Below are positions 1 to 64,000 of a DNA stretch of 64,000 nt, one piece after another. Below the pieces are notes generated by a model. The model saw nothing but the letters and a program-made list of their open reading frames with translations, searched no databases and was not told the DNA's origin. How positions within the stretch are numbered: the stretch's first letter is position 1; each line of letters starts with the position of its first letter. The translations under genes were made by a program, and so were the position numbers. The DNA comes from Paramacrobiotus metropolitanus. Its lineage: Eukaryota > Tardigrada > Eutardigrada > Parachela > Macrobiotidae. The stretch spans positions 248,001 through 312,000 of the forward strand of contig NW_026570294.1 of the NCBI RefSeq assembly GCF_019649055.1, written 5' to 3'.

Positions 1-1
1 G

Positions 2-3000
2 GTTTCGCGTGATGAGCGACGAGAAAATGCTGCAGAAAATGACAACAGGAGTGTGCTGGCCAGTGCAGGATCTGCGGACCATCGACCCGTTGCTGATGTA
101 ATTTTGGACGGGAAGATGGATGAGGAGAAGACGCTGGTGGAAGATAAAACTGCCAAGGCTGTTGTTGTTAAACCCGATGCTAAAAAATCCAGGTAGAATC
201 TGGTAGATTTTCAAGTCAGATTTGACACGCACGTTTCCTGTATGGCTTACCTGTTGCAATTAGCACCTGCACTGGAAAGTGTTGGGATTGCGCATTGTTA
301 TCTAATCGTGCTTCATTAGTTGATTCTTCCGGTTTATTCGAAGTGTTCTTCTGTACACTGTACGAGAGACAGCGCAGCAGCGTACAATGACTCGTTGGTT
401 GCGCCTAATTTGCATGTGTGAAAACAGGTCGTTGATCTCATAATTTTCTCAAAGTTTAAGCTGAAGATGCGATGTTGTGCATTTTAAAAGTTGCTGCAGA
501 ATTTGTGGAAAATATGGAAGCTTCTAATTTTATCGTGATTGCAGTGATGTGGAAGGTGATTCGGTCCTGTTGATTGGTGGCATCGACGGCAGTCTGACGG
601 CGTTCAGTTCCAACGTGGAGGCTGAGGTGGATGCTGCGCAGATTCGTCCGTTGTGGACGTTCCACTCTAACACGGGGCCGTTGGTGTCATCCAGTTTATC
701 CAAAATCGAGGTATTGTGATTAAGAGAAATTAATTGGTTATTTTCTGGAGTGGTTTTCGGTGAATTTTGAATTCGCATGCAGAAGAAAGTAAAAGCGCAC
801 ACATTTTTGGTTTTATTTTAACGATACTCGTAGACTTAAAAATTTTAAACGGTTTGTTTAAGTTTAAAAGGTTGGTTTGTTTAGTTTACTCTCTTTTAAT
901 GCTTCAATAAAAAAAATACTGAATTTCTTTAATGTTTGCTGTTATGATTCATAAGAATTAGTTGCCACATGGCGCTGAAAATTATAGATAGCGAAACTGA
1001 TAATAATTGAAAATTTGTGTCGGTGATCAGTTTGTCTAGCACAACTGTACGATGTATGTACATTCTTCTGTGATTGTGATAAGTATGAATTTTTTCTAGA
1101 AAGTTCTCTTCTGTTCCGCTGAGCATTTATCGCATGCGCTGTTGACTAACAATTCAGCCACTCGGGGTAATGGCTTTATGTTGCATTTTTGCAGCTCGTA
1201 AAAAATGGTTTGCCAATCCAACTGATTCCTTCGTTGGACGGGAGTCTGTTCAGTTTCGATGGGCAGACCATTGAGCCGTTGCCCGTATCTGCCGACACTT
1301 TATTAAGCTCATCGTTTAAGATTTCGGAAGATTCTGTTGTTACTGGCGGGAAGGAGACCGTTGTTTATGGATTAAATCCAAGCACTGGGAAGGTAAGCAA
1401 CTGTAATGCGTTCTAAGGAAAAAATTGTACGGTAATTTTATCCTAGCAAAATTTGATTTAATCAAGTGCATACATAACTCAGTTGTTTTTAATAAAATAG
1501 TAGATTTTGATTTTTGTAAATCTTTTTTCTCGATAATTAATTAAAGGCGTCCTTCCGGAACATTACAATGAATGCATGCCGGTTGCATTTCCCGTGAACT
1601 GTATTTTATGGTTTTAATTTAATGGATATTTTAGTCTTTTTTATTTATCTGGGTATTATTCGACCGGGCTTTCTTGGAATGTGCTGCATGTCCCGTAATC
1701 TCATTATATGTTTAGAAAATGTGTCTTTCCATCAGGTAAAGTACACGTGCGGCGTCGGTGGATGTGTCAGCCAGTCGGCGGAAGTGCCGCAGCCGTCATC
1801 CGATGCCGACTCCGGCACACTGCTGATCAGTCGGCTGAGCCAGAGCATCCGGGCGTTCGACGTACACAGTGGCGGGGAGAAATGGAATTTCTCCGTGGGC
1901 TCGCTGGAAGTGGCCATGGCGGCCGGCGGGACCAGTCGCTTCCAGGGCAATGTCCGTGTGTGCGAGGTGGGGGACGATGTCGTGCTGTCGGACCGGAAGT
2001 CGGCGCAGTTCCGCTTTGATGTCGCCAATGGACGCATTGTGGCGTATTCCCAGGGGGACGATAAGGAATTATGGCAGTATCAGGTATGATGGGGATGAAG
2101 TTAGATCTTGGCTGATATCTTTATCGGTTATCCGAAAATAAGGCTCATAGTATGAGGTTTTGATACTTTACATCAGTTTAATATGATTGTCAGTTGGTAA
2201 ATTAAATAGCGTTAATTTTCCAGTTTGAAAAAATTGTTGTAACATTTTTATTAACTAGGCGGTTTTTTTCTGCGATTTTGTGGCACTGATCAGATTCAGA
2301 CAATCTTTTAGAATACTGGTGTAAAGTATAAAAATAAAGATCTGACAACGTTGATACTTGTAGTTTTATTCCTTGGGTGAGTAATTTCTGAATTCTTACT
2401 GTGATTTTGCTTGTTATTTATGAACAGATGAAACATCCCATAACCAGCGCATTTTTAATGGAAAACGGCTGTGTACGACCGTTGAATTTGGTGACGGAAG
2501 TGCCGCCGTATCGGGATCCTCTGCTGTCTCAAGGAGAGAGCAATCAGCTGATTTATGTCGGTAATGCTCTGCCGAACAACAATAATAAGGCTCAACCTCT
2601 TTAATGGCTTTTTACTGCTATTTGCAGGATTTTATGAGAATCAGTTGTACATACAGCGAGCCGGAAGCGTCGCCGATATGCCGATGCGGCAGAAATTCCC
2701 GCAGGTCACATTCCGACCGCTGCTCATTAACGGTAAGCGGACCAACGGCGTTGATTAATTAGCATAATATTTATTTCATTATTAACACATTTTGCAAGCA
2801 TTAACGTGGAAAATAATTGTAACGTAAAAAAGTACTGCGGAATTAAATTGAATTTATTTCTTGAACGTTATATTCCTAAATTAATGAAGCTACATTCGAG
2901 TGCGACCGGCGGCGTTAAGCTTTTGTACTACAATCTTCGGTGTACTTAATGTCTAGAATGTGTACTTATGCATTTTGTATCTGTTTGTTTAACGGCCGGC

Positions 3001-6000
3001 ATTACGCAGCTCCATCCCGAACACCGGCCATTTCCGACGCATACAGTCCTTTCCTGGGCAGTGCGCTGGCCAAACCGTCGGCCAACGACAAAGCCTTGAT
3101 GCCCATTGGTCCGAATGAGTACCCCTTCGATGGCGGATACTTTGTGGCCTTCCCGGATCGTACGACGAAGGATTCCCCCGTCAGTCTGCCGGGGAACGGC
3201 GGAGAGAAGCCGCCGAATCACAGCATGCTGGAGCAGATTATGCGTCGCTGGCAGACCATCACCGGGTTGTTTTTGTTGCCGTTGGTGGTGACGGTGATGC
3301 TGCGCCGGCATTATAAGCAGAAGATCTTCCAGCTGCAGTCGGAATCCGATTTACTGAAGCGACAGAATACCACGTCTAGTTCCGGGACGCTGACGAGTGT
3401 CATCAGCATGCAGGAAACACAGCCAAAGCACAGCCGGTACGTCGATGTCGTGTTTCTAATATTAATAATTTTCTTCAGTGATTTATTTAGTTTTTGTGGT
3501 TTTGACGTTATTTTAAGCGACTTTTATTCCTTTAAGTTTTGGACGCTAGAATTTGCGTACTTGCTCTATTTTTATTTGTTGTGTTGCGATTTACGCTTGC
3601 TGTATTGATCCCCTTTAATGAATTGCTTTTGATGTCGTGTTAGTTTTTGGACTAACATTAATCCGTAGTTGAGTTTATTTTATTATTTATTTTATTTTGT
3701 TTATATTTTTATTTTATTATTTTGTTTTTGTCTGTTGGGTTTATTTTAGTACAGTAATTCTTTTCTGATAATAACTGTCTGAACTTTTGCAACGTGTTCG
3801 ATTGGGGCACTAACTGGAGCTGACTCATATCCACTATTATCCAGGCCTTGTTGTCGTCGTCAGTTTTGTATCTGTTATCAAAAGTGTTATGGTTGTCGGG
3901 CGGTATTTGATGATTTCGTTGGTATTCGGCAGATTCCGATCGGATTTCGAGGTGATTGAAAAGCTGGGCAAAGGCGGATTTGGAGTGGTTTATACAGCCA
4001 GAAACCGCTTAGACGACAACTTGTATGCTGTCAAGAAAATTGGACTACCCAAGAGGTGAGTCGGGTGTGCTTGCTCATGTAAAAAATGTGATTAACCGGT
4101 AGAATTTGATCAGCGCGTCAACGGACAAATTGCGTGCCACGAAATCGAGAACGTTTTTGTCTGTTAGTTTTGTGTTACTAGTACTTATTTACTTGCTGGT
4201 GTTTTGTTTCTTATCTTTAATTTGGTCTCGGCATTTTTAATACAGTACACGAAGTTATATAAAATTTGAATTTTGGGTGAAGAATTGAATTTACCTGAAT
4301 TGAATTTGATACATTAGTAGTAATAATGATAAATATTTTTTAGTAATATTTATTAAAATTTCATTTGAGTGAATTATCGTGTAAATTTGTAGTGACGCTG
4401 CTCGGGAGAAAGTGCGACGGGAAGTCCGCGTCCTGGCCAAACTAGACCACGTGGGCATCATTCGCTTCTACAACGCCTGGGTGGAGACCAGCGATCCCGA
4501 ATCGGACCTCCCGGACACCGACATGGACGAGGATCCGCACAACCGCGGCGACCATCCCACCTGCGAGCCGACCTCCATCTCCAGCGCTACCTCCGCCGAT
4601 CTGAACTGTCTGTACATTGGGACGCAGCGGAAGAAACGCAGCTTCGTGGAGGTGGGGGTGCCTCTCTCTGGGAATGAGCTGACGGATTCCCTGCGCTTCG
4701 TCCCGGATTCGGGCGACGGGAACGAGGGGGAGGCTAGCGTGGTGTTTGAGGCGGATAGCGGGGTGCCGGAGAAATCAGAGGCGGAGCAGATGGGCGTGCT
4801 GGAGATGGCCGCGACGGAGGTGATGGATAGCCAGTCGGATGGGATTGTCTTTGAGGAGCCCCCGGGCGCCGGTGTGGTGGAGAAGTCGAAGCGGCGACGC
4901 TCGCGCTCGTCGACGAAGAAGAGCACGCCGTCGTTATCGGGCATGTCGGAGCTGGAAGAATCCGAGGTACGTGTTTTTATGAGTTATGAGTACAGTTATT
5001 GATTTCTTAAATTTTTGAAGTTGCTTAAATCTTTTAAATTTGATTTAATATTCTTAAGAATCTGATGTCTCTCTGACTGACGCCTTGATTCAAGAAGCTT
5101 ATTTTTAAAATTTTTTTATTTAATAAGTAGGCAATGTAATTGTGTTTTTCTCCACGACAACGTATGAATTTGTGACTGGTGAGTGGTGTCGAGTGGCAAA
5201 AGTACTTAATCTTTTAAAATAATGGTTACACGCTTACAGTATTACCGAAACTTCTTCCATTATTTATTTGGTATGTAATTTTCAATTGTTAATGTTGTAA
5301 GTTATTTTTTACTTATTTATTTATGATGTGTTTTTTAATTGGCTTTTTGTAACGAAATTATCGGTTATTTATTTGCAATGTGTTTTCGATTATTGATTTG
5401 TAATCTGGTTCTTCATTATTTATTTTTAAACTATTTCTCAGTTGTTTGTTTGCGATCTACTTTTCGTCTGTTTATTTTGTTACCTGTGTGTCTAGTATTT
5501 ATTTGTAATTTATTTTTCGATTATTTTTAGGCGGCCGGAGATGAAACGGACGGCGCGGGAAAACTCGGACGGAAGAAGATTCTGAGCAAACCGCAGTTGT
5601 TCATTCAGATGGAGTTGTGCCGGAAGGAGACGCTGAAGGATTGGTTGAAGAGCAACGTGGAGCGGCGCATCCGCAATCACGTGCTGGACATTTATTATCA
5701 GATTGTCAGCGCCGTGGAGTATGTGCACGCCAAGGGCCTGATGCATCGTGATCTGAAACCCAGTAATATTTTATTCTCCTTGGATGGCCGGGCGGTGAAA
5801 GTGGGCGATTTCGGGCTGGTGACCAGTCTGGATGATGAGGAGCGGCTGCGCAGTGTGGTGCCCATGGTGGAGGAGAAGAACTATCTCAGCATCCACAGTC
5901 ATACCAATCAGGTAAAGGGAATGATACCGCCAATCTTAATCAATCCGAAATCTTAATTACTGTTTTGGTAAATTTTAATGATTTAATTCTGTAATATTGC

Positions 6001-6779
6001 CGCAGTCGATTTTTCCCAGGCGATTTATTATGTGGGAATTTAATATCGCGTTTTGTAAGGAGTGGTACAGTACCACTTATTTGGTTTTCGAGGTTTTAAT
6101 TTGTTTCTTCGAAAGTTTGTTTTAGTGCGGTAACACTTTGTCTGATATTTTCAAGAGTGAAGGATGAACGCTTTGTTACATTGATAATTTCCAGTTATTT
6201 TGTACGAGAAGAGAGAGCTGCTTTTACTTAGGTTTTAAGTTTTTTTCCTTGACTGCGTCCGATGCTTACCTAAGTTTCAGCTGCTTTAGATTTGCAGAAT
6301 TCCAGACTTTTTTAATTCTTTTAAGAAATTGTTGAATAGTAAATCCTTTTTTTGTCGTTTCGCTTGCTGGTATTGATTGTTGACTTTCCTTTCGACAGGT
6401 CGGCACCTCTCTGTACATGTCGCCGGAGTTAGTCCAGGGTAAAAACTACGACGAAAAAGTGGACATGTACTCGCTGGGCCTGATCCTCTTCGAGCTCCTC
6501 GTCCCCTTCCAAACCGAGATGGAACGCATGTACTGCATGCGGGCGGCCAAGAACCTCCAGCTGGACGATCTGAAATCCCCGGCGGCCTGCAGCTACCCGG
6601 GCGACGAGCCCTGGCTGCGCCGTCTCCTGGCCCCGCAGCCCTCGCAACGGCCCAGCGCGGTGGTCCTGCGCAGTTGTGATCTGTTCCGCGATTTGTTGGT
6701 GATGATGGAGAGCGGTGGTGGTCATCGGCACCGGGGCCATTCGGTGTCGTTGGCGGATTTCTTCCCCGAGAAGAAATAA
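2..6779 (+). CDS. EIF2AK3: PERK/PEK: eIF2-alpha kinase 3, ER-stress transmembrane kinase (5' end outside the window)
   Basis: Exons read from splice sites and frame: 2-192, 545-710, 1195-1392, 1736-2083, 2428-2560, 2628-2732, 3010-3436, 3933-4055, 4393-4966, 5531-5911, 6399-6779. Phases agree at every junction and the last exon ends in TAA. Exons 2-6 give the luminal stress-sensing beta-propeller, with family strings such as [18 protein letters not shown] and YTCGVGGC. Exon 7 holds the membrane segment ([13 protein letters not shown]). Exons 8-11 give the kinase: glycine loop GKGGFGVVY, lysine in [16 protein letters not shown] and MSPE. A long acidic insert (exons 9-10) splits the N-lobe, as in the PERK family. 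The family phosphorylates eIF2-alpha during the unfolded protein response from the ER membrane. The first exon(s) with the signal peptide lie left of position 1. No inactivating change seen. Confidence 0.96.
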
Positions 6780-6960
6780 TCGTGATGCGCGTCGGCCGGT
6801 GCTTTCCTGTGGATAATCTCCTGTGTTTTGTGTGGATGATTGAGGATATTTGTTTTTATTAACGGATTTTGTTTAATTGGGTGTGCGTGTGGTGGAATCA
6901 GGGAGTTCTTGGACTGGTTGATTTTTTTATACTTGCCTTTATTTTAAAAAGGAAAAAATT
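6780..6960. other. Spacer after PERK (presumed 3' UTR)
   Basis: A+T-rich non-coding sequence directly after the PERK stop codon. I see no clear AATAAA signal on the + strand and no open frame worth calling. Presumed 3' UTR. Confidence 0.4.
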
Positions 6961-7195
6961 CCAAAAAATTCTTTGTGATCTTTTTTAATCTTCTTTCCAT
7001 AGTTTTTTTGGCGCACAGGTGATTTTTTGGGAGCTGCCTTGGGGGTTGTTTTTGTACCATACATGGTTTGATTTGCTGCTTAAAGCAGGGATTTGTTTTT
7101 CAGCTGATCGTTGATCGGATTGGGCTGCATTAAATTCGGCTTTCTCACAGTATCGTAGGCCTGAAAAATGAGAATGCGACCGATCATGTTGCCGG
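6961..7195. repeat. Dispersed repeat, copy 1 (second copy at 19952-20185)
   Basis: About 235 bp recurs in the same orientation near 19.95-20.19 kb. Both copies start CCAAAAAATTCTTTGTGATC, share GGCGCACAGGTGATTTTTTG and end near an ATCATGTT motif, with scattered substitutions and small indels. Read on the minus strand, both copies contain a related peptide with a lysine-rich core (APKK, then K-W/Y-KE-I-K). It could be a decayed coding fragment carried by a mobile element. No terminal inverted repeats or flanking duplications were recognised, so the class is unknown. Confidence 0.7.
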
Positions 7196-7620
7196 AAATT
7201 ATGATGTTTCATACACCTACTGTGTAATTAAACATCACACTCGATCCAAACACTTGACTAACAAATTCCGCTGCAAACTGCTGTACTCGTACTCGTGTGC
7301 AAATAGAGCTCATTTGACCAATGACGAGTAAGCTGCTAGCCAGCGTAGTACAGTATGCTCAGGTAGTACAATATTAAACGGTTAACTGCAGTATGTACGA
7401 GTACAATGCTTACCTCTGCACGTTCTGGCTAGCTATTAAATTTTTTATAAATTTTAGAATTTGGTTAGATTTTTGACGACTGCACTCACTACAGTATTCT
7501 ACAGGAAGATAATCTTTGCATATTATCGTTGGTGTTCAATTCATCGTCGTGTTTATCTTCACTTCCCGTTTTTTTTGTTGGCTTTGTTCAGAGTACTTCA
7601 GACAAAAGTATCGGTCAGAG
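7196..7620. other. Spacer upstream of the kelch gene
   Basis: No gene recognised. Several short imperfect repeats of the type TACGAGTA/CAGTATG occur around 7280-7420. The promoter of the kelch gene presumably lies here, but no clear core element stands out. Confidence 0.4.
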
Positions 7621-10409
7621 ATGGCACAATGTGTAGCTTGCACTGCTGGATCTTCTCGCCAGCGACACGATCAATCCGACAATCCATCTTCGCTGAAACT
7701 CGATGGATCCGCATTTCTCCGCGGACTACAGGGTGCCCGTCACGACTTGTGCGATGTGTCGTTGCGGGGAGCGGATGATCCGTCCAAACCAGTACAGGCG
7801 ATTGCCTGCCATCGCATTGTGCTGATGGCGCACAGTGGCTGGTTCCAACGCATGCTGCTCTCCCGATGAAGGAGTCGAAGCAGGATATCATCCAGCTGCA
7901 CAACGTTCCCCACGACATTCTGCAGCAGTGAGTATACTTCCTTTTTGTAGCATAATTCTCGACAGGTGTGTGGTGTTATTGGCGCGCGTTGCAGATTGGT
8001 GGACTCCATGTACTCCTTCGAGATCACCGTGGACGCTGGCAACGCGCTGCTCCTGCTGCAGGCAGCGGATATGTTGGAGATGGAACAGATTGTGGAGGCG
8101 TGTAAGGCTTTCCTGAAGGCCAGCATCGACTCCATCAACTGTCTCACGATCTACCACGGGGCACAGCAGCTTTCCTTCAATGATTTGGCGGAGGAATGTC
8201 TAGCCTTTGCACTGGAGCACTTCAAGTGCGTCAGCTCGTCTGAGGGATTTCTCTGTCTGGATGCGATCGAAGTGTGTTGAGTAGTTTGAGCATGGCTGTC
8301 CCTTCGTTAATTACGTTGCTGTCTGTTTTGGCAGGTGATGCAACTGATCGGCTCCGACAGGCTGAACGTGGAGAAGGAGGAGCATGTGGCTGCGGCAGTT
8401 GTGCGTTGGCTGGATTATGCACCCAAAACCCGACTGCCGCATGTAGCGGAGATGGCTCGACATCCTCGGACCGGAATGCTGATGGCCGACTACCTGGCTT
8501 CCCTTCCCGACACCTCCACTAGTCGACACTTGCGCCAGGCTATCCTGCCGGTCCTCGCTGGCGACAGCGCCCCTACACCAGGCAGCTCCTACGGTCAGTT
8601 GCTACACTTGTCTGCGAATATAACGTTACTGATAGTAGTGCTGTGCACGTACGTGGGCTGCGCTACTAAATAAACGATCAATCAATCGTGGTGTATTTGC
8701 AAGACCGGTCTTCGGTACTCTGTGGGTAGACGACACGTCCGGAAAGTGCAAAGCTGGCATTGCCTGTCTGGATCCGCTGACGTCCAGGAGCTGGAGTTTC
8801 CCCTGCCCCTCTCAGTTTATTTATCGCACGAGTGCTGCGACCTATACCGTAAAGAATGATCGTCTGCTCGTTTACCTTATCGGATGGACGGGTGACGTTG
8901 GCACATTCAACCATCAACTGCAGGTGTACGATGCCGACCTGGATCAATGGGCGAATGTGGCGGCACTTCCAAAGTATTCGTATGGCAAGCCGGTCGTCAT
9001 CGGTGATCAGGTGTACGCTCTGATTGACGGGCTGGTATACGTGTACAAGGAGGAAAAGCAACGTATGACCGCCCGATCACGAATGCCGCAGTTCTTTCTG
9101 GGCAGTGCGGTTGCGGTATGCGAGGGCCGCTTGTACGTGTTTGGAGGACTTCGCAGCGAGCGGGACCGGTTTAGCAGCGCCATAACCACGGCTGCTTCTT
9201 ACTGCTACGATCCTGCCCGTAACGTCTGGGAGGAGCTGGCGCCCATGCCGACAGCGCGGGCCGACTGCAGTGCCTGCGTGGGTCCGGATGGACTCATCTA
9301 TGTTGCTGGTCAGTGTCCCTTAGCGAGCATACTTCATTGGTTTTATTCAATAGAAAATGATGGATAATGCTTACGTATGGCGTAAATTGTTCCTAAGTGG
9401 CCATTGTGCCGGTATGGCGTTCTATAGGAATATTACTCTTCCAGACATAGAATCATTATTATTTACTATCTTATTATCCAATAATACCGGCATTGCAGTA
9501 TTTTGATTGTACTGTACGTGGGTTCGTGTACCTTTCTTGTTTTGTGTTATTTACGCTTTGGCCTATCGTCTGCCAGGATGGCGACAATCATTTAAGTAAT
9601 TAGTATTTTGATTTATTAGAGTAGATTATATTACGACATATATATAGTACAGTACAGATAGATATGTAGGTGAATTAGCTCTGTGAGAACACATATGGTA
9701 TATAAAAGTAGGTATAATATAATTATCTATGAGAGCGCTCTGGTGAATGGTGGAAATGTGTGTTTTTATGAATGGTGTTTTTGTCGAATTGATAGGCGGT
9801 TATACCGGAGTACCTCACTGGAATTCAGCGATCGCCCGTGTGGAGGCATACGATGTGCGGATGAACCAGTGGCTGACGAAGCGTGAGTACGGGTGGTTAA
9901 CGTCAATCGTAATCGATGATTCCGTAAAAGACTAGCCGATTTTTTGGCAGCTAAATTTTTTATTAGCTAAATGTACGGTCAAAGCTGAAAACAGGCGTTT
10001 CAGTAGCATGGTATTAGCTGGAGATATCGGAAAAATTACGGTTTAGACCAGCACCGTTCCTTCGTACAGCGTTCAAACGGTTTTTTGGGGTTTAGATGAC
10101 ATGCAGTGTGCCAGAATGGAGCTCGGGCTCGTGCTGCTGAACAACACACTATACGCGGTGGGTGGCTGTCGCCCGGGGGGAAAGAAAGGGAGCCCGGCCA
10201 TGGAGAGTTACGACACGGCCACGGATCGCTGGACAGGGTGTGGTGCACCGGCGTTTCATTCAGCCCAGTGGTGCGGCTACGGCTGCAAAGCTGGCTGCAA
10301 AGCTGAGCGCCAGTTGGTGCCATGCGGTCGATTCCTCGGCGTGATGCCGCGGCAGATTATCGAGAAGATGTTGCAGCGCTGTGATGCTGCTGGCGCGGCG
10401 AGTGGCTAG
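7621..10409 (+). CDS. BTB-BACK-kelch protein (KLHL-like), frame broken in exon 1
   Basis: Exons: 7621-7927, 7995-8271, 8335 to 8593 or 8597, 8704-9308, 9796-9882, 10096-10409. Exon 1 gives the BTB core (LCDVSLR, then CHRIVLMAHSGWF and MKESKQDIIQLHNVPHD). Exons 2-3 give the end of BTB and the BACK helices (LRVG-like VMQLIGSDRLN, VVRWLDY). Exons 4-6 give kelch blades (VYDADLDQWANV, LYVFGGLRS, CYDPARNVWEELAPM, IYVAGG, LYAVGG). The family usually acts as substrate adaptors for cullin-3 ubiquitin ligases. The BTB frame changes near 7860-7866 (CTC TCC CGA TGA; the continuation uses the ATG at 7866), so a 1-nt loss or 2-nt gain is implied. The donor of exon 3 is uncertain: CA|GTTGCT at 8598 restores phase, the nearer GTCAGT does not. 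All other exons are open, so a sequencing error is as likely as a recent pseudogene. Confidence 0.85.
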
Positions 10410-10754
10410 CTGGCATGGTGGTTGGTGACAGTCGATTCTTTCTTCCGTGACTCCAAAAATTAATGGTTGCATTTCACAGCGGATATTGTCTTACCTGTCG
10501 CTATGTTATACTTAATTAGCTGCTTTCCCCCGGTATAACATTTTTTATTTGTACTACCAAAGTTTATTGAAAGCTGTTTATACTGTTTGTGATTTTTATC
10601 TCGGTTTTGGAGCGTGCATACGAGACGGTCTTAGCGTTTAATGAACTGGGACTGTGATCCGGTGTTTTTGATTCCTGAATTCAGTTATTACTAGCAGATA
10701 AATGTTTTTACATAGTTCTAGTTGTGTGCCGGTGTGCGCGCGTTCTTCCTGGTT
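10410..10754. other. Spacer between the kelch gene and the MULE insertion
   Basis: A+T-rich spacer with no gene recognised. It ends at the left target-site duplication of the transposon. Confidence 0.4.
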
Positions 10755-10763
10755 GAGCTCGCT
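10755..10763. repeat. Left target-site duplication of the MULE
   Basis: The 9-mer GAGCTCGCT is repeated exactly at 13791-13799. Joining the flanks across one copy gives a continuous pre-insertion sequence. Confidence 0.85.
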
Positions 10764-11024
10764 GGTAGCACGACAACTCTATGACTTTCATCTCGCTGAC
10801 CGACAATTTGCTGACCGACTTGTTGCTGACTACCACAACTTGCTGACCGACAAATCGTTGACCGACACTTCCCTTTTCTACAAACTTGCTGACCGACATC
10901 TTGCTGAAACCAATTTGCTGAACGACAACTTACTTGTCGGTCAGCGAAATGTCGGTAATCGACAACTCGTTGACCGACAACTTGTAAAAAACGAAAACTT
11001 GCTGACCGACAATTTGCTGACCTG
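10764..11024. repeat. Left inverted-repeat end of the MULE with CTGACCGACAA-type subterminal repeats
   Basis: About nine copies of a CTGACCGAC core, spaced roughly 15-30 bp apart with TTG or AA linkers (for example TTGCTGACCGACAATTTGC). The spacing is irregular, with one inverted copy near 10936. The right end carries the same motif on the opposite strand. Such arrays are typical places for transposase binding, which is an inference here. Confidence 0.8.
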
Positions 11025-11609
11025 TTCAACGCACATAAGCAAAATTTACGCAAAAATTAAAATCTACGTTTATTTCATAAAAAAGAAGCACTACAGTGAC
11101 ATTTATAACTGAAATCTGACTTTTGCAGTTTATTACGCCATACTCATTTAACCAATTTGTTGTTGTCTTAGTAAATAATAATTATTTATTAATAGTTTTT
11201 ATTAATATATTTATAATTACACCGGTGGTATTCGGTCTGCGGCGTAAGTATCTGTATCACCATCAAAACTCAAGTCAAACTTGTATCATTAGTGGTAAAG
11301 TGTTTCTGCACAGCACGAGAACGGATTTCGTTACTGCATACGTATGCGCACAATAGCATCCTGCTGTTTGCACAACCTGGAAACAAATATCTGCCAGTAA
11401 CAGTATTGTTCATTCACTAAGTGACCAGGGTCAGTACCTAGAACCTAGCAGTGCATATTGAGAATGCATTTAGCAAAGTCCGGCAAGGCAACTGAACTTT
11501 TTACGGGGATCGCCGGTACTATTTAAACTTTGAACTTTAGTCGCATTAAGTAATTGATTTTAAGTAAGGCAATCATTTTGCCAAGTGATATTCTCGAGGG
11601 AGTTTTAAC

Positions 11610-13217
11610 ATGGCGCACACTATTTCCTATTCGAAAACACAGCGCGGGAACGCTTTGTTGCTTTTGGATGAAGTTCATTCGTATACGCTTGAGCAGAAGA
11701 AAGGAGAAATGGAATACTGGACTTGTCAGAAGCGAGGACGCCCACATTGCTGCAAAAGCCGGCTGCGGTTAACAGCAGGAGAAGTTGTTGCGGTATCCGA
11801 TCACAATCACCCGGGAAGCAAAGCTGATATTCTGGCCCACGTCGCCCAGCAAGATGTCAAGAAGCGGGCACTTGAAACGAAAGATACTCCGCGGCAGATC
11901 ATGCAGGCTGTAACCAAAGATATGTCGTTGGTGGCAACTGGTAAAATGCCGGCATATTGCGCCCTGCAGCGGACCATTGAGCGTACTCGGAAAGCTGATG
12001 CCGGTAACCTTCCATCGCCAGACTCACTGAGTGATATCGACCCGGATCTCCTGAATGTGCTTACCACGCGTGGACAACTATTCCTCCTGAAAGACACTGG
12101 AGCCGCTGATGCCGAACGAACTGTAATCTTCGCCACCACTGAAAACCTCAAACTCTTGGTTAAATCTGCAGTTTGGTTTTGCGACGGAACGTTCAAGGTT
12201 GCGCCACCGCTGTTTGCGCAGTTATATACAATCCATGGTGTGGTTGAGACGAAAGTTTTCCCTTTGGTGTACGCACTGCTGCCGCATAAGAATGCGGAAA
12301 ATTATCAAACCGCTTTCCAGGCCATCAGAGAAAAGATTGTAGATGTGCTTCCACACGGAACTGTATATAACGGACCCGCATACTGCATCATGGACTTCGA
12401 GCAGGCAGCAATCAAATCCTTTCATAAGGTGTTCGATAAATCCGCACTTCAAGGTAAAAATTGTTGAATCGTGGCTTTACGTTTTAAGGACCGCTAGTTT
12501 CTTAAATATTATAAATTAATGCGATGTAGATTTATTGTTTAATTTGTGATAGTCGAAAATAACCGAAAATCCAGTCTATTCAATTCACAGCGTGACAAAA
12601 GATATAGCTTTTATTGTCTGATTTATCTAATTTTTTGATATATCCTTTGTTCTTTAAAATTATTAATAATTTCTTTTCTAGGCTGCTTATTTCATTTGGG
12701 ACAAAGCGTTTATCGACAAATTCAGGACACGGGCAACACTACAAAGTATGCAGCCGACCTAACTTTCAACCTTCACTGCAAGATGGTACTGGCGTTAGCA
12801 TTCGTTCCTCCCTCTGACGTCAAAATGGCGTGGTTAGAGTTGCAAGGTACGAGCGGTTGGACTTTACCAAGCAATCATGCTTTATCCGAATACTTTGCGA
12901 AGCATTACGTTGGGCCTTTGACGCGTAGTGGAGGCCAGCGAGCGCCCACTTACGCCGTGGCGTTTTGGAGCTGTTATGACCGGGTAATCAAGGATATCCA
13001 CCGAACGAATAATTGTGTCGAAGCGTGGAATAACGCATTCACTCAAACTGTCGGCAAAAAGCACCCCGTAATCTATGACTTTATTCGAGCTTTGCTTCAT
13101 GAGCAGGCACTACAGGAAGTCGCCATTAACGATCTGCAAACCGTGCAAGGTTATGACCGGGCAAATGTGGTGGCCTATCTGCAGAACATCGCAGCTAATA
13201 TACGGTTCGGAATTTAA
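11610..13217 (+). CDS. MULE transposase with FLYWCH zinc finger
   Basis: Two exons, 11610-12453 and 12682-13217, joined in phase at G|GC (reading QGCLFHLGQSVYRQIQ), give 459 aa. Residues about 1-75 form a FLYWCH-type zinc finger (YWTCQKRGRPHCC, then HNHPG). The MULE catalytic core has all three acidic residues: D192 in FCDGTFK, D262 in IMDFEQA, and E395 in TNNCVEAWNNAF. The FVPPSDV block typical of MULEs follows exon 2. The protein would bind the element ends in the nucleus and catalyse cut-and-paste transposition. Both exons are free of stops, so the copy may be active or recently active. The ATG at 11610 is the first in frame after the presumed promoter. Confidence 0.92.
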
Positions 13218-13517
13218 GGTTAAATGTTAGAATTTACTTGTTTCGGTTTTTTAGTGAGTACAGACTGATATTCTGGTAACCTTACACTCACACTTGCACT
13301 CTGTTGTAATAAGCATGTCATAAGGATAGCACTATAAGATTAATATTAGATAAATAAATGCTTACTGGTATAATATAAGATAACATCTGTGCCATTAGTG
13401 TCATCCCTTCTGGGTTGCATTTGTACTTGTAGCATCTTTGTAGCCTTTTATTCGAAATGGTGTTTTTGTTTATTTGTTTATCACAATGATTCGATGAATA
13501 ACAAAAATAATAAACTG

Positions 13518-13790
13518 GTGGTCAGCGAGTTGTCGGTATTTCCACGAATCGTCGGTCAGCAAAATGTCGGTCAACAACTTAGTATGTAAGCAAATTGTCG
13601 GGTAAACATTTTGTCAGTCAACAAAATGTCGTCAGCAAATCGTCGGTGTCAGCAAACTGTCGTTCAGCAAAATGTCGGTCAGCGTTTCGTCGTTTCAACA
13701 AACTGTCGGGTCAACATTTAGTCGGTCAGCAAATAGTCGTCAGCAATTTGTCGGTCAGCAAGATGTCGGTCAGCAAATTGTCGGTGCGCC
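13518..13790. repeat. Right inverted-repeat end of the MULE (TTGTCGGTCAGCAA array)
   Basis: About a dozen copies of GTCGGTCAGCAA and variants. This is the reverse complement of the left array. The outermost roughly 55 bp aligns with the left end as an imperfect terminal inverted repeat. Confidence 0.8.
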
Positions 13791-13799
13791 GAGCTCGCT
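13791..13799. repeat. Right target-site duplication of the MULE
   Basis: Exact copy of the left 9-mer GAGCTCGCT. Confidence 0.85.
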
Positions 13800-14009
13800 A
13801 TCGTGCTGACATAGTGCCGAATTGTACCCGGCTTGGCTACTCAATTAAAACAATCAATCAGGCAATCGGTCATGCCATACAGAAGCTTCACCGCTGTCCA
13901 CAACTACCGTACTCTTTGACCCACCATACGCAGTTTATAGAGTGGAAATACGGTCTGGACTCCGATTACACTCCGCTCTGGACTGCGTGGCTGTACACAA
14001 AAGAAACAC

Positions 14010-15058
14010 AAACAAACCATGAAAAATTTCCAACGTCTGAACAATTCATATCTCATGGCAAGCCTCCCAAATTCCAAATTAATTTCCAACGGGTCCATGT
14101 TAATTATAAAAGTTTTGAAAGCCGAACACATCCGTGAACAAATCATCAAGCTGGACATCCGCAGGAGCGCATCAGCGGCGATTACTGCAAAAATCTTTCG
14201 TGCCGGCGAAATGCCAAATTTGGTTGCATTGCAAGTGCGGATCTTGAGCTTGGTAAAAGACTTCAGCGACATACTGGAGAATCCCGCTCCCACGAATTTC
14301 TGCGACAACGATTATCTCTGGAATTCACCATTCAGAGAGGGAACGCGGCATCTGTATTGGGAACCGTGGGCGAAGCGGATAAATTTAACGAGATTTATTT
14401 GCTATAATTACGTATTCGTTTATTTATATTTTGTAAACAAAAGTGTAATGGTGCAATATACTCAATAAAGCGAGTGCGGATGGGAAAAGATCTGGTGACT
14501 AAGCGGCGGGATTTCTCTCGTTTAAAGAATGTCCGCATGATCACATTTTTCTACACCACTAAACAGGAATTGGAGTCGTATACGTTTACTGATCTGCGAA
14601 GCTTATCGCTGGAAAATGGACTATCCATCGATCTGTACCATATGGAAGATTCATTGTTTCGTCAAGCGCTATTTCCCCACGCACTGCAAGAAAGGGACAT
14701 GGAAAAGGTCAAACGGCTGCGCTGTGATTGCTCTTTCGTCTGGTTTCGGAACTTTCTCAAGCGGAAGCCGCATTTAGTTCAGCCTAGGCAGGAGGGTGAG
14801 GTGATCAGCATCGGCAATTATATTAGCAAGAGTTTCCAATACGGTGCGTCCATGGGACCTGTGAGCGTGGATTGCTGTGGCAGTTATACGTTCTTCGAGG
14901 AAGGAGAGTATTCGTACAATACGACGTACTATAATGTGACTTGTCCAAGAAGTTGTGCGAGGGTCTACAATTTCGGATACAGTACAATAGGTACAGTTTT
15001 AGTAGTTTTTCACTTTTTGAGCGTCGTTCTTTGGCTTCACGATAAGTGTTTCCCTTGA
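14010..15058 (+). pseudogene. Secreted LRR protein gene, copy A (interrupted)
   Basis: Related to copies B and C. The frame from about 14019 carries HIREQIIKLDI, AITAKIFRAGEMPNLVALQVR. It is then interrupted by a 230-bp insertion and resumes at 14480 as MGKDLVTKRRDFSRL, followed by YTFTDLRSLSLENG and a C-terminal LRR cap (RLRCDCSFVWFRNFLKRKPHL). The open part ends at 15058 with a hydrophobic tail (TVLVVFHFLSVVLW). Compared with copy B it lacks three residues between TFTD and SLSLE. The tail suggests membrane anchoring, and the family may be cell-surface or extracellular. The 5' exon with a signal peptide was not found. Without the insertion the gene would be largely open, so the damage may be recent. 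Function unknown. Confidence 0.65.
14243..14481 (+). mobile_element. 230-bp insertion in LRR copy A, flanked by 9-bp direct repeats
   Basis: The direct repeat AGTGCGGAT occurs at 14234-14242 and 14473-14481. Removing the insert plus one repeat restores alignment with LRR copies B and C exactly. The insert has an open frame from its left edge (LELGKRLQRHTGESRSHEFL and on to IQRGNAASVLGT), a TAA, about 60 bp of A+T-rich sequence and an AATAAA just before the right edge. This looks like the 3' end of an mRNA. There is no poly-A tract and no inverted termini. It may be a captured or reverse-transcribed transcript end. The source gene is not recognised. Confidence 0.6.
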
Positions 15059-15119
15059 TCGACCGGAGCGTAGCGAAGGTCCTCTATATTCAAAACTAAT
15101 GCATTAATTGATTTCTGTC

Positions 15120-15197
15120 CGTTACGCAAACCCGTTACGGAAGTTCGTTACGGAAGTTCGTTACGAAAGTCTGTTACGGAAGTGCGTTACGGAATTT
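15120..15197. repeat. 13-bp tandem repeat, six units
   Basis: Six consecutive 13-mers close to CGTTACGGAAGTT. Unit starts are at 15120, 15133, 15146, 15159, 15172 and 15185, and the two central units are identical. Further CGTTACG motifs follow in the next 50 bp. Confidence 0.8.
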
Positions 15198-15479
15198 GTT
15201 TAACGAAGTAACCCTATGAGGTCACGCTGCAGACCGTTACGACGTCACTTCCGCCAGTGCCTGTAACGTCACTGCTGGCTTTATACAGCGGTCCTGTATT
15301 GCTGGATTTATGCCCGTTACGCTCGCAACACTCGATGCACAAATAAATCCCATGCTACTGCGTAAATGTACACGAGTGAAAGGCAATAATGGCCTCCGGC
15401 AAACGTATCCTCTTGGAATATTTTTCTGCATCCCCTCCACCGCCATCGGCAGGATAGTAATGTATTTCTGCAAAAATTA

Positions 15480-15760
15480 GCCAACGGTTGCGTAGCCCGA
15501 TGGTACGTATCCACTGATGATTATATTTCAGCAAAATCAAAGAACCGGTTTTGGAGCCCGCACTTTTGGTTCGGCGATTGCGTCCAACACGGTTCAGTCA
15601 ACAACTAAAAGCTCGAAATTTAAATTTTTAGGAGTACATCAGCCCATCGACATCTGAACCGTACTCAACGTAACTGCCGACCCGCAGTCAACCGTTACCA
15701 CTGGTCTCCAAAACCGGTTCTCTAATTCTGCTGAAATTTGATTATCAACGGCTACATAAC
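15480..15760. repeat. Imperfect inverted repeat (foldback or MITE-like)
   Basis: The left arm (about 15490-15600) and the reverse complement of the right arm (about 15650-15757) share GAACCGGTTTTGGAG, ATTTCAGCA, GTAGCC and a terminal ACGGTTCAG. The arms are about 110 bp and the centre about 50 bp. No coding sequence seen. Copies elsewhere were not recognised in the window. Confidence 0.6.
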
Positions 15761-17069
15761 AACTGTTCCATTAGTCACCCTTCATAAGCCCCACCAGCGT
15801 TAATCAAAAGCGTTACCAAGATAAAAAGCCAAACAGTCACAGTTTCGGCAAACGGTAACCGTGTACAGAAACAGTACGAAACTACTACCATCGGAGGTAG
15901 TAGATGGCTTTGGTGATTTTTGCCGGTCATGCACGCCAAAACACCTGTTTTCTTATTGCATTCTGTCAACCCCGGTCTACGATAAAACATTTCACTTTTA
16001 GCGACACCTTATATACGTTATCTTCGCAAAATTGATCCCACTATAAGACTCGTAGCTTTTTCTGTGAATTCGGAGGTGAAATATGTACAAGTAACTTGGT
16101 CTGGTGAGTGTGAAAACTTTATTTTCATCAAAATTATTATTAAAAAAGCGCTTCCATAACTACCTCGCTTTTTCTCATATTCCGGAGATAAGTGAGAGAT
16201 TGCTGAATGAGATAGCCACTCACTTACTGCGCATGCGTACAACTGAGTGACCGGAAGATGAAACCATACATTCAAAGTGACCGGAATACCTATGAGAAAT
16301 AACGAAGTATAAAAGTCGCTGATCGTTTTTGAACAATTCGAACACTAGCTTTTCCGCTCCTCCATCTTCGCAGTTCCCCGTATGAAAATAAAGTATCCCT
16401 ATTCCCTACCACTACCAGTAGGGTTTAATATTTTACGTTACGTAGCGTACACGTAAATTATGTCTTAACGCGGAATTGATTTCTCTCCCTTTTTGCCCAT
16501 ATCTTTCAGAACGATACTTTTGAGTGAAATGTAATTTGCAACAAATTTTAAAGATACCATTGCAAGAAAATAAACTACTTGTAAGTTGTAGTACACTGTA
16601 CAGTAACTTTGAAGCACGTATTTATCAGATGTGCTTTTTCCGTCAGCACATTGTGTGGTACATCTTGTGCAAGGGGGGCTATATAGCCACCGCAGCGGGA
16701 ATTTCGTTCAAGCTTCGCTCCGGTCTGCCAATGCACGCCAATGTGCATTTTTCTAGTTATTAAATTGCGGCATGTTATACAGAACGGCGCCACAAGTATC
16801 TGTAATATCATTACCAGCTCTTGACGTGTGACTGACGATTGACGTGTGAAAGAGAATTATCTGTACAATATATATGTCGTGCACAGAATAAACGCGGAGA
16901 TAGTTATCCCTACGGTCCGGGTGATAAAAGTCTCAGGGCGAAACTTCACGGTCGACCGATGCCGGTTACAATAATTAGTAGTTCAAATTAACATATTACA
17001 GCAGATTTCAATACCTTTACAGCCCAATAAATAAGTCACCGCCAAGGAACCGACAATCGAGACTATACC
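15761..17069. other. Spacer with no recognised gene
   Basis: No credible coding exon. An AAAGTGACCGG motif near 16270 recurs at 21050 and 21080. The last part, about 16880-17069, is probably the 5' leader of LRR copy B. Confidence 0.4.
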
Positions 17070-18177
17070 ATGTCACGTACTGCAGGATGGTTAATTTTAA
17101 TCCTGATCGAGCAGTGTTCCGGTACGTTGTGTCTTAACTTTATTATTTTTCGTTCCATGCGTATGCGTGTAAAGTATACTAGCAGTTTACCATGAATTTT
17201 TCGATTAAGTTTCACAAATCAAACGCTCCGCTTCGAAACCGAATGCAATAAGCCTGATACCCCGTTTTCCGCCCATAACACCAGTGCTCCTTCGCTCCGT
17301 TGCTTCGAACAGACAGTCTAACGGACGACGAAAGCCAGGCATATGCACGGGTGCCCTATGGTGACGGTGCGCTTCCCCGCTGTTTTATGGAAAGCAGGAC
17401 AACAGACACATTACACATACATCGCAATCCGTTGTTTGGACGGGCCAACTCGGACTGCAATCGCGCCCTACACCAAAACCGTCAGCGCCATAAGTCCCAA
17501 CAGGGCCGTCACCCTGCAGATAGCGGAACGTAATGATACCGAGGATCCTGTTCATTATGACGTTATTGAACCTATCCGTGAACAAATCATCGAGCTGCAC
17601 ATCAAACATATTGTATCACCGATGATTACTGCAAAAATCTTTCATGCCGGCGAAATGCCAAACCTGGTTGCGTTGAATCTACGCAACGGGCGAGATGTGG
17701 TGATCAAGCAGAGGGATTTCTCTCGTCTTGGCAGTTTACGAATGATTACGCTTGGCTACGTCACGATTCAAGAGTTAGAGCCGTACACTTTTACTGACTT
17801 TGTCCATCTGCAAAGTTTGTCGCTTGAAAGCGGATTAGCCTTCAATCGACTCTTTCAACTATCAGATCAGACGTTGCGTCAATTCATGGGTCCTTACTCG
17901 TAAAAAGAAGATGACTTGGAAAAGGTCAGACGGCTCCACTGTGACTGTTCTTTCGCCTGGTATCGCAACTTTCTCAAGCGAAAGACACTTAACGCAGCCA
18001 AGGGATACGGGGAACGTGTTTACCATCGGCAATTACCTACATGAGCAGCGCCTTTAACTCCGGGTTCTTCATGCGATCTCTAAGCGTGGACTGTACTGCA
18101 GTGTTGGATCACAGGATTCTGTCATCGGAGGCGAGAGAGTATTCATATAACACGTCATGCTATAATCTAACCTGTTA
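17070..18177 (+). pseudogene. Secreted LRR protein gene, copy B (stops and frameshifts)
   Basis: Exon 1 (17070-17121) encodes a signal peptide (MSRTAGWLILILIEQCS) and ends at a GT donor. Exon 2 starts at 17313 in phase. Around 17385 the reading frame changes. The LRR part reads in the second frame (PIREQIIELHI, KIFHAGEMPNLVALNLRNG, YTFTDFVHLQSLSLESG). A TAA at 17901-17903 replaces the codon seen in copy C. The LRR C-terminal cap (RLHCDCSFAWYRNFLKRK) follows the stop and then loses frame. A conserved AATAAA at about 18366 may be its poly-A signal. The neighbouring GC0 3' end lies tail to tail on the other strand. Product in life: an extracellular LRR protein of unknown role. Confidence 0.75.
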
Positions 18178-19757
18178 AAAGCGTTGTGCAAAAGAATGTA
18201 TTTTCTTTTTTGACTGGTGACCGTAATCGTAATGCGTAATGCATTTTGACCACCTCTTCACGCTCTGCAGCACTTCTGTTTCATTAGTTTGCTAATGTTT
18301 TCGTACAAAGCTTAGATCGATCATCTTGAATCTTTAATTCCAGTCCAGAACGTACTGTAGTTCCAAATAAATGGTATACCGCAAAAGAAACGCATGTGAG
18401 GAGGAGTGCCTGGAGTGGCCTCTCCGTTCACCCGCGCACAGGCGGCTGCTAGGTTGTTTTGCTGTTTTTGCCGTGTTTTTCTCCATCTACCAGATTCTAA
18501 ATCTGGTAGATTCTTCAGTTGCTAGATTTCGTCGTCTGAGCTGGATGCTTTTTCCTTTTCGCCCCGCAGCAAGGTGCTGCGGTGGCCTTTGATGTGTTGT
18601 ATGTGAGAGCGATAAAGTGTGCAGTGTGTTGGCGTTCAGTTTCCGTTTCTGTTCGCGCACAGGGGTGAACTAGCCGTTCATCTCCTGTTAGACGCAGATA
18701 AAACTTTTGCAATGCCATCACTCAGAGATTGCTTCTTTACTATTAACCTGGTCGAAGCTGCATTTATTGTCGTAGCCAAAAGGTCACCATTTTGCCTTTT
18801 CCCTGTAGAGCAGCAAGTCTTGTTCACGTACGTATGTATCCTTTGCTCACGTAGCTATCCGCCACAAGTCTTATCAGCGGTTACAGTTTGACTACGATTT
18901 CAGAACAAGGTTTGCACAGGATTTTCTGTCAACATTATTGCGAATATCGGCCCGGTATACGGATCAATTCAGTGCATCTTGACAGCTGTTGCAGTTGCAT
19001 ATGTATTGTACATTATCTTTCACCGTTAACCGATGCACTTGTAGTTGCTTACGTACTTTGATCATTATAGGGCCACGTGATTCAAATTCAAAACCGCTAA
19101 TCTGGTCCAGTAAGTTTTTGGTAGTCTCGCTCACATGAATTTTTGAAGCTGAAACCAGAACCGTGAAGACGAATTTTTAACTGTGTAAGATTTTTTCGTA
19201 AGTCGTAATACATGTGCATATAACATAAGTAATTTAGTAGGTAGAGATACAACATCCAAGGAGTGCCAAAACTCTACGGCACAGGAGGTGAATGAAAGAC
19301 GCATCCAGCGTATGATACCATAACAAATTACGCTATATAAACTCCTGTAGATTAATACAACCTGTAAATTAGCGACCATGTTGAAAACTTTGTGAAAAAT
19401 TTCAACAAAAAACATACGAGGACATTTGAGAAAGTTAGAACACTTAAAAGCATAACTATTTCTTACTGTTTACGCGGTAAAATAATCATTAATTCTGTGC
19501 GTACGACGTACGTATTTACGCTAAACTTTCCTTACCGGCACCTTGAGTTTCCATTCGACTGGCCGTATTGATTGTGTCTCTGAACCTGCCGACGACAACC
19601 AATTGAATTAATTTAATTACAACATCTAACTGCTAAGTTTAAAATGAGTTTTTAAGATCTGTCTTGAGTCGTCGTAAGTTCAAAAACTGGAAACTTTTTT
19701 TTCATTTTAAACCACACCTAGAGTCGTAGACGTCCTGATGTAAGTTGCAGTTATATA
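17270..19757. repeat. Segmental duplication, left unit (LRR-B + GC0 3' end)
   Basis: Matches 24460-26520 in the same orientation: LRR exon, its 3' flank with AATAAA, and GC exons 22, 21 and 20 with their introns. The left unit has about 340 bp (18372-18715) not seen in the right unit. The right unit has a deletion of about 270 bp inside the LRR exon. Confidence 0.8.
18764..19585 (-). pseudogene. GC0: receptor guanylate cyclase remnant, last three exons only
   Basis: Exon 20 (19536-19585), exon 21 (19057-19148) and exon 22 (18764-18802) have exactly the lengths and phases of the full copies. They encode the end of the cyclase domain: FRDTINTASRMETQG, SKIHVSETTKNLLDQI and GKGKMVTFWLRQ-stop. 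The usual glycine of FGDT is arginine here. All upstream exons are missing. At about 19757 the sequence switches directly to the region that lies upstream of GC1 (compare 32337 onward), so an internal deletion of the other exons is implied. Splice sites remain intact but no start codon can be linked to these exons. Confidence 0.88.
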
Positions 19758-19951
19758 ACACATTACAAAATATATTTATATTTTTCCCGTTCGCATGCTA
19801 GCGTTTCTCAGTTTCTCGTGCTCGTAGACGTTTCACTGAAAAAGACACGTAATATTTAGTTAGATCACGTCTCAAAACAGCAGATTATTGATTAATTCTT
19901 GGTACAATCAAGAAACTGGTTAACTCTTTCCACGTCAATAAGAACTGATAT
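19757..19951. other. GC upstream-region homology joined to the GC0 3' end
   Basis: Closely matches about 32337-32525, upstream of GC1 (CATTACAAAATAT, TTTCTCGTGCTCGTAGACGT, AAGAAACTGGTTAACTCTTT). Related sequence occurs near 34560-34690 and 44340-44600. It probably represents the promoter-proximal part of the ancestral duplicated GC unit. Confidence 0.7.
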
Positions 19952-20185
19952 CCAAAAAATTCTTTGTGATCTTTTTTAATCTCCTTTCCATAATTTTTTT
20001 GGCGCACAGGTGATTTTTTGGGAGCTGCCACGGGGGTTGTTTTTGTACCATACTTGATTCGATTTGGCAGGGATTTGTTTTTCTGCAGATCGTTGACCGC
20101 GGTTGCATTAAATTCAGAAAAATTTTCCTCTGCACTGTGTTTTCCTGCGCAGTATCGAGAAAGAATGACGCCAATCATGTTTCCT
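19952..20185. repeat. Dispersed repeat, copy 2
   Basis: Second copy of the repeat at 6961-7195. It interrupts the GC upstream-region homology, which in the GC1 counterpart continues without it near 32530, so it looks inserted here. Confidence 0.7.
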
Positions 20186-20709
20186 TAAGTAATATTTTTT
20201 TCTTCGGAAACAAATTGATTTTACGGTTTAAATAATAAGTGGCGTGGCGCAGTGGCTTGGCGCGGTGCACGAGGTTTCCCGAAACTGAAAGTTAGTAGAT
20301 GGTACAAACAGACTGATGATATACATAGTATAGTAGACGGCACAGCAGATTACGTTTTCGAGTCTATAGTACACATTTCGTTTTATTTAAGAAATAATTA
20401 AAAATTCAATTATGTACCCAATAATACCGTAGTATTAATTTACGGTATATTAAATAATACGTGAAACTCAAAAATGAAGCTTGGAATATTTTGGGCGATA
20501 TCCCGACATTTTTCCGCTTTGCTTTGCTCGGCCTATACTGCCGCCGCTCTCGCTCCTGCATGACCTTTAGTGCTGTGTAAAAGGTCTGCTCTCCAACAAC
20601 TGTACTCGGCCAAGTTGACAACAGACAAATTGTAACGAGTTCTGCAAACATACGTTTTGTAGCTTTGTACTCTATTCAGTACATTGCAGTATTAAATACT
20701 GACACACTT

Positions 20710-20811
20710 CGAAGTATCGTTGTTCTACAGACAAATTTTGTCTGTAGAACAACGATATTTCGAAGTATCGTTGTTCTACAGACAAATTTTGTCTGTAGAA
20801 CAACGATATTT
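20710..20811. repeat. Two tandem copies of a 51-bp near-perfect palindrome
   Basis: Two identical 51-bp units (20710-20760 and 20761-20811). Each contains 20-bp perfect arms (ATCGTTGTTCTACAGACAAA and its reverse complement) around one central base, with TTCGAAGT between and beyond units. The block can form two adjacent hairpins or one larger cruciform. No gene is evident. Confidence 0.95.
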
Positions 20812-21726
20812 CGAAGTGCGTCAAAGACCGGTCACTTCGACTGAGTATACGGCTTGACATATTGACAGCTCACGCCTTCAAATCTTTTTAAACTACAAAA
20901 CTTGCAAAACGAAAGTGGTTCCATATTCAACAGAGTTTTTGTGAATTTGCCACACAGTTATACCAATCGAAAGAGCTGTTTATCATTAATTTACATTTAC
21001 AAGATCAAACAAGATCCGATAACAAAATCTCAAAAGTCTGAACTAGATCCAAAGTGACCGATGTTTTGAACCGTATGCTCAAAGTGACCGATCTTCAAGC
21101 AAATCGGAGTGTTACTGAACACAACTCGTAAGCGAATAATTTCTACCGCGATAATTGCGTACCGCAATACCCTTTTAGTCTTACTCGTAAACAGCGATAA
21201 GCACTTTTCAGGGGCCGTGTAGTACTAGACAACATTAAAATGCTTATATGTATATCCGGTTTATCGTTATGGCTTAATTAGCAGCAGGACCATCTTTTAA
21301 TTAAGTAGTTGCAGAACCATCCCTCTCTATTGGCATAAAGCAGTGCTATTTTATCAGTTTGTGCTCATATGACGACCGATAACCATTTCAGTCCTAACGG
21401 AAGGCGTGCGATACTAAAATGCGCTCGTAATCGGTAACATAAATATGCTTTCGAATTTTCGCTTAAATAGCATATTACAGTTTATTTAAATTTTGTCACA
21501 GCCGTTGGATACCAACGGTTTCTACTGATACCGTAGTCCGTTGTTTTGTTTACTCTTTGTTATCTCCCTTCAGTAAATATCACGCAAAACCGTGCAACTG
21601 ATTCTCTTTTATAAATTTCCGGGCAGTCGTCAAAATGCATACGAGCGCATAAGTGGGAACGGTTATTCCGCAACTAGCTTTTTGCCTTATTTCAGATTGC
21701 CACTCATTTATGGTTTAGCCTGAACG
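20812..21726. other. Spacer upstream of the secreted cysteine-rich gene
   Basis: A+T-rich, no gene recognised. AAAGTGACCGAT occurs twice, near 21050 and 21080. Confidence 0.4.
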
Positions 21727-23639
21727 ATGCATTTTTCAATTACTTACCTTGTTATGCTGGCGTGGGCAAGCTACGCTGATTCAGTTGATTACATTTACGG
21801 TAATTCATGCTCAAATTATTTTGGACCGGAAAGAGGAGGGTTTGGCTGCTTGCGTCTCAACGGTTACGACCGAAGGCAGTCGGCAACTTGCGTATCGAGT
21901 AAATATCTTCTACAGAGATCGGAACGGCGCACTTTCTGTTTTTATTATTGGTATCCCTTCTGTTGGTATCCATGTATGCTGGAAACCCATCGTATCGGAC
22001 CTCGTAAGGATACGGATCCAAATACCGTAAGGATATTTACTAACAATCGGTTTACGGGCAGAGGAATTTCTATTAGCTTGAACTGATTACAGATTCGGAA
22101 TTACCGAATTTTTTCCTGAGCTAGTAACAGAAATCACTTTTCAAAGCTCAGCGGTTAACAAAATTTCTTTTTATATAAACTGATAACGCTAAAACGTGTC
22201 AGATTTTTTTTTTTTAGACAAAGAAATTTATGTTTCAATTTTTGGGTTTGAGAAGTGGTTTCTCGATATACAAAATTCGTTCATTCTGGAACTGTAAACA
22301 AATTTGGTTGAAAAAATTCCTTGACCGTAAGCCGAAAACCAATGTCATTATTATTATTAGTACACGGTAACGGATGATTGCGCTTGTGATCCTAAAGACA
22401 TAATGCCGATGAACATGGATGATCTGCCCAACAAATGTAACTATCCTGACGGCAGTGACTGCGCATGGTATCGGGAATGTCTGGAACGCCGTCATCAGTG
22501 TGCCGGCGGCAACAATGACTACGCCATTCAATACGCTGAGCATTTCTGCAACTTGTACGCACACGGCAGCGACGCCTTCTCATCGCAAGGTAAGAACTGG
22601 ATTAACGCTGTGAGGAAGTGCCTGCAGGCGGCATTGGTGCCGGCAATGCGGCCGTACTATAAAGGAAGTTGCCGCGATATAAAGAAAACAGCATTTGCTT
22701 CCCATGATGCTTGCTATCTGCGTCCTGATGCCACATCACCGGGAATCTGTGATCTGGATCCGCACGACTGGTGGAAGATCTTCTGGACGGTGAAAGGAGC
22801 GATTGTTTCCAAAGACTGGTACCGATCCCTGTGGCAAATGAGTGTAGTGGGCGGGGCATGCAGCAAAGAATTCGTTTTTGATTCGTTGATGAAGTTGCAT
22901 CAAATGGTTTCTGTGAGCTTATCATTCGGTTCAAGCCAGTCAGAATTATATTTGACGGGACGTCAGAAGCGCGCTGCCGATGAGGAATTAGAGCTAGATA
23001 AGAAATGGGAAATTGTGGAAAGGGCCGCGAATGGTGTCGCAGGTTATTTGCAGTGGAATAGGGACAACTTCGATTGGTTTGCCTTCATGACAGAAGAAGG
23101 AGGAACTGCGTCGAATTACACAGTGAACTTCTGGCTGCGTAGCATTAGCAACCACAGTGACCCCAGAAGTAGGTACTTTCGTGATAATACAATTATGTAT
23201 ATTATCATGTTATCGATAGAAGTAGTCGTTAAGTACGTATCGACTGCCAAGTTGGAATCATAGCAAAGGTGTCAACATTAATAATTTAGAAGGCAGTAGC
23301 AGTGTATCATCGTCAGGTCATGACGATGAATGGATGATAAACTGGAGAAAGCATTCGTGTCCTTTTACAGCGGTCCAGAACGAAGCTCAGAAATTTGAAA
23401 AATGGATTGCATCTGGGAAGAATCAGCTGTCGTTCGACATAAATGGTACAGAGTTCAGTGCGATGGGATTCAGCACCTGCAACGATTCTTTGTGCGCCAA
23501 TGTCACCAAGTTTGTGAAATTTGCTTCTACTAGTGCCAGTGGGATCATTGCCAGTATGGAATTAACTAGTACCAGCGGGATAAGTCGTGGTATATCTGTG
23601 CAACTGGTTCTTATAATAGTTTTCTTAGCCCTTGTCTGA
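21727..23639 (+). CDS. Secreted cysteine-rich protein, possibly GPI-anchored, family unknown
   Basis: Proposed exons: 21727-21799 (signal peptide MHFSITYLVMLAWASYADS), 21834-22003, 22361-23168 and 23269-23639. Phases agree at all joins, though the first intron would be only 34 nt. The large exon has a patterned cysteine-rich domain: CNYPDGSDCAWYRECLE, YAEHFCNLY, FSSQGKNWINAVRKCLQ, SHDACYL. A dibasic RQKR (a likely furin-type site) lies downstream. The last exon ends in a hydrophobic tail (SVQLVLIIVFLALV), suggesting a GPI signal or membrane anchor. The FSSQGKNW...RKCLQ block faintly resembles stanniocalcin, but I do not regard that as established. The gene sits between GC0 and the LRR-C/GC1 pair and has no duplicate in the window. 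Exon 1-2 structure is uncertain; the rest is well supported. Confidence 0.7.
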
Positions 23640-24459
23640 CATTTGTCATGTTAGAAACCGCATGTCGTATGGCCTTATGCTCCGTATGCAGTGCATGAAT
23701 TATGATTTATGCAAGTTCGTGCTGAATGCGAGACAAAGAAAATTATCCATTCACCATTGCAGTTATTTGGCATTCGTACTTCTGCCATGAGCTTGAGAAT
23801 AAACCGTGGTATAAGGAAGAGTCTTAGACTCACTCTACACTCTTCGCGATAGATCGGGTCGTGTGTACAATTCCTGTAGTTATTCGCAAGATGCAACAGA
23901 GTCCGTAATATTATAGCCACCATTAAAGGGAAAGTTTTCTTATCCATTAAGCGAATGCTGTATTTCATTTTTTAATGGATGATGGCTGAGTAATCTTCTG
24001 CCAAACTTGTACTGTTTTAATTTTTACCTTTTGCTCTCATTACAAGTGAATATGCTAGTAATGCTACATTACAAGTGTATGCTACAGTCTGTACTTGTTT
24101 GCATCATATTTCTTTAACAATCTGTAAGCGTAGCCTTATCTAGCAGTGAGACAGTTCGATAACTCATCCACGCCGAACGGTTAGGCAGGACGGTTCCTTT
24201 GTGTTTTGATTGAATTGTAATAAATTATGCTACGAAACGTCCTGCCGGACACACATGCGATCTTCCACTGCCTGTGAGCCCACACTAGGTAAGTGAGGAA
24301 ATATGACAGTAAACGCGGCGCTCATCATACTATATCATACTACATACTAAATTACATTACATACTCTGTAACTCGGGTAAGATGTAAAACTTGTATACAA
24401 TAATTAACATTCAACTGGTACGTAGAGTTGTCCATCTGCGCACTGTACGTATATGTCGC
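23640..24459. other. Spacer with no recognised gene
   Basis: A+T-rich. No exon with family similarity or good splice context was seen. Confidence 0.4.
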
Positions 24460-25085
24460 CCATAACATCAGTGTTCCGCCGCTCCCTTCCTTCCGAACGA
24501 GTAGTCTAACGGTCGAAGAAAGCCGGGCATATGCATTGCTACCCTGTGGACAATTTTTCATGCCGGCAAACTGCCGAATTTGCTGGCATTGAATCTGCGG
24601 AACGGACGAGATTTGGTGATCAAGCGGGGGCATTTTTTTGGCCTTGGCAATTTACGAATGATCACGTTTGGCTACTTCACGATTCAGGAGATGGAGCCGT
24701 ACACGTTCACGGACCTGGTCCATCTGCAGAGTTTGTCTGTCACTAGAGCACGGTTTAGCCCTCAATCTCTTTGAATTATCACATGAGACATTGCGTCAGT
24801 CCATAGATCCCTATACGTCCAAAGAAAATGACCTGGAAAAGTCAAACGGCTCCATTGTGATTGTTCTTTCGCCTGGTATCGCAACTTTCTCAAGCGGAGT
24901 CCGCACTTAACTGAGCCAAGGGATACAGGAGACGTGTTTGCCATCGGCAATTACATGAGCAACGCCTTTAACAACGGGTGCTTTATGCGATCTCTAAGCG
25001 TGGAGTTCACTGGTGTTGGATCACAGGATTCTGTCATCGGAGGCGAGAGAGTATTCATATTACACGTCGTGCTATAGTCTAACAT
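24460..25085 (+). pseudogene. Secreted LRR protein gene, copy C (internally deleted)
   Basis: Homology to copy B starts near 24460 but the signal-peptide exon is absent. After about 24549 some 270 bp are missing relative to B, joining the exon start to the FHAGKLPNLLALNLRNG region. The LRR part (LVIKRGHFFGLGNLRMITFGYF, LQSL) is followed by frame breaks near 24745 and 24838. The cap region (CDCSFAWYRNFLKR) and the stretch DTGDVFAIGNYM are visible in shifted frames. AATAAA at about 25268 matches the signal after copy B. Tail to tail with the GC1 3' end. Confidence 0.75.
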
Positions 25086-26520
25086 GTTAAAAGCGTTGTG
25101 CAAAAATATGTAGTTTCTTTTTTAACTGGTGACCGTAATTTGTAATGCATGTTGACCACATCTTCACGCTCTGCAGCATCTCTGTCACAGAGTTTCATTA
25201 GTTTGCCCATGTTCCCATACAAAGCGATAGTTCGATAATCTTGAATTCCAGAACGTACTGTAGTTCCAAATAAATAGTATACCGCAAGTATTATCCAAGA
25301 AACAAACTCAAGTCTTCGAAGACGTTATGAGTTGCTTTGAGGTGTCATACGGTCCGCATTCAAAAAGACTTCAAACTATAAAGGACATTTCAGAAAAGTA
25401 CCATTGTACCACGCAAAACAGACACGCAAAAAAATTTTACAGTGCGATCACTCAGAGATTGTTTCGTTACTATCAACCCCGACGAATCTGCATTTATTGT
25501 CGTAGCCAAAAGGTCACCATTTCGCCTTTTCCCTGTAAGGCAACCAGTGTTATTCACGTACGTATCCTTTGTTCACGTAGCTATCCGTTACAAGCCTTAT
25601 CAGCGGTTACAATTAGAAAGACATTGACTAAGATTTCTGAACAAGGTTTACATAAGATTTTCTGTCAACATTATTGCGAAGATCGGTCTGGTGTACAATC
25701 AATTCAGTGCATCTTGACAGCTGTTGCAGTTGCATATTTGCATTATCTTTCGCCGTTAACCGATGTGCTCGTACTCGTAGTTGCTTACGTACCTTGATCA
25801 TTATAGAGCCACGTGATTCAAATTCAAAACCACCAATCTGGTCCAGCAAGTTTTTGGTAGTCTCGCTCACATGGATTTTTGAAGCTGAAACCAGAACCGT
25901 GAAAACGATTTTTTCACTGTGTTCGATTTCTCGTAATTTATGTGCATATACTGTAATACGAGTAATTTAGTAGTTATATAGAGATACAGCATCAAAGGAT
26001 ATCAAAAGACTACGGAAAAGGAATCAAATGAAAGACGCACCCAGGCGTATGATATCGTAACAAATTACGCTATGATAAACGTTGCAGATTACTGTGTTCG
26101 ATTGCAGATTTATACAACCTGTAAATTAGAGACCAGGTTGAAAATTTTGTGAACAATTTCAACATAAAACATACGAGAACATTTGAGCACATGAGTACAC
26201 TTAAGAAGCCTAACTGTTTCCTTTTATTTACGCGGTAAAATACCCATAGTTATTAATTATTGTGTGCGTACGTATTTACGCTAACTCTTCCTTACCGGCG
26301 CCTTGAGATTCCATTCGACTAGCCGTATTGATCGTGTCCCCGAACCTTCCGACGACAACCAAACGAATAAATTTTAATTGTTAACCTTAATTGCTAAGCT
26401 TAAAATCAGTCTTTTTCAAGTTCTATCCTGGGTCGGCGTAAGTAAGTGCAAAAAATTGGAAACCTTTTTTAATTTTAAACCACACGTAGAGTCGTAGACG
26501 TCCTCTTATGATTTGTAGTT
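24460..26520. repeat. Segmental duplication, right unit (LRR-C + GC1 3' end)
   Basis: Counterpart of 17270-19757. Homology ends inside GC1 intron 19 near 26515, just where GC0 switches to upstream-region sequence. Confidence 0.8.
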
Positions 26521-29500
26521 ATGTAACTTATATTTTAAGACTGTGGGAGGCACTCACAGGCAATATCGGGGCATTCTTAATCCAACAACACCGGCTGCAC
26601 AGTAACCTAGACAAAAGCCCGTATTAGCTTGTCCGGCAATCGGGTACTGACGTAAACCACGATCCGAATGTACCTGAATGTATACCAACACGCAGTTGCA
26701 GCCGTTCTGTTGGATCGATTGGCGAAGGGATGCTCTCCGCGGCCTGCAGCATCGATAGCGTCATCCGTGCTATTTCGCCCGCATGACGGCTACCGTTGGG
26801 TATTGGCAGGCCGCTGGCTAACTGACACCCGAGCGAACAATATTAGGCAACACGGTGCCATGCAACATAGTTTCTTGTAAATTATTTAGTACCAGATATG
26901 AGTCGCCGATGGTCTCCACTTTGTATACGTCGAATCGGGGGAGAATCGAATCGAAGACGCTGTACACGGCGTTCAGCAGAACGATCGTCTGCAGTGGAGC
27001 ACACTGGACAACGACCGATCCAAACTGGGGAATATCGCTGAACGACAAGGTTACACACTCAAAGTATTCCGCCACCACAGTGTGTTTGTTGCGTAAACTA
27101 TTGACCACCAACCTGTAAAACTAACGAACGTTGTATTGTTGCGCGTTCATGCGCACGACTAATGAAACTATTTACTCTGGTAGCATTTCCCGTAATAACG
27201 AGTCCACTTTACTCCGCTCATCCACCAACTGCCGAGTACGAGCCTCCACCAGATCCTCTAAATGACTGGAGTACATATCCAGTCGCGGAAGAATTAGATC
27301 AATCATCTTCTTGCACGGGATGACTTGACTCAAGATTTCGGTAAAGCGCGGCATTGTCGGTCGTTCAAGGTGGTTGTTGGCAGTGCATGCATCAACAATG
27401 TGATGCAGTTCCGCCGGTAGTTTGGATGTATCCACGATGCGGATAACGGTTGGGTCCTTACGTAGCACGGCAACGTTTTCTACAAATAAAAGTTGGCATT
27501 CTACTGCAGTGCGGCAATCAGGATCAAAGTTAAAAAAATCAGTTGAGTGTGCCATTTCTGGCAATAAAGTATCACAAAAAATATGAGATATGCTGGTATA
27601 CGGTAGCCGCCCGAAGCAAAGCTAATATCCGTGAGGAAAACGCGATATCTTTCGATTAAAGTGATCAGTCTTCGAGTTTAGCACGCTTAGTATAGCAGAC
27701 GCTGGCTTCGCTTCGGCTGTTTTTTTAGTAGGTGCACTGCTCTGTAAGTTGATGACCATTCATGCGTTTTCATTGAACAATCTCGTTACCCTGTACGCTG
27801 TCGACACTCGCAAAATTGGTCTGCATGGGTGCCCGTCCGGTGAAGATTTCGCTGATGACCACACCCAAACTGTACATGTCGCTTTCTTTCGTGACCTTCA
27901 CGGATGCCCCGCTAATGATCTCCGGTGCGGCCCACAGTACACTGGGATCAAGTGGCAGTTCGGCGGGAAAGATGCTTCCATACAGCTTCCCTCGGAATTT
28001 TGATAGCGCGTACGACGATATTTTCAGGCAAAACCGTTGATCAATCATAATGATGATGCTGGATAAGGCCCCGTGATACTGGAGTGAAGAGCGGTGCAAA
28101 TATTTTAACCCCTGTAAAAGCAGCAGCCGTTTTTATGAGCGAAAACGCTGTACCCAGCGGACTGCATGCAGTCACGGCAGTACATGCACTATTTCCCAGA
28201 TCATGGAGCTCTTCAGGGTGTGGTCCATGTGGATGGGTTCGTTCTGGATCAGCAGTCTTAACGTATCGCGCGCACCGTAGTCGAATACCATGTAGGAATA
28301 CGCGGGACTGCTACTGGTCGCGATACCGACAAATCTGTTCACATTCTCGTGCTGCAGAAACCTTGTCTAATAAAACGGTAATTTCTTGAAATACTTCTAC
28401 ACAACGGTTATAGCCTCTACAAAAGATTATATTTCTTTACCGCATAGAGAACGTTGCGGAAGGTTGCTTGCTCTAGGATTTGGTGCACTGACAAGCATTT
28501 CCCATAAAAGGGCTCGATAGTAACCGACTGACCATGGTGCAATCGTCGGTTAGTGCAAACACTAAGTTCTGCTTCGGGAAGGCGCTGTCGCACCATGATC
28601 CAAGCTGGTCCGGGATTGGACAGCGGCTGAAGGTCTGTGTAATGCAACTGCCACCACGGTGATTTGTTGGACATTTTATTTGAGAACTTCCTAGGAATGA
28701 TCGTCGTCATTTACGATTTTAGCGCACAAGACACATGATGAAAAAGCTTTTCGTGTTACCAGTAGAGCGCAGTGGTCAGTCCAATGCAGATTATGACTGC
28801 TACCGCCACTAGCACCCCGGAGATAATTAATGTTTGCGCTACAAGAAGGACAGAGTACTAAAATTCTAATTGAGAGTTGAGGATAGTGACGTACCATTAA
28901 ACACAGTAGAATAAATTACTGCACAAATTTACAAATTTGAAAAATATTCATTTCGAAACGCCTTACTATTGCTGGTTGCGCAAAGGTCATTCCGGTATCC
29001 ACACTGTGGGACGTCAGGTGGGGGGCCGTCTTTGCTCTTCCATGTGTGTGCTAATTTTGGAGAAACTTCACGCAAGACGGATGATGCGAAGTCATAGAGC
29101 CATGTATCCTGTTAAAAAATTCGAAACCAAAACGAGGTAAAACAAATCCGTTACTGACAGGACTGTCGTGCACTTGGTACAGTATCTACTGTAATCTCCA
29201 GCACTCTTGCCTCCAAAACGCCAGAATCGACATTAAGTCGTTGATAAACGGCATCGTTCATTCGCATTCCGTTTTCGTTGATGAAGAAGTTGCGGAAGCA
29301 TGGATTAAATGATCGATTATAAAATCTTCTAGCAAAACTGGTTCCGGTCAAGGTGTTGATGTCAGCCCGCAGTTCAAGAAAAACCTACGAAAACTTAAAA
29401 CTGAAGGAAACCTCACAAAGATACGGGTTATTGCTTACCTGGGCAAAGGCAAGCACCGATTCATAACCGGAAATGGCCAGATCATTGAGCTGTAAACAAA

Positions 29501-31951
29501 AGAGCGACTTTTGCTAAATTACAAAATCATAATTATTATTATTACCTGCTCGTTGCGTGATACTGAGCGATTGTAACGATCGAGCGAATTATTCTTAGCT
29601 TCCTCCAGTATGTCGCTGATAAGTTCCCATTTTGGATTTGGGTTTTGGAAACTAATAAGCGATTGGAAGCCATCGAAGGCTGCCTAAATCCAAGCGCAAC
29701 CGAATGGAAGTAAATACGTAGAGAATGCAATGGTATGTGGCTGAAAGCGGTTAACCAATAATCTCTGGAGCTTACTTCGTCGTTGTCATCAAGAAACTGC
29801 CACAGAATTTCCGTCATGCCAGGCACTCGAGTGGTTTGAAAAGTGAAGAATATCTGTAGCAGGTGATATACAAAGTGCAGTCAGAAAATGTACTAAGCGT
29901 CCAGTTCATTTCATATTCTCTAAAAATACGACAGTCTGAAGATGATGCGATGAAACTAGGTCATATGTTGATGAAAAAACCGTAATCAGTACATTAATGG
30001 TACAGTACATCAGCGTCCAGAAAAACATAAAAAGTCCCAGCGCGCTGTTAGTTTTCTCGGATTATCAGTATGTACTACACACGAGAATACAATGCCATAC
30101 ATACATAGTCGCCATTGGTCATGTTCAACCTCTTCGCTGTAACCTGGTAATGATAACAACACAGTGGAACTGGGATAAACTCAGCCACAGCAATCGCTTC
30201 TAAGGCTTACCATGATGTCGCGAACGATGCGCGGATGAGCACAGATCACCTGCACTACCGTTGCCAAGAATAAACAAAAACCATGATTATTAATTTATCA
30301 TAAAGTTTGTGGAAGGGGCAGTAAACTAAAGAACCTGATGCTGGCTTAAAGGTTTATAACTTTATATTCGTTAAGTTGGGCCCACCTCGGCTTTGATCTT
30401 GTACTCTGCTGAGTAATGTGGCATAGTCAAGGGTTTTTACTGAGTCGAATTCCAGTTTGTTCGTGAGGAATTTAGTCGTAGTCGATCCATCCAGAAATCG
30501 CTTTATATTACGGCAAGCTACCATATAGAACGTGCTCAGAGCCTGGAATTGCGAGGGCGCATCGCACAGAAGCGTGATGGTGCGCCAGCGGTATCTGCCC
30601 AAAAACAGCTGGAAGCTCACGAATGTTGCTACTTCGTCAGAGGAAGTGAAGCTCATCACGGTTGGATAGCGCTGCTTGTCGCTAAGTGCCCCATCGCTCG
30701 ATGACCTAAAGAGAATGTTAATGCAACTGCAATCGATTTACTCGTGTTTTACAGTGAAGCGGGCTGCAGTATCTCGATGATCATTACCACTTCGTTTCCG
30801 TATTTTCATGATAAATTGGGAAATAGATAAGTTTGGAAATAGAAAATGATAAGTTTGGAAATAAGCGAGATGCACTTACGATGCAAAAAGAGGGATATCC
30901 CATTCTGTAACACAGATTCATAGTATTGTTATGGAAATTTTCGGATTCTGTAGGGTGGAATATGGTAATTACCAGATAATCACGTCATTAACAATCAGTT
31001 CAAAGACTAAGTTCTTGCAGATTAACGATGCCGGTTCATACACGGTAAGATAACCATTTTTTTAATAGAAAATTCTCAGTAGTACACCTATTACTCTGTG
31101 AGTTAAAAAAACCAATCTTCAAGAAAAGAAATCGCTTTCAAGAAAACGAAGAAACCCAACATACAACAACCGTATAGAAGAAACAATCATAAAGATTTGC
31201 ACGAATGTACAGATACAGATCAGCTTACCTCGAGCAAAATCTCCCAGAGCCACTATTTCCAAACTGCACCCTGCAATAAAATATGGTAAGATACGAAAAA
31301 TTCCTGGATTCGAAGAGCGGTATGTACAAAGTAACCCTTACATTTTGTAGCATTGAAAACCTGCCAGATGGCATAAGATAATATTAATTTTGTTAAAATA
31401 GCGATTTGAACCTCGCCGTGCAAATCAATAACGCGCAAAAATTTGCATACTGTAAAATGGCAGGTTCACTTTTTTAACGAGCCAGATAGCTCGGCTGTCC
31501 AGCAAATCATTCTGTATACATACTACAGTATTGTATGATTCTGTAGAGCATATACATGTTAATCCGCATATTCGTCGTGAACAAAATCTGTGGCACAGTT
31601 ACCGGGAGAAAACATGACTGTAAAGCTGTTCGGATATCGTTGGACAGCTTCGTAGATCTTATCCGATAAGGCAGGAACTAATGCTGCCCCATCGGCACAG
31701 CTGAGAGCACCAGGCTCATGAATTATCGTTCTGGACATATTGGCAAATGTTGTCGGATAGTCGTGCTGCAGTCGCTTAAAGGCCACATCTAACGTCGGTC
31801 CAACGGCATAGTAGCTGAATGGAGTCATGTCTCCGATTAGAATAGTGATGGCATGGATATGCATCTGATTCGGATTGTCAAATTTCACACAAAGGAAAAG
31901 CGGCAGAAGGTGTAGCGATAAGGTCAACCCATAAAAGAGTAAGTGCATCAT
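25494..31951 (-). CDS. GC1: natriuretic-peptide-type receptor guanylate cyclase, intact
   Basis: Twenty-two exons (coding order): 31603-31951, 31229-31270, 30880-30904, 30386-30705, 30211-30254, 30105-30143, 29776-29853, 29546-29683, 29439-29489, 29205-29384, 28967-29108, 28760-28838, 28441-28690, 28184-28366, 27790-28111, 27176-27479, 26893-27112, 26674-26821, 26558-26606, 26296-26345, 25793-25884, 25494-25532. All phases agree; about 1,047 aa. Layout: signal peptide, ANF-receptor ligand-binding ectodomain to about residue 469 (LGDFAR, DKQRYPTVMSF, GPPPDVPQCGY), one membrane helix (SGVLVAVAVIICIGL), kinase-homology domain to about 747 without HRD/DFG catalysis (VLWAAPEII, SDMYSLGVVISEIF), a coiled linker, and a cyclase domain. 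Catalytic features are present: both metal aspartates (SFSDI, TIGDSYL), guanine-selecting glutamate (KVETIGD) and cysteine (MPRYC), and NTASRM. It would convert GTP to cGMP at the plasma membrane. It is the only fully intact copy in the array. Confidence 0.93.
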
Positions 31952-33464
31952 AAGGGAATGAGCAAAACAGTAGCGTCCTCACAGGGCTGGCAATCGTTTA
32001 GTTGACTTCAGCTCGCATTATAAGAAAGAATGTTTACGTTGTATTCAGTAACACCATAAAGCTCGCGGAGGTTTCTATCGTCACCTGTTTCCCGTAATGT
32101 AATTGTGCGCACTCCAATTATGACAAGCTGGGTGTCTTCCGCAAAACGACTTCAATAACAGTTGCCTCGTCATCCTGATTTCATCAGTCATTAGGGTGAC
32201 TGCATCTACAAAACGTGCCATTACTTAATTCGTATCGGAATGCGGACCGGGACCAGTCAGTACGTCAGGCACTGATCGTTAAAATTTAATGATAAAGCAT
32301 GCGCGTGCACGCGAAAATTGATCCAGTAAGAATGGCACATTACAAAATATTTATATTTTTCCCATTCAAATGCTCTAGCGTTCTCGGCATTCCTAAGTTT
32401 CTCGTGCTCGTAGACGTTGCACTGAAAAAGGCACGTAACAGTTAGCTAGATCACCGCCGGTATCAAAACAGCAACTTATCGAATCGATCCATTGTACAAC
32501 CAAGAAACTGGTTAACTCTTTCAGTTTCCACGTCATTGAAAACTGCTAATTTTATAATTTTGTAGCGTGCGTCCGTGCCTTTGGAATCCCAAGTCATTTT
32601 ACTGGAAGAGTGGCGTAATCACGGACTACAACAGTATACTTAATTGTCTAATTTCTGTGGAATGCTAAAAAACGGAATGTTTGTTACGTCAGTACAATGT
32701 GCAACCGATAACACTGTTACACGGCTTACAACTGTGGCTCAATGTAAACGGAAAGGCCGAATGCTGCTAAGGAGGTAGAAGGGCATCTCTTTTGGGAACT
32801 GGGCCAATGAGGGCTAGTACATCAAAATGTTCTCATCGGTTTGACGGTTTGAACACGAAAACTGAGTTATATGTATACGATTTCGTTAAATTTCATACCG
32901 TAGAAACTAGAAGTCCGTTCCAGTCACATAAGATTAATCACATATCAGTTTTCCTAACGCTCGCGAATTCGCATCGTATAAGAATGCGGGTTCGTTTTTG
33001 GAATAATTGAAAGCTAGACTACGAGTAACCATGTTTCTTGTCAGCAACTAATTTCGTAAATGTTAAAGTGTGGATGAATGGTGTGGATGAACACACACGG
33101 TGTGGATGAATGGTGTTTAGCAGTGCAATAGTAGGTTGTGGCTATCTGTTCTGACCAGTTTACCACGAGCTGGGCACAGTACTATCGGAAGATGCCCATT
33201 CTTTGTCTAAACCTGATTTTAGTGTTTTCGTTGTTCTTTCGTTTCTACGAGACTCCTCTTATAAATAAGGCCAGCGCTTTGGCCGCACAGAGAATTGATG
33301 TTTTCTCGATTCTGATCTCCTCCTAGCTCGCCCGTGATGTTGCAACCTTTTCTCAATTCAACAGTCTCAAACTTGACGCGCAGCAGTTAAAATTAGGTAC
33401 CATAAGAGCATCGTTTTAATATCGCGTGCATTATTTTTCGTGTACAAAGAGTGATAAACATTTA
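31952..33464. other. Upstream region of GC1 and spacer
   Basis: Sequence about 32160-32560 is shared with the regions upstream of GC2, of the orphan exon at 33.8 kb and of GC0, so it probably contains GC promoter elements. I could not identify a TATA box or defined binding sites. No gene recognised in 32600-33464. Confidence 0.5.
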
Positions 33465-33835
33465 CTGGGAGAACATGACCGTAAAACTGCTCGGGTATCG
33501 TTGGACGGTTTCCTAGATCCTTTCCGATAAGGCAGGAACTAACACTGCTCCATCGGCACAGCTGAGTATGCCAGGTTGATGGATTGTTGTTCGGGACATA
33601 CATGTATTGGCAAAGGTTAACGGATAGTCTTGTTGCATCTGCTCAAGCTTAAGGCCACATCATAAGCCGGTCCGACGGCATAATAGCTGAAGGGAGTACT
33701 GCCGCCGATAAGGAGGGTGATGGCATGCATAGGAGCATTTTGATTAGAGTTGCCCAATGACAAACAAAGAAACATTAGCGTAAAAAGCAGCGACAAAGTC
33801 GACCCGTAAAATGCATTGTAATGGGATGAGCGCAA
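33465..33835 (-). pseudogene. Orphan first exon of a receptor guanylate cyclase
   Basis: Starts with ATG and a signal peptide (SLLFTLMFLCLSLG), then MHAITLLIGGSTPFSYYAVGP as in GC1 and GC2 exon 1. The frame breaks after DVAL. The rest (DYPLTFAN, TIHQPG, LSCADGA, SFTVMFSP) is recognisable in other frames, ending near a GTAAAT donor. No exon 2 or later follows before GC1. Upstream-region homology near 34560-34690 shows it is what remains of a once complete copy. Confidence 0.8.
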
Positions 33836-34086
33836 TAACAGCGTTTACGCAAAAGTTTTGGCGAGACGGCAGTCATGCTACTTAATGTGCATGCTGGAAT
33901 CCTCACCCGACTGAACAATCAGCAACTACCGTTGCCGTTCCTAGCACAAAACAGAGAGAATTCAGCGGAAAAGAGAAATCCGCGAATTATGATACACGAT
34001 ACGCCCCGTTCTGACAGCATTTGAGTAGAAATACAAGCATAGTTGGCAGAGTAAACTTTTTCTCTGCTTTCTTTTTGATTGCATCG

Positions 34087-34447
34087 GGGCCATTTCCGGC
34101 CGTGTTCAGCATATTTGTCCAAAGGAATTAAAGTTCTGATTCCAGCTATGGTATTCTGGCGTAGCGTGAAAGAGTAGGGGAGAAGATTCAGCAAAACGGA
34201 GGAATTCGCATATTATAAAAACACGGCACGCCACCGTTTTTTTGGCAGTGGTCTTTGTTAAATGCATGATGAGGAAAACTGCGTATGATTGCGAGCCTTT
34301 GCAGCGCTAAGCTATGTCATTTGAGTTGCCGGATTAAACGGTTTTTTTTTGTGTTATGGCTGCGGGACCGTTTCCGGCCACGTTCCGCGTATTTGCCAAA
34401 AGGAATTAAAGTTTCGAGCCCACCCTTGGTGTTCTGGCGTTGCGTAT
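34087..34447. repeat. Pair of direct repeats, about 85 bp each
   Basis: 34087-34170 and 34363-34447 share GGAATTAAAGTT, TTTCCGGCC and GTATTCTGGCG-type blocks. On the minus strand both read a similar peptide (QRQNT, then TLIP and KYAE-GRK), so the unit may once have been coding. Family not recognised. Confidence 0.55.
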
Positions 34448-34855
34448 ATGATCGAGTAATAAACAGCGTTCCTACATTGAGTACATTGCTTATTTTATAA
34501 ACGTTCGACTGGAAAAGGGTAACAAGAACAAGAAGCATTTATTTATACTGCTTCCGGTGTCGAAACAACAACGTAACGCATTTCAATCAGTTCATTGTAT
34601 AACTTTGCAACTGATTAGCTTTTTCCACATCAGTAAAAATTGATAATTTTATAATTGGGCAGCGTGCGTCCATGCCTTTGCAATCAAAATCATATTGCTG
34701 GATCATTGGCGTAATTCCGGAAGTACATTAAAACGATCACAATGTAATGATATCGATGGATTGATAAACAAACAGAATCTTTGGTGGCGTTGGTACATGT
34801 TGCAACGACAGTGATGTTGGTGTCCAAGTACATAATATAATGTAGTGTGTAAAAG

Positions 34856-35152
34856 GGAAAATCGTCCGGACGGTTAAACCGTCCGCCGGACGCTTTTCCC
34901 TGCAAGTCGGCAAAACCGTCCGGCGGGCCAAAAAAACGTCCGTCCTTATCGGGGGCGGACGGTTTTGCCGGAGTGCATATTCGGGGGCGGACGGTATTGT
35001 CGGAATGCATACCGTCCGGCCCCAAATTATAGACCGGCAATACCGAATAAACAGTCTTGGTCATTCACAGAATCGAATAGAGCAGAAAAAAGTTCAAAAA
35101 ACTGGGTGGAGAACATTTACGGCGTACGTTTTTTCGGACGTCCGGACGATTA
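34856..35152. repeat. GC-rich inverted-repeat element (CCGTCCGG-rich, MITE-like)
   Basis: Begins near 34858 with AATCGTCCGGACG and ends near 35150 with the reverse complement CGTCCGGACGATT. The interior is dense in CCGTCC/GGACGG motifs and holds a 32-bp tandem duplication (34947-34978 and 34979-35010). Composition is sharply different from the flanks. No coding capacity seen. Confidence 0.65.
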
Positions 35153-35823
35153 GCCGGTTACACATCGTATCGGGAAGTGCGCATCTTTATCATGATAATT
35201 ATTACTGTTTCAGCACAAATCGCAACTGAGCAGGAATCGTAGTAACTGCGGGAAGTACATCATAGCGTTGCTAGGTAAGTAACATTACAGAATCTCGAGA
35301 ATCTCGTGTACGTACATGTGGTACGTACACTCGTACAATCATCACAATATAACCCCTCGCGGTGAATTTAAATCGAAGATTCGATTCACTATAATACACG
35401 ATTTAGCATAATAGTAATATACTAGTGGTGGTTGTTAACCACATTATCGCACGAGCGCGAGCGCCAATACCACTGAGTAGTGGTAGTGGGTTTATGGAAT
35501 TGGAAAAGTGAGCCGTGACGCTCTTCGTGGCGTCAGACAAATTTATGCTCTTGACGATCAATTAACTGCAGCACCTCGCGCTTCGCTCTCGGTGAAAATT
35601 ATTATGGTAATCATTTTTATCGACAGAGTCGTGCACACAGCTATCTGTCACCAGCTTTTTTCTCAGATGAATACGAGTAGAAAATGGTGAAAAATTTCCA
35701 TAACATATCTAAATCTAAATGCTATCATCGCAAGACTGAATTGAGCGCTTCAGGTGCTCCTTTGCCGCTATCATTGCCAGCGGAGATGCTGCTGCCTTAA
35801 ACAACAAAAAACAGCCAAAAGGT
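35153..35823. other. Spacer downstream of GC2
   Basis: No gene recognised. Short palindromic GTACGTACA motifs near 35310. CAGCCAAAAGGTT from the GC2 last exon is duplicated in its 3' flank near 35812. Confidence 0.4.
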
Positions 35824-36869
35824 TCAGCGCAACAGCCAAAAGGTTATCATTTCCCCTTTTCCCTGTAAAAATAACGAATTTCTGTGCACATGCCGCATAT
35901 ATTGAGAACACATGCATTCAGGATAATAATATTATGATTCAGGATAATAAGATTATGTACGAGGTTATAAAGAATTTCGGGCTAACGGCTTTACGATCAA
36001 CCTTTACGATCGGCTTTACGATCGATGTATTCCATGCAATCCGCACCTTGACAGTTATCACGCTTTCACCAGTGACAGTATCCAAAATGTCAGCGTTTGG
36101 AAATAACTTACAGTAATTCCAATACAAATCAGATGCTATCTTTACCTTAATGCTAATAGCACCACGTGACTCTGTTTCAAAACCGCCCAGCTTGTCCAGC
36201 AAATGTTTGGTAGTTCCGCTAACATGGATGCTGGAAGCTGTAATCAGGCCACCAGCTTTAAAGAATTCTGATTCAGAGTTCGAAAATGAACCCCACCGCG
36301 TTATTTCCTAGCGGAAAGCGTTGGTAGTATACCTACTTCGCTATTACTACTGATAACACGCATAGCTGGCATTTAGGACTATGTAAGCATAAAATGATTT
36401 GTCTGGACATTTAGCTTAGACAGCTTTAGGGCATCAAAACAAATAGTTGGTATCTAAATGACAGGTCCGGCAGGTGCCGAAAGGAACGTAAAACTGGCAA
36501 ACAGTACTGTAATATGCGTTTTCCTTATCTTGCTAACTTACCGGCACCGTGCGTTTCCATTCGGCTAGCTGTATTAACAGTGTCCCCGAATCTGCAGATG
36601 CAAACAAAAATTAAAAGTTTATTTTACAACTCGTCTAAAAAACTAAGATTTTATTCATAACCCAAAACTTTTGGTCGGTGAACTTTGAAGCAGAAGGCCG
36701 TGGTTTTAAGCTAACCCGTGCGTAGCCGTTTCTTTAACCTGATAGAAAAACGGTTTTACTCACAGACAGTACCGCGGCATTTTAAGTCCCACAACACCGG
36801 CTGCGCAGGGACCTGCAGGAAAATACACATTGACTTAATATTTCATAACCCAGTTAAAAAATAGGAAAT

Positions 36870-38182
36870 CACTATAAGCACCCCCTTACACCCTCGTTTA
36901 TTATGGGCACCCCTTCTCGCACCCCGTAATTTATAGACACCCTTTTCTGTTTATTAAATAGAAACACCCAGTCAGTGTATTTTATAGGCACCCTTTAATA
37001 GCATATTTCGGATACAGAATTCGAAATAGATTTCATATACGTGCGTTAGACTGACGCCGTCAGTCTCATACAGATACTCGCATTGGAGACCGGGTGGCCT
37101 CCTCCTTGTCCAGCGCTTCTGCTAACCATTTTCGGTTCGGTTCGGCTTTTGTAAAAACCGTACCTTCTGGTGACCCGTACAGGGCTTGCACGCAATCCAT
37201 CCTCGCAGCCATGTCAGCGCTTATTCGTGTCACTTCCGCTGCGTCCGGACTACAGATTGCTTACGTATCCTTATCCATAAATATCCTTAAGTACTAATCT
37301 GCCTCTCCATACTTTTGCGATCATAGTTACCGTATCTAGGTTCTAAAACTACAATTACAGTAGTACTACTCGAAACGCACTTTAAATGCGTTCTGTAAGA
37401 TACAGAGCCGGGGGTTCTATAAAAGTTAATCTACCAATGGTACAGCGCTGAATCTTATAGAGCGTTACAGAGCTACGAGACCACGGTTTCTAAAAGCGCC
37501 CAGTTACCGTAGTTGAATTGGTCAACGATTTATTTATTTTCCGCAACAATTTTGTGGCCGTTTCCTTTCTGTTTTTTTGGCGATTTTTAGTTTTGTTAAG
37601 TCAAGAAATCAAACGGCTGGTGAAAAAGCGAAAGGCAATTGCACGTCGCGCTGACGGCTCTGGCGAAGTTGCCTGTTGCCATCGATACAAATTAAACATG
37701 CACAGTCAGAGGCAGCTAAAATCAGTGAACAAAGCAGGACTGGAATGTTGATTCGATAGAAACAATTAAAATCCCGTTAATTACACCCTCAAAAACTTGA
37801 AATTAAAAATAGAACTTAAGACGTACAGCGGACTGTGCATCCACATCAGAAAATAAATTTAACCTAGCAAGAAATGCAAGTTCTGTATCGTAACGGAGCC
37901 AGGAGAGTTCCTTTTAGATACAGAGCACTTTAACTCGGCCGTCCAATCAGCGGTAAGAGGGTGTGATCGAAAAGTTACAGAACTTCCGGCTCTGTATCGT
38001 ACAGAACGCATTTAAAGTGCGTTTCGAGTAGTACTAGTATTATATTCTAAAGTTTCATAGGGGTGCCGATAAAAAACACGGTGCACGAAAGAATCAATTA
38101 ACAACATAAAGGTGCCTTTAATTAACGGGGTGCGGAAAAGGGGTGCCTATAGTAAACGGGGGTTTTTGGGGTGCCTATAGTG
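36870..38182. mobile_element. Inverted-repeat DNA element nested in GC2 intron 18
   Basis: Outer arms 36870-37010 and 38045-38182 are inverted copies rich in GGCACCCC (left CACTATAAGCACCCC, right reverse complement CACTATAGGCACCCC). Inner arms 37362-37432 and 37970-38035 form a second, better preserved inverted pair (CTACTCGAAACGCACTTTAA). This may be one element with long composite ends or one element inserted in another. It enlarges intron 18 to about 1.4 kb. An A+T-rich direct duplication at the ends could not be fixed. No transposase was recognised. Confidence 0.75.
37070..37270 (-). other. Possible captured coding exon inside the intron-18 element
   Basis: On the minus strand, after a CTGTAG acceptor near 37255, an open stretch reads PDAAEVTRISADMAARMDCV, ALYGSPEGTVF and WLAEALDKEEAT before a TGA near 37065. 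It has exon-like base composition in an otherwise A+T-rich element. Not related to guanylate cyclase and not recognised. It may be a gene fragment carried by the transposon or its own C-terminal exon. Confidence 0.35.
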
Positions 38183-41100
38183 TCGCCCTAAAAAATAATG
38201 GCTCTAATAAAATCGTTACCCGAATGTATGCCGACACGCAGTCGCAACCGTTCTGTGGCTTCAATTGGCGAGGAGATGCTTTCCGTGGCAAGCAGCATCG
38301 ACAGCGTCATCCGTGCTATTTCACCGGCATGCCGGATACCGTTGCGTGTCGGCAGGCCGCTGGCTAACTGTCACACGAGTAAACAATTAACGAATGCGAA
38401 GAAATTGCTGTGCGAAGCAGTTTTTGGTTTAAGACAACGTACTAGATAGGAATCGCCGATGGTCTCCACTTTGTAGACATCGAATCGGGGTAGAATGGAA
38501 TCAAAGACGCTGTATACGACATTTAGCAGAGTGATTGTCTGCAATGGAGCACACTCCACGACAATCGAGCCAAACTGGGGAATATCGCTGAACGACAAGG
38601 TCACACAGTCGAAGTGTTCCGCGGTGACAGTGTGTTTGTTGCGTAAACTATTGACTACCAACCTGCAACACTAGCGTGCGTTTACTATTGCACGTACATA
38701 CACGGTATTAATGGAAAAATTACTCTGGCAGTATTTCCCGTAATAACGAGTCCACTTTACTCTGCTCCTCTATCAGCTGCCGAGTACGGGCCTCGACAAG
38801 ATCCTCTAGATGGCTGGAGTAAAGGTCCAGTCGCGGTAGAATTAGATCCATCATCTTCTTGCACGGAATGACTTGACTCAAGACTTTGGTGAAGCGCGAC
38901 ATTGCTGGTCGATCAAGGTGGTTGTTGGCAGTGCATGTGTCGACTATGCGTAACAGTTCCACCGGCAGTTTGGATATGTCCGCGATGCGAATAACAGTTG
39001 GGTCCTTGCGTAGCACGGCAACATTTTCTACAAATAGCAGTTAGTATCTTGCTGCAGTGCGTATTAAAGTTCAACAAACATCTATGGAGTGCGCCGATTT
39101 CTAATATTAAAGCGAAGCGGAAAATACAGGGTATGCTGTGCGAGGTTAGCCGGCCGCAGTAAAGCAAATGCAGCAAATCCCGACACTTGTCGACTACAGT
39201 CTCGTCTTCGAGTTTAGCAAGAACATACTAATATAATTAGAAAATATTAACAATATCAAATGGTGGCTTCGCTTCCGTCCTGCCATGTTACAATTGCCTA
39301 ATACGGTGTACCGCTCTATAAGTTGATGGCATCCATGCTTCAAGATTGAGTAGCCGAATTACCTTGCACGCTGTCGGGACTCGCAAAATTTGTCTGCAGG
39401 GGTGCCCGACCGGTGAAGATTTCGTTAATGACCACCCCCAAACTGTACATGTCGCGACCTTAACGGCTGCCCCGCTAATGACCTCCGGTGCCGCCCACAA
39501 TACACTGGGATCCTGTGGCAGTTCTGCGGGAAAGATGCTTCCATACAACTTCCCGCGGAATTTTGCTAGGGCGTACGACGATAATTTTAGGCAAAACCGT
39601 TTGTCAATCATGATGCTTAAGCTGGATAAGGTCCCGTGATACTGAAGTGAAGAGCCGTGCAAATATTTTAGTCCCTGTAAAAACAGTTTTCATATTCATG
39701 AGCCAGAACGCTACATCCAGCAAAATGCATGCTGTCACTGCAGTACCTGCACTATTTCCCAAATCATCGAGCTTTTTAAGGTGTGGTCCATGTGGATCGG
39801 TTCGTTGTGTATCAGCAGTCTTAATGTATCGCGAGCACCGTAGTCGAATACCATGTAGGAATTCGCGGGACTGCTGTTGGTCGCGATACCAACAAATCTG
39901 TTCACATTCTCATGGTGTAGAAATTTTATCTAGTAAAGCGATAATTTCTTGAAATAGATAACGGTTACGTGTCGCTACAGAATTATACTTCTTTACCGAA
40001 TGGAGAACATTGCGGAACATTGATTGTTCTAAGAGTTGGTGCACTGACAAGCATTCTCCAGAAAACGACTCAATAATAACCGACCGACCATGATACAATC
40101 GCCGGTTAATGCAGACACCGAGTTCTGCTTCCGGAAGTCGCTGCCGCACCATGATCCATGCGGGTCCAGGATTGGAAAGCGGCTGCAGGTCAGTGTAATG
40201 CAGCTGCCACCACGGTGATTTGTTGGACATTTTATTTGAGATCTTCCTATGAATAATTGTCGCCACTTATCACTAGCGCATTGGTACTTACAAAGCGGCA
40301 GAATTTTTTAGTGATTTTACCAGTATTACCAGTAGAGCACAGTAAACAGTCCAATGCAGATTATGACGGTTACCGTCACTAGCACCCCGGTGATTACTAC
40401 TGCTTGCGCTGCAATAGCGAAAGGGTACTCAGAATCTAATAATAATTTAGTGACCACTTGAGGCTGGTACGCGTAGTCGCACACCATTAAGCACACTAGA
40501 ATAAACCAATCAACATAATATTATAAAGAAAATAAACATTTTGAAATGCCTTACTATTACTGGTTGCGCAAAGGTCATTCCGGTATCCACACTGTGGGAC
40601 GTCTGGTGGGGGGCCGTCTTTGCTCTTCCATGTGTGTGCTAATTTTGGAGAAACATCTCGCAGAACAGATGAGGCGAAGTCGTAAAGCCATGTATCCTGT
40701 CAGTAAATTCAAAACCGAAACGAGGTGAAACAAATCCGCTACTGACAAAACTGTCATGCACTTGGTACAGTGTATAATCACAAAAAAAGCACCCTTGCCT
40801 CCAGAAAGCCGGTATCGACATTTAGTCGTTGATAAACGGCATCGTTCATTCGCATTCCGTTTTTGTTGATAAAGAAGTTGCGGAAACAAGGATTAAATGA
40901 TCGATTATAAAATCTTCTAGCAAAACCGGTTCCGGTTAAGGTGTTGATGTCCGTCCGCAGTTCATGAAAAACCTACTGACGCTTATAATTATAAGATACT
41001 TCAGCGTTCTAGATGCGGGTTATTCCTTACGTGAGCAAAGGCCATGACCGATTCATAACTGGAAATGGCCAGATCATTGAACTAAATTACAAACAACAAC

Positions 41101-43046
41101 AGTACACTACGCTAAATTACAAAATCATAAATGTAACACTAGCGGTCAACGAGATACCTGTTCGCTGCGGGATACCGAGCGATTGTAACGATCGAAAGAA
41201 TTATTCTTAGCCTCTTCCAGTACATCGCTGATAAGTTCCCATTTTGGATTTGGGTTTTGGAAACTGATAAGCGACTGGAAGCCTTCGAACGCTGCCTAAT
41301 CCCAAACGCGAACGAATAGCAAGTACTGTACATACGTAGAGAATGCAAAGGTATTCGACTGAATGTTATAAACCAGTATTCGTATCTTACTTCGTCGTTG
41401 TCATCAAGAAATTTCCACAGAATTTCCGTCATGCCAGGGACTCGAGTGGATTGAAAAGTGAAGAATATCTGCAGCGGATGATAAACAAAGTACAATCAGC
41501 AAATATATTAAGTGTACAGTTTATCCCATATTCTTTAAAAAATCGACAGTCCGAAGAAAGATAATAGGGTGAAATTTGGTTATTTTGATGATAAACCGTT
41601 ATCACTTATCAGTACAGCAATGGTACGGTAATCGTCCACCAAAACGTAAAAAGTCTAGCATACATACATAGTCGCCATTGGTCATGTTCAACCACTTTGC
41701 CGTCACCTGGTAATGACAACAACACAGTGCTAGGTAAAACTGCGACACAAACTGAAATAAAAGTAGTATGTAGTTGTACTAGCTGCTTGTAGAGCTTACC
41801 ATGATGTCGCGAACGATGCGCGGATGAGCACAAATCACTTGCACTGCCGTTGCCAAGAATAAACAAAAAACCACGATCATCAAGCTTTCATGAAACTCTA
41901 TAGTTTACTGCACCCTTCCTCAGGCTTAGAGATTTTTGGCGCACCTCGGCTTTGATCCTGCACTCGTCTCAGTAATGTTGTGTAGTTCAGGGTTTTTACT
42001 GAATCGAATTCCAATTTGTTCGTGATAAATTTGGTCGTTGTCGATCCATCCAGAAATCGCTTTATATTACGGCAAGCTACCATATAGAACGTGCTCAGAG
42101 GCACGAATCGCGAGGGCATATCGCACAGAAGAGTGATGGTGCGCCAGCGGTATTTGTCCAAAAATAGCTGGAAGCTCACGAACGTTGCTACTTCATCAGA
42201 GGAAGTGAAGCTCATCACTGTTGGATAGCGCTGCTTGTCGCTAAGTGCAGCGTCGCTCGATGAACTAAGAATATTATGCGACAGCAAGCAAGTTACTCGT
42301 ATTTACTGTGAAGTGATTTTGTTGTACGGAATCTACCTATCTCTTAACCTGATGTTCTTAATGTAACCAAATAAACGCTCCTGTGAAGCGAGTCGCATTA
42401 TCCCACTTATGTCAACGTATTTTTGAAAGTTGTGGCTTCCGTTTTTTTTTGTTAAAGTGGTGTAAATGATCACTACCACTTCGTGATAAAATAGCTTGGA
42501 AATCGCCAAGACGCACTTACGATGCGAAAAGAGGAATATCCCATTCTGTAACACACAGTCATTATACTGTTACTGAAATCTGCGGATTCTGTGGGGTAGA
42601 ATGCAGTAGTTACCAGAAACCATATCAGTTAAACTTAAACTGAAAGAACGGAGTGTTATTAGTACTTTCTGGTAACGCTGTTGGTGAAACCTTCAAACAC
42701 TGTATAATATTCCATTATCTTAAAACATTTCTCAACAGTATTACCTGCCGTTCTGTTTGCAAGAATAAATCATTTTTTCAAGAATAGGAATGGTTTTCAG
42801 GAAAAGGAAGAATCCCCAAGTACTAGCGTGAAAAATCTGCATGATCGTACACGTGAGCTTACCTCGAGCAAAATCTCCTAGAGAAACTATTTCCATACTG
42901 CACCCTGCAATGAAATCTGGTAAGATACGAAGAATTTCTGGAGAAGGGGTGGAAACGCGGCATAAACAACAACCCTTAAATTTCGTTAAAGTGAACAACT
43001 TCTCAGCAGGGCGCCATGCGAGGGAAACCGAGAAACGGCTGAAAAA

Positions 43047-43118
43047 GGCGCCAATAGGGGAATCGAACCCCGGCTACGTCGTTAGATCCGCGTAGGCAGT
43101 ACCACTGCACCACGGCGC
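43047..43118 (-). tRNA. tRNA-like sequence, probably pseudogene or tRNA-derived repeat
   Basis: Seventy-two bases with a clear A box (TGGTGCAGTGG), a perfect B box (GGGGTTCGATTCCCC), matching acceptor ends GCGCC/GGCGC and a TTTTT run directly after, on the minus strand. The anticodon arm has a perfect 5-bp stem (CTACG/CGTAG) but a 12-nt loop, and one acceptor position seems missing. Both argue against a working tRNA. The first 18 bases resemble animal glycine tRNA. No anticodon can be assigned safely. It lies in GC2 intron 1. Confidence 0.5.
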
Positions 43119-43896
43119 AAAGTGTTGAAAATCCTTGAAAGACTTTGTCGCTGTACATGAGCCGCTTCTCTCCTCACAAACTGGTCGGATGACATAAGAT
43201 AGTACTAATTTTGGTAACGTAATGATTTAAATTTTCCTGCAAATTTATAGCGCTCGAAAATTTGTGTGCCATAGAACAGAGACTCATTTTTTCACAAGCT
43301 AAACTGTTCATATGCAGCAAAATATTCCGTACATACATGTACATGTATGTACACTGGGCGCCATAAATGTGATTACACCGATAGCCTACTACGCAACAGG
43401 TCGGGACGCGGGGGGGGGGCGGACTTATCATTTTCGAACCACCTTAAGAGGAGGCTCCAATTACGGGAAGGGCTTCTGTTGTGGGGGGCTTATAATTCGA
43501 TAATACGGTATTCCCGCATCCTTCGTGTTCAAAATATGTAGCGCAGTTACCGGGAGAAAACATGACTGTAAAGCTGTTCGGATATCGTTGGACAGCTTCG
43601 TAGATCTTATCCGATAAGGCAGGGACTAATGCTGCCCCATCGGCACAGCTGAGAGCGCCAGGCTCATGAATTATCGTTCTGGACATATTGGAAAATGTTG
43701 TCGGATAGTCGTGCTGCAGTCGCTTAAAGGCCACATCTAACGTCGGTCCAACGGCATAGTAGCTGAATGGAGTCATGTCGCCGATTAGAATAGTGATGGC
43801 ATGGATATGAATTCCATTGGTATCGCCAAATGTCAGACAAAGGCAAATCGGCACAAGGTGTAACGCCAAGATCAACCCATATAAAAGTAAGTACAT

Positions 43897-44702
43897 TGTA
43901 GTTAGACGATCAAAACAGCAGCATTGGCACTAAAGCTATGGCAAGGATATACCGAACCCACATCAGCTTGATGGAGCCTTCTGGGCTGGTAATCGTCCAA
44001 TCAATTTCCGCTCGCATGCAACGAAAGGATGCATCATGCGTGTTTTGTGTCCTGAATACCGCGAAGCCAGAGAAGGTTTTTTATCGCCTGTACCGTGAGA
44101 TACTGTACATGTTCATATTTCTGTACTCTGTAGTGATAAACTAGGAGTGTTATGCAAAAAGACTTCAATAATATTCGCTCCGATCAACCTGGTTTCATGA
44201 TCATTACGGTGCCAGCGTTTGGCCTTATCCGTCGCTTAATTTGATCCCCAGGTATGCCGACACGTGCGGATTCCAGTCAATAATACACCAAGCACTCGTA
44301 GTCATTTTAAATGATACAACAGCTAGCGCGTGTTAAATTTCTTCCAGTAAAATCGGTACATTACAAAAATTGACATATTTTTCTCATTCATATGCTTGTA
44401 TTCATACGCTTTTCTCGTTCATTTGCTTCGCACATAAAATAAGTGGTATAATTTTTCTCTAGGTACTGTACTGAAAAGGTCAACCAAAATTTAGTTAAAT
44501 CACTTTCCGATACCAAAACGGTCAGCGTAATGTACTCCGATCGATCAATCTATCGTATAACTGAAGAGCTCGTTAACTTCTTCCACTTCCACTGATTATA
44601 AGTAATAAACAGTTTTTCAGCGTGATTCCGTGACTGTGGAATCGCAAGTCAAATTACTTTATACGCAATTTGGCTTAATCATGGAATAAAAACGATCATA
44701 GC
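43897..44702. other. Upstream region of GC2
   Basis: No gene. Parts (about 44180-44690) are homologous to the regions upstream of GC1 and GC3, so shared promoter sequence is likely but individual sites are not identifiable. Confidence 0.45.
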
Positions 44703-44848
44703 AGAAACGATCGCCTGCAGGGGAGCGCACTGGACGATGATCGGCTCAAGCTGGGGAATGTCCTGAACGGCAAGGTCACACAGTCAAAGTGTTTAACGGC
44801 GACGTTGTGTTTGTTGCGTAATCCTCCGGTAATCGGTTGACTGCTCAC
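44703..44848 (-). pseudogene. Orphan fragment of guanylate cyclase exon 17
   Basis: Matches the first part of the cyclase-domain exon (LRNKHNVAVKHFDCVTL) and then loses frame in the metal-binding motif, which is reduced by a one-base loss. The acceptor-side intron is also partly preserved. No neighbouring GC exons remain in correct order, so this is a relic of a further lost copy. Confidence 0.75.
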
Positions 44849-45397
44849 CTCCAACAGCGAACAGCGTCTAATGTCCCGCGTTTGCTCTTGAGCAAAGATG
44901 CAGTATAGATGCAGTTATTGGTATTCATGAATGAAAGATGCAGTATACATAAAACTGAAATTAATCGGTACATACACAAGCGGAATTTTCGTGACGTCAG
45001 CACAAGGTGCAGTGATAATGATTTTATACTGTATTCAACTCTGGCATACTGAGAGATCCCATGCTGACATGAGATGTCACGTACTTTAACACGCTGATCA
45101 TATCGCCCATCACAACAGGGGAGCGGTGGCGGGAGCGGTAGCTGCGCAGGCCGAACTCTGAGAAATATTGCAGTATTACCAAGAATACCGATTTTGTCCG
45201 CTGGGCTTCGAGACTCTCGGTTCCCTGGACCGAAAGATTTCCGCATGATCGCGTAACAAAGACGAGAGATTCGTCCGGAAACTGGCGAGAAACAAGCGAA
45301 TGGAGTAAAACGGCATGGAAACTTAACGAGGTATCGCGGCAGCTGTTCTGGGAACTGTTGGGCGAAATTTGAGCACACTAACGCATCTGCTGCCGCA

Positions 45398-45432
45398 GCT
45401 AGAAGGTCACCATTTTGCTTTTTTTCTGTAGA
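45398..45432 (-). pseudogene. Degenerate relic of guanylate cyclase exon 22
   Basis: Preserves a TCTGTAG acceptor in plus-strand mirror form and the KMVTF region, but the first glycines are lost and a stop interrupts the W-L block. The intact GC3 exon 22 lies only about 280 bp upstream on the same strand, so this looks like a decayed local duplicate. Confidence 0.6.
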
Positions 45433-45683
45433 ACTACAATTGCATAAGTTTACAGAGGCCTACGTTTCACTTGTGCTCTGAAGTTTCATTTTCATTAGCT
45501 ACTCGAGTAGGTATATAGTGCGTTTAATTCACGAAAACTGGTCGCTAAGTTTATCCAATTCTTTGTGCACATGTGTCACTTACACCGCGACAGCGCAGCC
45601 GCACATGTAAGTACTATCAGTGTATAACCATCTCAACGCTGAAGCTACTGTTTTTGCAAAATCAGCACCACCGAATATTAAGT

Positions 45684-48600
45684 CTAATGCAACAGCCAAA
45701 AGGTCACCATTTCCCCTTTTCCCTGTAAAAACAACAACCAGTCCTTGCGTATAAGCCACAAATCTTTTCAAATTGTAACTATTAATTTTATATTTACATT
45801 CAGAATAATGACTACGATTTTACGAACAAGGCGACAAAGCCTTTTGGTCCAACATTACTACGAACAACTTTATACAGGTCCATTTACATTAGCCTGCGTC
45901 ATGAATAGCATCTGCTGCGATTGTCGAATTTGTAAAATCATCAGACAGTTCAAGTTGCTCCTGTTCGGTATTGATAAGTTGTTTAAGTATTAATCAGTTG
46001 GTTTCTTTACCTTAATGATAACAGCACCCCGTGACTCTGTTTCAAAACCGCCAATCTGGTCTAGCAAATGCTTCGTAGTTCCGCTAACATGGATTCTTGA
46101 AGCTGAAACCAAGTCAAACTTCAAATAAGTCTCGCTAAAAGGTGGAAAAGAACTCCAGAGCATACAAGGCAGATACCGGAATACTACTCGCTACCGCTTT
46201 CGCGCACAGCAGACAAATAGCCAAAAACGCTGATGATTTGTTTCTGCTTCTACGACTAGCCTTGAACGTTTTGCGATACGTTTCAATATAAATGTAAATG
46301 ACCAATTCAATCCGGTAGTTGCAGAAAGTGAAACTATCAACCTATATTTCAGTTTCCCAGATTTAGTGTTTCCTGATATTTTTCCTAACTTACCGGCACC
46401 GTACGTTTCCATTCGGTTGGCCGTGTTAATTGTGTCTCCAAACCTGCAAATGTGAACGGCATTAAACTTTGATTTGTGCTGTTTAGACTTAAACGCATCT
46501 GCAGTCTTAAAATTCGTTCTACATCATTAAAACGGAAAATGATGAAATCCTTGGTTCTGATTTGACCCGTGCATAACCGCTTATTTAATTTTAACTTGAT
46601 AGAAAAACGGTTTTACTGACAAGCAGTAGCGTGGCATTTTTAGGCCCACAACGCCGGCTGCGCAGTGACCTGCAGAAAAATCCGCATTAACTTAATAATT
46701 TTTTAAATCTGTTAAACATAATATTTCCGATGAAATCGCTACCCGAGTGTATGCCAACACGCAGTCGCAGTCCTTCTGCCGGTTCCATCGGCGAGTGGAT
46801 GCTCTCCGCGGCCTGCAGCATAGTCAGCGTCATCCGCGCTATTTCGCCCGCATGCCGAATACCGTTGCGTTTCGGCAGGCCGCTGGCTAACTGTCACACG
46901 AATAAGAAACACTCTGTCAATACTCATTACTTAGAACGGCTGCATTGTAAAAACGTAAGTACTAGATATGAGGCGCCGATGGTCTCCACTTTGTAGACAT
47001 CAAATCGCGGCAGAATCGAGTCGAAGACGCTGTACACCGTGTTGAGAAGAGCGATCGTCTGCAGCGGAGGACATTGAGCGACGATCCGCTCAAATTGAGG
47101 GATATCGCTGAACGATAAGGTCACGCACTCAAAGTGTTCCGCGGCGACAATGTGTTTGTTGCGTAATTGGTTGACTACCGTCCTACAACAATGTCGAGGG
47201 CTCCGTTGACGCGTTTGCTCTTGAACAAATATTTTATACAAACACAAGTATAATTCACGAGCGTAAACATCTTACTCGGGCAGCATTTCCCGTAATAACG
47301 AGTCCACTTTACTCCTCTCGTCCATTAGCTGACGCGCACGAACTTCAACCAGATCCTCTAAATGACCGGAGTACTGATCCAGTCGGCTTGTAACCAAATC
47401 GAGCATCTTTTTGCACGGGATGACCTGACTTAATGCCGCGGCAAAGCCGGTCATAGTCGGCCGTTCCAGTTGGTTGATGGAAATGCACGAATCAACAATG
47501 CCGACCAGTTCCGCTGGCATTTCTGACGTATCCTCAATGCGAGTGACATTTGGATTCTTACGTAGTACGGCAACGTTTTCTATTAACAGCATTCGGTAAT
47601 GCTTTGTGGGCACTCTGTAGTGCAGTAAGCCGGTACATACTCGGGAACATGTACGAACTAGTGTACATGTACATGGTACCAGACTCGGGTACATGTACGC
47701 AAACTTGCGCTTTCGCGCACTCTCAGACATTGGTTTGCGCTGTTTTATGGCATTCTATAGCCAAAATAATGATTCATATAAACTGGAACAAAACACCATT
47801 GTGCGCGCAAAATCCGGTTGCGAAGATACTGGTTAAAGATTCCCACAGTTTAAACGCATGGAGGTGTCCCAAGAGTCTTATTATGCACTACTCCTCTTCA
47901 AATTTTGCATGCAAACGCACAACACCATGAACGGTTTTTGCACCAAATTATTTTCCCACCATGTTTTCCAAATTTTGACATGAATTTCAAAATACCGCGC
48001 TTCCAGGGAGAAGATGGCTGTACGGGTTGAAAAAGGAGACGAGGCCACTATTCAGCCATGATTACGATTACCATAATCGAGAAACACCAGTTCACTGTGC
48101 GGCCAGATCGCAGGCCTATTTAACATATAAATATACTGGATCGTCCGGTACGCACGTAAGAAGGACGAAAAGTAAATAATTTAGAAATAAAATGGGCAGC
48201 TTCCGGTAAATCTGCGCAGTCATGCTGCCCTTATGGGTAGCTTGTCAGAGCAGATAGCCACAACCTGTTCCACCGCTAAGACAACGTTCATCCGCTCTAA
48301 TAATTAGACTTATTTACACCTCCGTGCGTTTAAAATTTTGGAATAATATTGCACCGATATCTCCACAACCAGATGTTCCTTGCACCAAACGCTTTTAAGC
48401 CAGTGTGTAAAATTATTTGGCTATAGCATGTCCTATAGCAAGGTATAGTCCTAAAACATTGAAAAAAGTGTTTGGGAGTGCGCAAAAAGTAAAGCACATG
48501 TACACGTACTGGTACAATGTACCGGCACATGTCCCTTAACCAGTACAATCGATTCGTATACTATACTAATTTATACTAGGAAAGTGCACCGCTGTTGGCT

Positions 48601-51600
48601 AGCACTGAAAGACCGAAGCGAAGCGGGAAACAAAATTAAATAAACACTTTAGGAGATTCATTTTTTTTTAATTTCCCGTTTTCATTTATTATTTTTTGTG
48701 TTCATTAAATATAGTTTTTAACACTATTTATGAATTTTATTAAAAAATGAAGGCGTGACCGACGTGACCGACAAAAGTCCCGTTTTCTTGAACATAGAGG
48801 ACCTTCGCTTCGCTTCGGTCGACAAGTATACTAATTTTATACAGTCAAAAACGCAAGGTATAGTCAAGAATGGCACTTGCAGATGTACTAGAACAGTTTG
48901 TACACAATGTGAAAAAGCGTGCACGTAGTACGTACCGTGTACGCTGTCAGTAATCGCAAAATTCGTTTGCAAGGGTGTCCGACTGGTGAAGATTTCGCTG
49001 ATGATGACACCCAGACTGTACATATCGCTCTCTTTCGTGGCCTTTATGGATGCCCCGGAAATGACTTCCGGTGCGGCCCACAATATGCTGGGATCTAGTG
49101 GCAGCTCTGTGGGGTAAACGCTTCCATATAATTTTCCTCTAAATTTCGCCACTGCGTACGACGAAATTTTCAAGCAGAAGCGTTTGTCTATCATAATGCC
49201 TAGGCTTGATAGGTTTCCGTGATAATGCAGCATAGAGCGATGCAGATATCGTAATCCCTGTACAAAGATTCTGGTGCTAGTAATAAGATTACCGTAGAAA
49301 AAGGTTAAATATTGCTTGGTACATGCACGATTTCCCAAATCGTTATCGTCTTGAAGGCATGATCCATGTAGATGGGTTCACTCTGAATCAACATGAGGAG
49401 CGTATCGCGAGCGCCATACTCAAAAACCATACAGGAACCGGCAGGCATCACACATGCTTTAGTGGCCGTGATGCCGATAAATTTGTTTAGATTCTGATGA
49501 TGCAGATTTCTCATCTAATAAGAAAGACGTTTTAGCAACATACTCCAGGCTGAAATCAACAACGGTTGCATGCACATTGAGTTTTACCTGTTGCAGAACA
49601 CTGCGGAAAGTTACTTGCGCTAGGATTTGCTCTACTGTCAAGCACTTTCCATAAAAAGATTCGATTACAACTGCCTGACCGCAGTATAAGCGTCGGTTAA
49701 TGCCGACACTGATTTCGGTTGCGGCATGCAGTTGTCGTAAAAGGACACCAGCTGGTCCAAGATCGGAATATGGCTGCAGGTCAGTGGAAGGTAAGTACCA
49801 CCATGTTGACTTGTTGAACTTTTCATTTGAGCGCTTCCTGTAAAAAATTGCTGTAATACTTAGCAGGAGCTTAGCTGCTATTATGGAGAAAGGAAGCGCT
49901 TGATGAAATCACCAATAAACCGTAGAAATCAACCCGATACAGACAATGACCGCTATCGCCGCTACAATTCCGGTAACTGTTCTTGGCGCTGCAATGCAAC
50001 AGTGCATACTAATTACGTAAAACTCGGAAAGGTATGTAGTACTAATTTTTTAAAATGGTGGACACTGGGCTGTCGTTCAGGCTAAGGCAGTTGACTGAGA
50101 TTTGCTTTGGTAGTTAACGCACTACTTTGCCGTAACTGTAAGCTTGATACGGTAAACGTATGCGGTGTTGCGCATGTCGTATGAAAGTAAGGTTACTTCG
50201 TTTCCAGTAAGTGCATTCAACCACAATTACGAGCACGCTTTCAGACAAACTTTAAAATTAGTAGCATTCAAGAGCGTTATTTTTATTCTGGGGGTATGGA
50301 CCAGTTTCGGGCGTATCGACCCTATTGTTTCTGTTATAATTCAGCGTGTTTTTCCGGGTGATTGTTTATTGCGTTTTTGATTTGACCAACAAAGTGCAAT
50401 CAACCAAATTAATTTTAGTATTATTAATTTTTTAAATCAAACCATTTTCGGAAACGCCTTACTAGTGCTGGCGGTGCAAAGGTTGTTGTGGAATCCACAC
50501 TGCGGCACGTCAGGTGGAGGACCATCTCTGCTCTTCCAGCTGTTCGCTAATTTAGGGGAAAATTCTCTTATGTTGGATGAAAAGGAGTCGTAATGCCATG
50601 CATCCTGTCGAAAATCGGAGTCACATAAGTAGGTTTATGTTAATAACCATGTTACGCAAAGTGTTAATTAAAAGCTGTGAAGACTCCATTTAGGGTGTGT
50701 CGAGCCTCTTGCCTCAAAAACGCCGGTATCGGTGTTAAATCGATGATACACAACATCGTTCAAGCGCATTCCGTTTTCATTTATTGTGAAATTACGGAAG
50801 CATACATTAAACAATCGATTGTAGAATCGCTTCACAAAACTGATTCCGGTTAGGACGTTGGCATCTCCCAGCAAAGCTTCTTCCATAACCTATGAAACGT
50901 TAAAAGTTGGTTTTCGTAAAATCTGTTGAAACAGAGCTGTTGTCTTACGCGAGCAAACACAATCACCGATTCATAACCCGCAATGGCCAGATCCTTGCGC
51001 TGCAAAATAAAGAGCGCGTTCAGCAATCGTACTAAATCATAATTATTATGGTAATATGATACCTGTTCATTCCGAGAGACTGAACGGTTGTAACGTTCGA
51101 ACGAAATATTCTGGGCTTTTTCCAGTACATCGCTGATAAGTTCCCATCTTGGATTTGGGTTTTGGAAATTTATCAGTGATTGGAAGCCATCAAATGCTGC
51201 CTAATTCGATACGCCAGCGAACATCAACTTATTTATTATGATGTATGTACACCAAAAGCATCTGACAGAAACCGGCAGCCCAATGTACAGTATTCCCACA
51301 GGGCCACAGCTGTAGCTCACTTCGTCGTTGCCATCGAAAAACTGCCACAGAAGTTCCGTTTGACCTGGCACCAGTGTGGTTTGCACAGTGAAGAATATCT
51401 GTAGCGATTAATTTAAACATCCCGGTCAGTACTACATTTTTACGTCCAACGCTTTCGATGATTTCCAAGATAAAGTGAAAGTGTATTAGATTAAATTAAA
51501 ATTGTCAAAAGGCTCAAAACGTAACTCTTAGTGTTGATACAATAAAGTAGTATCATCGTCCAGATGTGTAAGTGCAAATGACAGAAATTAAGTCGTGCTC

Positions 51601-53733
51601 AATCGGCACAAACAGGTATTACTCAGCGTTTTCAGCGTTATTTTTAAGGAAAGAAAAATATTTTTTATATATATAACGTACATAATCGCCATTGGTCATG
51701 TTTAGACGATTTGCTGTCACCTGTCGATGACAAAAACAGCGCAATATACTAGAGACGAAAGAGGCAGAAATAATTCATGAAGTTTTACCATAATATCGCG
51801 AACAACACGCGGATGGGCGATGATTACTCCCACTATCAGGGTCAAAAAGCAGACAGAAACCATAATCATCAGCAATTACCAATTACCAGTATTCTAAATT
51901 TTAATTAACAATGTGTCACTGTTCGACCCACCTCGGCTTTGATTCTGCATTCGAGTCAGTGGTGCTGTGTAGTCTTGGCTTTCTCTGGAGTTGAATTCCA
52001 GTTTGTTTGTGAGATATTTGGTCATCGTCGATCCATCGAGAGACTGCTTTAAATCCAGGCAGACTATCACGTAGAACGCGCCGTTTTGCTTGAACTGCGA
52101 GGGCGATTCGCACAAAAGCGTAATAGTGCTCCAGCGGTATTTGTCTAATAACAACTTAAAGCTGCGGAACGTTGCTACTCCATCATTCGATGCAAAGCTC
52201 AATAGTGTTGGATAACGGTGTTTGTCGGCAAGTCTACCATCACTCGCTGAGCTGAACAAGATGAAGCTGTTGATGCATGTGTAGGTATGTTTTAATCTGC
52301 TGCATTTTTAACGCGAGTCAGCGCATCGGTTAAAACTGCGGCTTCTCTCCTCAAGACTTGCAAATCCATTTCTCAGATTCTTATAATACTCAATGGGCTT
52401 TTGTGGGCTTCTTTCAGTTTTTGGTATCAAATACAAAAAAAAGTAGACATCTATTTGTTTATATGTAGTACAAGAACGTCCCTTACGTAATGCACTGATT
52501 AGCTCTACAATTTTTGTAATTTGTAAAAATGGGCTTACGACGCAATTAGAGGAATATCCCATTCTGCAAGACAGAATGATACACATTGTGATGAAATTCT
52601 ATGAATATGAAATATGTGTCAAATTCAGTGATAAAGGTAGTACTCGGAAATCAATCGCAGTTGCTCATATTGTTTGTCTGATAAAGAGCAAACATTTCAG
52701 ATAAAGCACACCCTTGTGAAACTATGGAGAGAAGTAGGGTGCAAGTAATAATCTAGAAAACATGAAGTTTCGCTGCATTCCGGTAACTGTATACGCGAAC
52801 TTGCCTCGAGCAAAATGTCCAAGATTTAACATCTCCATGCTGCATCCTGTAATGAAATCTGGTAAGATGCGAGAAATTCTTGAAGTTGGTGTGGGGGCGG
52901 CATTCGAATACAGAGTAACTATCAGGTAATTAATTTGACAAAAACTTAAAAAAACACTTTGGTTTTTATCATATTTCGATGTTGTGCGTATACATTTTCA
53001 GAAACGAGTCACCCGCCTATTAGAATTTCTAAAAACATATTTTAAAGTTTTCAGAATCGATGCTTTTATCGGGAAAAAACATCGCTGGGAAAATAAAACA
53101 TCGCTGGGAAAAAACATCGCTGGGAAAAGTTCATTCATTAACTGTGCAGATCATCGTCGGTAGGTTCTGGTGGAAAAACTTACGGTTAGTAAAACGAGAA
53201 TACTCAAGAACGGAAAACCCAAGACCATACACAAGAGCGTGCGCTATACAGATCTGTATACGCGATCTGCAATCTGCACTGTTTTCAAACCAACCGGATT
53301 AAGACTAAGGGCATACTTCTACAGCAGTTTCCTGGAGGCATATGGTACTTTTCGTTTACAAAACTATGAAGCGAACGTTACCAGGGGAAAACATGACCGT
53401 AAAGCTGTTAGAATATCGCTTGATGGCTTGGTAGATCGGTTCCGATAATTCCGGCATTAAGGCCGCGCCATCAGCACAGCTGAGTACTCCAGGGTAATGA
53501 ATTGTGGTTCTCGACATGTTGGCAAAGGTCGTCGGATAGTCCTGCTGCACCTGCTCGAAGGCCACGTCTAATGCCGGTCCAACTTCGTAATAACTGAATG
53601 CAGTAGTGTCCCCGACCAAAATAGTTATGGCATGTATGTGCGTTTGATTGGAGACGCCATCTGTCCGGCTAGAGGAACTCAGCACAATATAGATATAAAA
53701 CGAAAAAGTCAGTCCATAAACCGGCAAATGCAT
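45684..53733 (-). CDS. GC3: receptor guanylate cyclase with a lost metal-binding aspartate and one damaged splice donor
   Basis: Exons in coding order: 53382-53733, 52805-52846, 52539-52563, 51932-52251, 51789-51832, 51682-51720, 51321-51398, 51063-51200, 50949-50999, 50707-50889, 50463-50604, 49913-49988, 49588-49837, 49323-49514, 48936-49257, 47276-47579, 46963-47182, 46743-46890, 46621-46669, 46394-46443, 46011-46102, 45684-45722. All are open; about 1,051 aa if joined. The ectodomain, membrane helix (VTGIVAAIAVIVCIGL), kinase-homology and cyclase domains are all present. The second catalytic metal ligand is changed: VETIGASYL instead of VETIGDSYL (codon 46972-46974). Exon 2 uses a GC donor (GAG|GCAAGT). 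The exon 10 donor, AGA|GTGCT in GC1 and GC2, has lost its T here. The product is predicted to be catalytically weak or dead; it might act as a dimer partner or binding receptor, or the gene is an early pseudogene. Confidence 0.85.
47620..48560. mobile_element. Long inverted-repeat element in GC3 intron 15
   Basis: Arms of roughly 200-270 bp (about 47640-47890 and 48290-48550) are imperfect inverted copies. Shared blocks include CTATAGCCAAA, TTTAAACGCA-GGAGGTGT, TGCGCACTC and GGTAC-rich tips. The centre is about 400 bp with no coding sequence. GC1 and GC2 have introns of only about 310-335 bp at this place, so the element arrived after the copies separated. Confidence 0.65.
48609..48820. repeat. 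Inverted-repeat segment with GACCGAAGCGAAGCG ends
   Basis: Perfect 15-bp ends: GACCGAAGCGAAGCG at 48609-48623 and its reverse complement at 48806-48820. The end with its flank (CGAAGGTCCTCTAT) recurs in inverted form at about 15058-15090. Related CTTCGCTTCG motifs occur in the same intron of GC1 (27705) and GC2 (39265). Probably a dispersed small element. Confidence 0.55.
53080..53130. repeat. Short tandem repeat in GC3 intron 1
   Basis: Three tandem copies of ACATCGCTGGGAAAA with 2-3 variable bases between them. Confidence 0.75.
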
Positions 53734-55337
53734 GGTGGTGGAATGAGCACAGATATCATAACGCTGGCATCAAAACGTTGCCGATGATAATGATAAATGT
53801 GCAAGTACGTTTTAGGTACAAATAAATTGCATCCTGGCTCAGCTAATTATCATTGAACCTGGTTGTCGAATATGAACCTCGAGCTCATGACAAACCACAC
53901 GAACTATGTAAGTACTATTCGGAATAGTATTGTATTCTGCAACAGCAGCCAAACGATCGAGATTGCATCACCGCCTACCTTCCCCTGCCGTGAGGGACGC
54001 ACAAGAAATCAGGTGAATTCAGAATAAGGATGTCAATGGCATTTCACCTGTCGCTCGTTTTTATCTGGTCATCACGGTGATACCGATTGACGCAGGAGTT
54101 TCCATTACCGAGTTTCCATTACTCTCGACCCGGCAAATGCGGATCCATATGACCTGTCATTACCCGGTACCGATAATTATTTTAACCGTCGGGGTGGCAA
54201 AGGTGGGCGAAATTTCCTCCGGTAAAAATTACACAATATCCATTTCATTTTTGTGCTACCCGTAGCTCTGCTCAGCATGTTTTAAATGACATCCCTAAAC
54301 TCCTGCGTCCGTCGAACTGGCGGTGCACGTGGAGAATCTTTCGAGGGCAAGTTGCTCTGCAGTTGCACTGCTTAGGCGATCGAGCTGCACTACAGGAGGT
54401 TGGACGTGGTAAATGCCCGATCGGCCTACAACAATCACAGCCGCCTAATTCCCAAGACACGAAGAACGCATTACGGTACCAGGACAAGGATATCGAGTTC
54501 ACCCACCCGGTTCGGGTTAACCTCGAGTTACCCCCTGGCGTGTGGCGGTGGGCACATCATAAAAGTTACAGCTGATGCAGCAGTGATTGCAATGTCACGT
54601 AATTTTCTAACTGAAATTCTTAATTTGTTTGGCTTTTTCTGAATAAGATTTCTTAGAGAATTGTTGTTTGATTTTAGTGGTGGTTTTGTGGAGATCTGTA
54701 AGTGCAACACCCAACGTTGATGCGGTAGGCCTGTTTTTTTCACGATGTTGTGGTAAACAGATTTGTCTTGTTTTTAGTCTTTCATGTGACATTTTTATTG
54801 GAAAAACATATATGTTAACGGCAGTAATGATGTTTTTTTTAAGTTGCGGTGACTAATAGGCAAAGTACGATGTTGGTGTTTGTTTTTTTTCTGAATCACA
54901 CTAGTATTGATTTGTTAATATTTATTTATTTTTATTTATTTTCTCAATCTACAGTATTTTTGTGCATTTTGCCGCTAGGACACACCTTTGCCGTCTCGGT
55001 CTTCTCTTGCAGTATGTTGTTATTCTGGCTTTTTAATTCAAATTCTTTCCAGTATGTATTCTCGTTGCCATTATTAATGTGTTCCTGTTACAGCCTCGTA
55101 GATTCGTTATGTAGGTCGGAAAAGTATTTTGCCACTTTTCTGCTACCTTGCATATATTTATTACAGATCTTGTATTGTGGGCATATGCCTGCTCTTCGCA
55201 GTTTTTCCTGATCATGGATGAGAAATTATTAATTAAACTGAAATTCCATTACACGAGTAGCTGCGAGCCTACAATCAACCGTCATCATTAATTTGATATG
55301 TTTAAATTGGTCATGCACAAGGATCATAGTGTGAGTT
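53734..55337. other. Upstream region of GC3 and spacer
   Basis: GC-upstream homology is weak but visible to about 54260, including a local duplication of GAGTTTCCATTAC near 54108. 54290-54560 has raised G+C and partial open frames on both strands but no recognisable domain. 54570-55330 is A+T-rich with nothing called. Confidence 0.4.
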
Positions 55338-55983
55338 GTGATAATTAATTTTGTGGTTTTAAAGCGGCTGTTAGTGATTACGATTACAGAAGTCAGTATA
55401 CTGCTCAAACGACAAAATGCTCTGATGAACTACAGAGTGCAACTAATTCATCCTGCTGTAAGCGCTATGCCTGCGCTGCACAGGAAGGCAACCAAAACAC
55501 AGACGCCACAAACGATAGCTTTATTAATATCGGAAGATGTTAATAAAGGGATGAAACCCAGAACATCTAAACAGCCCCGAAGGGTCACTCTAGCATGCGC
55601 AAATATCGAAGGCCATCTCGTACAGCATGGACGTCTCCATGCTGTCGAGCCAAAATCCAACAGAATGAAATCAAAACGTCTCGGCCATGTGCATGCAATG
55701 CCAATCTCTGGCCGTAAACAGAGCACATGCGAGGCGAAATCGGAGTCGGTGCGACACCCACTCAACCCACACTCCTGGGCGGTGGCGCCGATCTCCTGAC
55801 ACTGCCACAGGCTGTAAAGTTGGATTGCTTGATAACGCCGTTGTTGAATTAATGGCACATCAAGGTGCTTGTTATATTGTAACCGCCCAAACCGCAAACC
55901 GAACTCTGGACAGTAGGCAATCAAAACTCAAAAGCCCTAACTTGGAACATAAATCCGTGTGTGATGGTATTTGGATTCCGTGA
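55338..55983. other. Unassigned stretch with overlapping open frames on both strands
   Basis: A plus-strand frame of 153 codons (55338-55799), a minus-strand frame of 158 codons (55448-55924) and a plus frame of 98 codons overlap. None shows a domain, signal peptide or convincing splice context. Base composition is exon-like. I cannot tell which, if any, is translated. It may be a fragment of a decayed gene. Confidence 0.25.
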
Positions 55984-56111
55984 CATCACAACAAGAATTC
56001 CGTGACCTCTACAGAGACCGTGACCTCTACCTCTGTATTTTAAAGAGATTTTGCCAGCTGGTAAAACGAACTAATCCAACTTTAATCAAACGCTTTGAAG
56101 CAGCCGTCATT

Positions 56112-57226
56112 ATGCCTGGAAATGCACTGGGTAATTACTGCTCACAGTAACTGCCGGCTGACTAACGTGGTTACATACATATGTAATTCTAATGATACGG
56201 ATTTCGAATTTATTTTTATTTATGTTGTGTTCATTTATGCTTTTTAGTTGCAAGTCTCGTTCTGGGATGGGTGTCCTCTGTCCACGGTGAGTAACTATGA
56301 GTACTTAAAACAAATCCAGGTCCTGCTATCAAAATTCCAGACATGAAGGTCGTCGCCGCTTTGTTTTGCAAGAACAAATTACAAATGTATACGAGAGAAT
56401 AACAGTAGCGCATTTCAGTGCTCCCTGTATTTGCTGCCGTGAGCCGGCTGGAGTATTACGTTGCGACAATATATATGACTAAATCTAGCGCGGTACATAA
56501 GCACCATGTTTAGCCACAACGCCATACTCCAGCCGACATTATGGCAGCAAGTACAGGGAGTACTGAAATGCGCTACTGTCATCCCCTCGTATAACACTAT
56601 CGATTTGCCGCCGATGTGAATACCTTTATGTATCTTACGGGTTAGCACGGTTTGAGGTCTCCGGCTACGATGTGATCTGCAATCCGGCCATTAAACCGAC
56701 CGGCAGCGACGACCAGAAAGCCTGCTTCGCCAAGCGCGGTGAGGACCAAAACTGCTTACTTACAGCTCACAAGAGCGACGCCAAAAGAGACACGTGTGCC
56801 ATTGTGAAGAAAAGCAGCAAATGCGGACTGCAGCGGGGCTTTGCAGCGCCCTATACCGTTAATGTTATGGCCAACTTCGACGCGCCGAAATACACAAAAG
56901 CAGACAAACTGGTCGTGGAAGGCGCCACGGGTCAGCTGGGGACAATTAAAGGGTCGGGTATGATGCAGAGCAGCACGGGCTACGGCGGGGCGATCGGCAT
57001 CGGCTCGGACGAGGAATGCGGAAAAGTGTGCGCCCACAGCATGCAATGCGTACGCTACCTGTTATGACGGGATGAGCATATGGGAGGGAATTGTCGCTTG
57101 TATAGCTTTTCCAAACCTTTGACTGCGGGGAAGGATGCACGCTGTCTGGACACTAAAAAAGACGGGCAGCGAGGGAGTCGGATGTATTTTGCCAAGCCGG
57201 AACTAGCGCCCACAGAGACATGCTAA
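56112..57226 (+). CDS. Small secreted PAN/apple-like protein, in-frame TGA near the C-terminus
   Basis: Three exons in matching phase: 56112-56130, 56248-56286 and 56646-57226. Exons 1-2 make a signal peptide (MPGNALVASLVLGWVSSVHA). The mature part is cysteine-rich (VICNPAIKP, QKACFAKRG, CAIVKKSSKCG), followed by a PAN/apple-like block (ECGKVCAHSMQCVRYLL, then NCRLYSFSK, ARCLD). An in-frame TGA at 57065-57067 separates CVRYLL from RDEHMGGNCRLYS. The frame then stays open to the TAA at 57224-57226, with family-consistent cysteines. That suggests a recent nonsense mutation, a sequencing error, or less likely recoding. Secreted; binding partner unknown. An inverted repeat sits in intron 2. Confidence 0.7.
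56402..56579. repeat. Inverted repeat (MITE-like) in intron 2 of the PAN gene
   Basis: Arms of about 70 bp begin ACAGTAGCGCATTTCAG on the left, and the right arm ends with CTGAAATGCGCTACTGT. They also share CTCCCTGTA, TTGCTGCC and CCGGCTGGAGTAT-type blocks, around a centre of about 35 bp. Confidence 0.8.
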
Positions 57227-57506
57227 TAGATCATTTCGTCTTCCCTGCTCGGGTAACCACCTTGCATTAAGTGCAAACGCACTACGAGCTGCTCATTCCA
57301 AACTCACTAAATCAAATCAAAGATGCGTTTATTGATTTTCTTGAAGTTTCTTTACATCCGAAATATGTTGTCACGGTCCACGGACACAGGAAACTGTAGG
57401 AACTGATGTTTATACAGCTTTCAAACTGTGACATGGCGCAGCATTGGCATACAACGCTGAAGTTCTTGCTTTTGCTTTTCCCCTATCAGCACGAACGAAA
57501 ATGTAA
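57227..57506. other. Convergent spacer between the PAN gene and GC4
   Basis: About 280 bp between the stop codons of two tail-to-tail genes; no other feature seen. Confidence 0.4.
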
Positions 57507-59639
57507 TTAATGCAATAGCCAAAAGGTCACCATTTCTCCCTTTCCCTGTAAAAACAACCAGTCTAAGTGTACACGCCATGTCTTACCTTCTGACTGTATG
57601 ACTTATGAAGAATACACGCATGCACATTCAACATAATAACAGCTGTTCTGTATGGTAAGGCACAAAAAAACATTTCGGGCCAACATTTTTACACACAATT
57701 ATTATTACTTATGCATTGCACTGGGAACAGTACGCACCTGGCAGTTACTGCAATTTCCAGAATTACATTACTAGAATTATCAGGGTTCTCAAGCTGCTTA
57801 CAGTACTTCCAGTATTAACCAGCTGCTTTCTTTACCTTGATGAAAATAGTCCCCCTTGTTTCTGTTTTAAAACCGCCAATCTGGTCCAACAAGTGCTTGG
57901 TAGTTCCGCTAACATGGATTCTTGAAGCTGAAACCAAACCTTTAACTTAAAATAATTCCGGTTAAAAGTCAAAAACGAACTGCTAAGCATAAAAGTTTAG
58001 TAAGAACCGCCCTCTGTTCGCAGACAGGCACAGCTCGCTACGATTTTACGCAGATCAAGGCGTTTATCCAAACAACTCCGATAATTCGTTCGGACTTGTA
58101 GCCTTAAAAGTTTTGCGACATCAAAATAAATGGAAATGGTCGATCCAATCGTTGCAGAAATGGAAAGTAAAATTATTAACCTGACATTCGAATTTTCCCT
58201 AAACTAACCGGCACCATGCGTTTCCATTCGACTAGCCGTATTAATTGTGTCTCCGAACCTGCAAAGTGCAAACGGCACAATATATGTATTGTTTGAACAA
58301 ACTCATTCATAAACCTAAAACCTAATTCTACATCAATAAAACAAAAAGGCAAGGCTTTTTTTGTTTAACTCGTGCGTATCCGCTTCTTTAACTTAAGATA
58401 AGAAAACGGTTTTACTCACAAGCAGTACCGCGGCATTTTTAACCCCACAACGCCGGCTGCACAGTGACCTACAGCAAAATGCGCAATGACTTAAACGTTT
58501 AAAAACTAAAACTGCGCTAAACGTTTAAATTTGCTAATGGATGCAGTTTAAATAATGCAGATTAAGTCGTTACCAGAGTGTATGCCAACACGCAGTCGCA
58601 GGCGTTCTGCCGGATCGATTGGCGAATGTATGCTCTCCGAGGCTTGCAGCATCGACAGCGTCATCCGCGCTATTTCACCGGCATGCCGACTCCCGTTACG
58701 TGTTGGCAAGCCGCTGGCTAACTGTCACAGGAGCATATATTTAACACTTTGCGAACCTTACCATTTTACTAGTATGCAGTGAAAGGCGAAGTACTAGATA
58801 TGAGTCGCCGATGGTCTCTACTTTGTAGACGTCGAATCGCGGCAGAATGGAGTCAAAGACGGTGTACAGGATATTCAGCAGAGCGATAGTCTGCAGCAGG
58901 GCACACTGACCGACAATCGGTCCAAACTGGGGAATATCGCTGAACAACAAGGTCACACAGTCAAAGTGTTCCGCCGTCACAGTGCGCTTGTTGCGTAAAT
59001 GATTGACTACCGACCTACAACAACGACGAACGCTTTCTGTCGCGTGCGACTCTTGAACAAATATTTTCACGACAATAAGCGCTTTACTCTGGCAACATTT
59101 CCCGCAGTAACGAGTCCACTTTACTCTGCTCGTCCATTAGCTGACGCGCACTTTGACCAGATCCTCTAAATGACTTTTACCAGATCCTCTAAATGACCAG
59201 AGTACTGATCCAACCGGCTTATAACCAGATCGATCATCTTCTTGCACGGGACGATCTGACTCAATGCCTCGGTAAAGCCGGACGCTCTAGTTGGTTGTTG
59301 GCAATACATGAATTAACAATGTCGCGCAGTTCGGCTGGTATTTTTGACGTATACTCAATGCGAGTAACATCGGGATCCTTACGTAGTGCGGCAACGTTTT
59401 CTACAAACAACATCCCTTATTGCACTGCTCTTCAGTACAATCCATGTACAATGGATGGTGCATTTTATTATGCAGCCGGAAATGCACAGTACGGTCAGAA
59501 TGGCATATCTAATACCGAAGTTATAGAACAATAATTTGTTTAAATTTTCTTACCTTGTACACTGTCGCTGATCGCCAAATTTGTTTGCATGGGTGTCTGA
59601 CCGGTGAAGATTTCGCTGATGATGATGCCCAGGCTGTAC
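57507..59639 (-). pseudogene. GC4: receptor guanylate cyclase 3' half, cut by an LTR retrotransposon
   Basis: Exons 22-17 are intact and in phase: 57507-57545, 57836-57927, 58209-58258, 58420-58468, 58574-58721, 58795-59014. All cyclase residues are present (LFSDI, VETIGDSYL, MPRYC, NTASRM). Ex16 (59088-59400) carries a loss of about 10 bases near 59283 and a local duplication of CCAGATCCTCTAAATGAC (near 59157 and 59182), so it is frame-shifted. Only the last part of exon 15 remains (about 59557-59639, YSLGIIISEIFTGQTPMQ). It stops exactly at the retrotransposon LTR. Exons 1-14, if they survive, lie beyond the element and outside the window. Confidence 0.88.
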
Positions 59640-60094
59640 TGTCGCAGTATAGAGTTCTCCTGTAAGCGCACCTGTGCTACACCTGTGTAGGTCGACGATG
59701 TTACCGATGTGTCCCTATAACGATTAGACAACGCACCCGTATGATAGTGACCTTTATTCAATATAACCCTATGCCCACAATAACAATGCTAATGCTAGGA
59801 AATCCAGGTGTAGCCTGGGAGTCGACTGAGAGTCTGCTGGTAGACTGCTGTCAGACTACTGACTGGTACGGTGTGGAGGGGCGCTTTATATATGGTCCTG
59901 GTCCGGATGGGCTCGGCTGCCATGGGTGGGGCTGGTGTGGCGACAAGCCAATGACAGAGTGCATGACGGCATGATGATGTAATATGCGGTCCGCGTTACG
60001 TCATATGACCGCGCAGGAATGTGCAGGGCATACCAACACGTAGGCTTCCCGTGACTAATGGTCGTGCAGTGCGACTAGTGACGATGTCGTCACA
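59640..60094 (-). repeat. LTR (3' LTR in element orientation), 455 bp
   Basis: Ends TGTCG...CGTCACA in plus orientation, giving TGTGACG...CGACA in element orientation. TATATAAA lies at about 59885-59892 and AATAAA at 59753-59758, both read on the minus strand and in the right order for transcription. Confidence 0.88.
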
Positions 60095-60106
60095 ATCCTC
60101 CTCTTC
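60095..60106 (-). other. Polypurine tract of the LTR element
   Basis: Minus strand GAAGAGGAGGAT directly precedes the LTR start TGTGACG, the expected place for plus-strand DNA priming. Confidence 0.7.
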
Positions 60107-60344
60107 AAAATTCGCCGTCTCTGGCGAATCCAACAAGATCAGCACAATGACGTTAAAAAAAATAAACAAATACACGTAACAAATAATCTAATACATAGAT
60201 GAAAATTTACCAGGTACATAATAATTCGAAAACTGTCATAGTGGGCTTATACAACAAAATATTTTGCAACATATTTTGAGCTAAGAACCAAACAAACATC
60301 AAAACTTTTCTACCAAAATAATAACAAAAAATTCATATTATACT

Positions 60345-60410
60345 GAAATCGACCAGATAATAAAATCCAAGTCGAGGTACCGACTTGGATTTTATTATCT
60401 GGTCGATTTC
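60345..60410. repeat. Perfect 30-bp hairpin inside the LTR element
   Basis: Thirty-base arms beginning GAAATCGACCAGATAATAAA are perfect reverse complements across a 6-base centre (AGGTAC). Lies between gag and the 3' LTR in element orientation. Confidence 0.95.
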
Positions 60411-61166
60411 ATTCCATTCTCGGTAACTGATTGTTTGCATTTACAACAATCATCAGTGCTAATCGTTAACATATTAGGAAAGGTGCAAATGTAATCATGC
60501 CAATTAAATTTAGCTTTCATGAAATCCAAACAACATAAGTATGGATCTTGAAGTAATATCACAAACTATGAATCATAAATAAAACTACTAATGTACATAC
60601 AAAATTAGACATCTTGAACGCATTTTGGTCGTGCAGAAAAACGCTGACGGTAGCCTTTCATATTCTTTCTTTTGAAGTACGGTTGAAATTCTTCTCATTA
60701 AATAGTTTCCGAGATTATTACGTAAACACTTGTATCAAAAAGTAATTTTGTTAATAATAACTGAAAAAGCACTTAATTAGATAGTATAATAAAATAATAA
60801 GTCATATTAAGCATGCCTATAATCATTGAATCACCATCCTTCCCGTGCTGAAACAAAAACGTATGTAGGTGATTTGACTATTTTTCTAACTTTCTCCAAA
60901 TTTGTTGCTTTTGTTCCAAGGGTGCACACCATCTGACAGCCATTCAGCGCCACAATGGTTACAAATAAACATATTTTCCAAATTTCCTTCCAAAATTTCT
61001 TCTCCACTGAAGCCGTTGTCCTGTGTTTCGCTAACGTGGGAATTAATGTTGAGAATTTCGTTCATTTTTTCCAGTAGTTCATCTATCTTCTTTGTCCTTT
61101 CATCTGAGTGCTCATTTTGTTTCCGTGCTTCATTAGCAAACGGGAGATCAGCAATACTGCTGACCT

Positions 61167-61685
61167 TTAACTTTCTTGATCGTTTTCTTTCACATGGTAT
61201 AATTCTTCAGCTACCTCCAATATATCTTTAGGTGTTTTCTTTCCCATAACACGCAACTGCATAGCAGCTTGTCGATCTCTCATTCCTTTTAAAATAAAAT
61301 AACCTATTTCTGTTTGATTCATGTTAGGATCCGCATGTTTGCATAGATCCACGATTGAAAAGTAGTATGTCCGAAAATCTTCTTCGTTTCCTTGTTGTCG
61401 AGAGATCAGTGTATCGATAGCTTTTTCCGGCGTTCCGAGTTTTCCAAATGTTTTTAGAAATTCCCTTTCTAAGGTGTTCCAGTCAACGCCTGCCGCCGGA
61501 GGGCGATTTTTTATCCACTTACGCGCTGTTCCTGCTAACACTTCCGAAAATCGTCTGGCCTTAGTAGCATCATCTCAAGAATATAATTCTGCGCAACGCA
61601 AATACGATTCCAACCAGGTTTCTGCATCTTCGTGCGGTGCTGCCGAATATGGTGGTGGCAGTTTGACCTTCGGGCCTTCCGCCAT
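61167..61685 (-). pseudogene. Retrotransposon gag (Ty3/gypsy-like), in-frame TGA
   Basis: Starts at ATG 61685 (MAEGPKVKLPPP). The capsid-type core follows: EDAETWLESYLRCAELYS, then a TGA at 61575-61577, then DDATKARRFSEVLAGTARKW, DWNTLEREFLKTFG and FRTYYFSIVDLC, ending in TAG-like stop after KENDQES. Length 172 codons. The W-L...L-x-G-x-A-x-x-W pattern is that of the retrotransposon gag family. The TGA comes 36 codons in and the frame is otherwise open. No zinc knuckle was seen. Upstream frames (61861-62076) are proline- and lysine-rich and of unclear status. Confidence 0.75.
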
Positions 61686-63805
61686 TCTGCTTTCTTGTAT
61701 ATTGACTCGCTTTTTGGTTACTTCTACTTTGCGTTCCACTATTTCCACGCTGGGTTTCTTGTGCTAATTCCACGGTCGACACTTTGATTGCCGTTTGCCT
61801 AGACTGACGTTCTATGTTTTGGTCTTCTGTAAAGCAGTACTGTGCCTTTCCTCCTCTACTTTAAGTACCCTCCTCTTCAAATGAGTTGGCGATTTCTAGT
61901 TTTGGTTGCTTGTCCAGGGGCTTTTCCTCCTGACTAGTGTTTGGTGAAATTTGGGGAGTTTTCTGTCTATCAGCAGGTCTTTTCACATCAAGAATATTTT
62001 TTCTCCGTACTGTAGCCGCTGGATGAAGTGGCTCCACAGAGTCTGGTATACGGGAAAATGCAGGCCCAATATACACACATTGCTCCGTGCAGAATTGTGT
62101 TTGATTTCAAACAATTTTCACTCTGATGCTGACGTTCTACATGTTTTACTGAGTTTCTTAATTTTAGCAACGTACGATAATTATTGTAAGAGCATAATGT
62201 CACAGCTAGGATAGTTTCCGATTTATAAATCTGGTTTGTTGTGGTTTTTGGGGTGCCCCTGGCAGGGGCAGAACAGTTAGTAACAGTACAGTACTAATAT
62301 CGAAAAGCAAAGTGCGCGCCTCCCGGTGGGAGGAAGGCTCGTGCTCAATGCCCGGCCAGGTGCAGGCAGCGGGCGGATCTAAAAGTGGAGCCACTTCATC
62401 TAGCGGCTACAGTAACCAAAATGCTGCCGATTGGTGTTTGATTTGAAATACAACAAGTTTCCAGATTTTACCGAACAGCTGTTCGTTATATATTAAAGTT
62501 GAGATTAATAACCAAGAATCGTGTTGCCAATAACTTGCGCGCTTCCAACGTTGAAATATGTAACGTGGGGCCTTATGGGCGCCCACGTACCATCGACGGC
62601 GAAACAGCGGCGAACCCGGATTGAGGCTTTAATGCCGAAATCTAAGGTGCGCACCGTGGCGCAGCAAACACCGACTAATGAGATCGGATCCTACAGCCAG
62701 CGCAGCTGTGCTGTAGGTCCGTCAAAACAGCAGCAATGTGTGGGATGGAAATCCCCAGAACAGCAAAACACAATGGCGAATGGCCAATCATGAAGGCGGA
62801 GCTATCGGCCTTCACAAATATAAAGGTGACTTTGATAATAAAACGGGAATTTTACATGAATTCCTTTTCCTTTTATAAGCGCTGTTATTAGTAACTAATA
62901 AAATTTCTGGAGTCAATATACCCGATAAATGTATACGTCTAGGCTGAGTTTAGCAACAGTTCACAAAAATGCTTCGCTAGAATTCCAGCAATTACGTCTT
63001 CCGCCTGGATTTTGCGGTCACACTATGCAACTATTCTTTGCGCTGTTTCTGCTTGCGTTGTTAGATACGAGTATGATCGTTAGCTACGAAATACTAGTAC
63101 TGTACTACAGTAGTTATCCAGTACTGGCTTATTTGTATGCTCACACGTTATCAGTGAGCGGATATGGTTGGGAATGAGTCATGCGAGAAAGAGTCGGTTG
63201 TTGACCCACACAAAAGATTCTTACGCACATTTAACGGACAGTATTACTATACATAGAAATCACACATTATACGTACACGTATCTTCGGCTCATTTGTGCT
63301 GATAATAAAGATCTCAAAAAAACGCACATTGGCTTGGTGAAAGTAACACTAACTAGTACCACAGCTACGAGTATTTCCAAAACGAAAAATAAATAAAAAC
63401 TTTAAACTTTTAATTAGTGAAAATTCCGATAAATAATGCTGTATTCAACGGTGTGACGGACACATAACTGTAATCAACGGTGCAACGGACACATAACCTC
63501 TTCTCACTTACGGGCGCAATAAAAATCTGCACAGCTGTCTGTATATACTGTCGTGTTATTATGGACCAGATAACAACGACAACAGTTCTACCTGGGCTGT
63601 GCGCGACTGTCTGTATTGCAAGTTACCTGTGGTCAGCAGGTGCACCAACAAATACCTGTGTCGCTGTGGGCTAAATAATCCTCGGTACCGGAATGAAAAT
63701 CCAAAATTAAATATGTTCCAAATAATTCAACGCGCGCAATTGTATCAAAATCTCTCCAGGTCACAAATTATTAGCATAATCTCACAATGTGATGCACTTA
63801 CAAGT
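61686..63805 (-). other. Leader region of the LTR element
   Basis: About 2.1 kb between the primer site and gag, unusually long. Short open frames only. Self-complementary spots include GTGCCCCTGGCAGGGGCA (about 62253) and CCTACAGCCAGCGCAGC with a near-mirror GCTGTGCTGTAGG (about 62689-62718). The part at 62540-62800 has exon-like composition and might be captured host sequence. Confidence 0.45.
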
Positions 63806-63819
63806 CTTCCTTCACGCCA
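63806..63819 (-). other. Candidate primer-binding site of the LTR element
   Basis: Minus strand TGGCGTGAAGGAAG lies two bases inside the LTR end. It starts with TGG, complementary to a CCA tRNA end. The tRNA was not identified. Confidence 0.6.
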
Positions 63820-63821
63820 TT

Positions 63822-64000
63822 TGTCGCAGTATAGAGTTCTCCTGTAAGCGCACCTGTGCTACACCTGTGTAGGTCGACGATGACCTTTACGTGTTACCGA
63901 TGTGTCCCTATAACGATTAGACAACGCACCCGTATGATAGTGACCTTTATTCAATATAACCCTATGCCCACAATAACAATGCTAATGCTAGGTAATCCAG
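63822..64000 (-). repeat. Second LTR (5' LTR in element orientation), partial
   Basis: Matches 59640-59807 with an 11-base extra segment (ACCTTTACGTG) near 63882 and few substitutions. Continues beyond the window. Confidence 0.9.

Follow-up and report, generated by a model that had tools for sequence, protein, structure and literature searches.

A tandem receptor guanylate cyclase array in Paramacrobiotus metropolitanus belongs to a birth-and-death family in which many members may act only as heterodimer halves

The window, as we call the whole 64,000-nucleotide stretch of Paramacrobiotus metropolitanus DNA analysed here (contig NW_026570294.1, positions 248,001 to 312,000), carries a tandem row of receptor guanylate cyclase copies at ~18.7-59.6 kb. 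By sequence comparison there are five, GC0, GC1, GC2, GC3, and GC4, and, as an earlier note on this DNA had proposed, all lie on one strand, here the minus strand. GC1 and GC2 are 77.7% identical across 4.2 kb (E = 0), so the array is not a chance resemblance. The earlier note also gave GC1, GC2, and GC3 the same 22 exons, with lengths conserved to the base. The three long copies are present and 22 exons is plausible; the gene model that we built from three copies had too many exons and the models of six copies disagreed (22-29 exons), so we compared the copies exon by exon as 19 aligned segments, with edges taken from the model of GC1. Base-exact lengths held for 12 of the 19 (44, 39, 84, 134, 51, 149, 250, 304, 235, 148, 49, and 50 bp in all three copies), and it is because of these shared lengths that lesions can be read.

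GC1 (25,501-31,975) and GC3 (45,634-53,766) have no frameshift or stop in their modelled exons; GC3 segments E1 and E22 each have a terminal stop that falls past the modelled splice donor. GC2 (35,830-43,929) is frameshifted upstream of the cyclase domain by one clear lesion, a 10-bp deletion in E16, an exon of the kinase-homology domain (at about 39,456/39,455). We softened an initial description of this as the only lesion in GC2, given two ambiguous splice edges: E5 lacks 4 bp at its 5' edge, and E12 is followed by AT where GC1 and GC3 have GT. The GC2 intron between E19 and E20 has grown to about 1.4 kb (36,834-38,219). GC0 (18,681-19,632) holds the last cyclase exons only, with stops and frame breaks, and over 18,700-19,759 matches the 3' end of GC1 at 80.5% identity. 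Adjoining GC0 is a block at 17,636-18,384, overlapping a leucine-rich-repeat frame (17,322-17,903), that is 81% identical to a block at 24,552-25,287 adjoining the 3' end of GC1; the two blocks, GC0, and the GC1 3' end together mark a local duplication. Where at least three orphan exon relics had been proposed, we found two outside GC0, both on the minus strand: one of exon 1 (33,432-33,844), with frame breaks and stops, and one of the cyclase core exon (44,682-44,914), with frame breaks.

GC4 begins in the window with a 3' half at 57,510-59,639 that has several frame lesions. Both GC0 and GC4 had been taken for truncated copies, which fits GC0, a 3' fragment. Truncation of GC4 is ruled out, as its 5' exons resume behind an LTR retroelement, past the end of the window, from 64,288 to about 68,868 in window numbering; GC4 is a full-length pseudogene split by the element. 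The element sits in exon E16, from 59,640 through the window's last position at 64,000 to 64,287, ends in TG...CA, is flanked by a 4-bp target duplication (GTAC), and has a gag-like frame on the minus strand. Its two LTRs (59,640-60,094 and 63,822-64,287, the second of which crosses the window's end) differ at a single site of 455 aligned, with 11 gap positions in addition, and the element is very young. Decay, attributed to the array as a whole, is thus a feature of GC0, GC2, GC4, and the relics, and not of GC1 and GC3.

The identification as receptor guanylate cyclases was confirmed by Pfam domains and by the nearest solved relatives. GC3 and the nearest relative on C10 have ANF_receptor, kinase-like, and Guanylate_cyc domains. 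In the gene models, the ANF-receptor-type extracellular domain (PF01094) scores 3.1e-17 in GC1, 3.1e-10 in GC3, and 3.4e-12 in the C10 relative, and the class III cyclase domain (PF00211) is found in the last two. The kinase-homology domain is present (PF07714 and PF00069) and aligns with that of NPR1, and for the kinase-homology plus cyclase region the best solved relatives in the PDB are NPR1 and GC-C. Between the extracellular and kinase-homology domains, where a single transmembrane segment is expected, E13 is hydrophobic.

A nematode was the first source considered for this DNA, but SAHS1 identifies the genome as that of a tardigrade, and the DM-domain pair on C5 agrees with the P. metropolitanus locus in the literature. 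A COX1 search gave no match and hence no mitochondrial barcode, and lipocalin matches look by eye like ordinary fatty-acid-binding proteins. Across the genome we counted at least 201 core-exon loci of cyclases, 38 of which were counted by position only, with residues unread; these comprise 32 loci plus six of the 165 that had been selected, the core exons of the other 159 being retrieved. Among the matches listed, 50 clusters contain at least two loci, the array among them. Of 158 loci, 50 have their nearest paralogue no more than 60 kb away; in 200 shuffles this held for 1.1 loci on average and for 8 at most. Of 107 ANF_receptor exon matches, 57 have a kinase-homology or cyclase locus no more than 9 kb downstream on their own strand, and none has one on the opposite strand. 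A kinase-homology match lies upstream of at least 90 of the 201 core loci, and none is on the opposite strand, among the matches listed; for 66 of the 149 kinase-homology loci, again among the matches listed, no cyclase locus lies within 4 kb. We found no description of a tardigrade receptor guanylate cyclase family of this size in the literature searched.

Numbers like these could be inflated if copies were uncollapsed haplotypes or misassemblies, the possibility that the earlier note had raised against itself. At a 97% identity threshold, the 163 core windows include two near-identical pairs (C474/C65, and two loci on C1), which is what such an artefact would leave, but 161 of the 163 are distinct genome-wide at that threshold, dS between window copies is 0.26-1.12, and only GC4 among them has this retroelement, and we regard the artefact as very improbable. 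The local birth-and-death that had been proposed is supported by the copy lesions, the tandem paralogues, the GC4 insertion, and the divergence of window pairs: new members arise through tandem duplication, and existing ones are lost to frameshifts, fragmentation, and transposon insertions.

The copies also differ in catalytic residues. GC1 keeps all six that we scored, and the complete set can be read in the sequences of GC2 and GC4 as well. GC3 has Ala in place of the second metal-binding Asp (codon GCC at 46,972-46,974, in one assembly), while Glu, Cys, Asn, and Arg are still there. The change thus stands in an array where the neighbouring GC1 retains the full residue set. With this loss GC3 is predicted to be no homodimeric enzyme, yet it is still a member of the receptor guanylate cyclase family; worm members without such residues are also counted as receptor cyclases in the available text of PMC8045692.

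The loss in GC3 is common in the family. Five of 163 core exons did not align through all three residues, leaving 158 scored; one or both metal-binding Asp are missing in 59 of these, and the guanine-binding Glu is kept in 157, including all 59 metal-less ones (the single exception, L151, is adenylyl-cyclase-like and was retained in the counts). Residues in the distal exons were read for 33 of the 163 loci, picked to include metal-less groups and so not a random sample. Cys is present at all 33, and Cys, Asn, and Arg are all kept in 19 of the 19 metal-less genes among them. The opposite loss, with metals kept and Asn/Arg gone, occurs in two genes that are neighbours on C6. Both kinds of half are therefore seen among the 33 loci (19 and 2), and loss of both halves in none, although with only two loci lacking Asn/Arg this is weakly telling.

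We estimate a probability of roughly 0.6 that this receptor family evolves by birth and death and that many of its members are able to function solely as one half of a heterodimer. Each active site would be common to two subunits, as in other class III cyclases, and because of this sharing the metal-less receptors, GC3 included, should be unable to work as homodimeric enzymes. Instead, a metal-less receptor could contribute the half that binds substrate, paired with a partner whose metal site is complete, and the family would include both homodimers and obligate heterodimers.

Decaying pseudogenes would also lose residues, and several copies in the window are decayed (GC0, GC2, GC4, and the two relics). 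Parsimony, however, places the metal-less copies mostly in clades (14 changes at the first Asp and 4 at the second), with further tandem duplication inside them, for example on C68, and their remaining catalytic residues are intact. All 18 changes fall on Asp, with P = 0.0007 if the two Asp and the Glu were equally likely to be lost, a value that counts every parsimony change as a loss and ignores uncertainty in the tree. None of the 163 core translations has a stop in its aligned part, a weak argument since local alignments could end at a stop. Median dN/dS in metal-less groups with usable pairs is 0.03-0.33 (largest single pair 0.70), and in three of these groups (0.21-0.33) constraint is weaker than where both Asp are kept (0.00-0.14), which leans somewhat towards decay; these values come from up to 60 codons per locus in groups hand-picked from the tree, with few unsaturated pairs (e.g. 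9/36, 2/10, and 9/55), and cover neither the Tyr-type locus L164 nor several single metal-less loci. Window pairs have dN/dS of 0.13-0.28. Taken together, we consider it improbable that the metal-less copies are simply pseudogenes.

Retention in clades and the low dN/dS of some groups would also suit non-catalytic pseudoenzymes: ligand-binding receptors with a decoy, clearance, or dominant-negative role, which might shut down active partners. NPR3, a clearance receptor, is a precedent. Most of the metal-less loci that we retrieved still join kinase-homology to cyclase parts, and those retrieved with upstream DNA (L167 and L169) also match extracellular domains. A pure decoy, on the other hand, needs neither the Glu, kept in 59 of 59, nor the Cys, Asn, and Arg, kept in 19 of 19, and we think this explanation unlikely. 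The heterodimer-half reading could be extended to a combinatorial system, which we offer tentatively and think rather doubtful: duplication would have produced about 200 loci, repeated losses would have divided many of these into substrate-half and metal-half receptors (the latter at least the two C6 genes without Asn/Arg), and pairing would encode detection, with cGMP made only in a cell expressing matching halves.

As to what is detected, the array and the family may have a sensory or hormonal role. The varied extracellular domains may, as a weaker part of the proposal, detect external chemicals or peptides, like the GCY receptors of C. elegans. We abandoned the idea of receptor cyclases as sole chemoreceptors, as the genome has 50 7tm_7 (gustatory-receptor-like) matches, with E up to 0.01; receptor cyclases therefore need not be the main chemoreceptors. 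Domains that bind cNMP have no comparable expansion (39 matches). It is also conceivable, if not likely, that most of the family serves as receptors for peptide hormones (eclosion-hormone or natriuretic-like) and not as environmental sensors. Sensory receptors are where large, fast tandem families are more usually seen, and about 200 loci would require many ligands. In favour of hormones, NPR1 is the nearest solved relative, and 20 hormone-receptor genes of Hypsibius exemplaris are expressed only in 3-day eggs, the majority annotated as atrial natriuretic peptide receptors (PMC6925440, in the part available).

The family offers a large candidate set of tardigrade sensors for chemicals, peptides, or water; in C. 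elegans, hydrosensation acts via a receptor cyclase and cGMP, according to the portion of PMC4759535 consulted. The C. elegans GCY receptors have the same domain order and the same lineage-specific tandem expansion, with 21 of 25 worm genes in a nematode-specific clade (PMC1435932). The accessible text of PMC5225109 gives 27 receptor cyclase genes for C. elegans and 7 for mammals, against at least 201 core-exon loci here, so if most of these loci are genes the family is far larger than that of the nematode. NPR1 (GC-A) and GC-C, the nearest solved relatives, share the order of extracellular ligand domain, kinase homology, and cyclase, and in our alignment both keep the two metal-binding Asp, unlike the metal-less copies.

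In the worm, ODR-1 and DAF-11 each give essential catalytic residues to one site (PMC5225109) and form an obligate heterodimer, and a number of others are hypothesised to be heterodimers where GTP- or Mg-binding residues are missing (PMC5225109 and PMC8045692, each in the part available). ODR-1/DAF-11 is one tested pair, whereas 59 of 158 core exons are metal-less here. The obligate-heterodimer idea has so far been tested on that pair and argued from residue losses elsewhere; if most core loci are genes, dozens of natural half-enzymes with several origins would make it testable. Adenylyl cyclase divides its site in the same way, with the metal site on one half and transition-state residues on the other of C1 and C2, and in our alignment the halves of adenylyl cyclase 8 have the same residue split as the metal-less and opposite-loss genes. 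Soluble guanylate cyclase likewise has its metal site on one half of the alpha/beta pair and transition-state residues on the other. In both of these enzymes the partners are fixed, as one chain or as one alpha and one beta, whereas in this tardigrade the halves would be many receptor paralogues, each with its own extracellular domain.

In the assembly that we searched (169.8 Mb in 533 contigs, with the window at positions 248001-312000 of contig C74), at least 197 cyclase loci were found when two match listings were united, together with at least 149 kinase-homology loci. Among the matches listed, 83 kinase-homology loci pair with a cyclase locus no more than 4 kb away, which leaves 66 without a partner. 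Merging gave at least 262 gene-like loci. Clusters with gaps of less than 25 kb contain 135 of these, and 76 of 85 clustered neighbours among the matches listed are on the same strand. Of 107 exon matches to ANF_receptor, 57 lie upstream of such a locus on its own strand, and none does so on the opposite strand. Once the loci of a third query were added, there were at least 201 loci with a core exon, the cyclase exon that carries the positions of the two metal-binding Asp and the guanine Glu, a count that will take in a few adenylyl and soluble cyclases as well (L151 is adenylyl-like). Fifty of 158 core exons have their nearest copy by similarity within 60 kb, against a shuffled mean of 1.1. 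Two pairs of core exons are near-identical (at least 97%), one between C474 and C65 and one between 1.328 and 1.347 Mb of C1; C474, which is 18 kb long, may be a leftover haplotype contig. On C68, receptor cyclases that are metal-less (with Ser) lie in a run at 137-359 kb, and the third query gave at least four further close matches on this contig, counted by position.

The window's copies, on the minus strand, are 67-90% identical in DNA to one another by self-comparison, and GC1 to GC4 form one tree group (support 0.96) that is joined by two C10 genes (0.98). Aligning GC1-GC4 with two C10 relatives (L166 and L184) gave 19 comparable exon segments, 12 of which are equal in length across GC1, GC2 and GC3, with exon edges uncertain outside the best-aligned segments. 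GC1 and GC3 have no frameshifts or stops within their modelled exons; E1 and E22 of GC3, when bounded by the GC1 model, reach a stop, but beyond GC3's own modelled donor. GC2 is missing 10 bp in E16, in the kinase-homology domain, so its frame is shifted ahead of the cyclase. Its E5 also falls 4 bp short at the 5' edge, and the donor of its E12 reads AT rather than the GT of GC1 and GC3; these may be further lesions or model errors. GC4 has frame lesions in E1, E5, E8, E9 and E17, an LTR retroelement in E16, and 5' exons that carry on in locus L005, beyond the window. GC0 is a 3' fragment, and there are two relics of a single exon each. The LTR element (59640-64287, its end outside the window) is very young, with TG...CA ends, a GTAC target duplication, a Retrotrans_gag-matching frame on the minus strand (61167-61574), and two LTRs with a single mismatch over 455 aligned sites, apart from 11 gap positions. 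Its insertion is probably the youngest lesion.

Between GC1 and GC2, dS is 0.26 in extracellular exons, 0.42 in kinase-homology exons, and 0.61 in cyclase exons. For GC1-GC4 and GC3-GC4 the cyclase-exon values are both 0.55, whereas those of the extracellular exons are 1.03 and 0.56, respectively. The copies have probably exchanged sequence, giving them a mosaic history. In all six pairs and all three parts, dN/dS is 0.13-0.28, and because this range also includes the GC4 pairs, it suggests long-lasting constraint and a comparatively recent decay of GC4.

Upstream of the array, Pfam matches on the plus strand mark a protein kinase frame (5531-5956) and BTB/BACK and Kelch frames (7951-9367). 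A plus-strand frame with a FLYWCH zinc finger and a MULE transposase domain (11589-12467) is flanked by short diverged repeats (10795-11022 and 13518-13785). Long open frames of 300 and 137 aa at 22361-23639 look by eye like a cysteine-rich protein, with no Pfam match within the searched part, 22361-23263. Palindromic stretches at 20700-20823, 56388-56593 and 60344-60411 are 77-94% self-complementary by self-comparison.

From work on adenylyl and guanylyl cyclases, we take the two Asp to bind metal, Glu and Cys to recognize guanine, and Asn and Arg to stabilise the transition state. The alignment spans all three proximal residues in 158 of 163 core exons. Of these 158, the first Asp is retained in 112, the second Asp in 143, and Glu in 157. 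Both Asp and Glu are found in 98, at least one Asp is missing in 59, and Glu is missing only in L151. In the array, the second Asp is Ala (GCC) in GC3 versus Asp in GC1, GC2 and GC4. The Gly preceding the second metal Asp (IGD) is present in 71 of the 158 and is Asn, Ser, Lys, Ala or Arg in 81. The distal exons were covered for 33 loci, selected so as to take in the metal-less groups: 12 are complete, 19 are metal-less and have Cys, Asn and Arg in every case (19/19), two show the reverse, and none lacks both. The two reverse cases, L067 and L131 on contig C6, have both Asp, with Gln and Lys replacing Asn and Arg. Because a kinase-homology domain lies upstream in L131, this type of loss is, by domain order, in a receptor type and not a soluble cyclase; for L067, upstream coverage reached only the end of that region.

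The active site of class III cyclases is built from residues of two subunits (PMC5225109). A receptor without a metal site would be inactive as a self-pair, and together with a metal-competent partner it would form one complete site.

The main rival explanation is that metal-less copies are silent or decoy receptors. These copies are unevenly spread, some solitary on the tree and most in groups in which the first Asp is replaced by Ser, Tyr, His or Ala/Gly/Cys, or the second by Ser. The tree has 14 changes at the first Asp and 4 at the second; given an equal chance of loss at each of the three residues, p = 0.0007 for all 18 changes hitting an Asp and sparing Glu, a figure that leans on a weakly supported 60-residue tree and takes every change as a loss. 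No stops were found in the aligned part of the 163 core translations, where a local alignment may itself terminate at a stop. Median dN/dS is 0.21 in the first-position Ser group (9/36 pairs usable), 0.26 in the Tyr group (2/10), 0.06 in the His group (4/6), 0.33 in the Ala/Gly/Cys group (9/55, maximum 0.70), and 0.03 (3/3) and 0.05 (2/3) in the second-position Ser groups; one small metal-less group had no usable pairs (0/3). In nine groups with both Asp the medians are 0.00-0.14. Some degree of relaxation in the metal-less groups is possible, and free decay is unlikely.

All of our sequence results come from one assembly, at the DNA level. To our knowledge, SAHS proteins are found only in eutardigrades. 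An SAHS1 query (PDB 5xn9) gave 14 exon matches at 33-64% identity, one on C78 and 13 in an SAHS-type tandem cluster at C3:446-467 kb. There are five DM-domain matches, two of them on C5 (2.135 and 2.163 Mb), and for P. metropolitanus a published genome of 170 Mbp has a DMRT pair at about 1.96-2.37 Mb of scaffold 5 (PMC11191345). We take the species to be P. metropolitanus. Gustatory-receptor-like (7tm_7) matches number 50 at E up to 0.01, part of them weaker than the curated cut-off, and so that chemoreceptor family is present in this tardigrade too.

A receptor-cyclase expansion in a tardigrade is not described in the titles and abstract openings of open-licence tardigrade papers among the matches listed, which for one query were 20 of 494, and a term count of the main text found neither guanylate nor guanylyl in the tardigrade genome paper of 2017 (PMC5531438). 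A 2006 family survey detected no homologues of the nematode-specific genes among tardigrade ESTs (PMC1435932). For Hypsibius, a 2019 paper reports 20 egg-stage hormone-receptor genes, most of which carry a natriuretic peptide receptor annotation (PMC6925440), and these annotations hint that the expansion predates P. metropolitanus.

Pairing of metal-less with metal-competent receptors would follow, by analogy, the same heterodimer principle as in C. elegans, on a far larger scale. ODR-1/DAF-11 is the known case of a receptor-cyclase heterodimer in that species, and other receptor cyclases there have been proposed as heterodimers on like grounds (PMC8045692). By alignment, the division between metal site and Asn/Arg among the P. 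metropolitanus loci is the same as that between the halves of adenylyl cyclase 8, where the metal Asp are retained in the first half, whose Asn and Arg positions hold Asp and Lys, while in the second half Asn and Arg are intact and each metal position is Ser.
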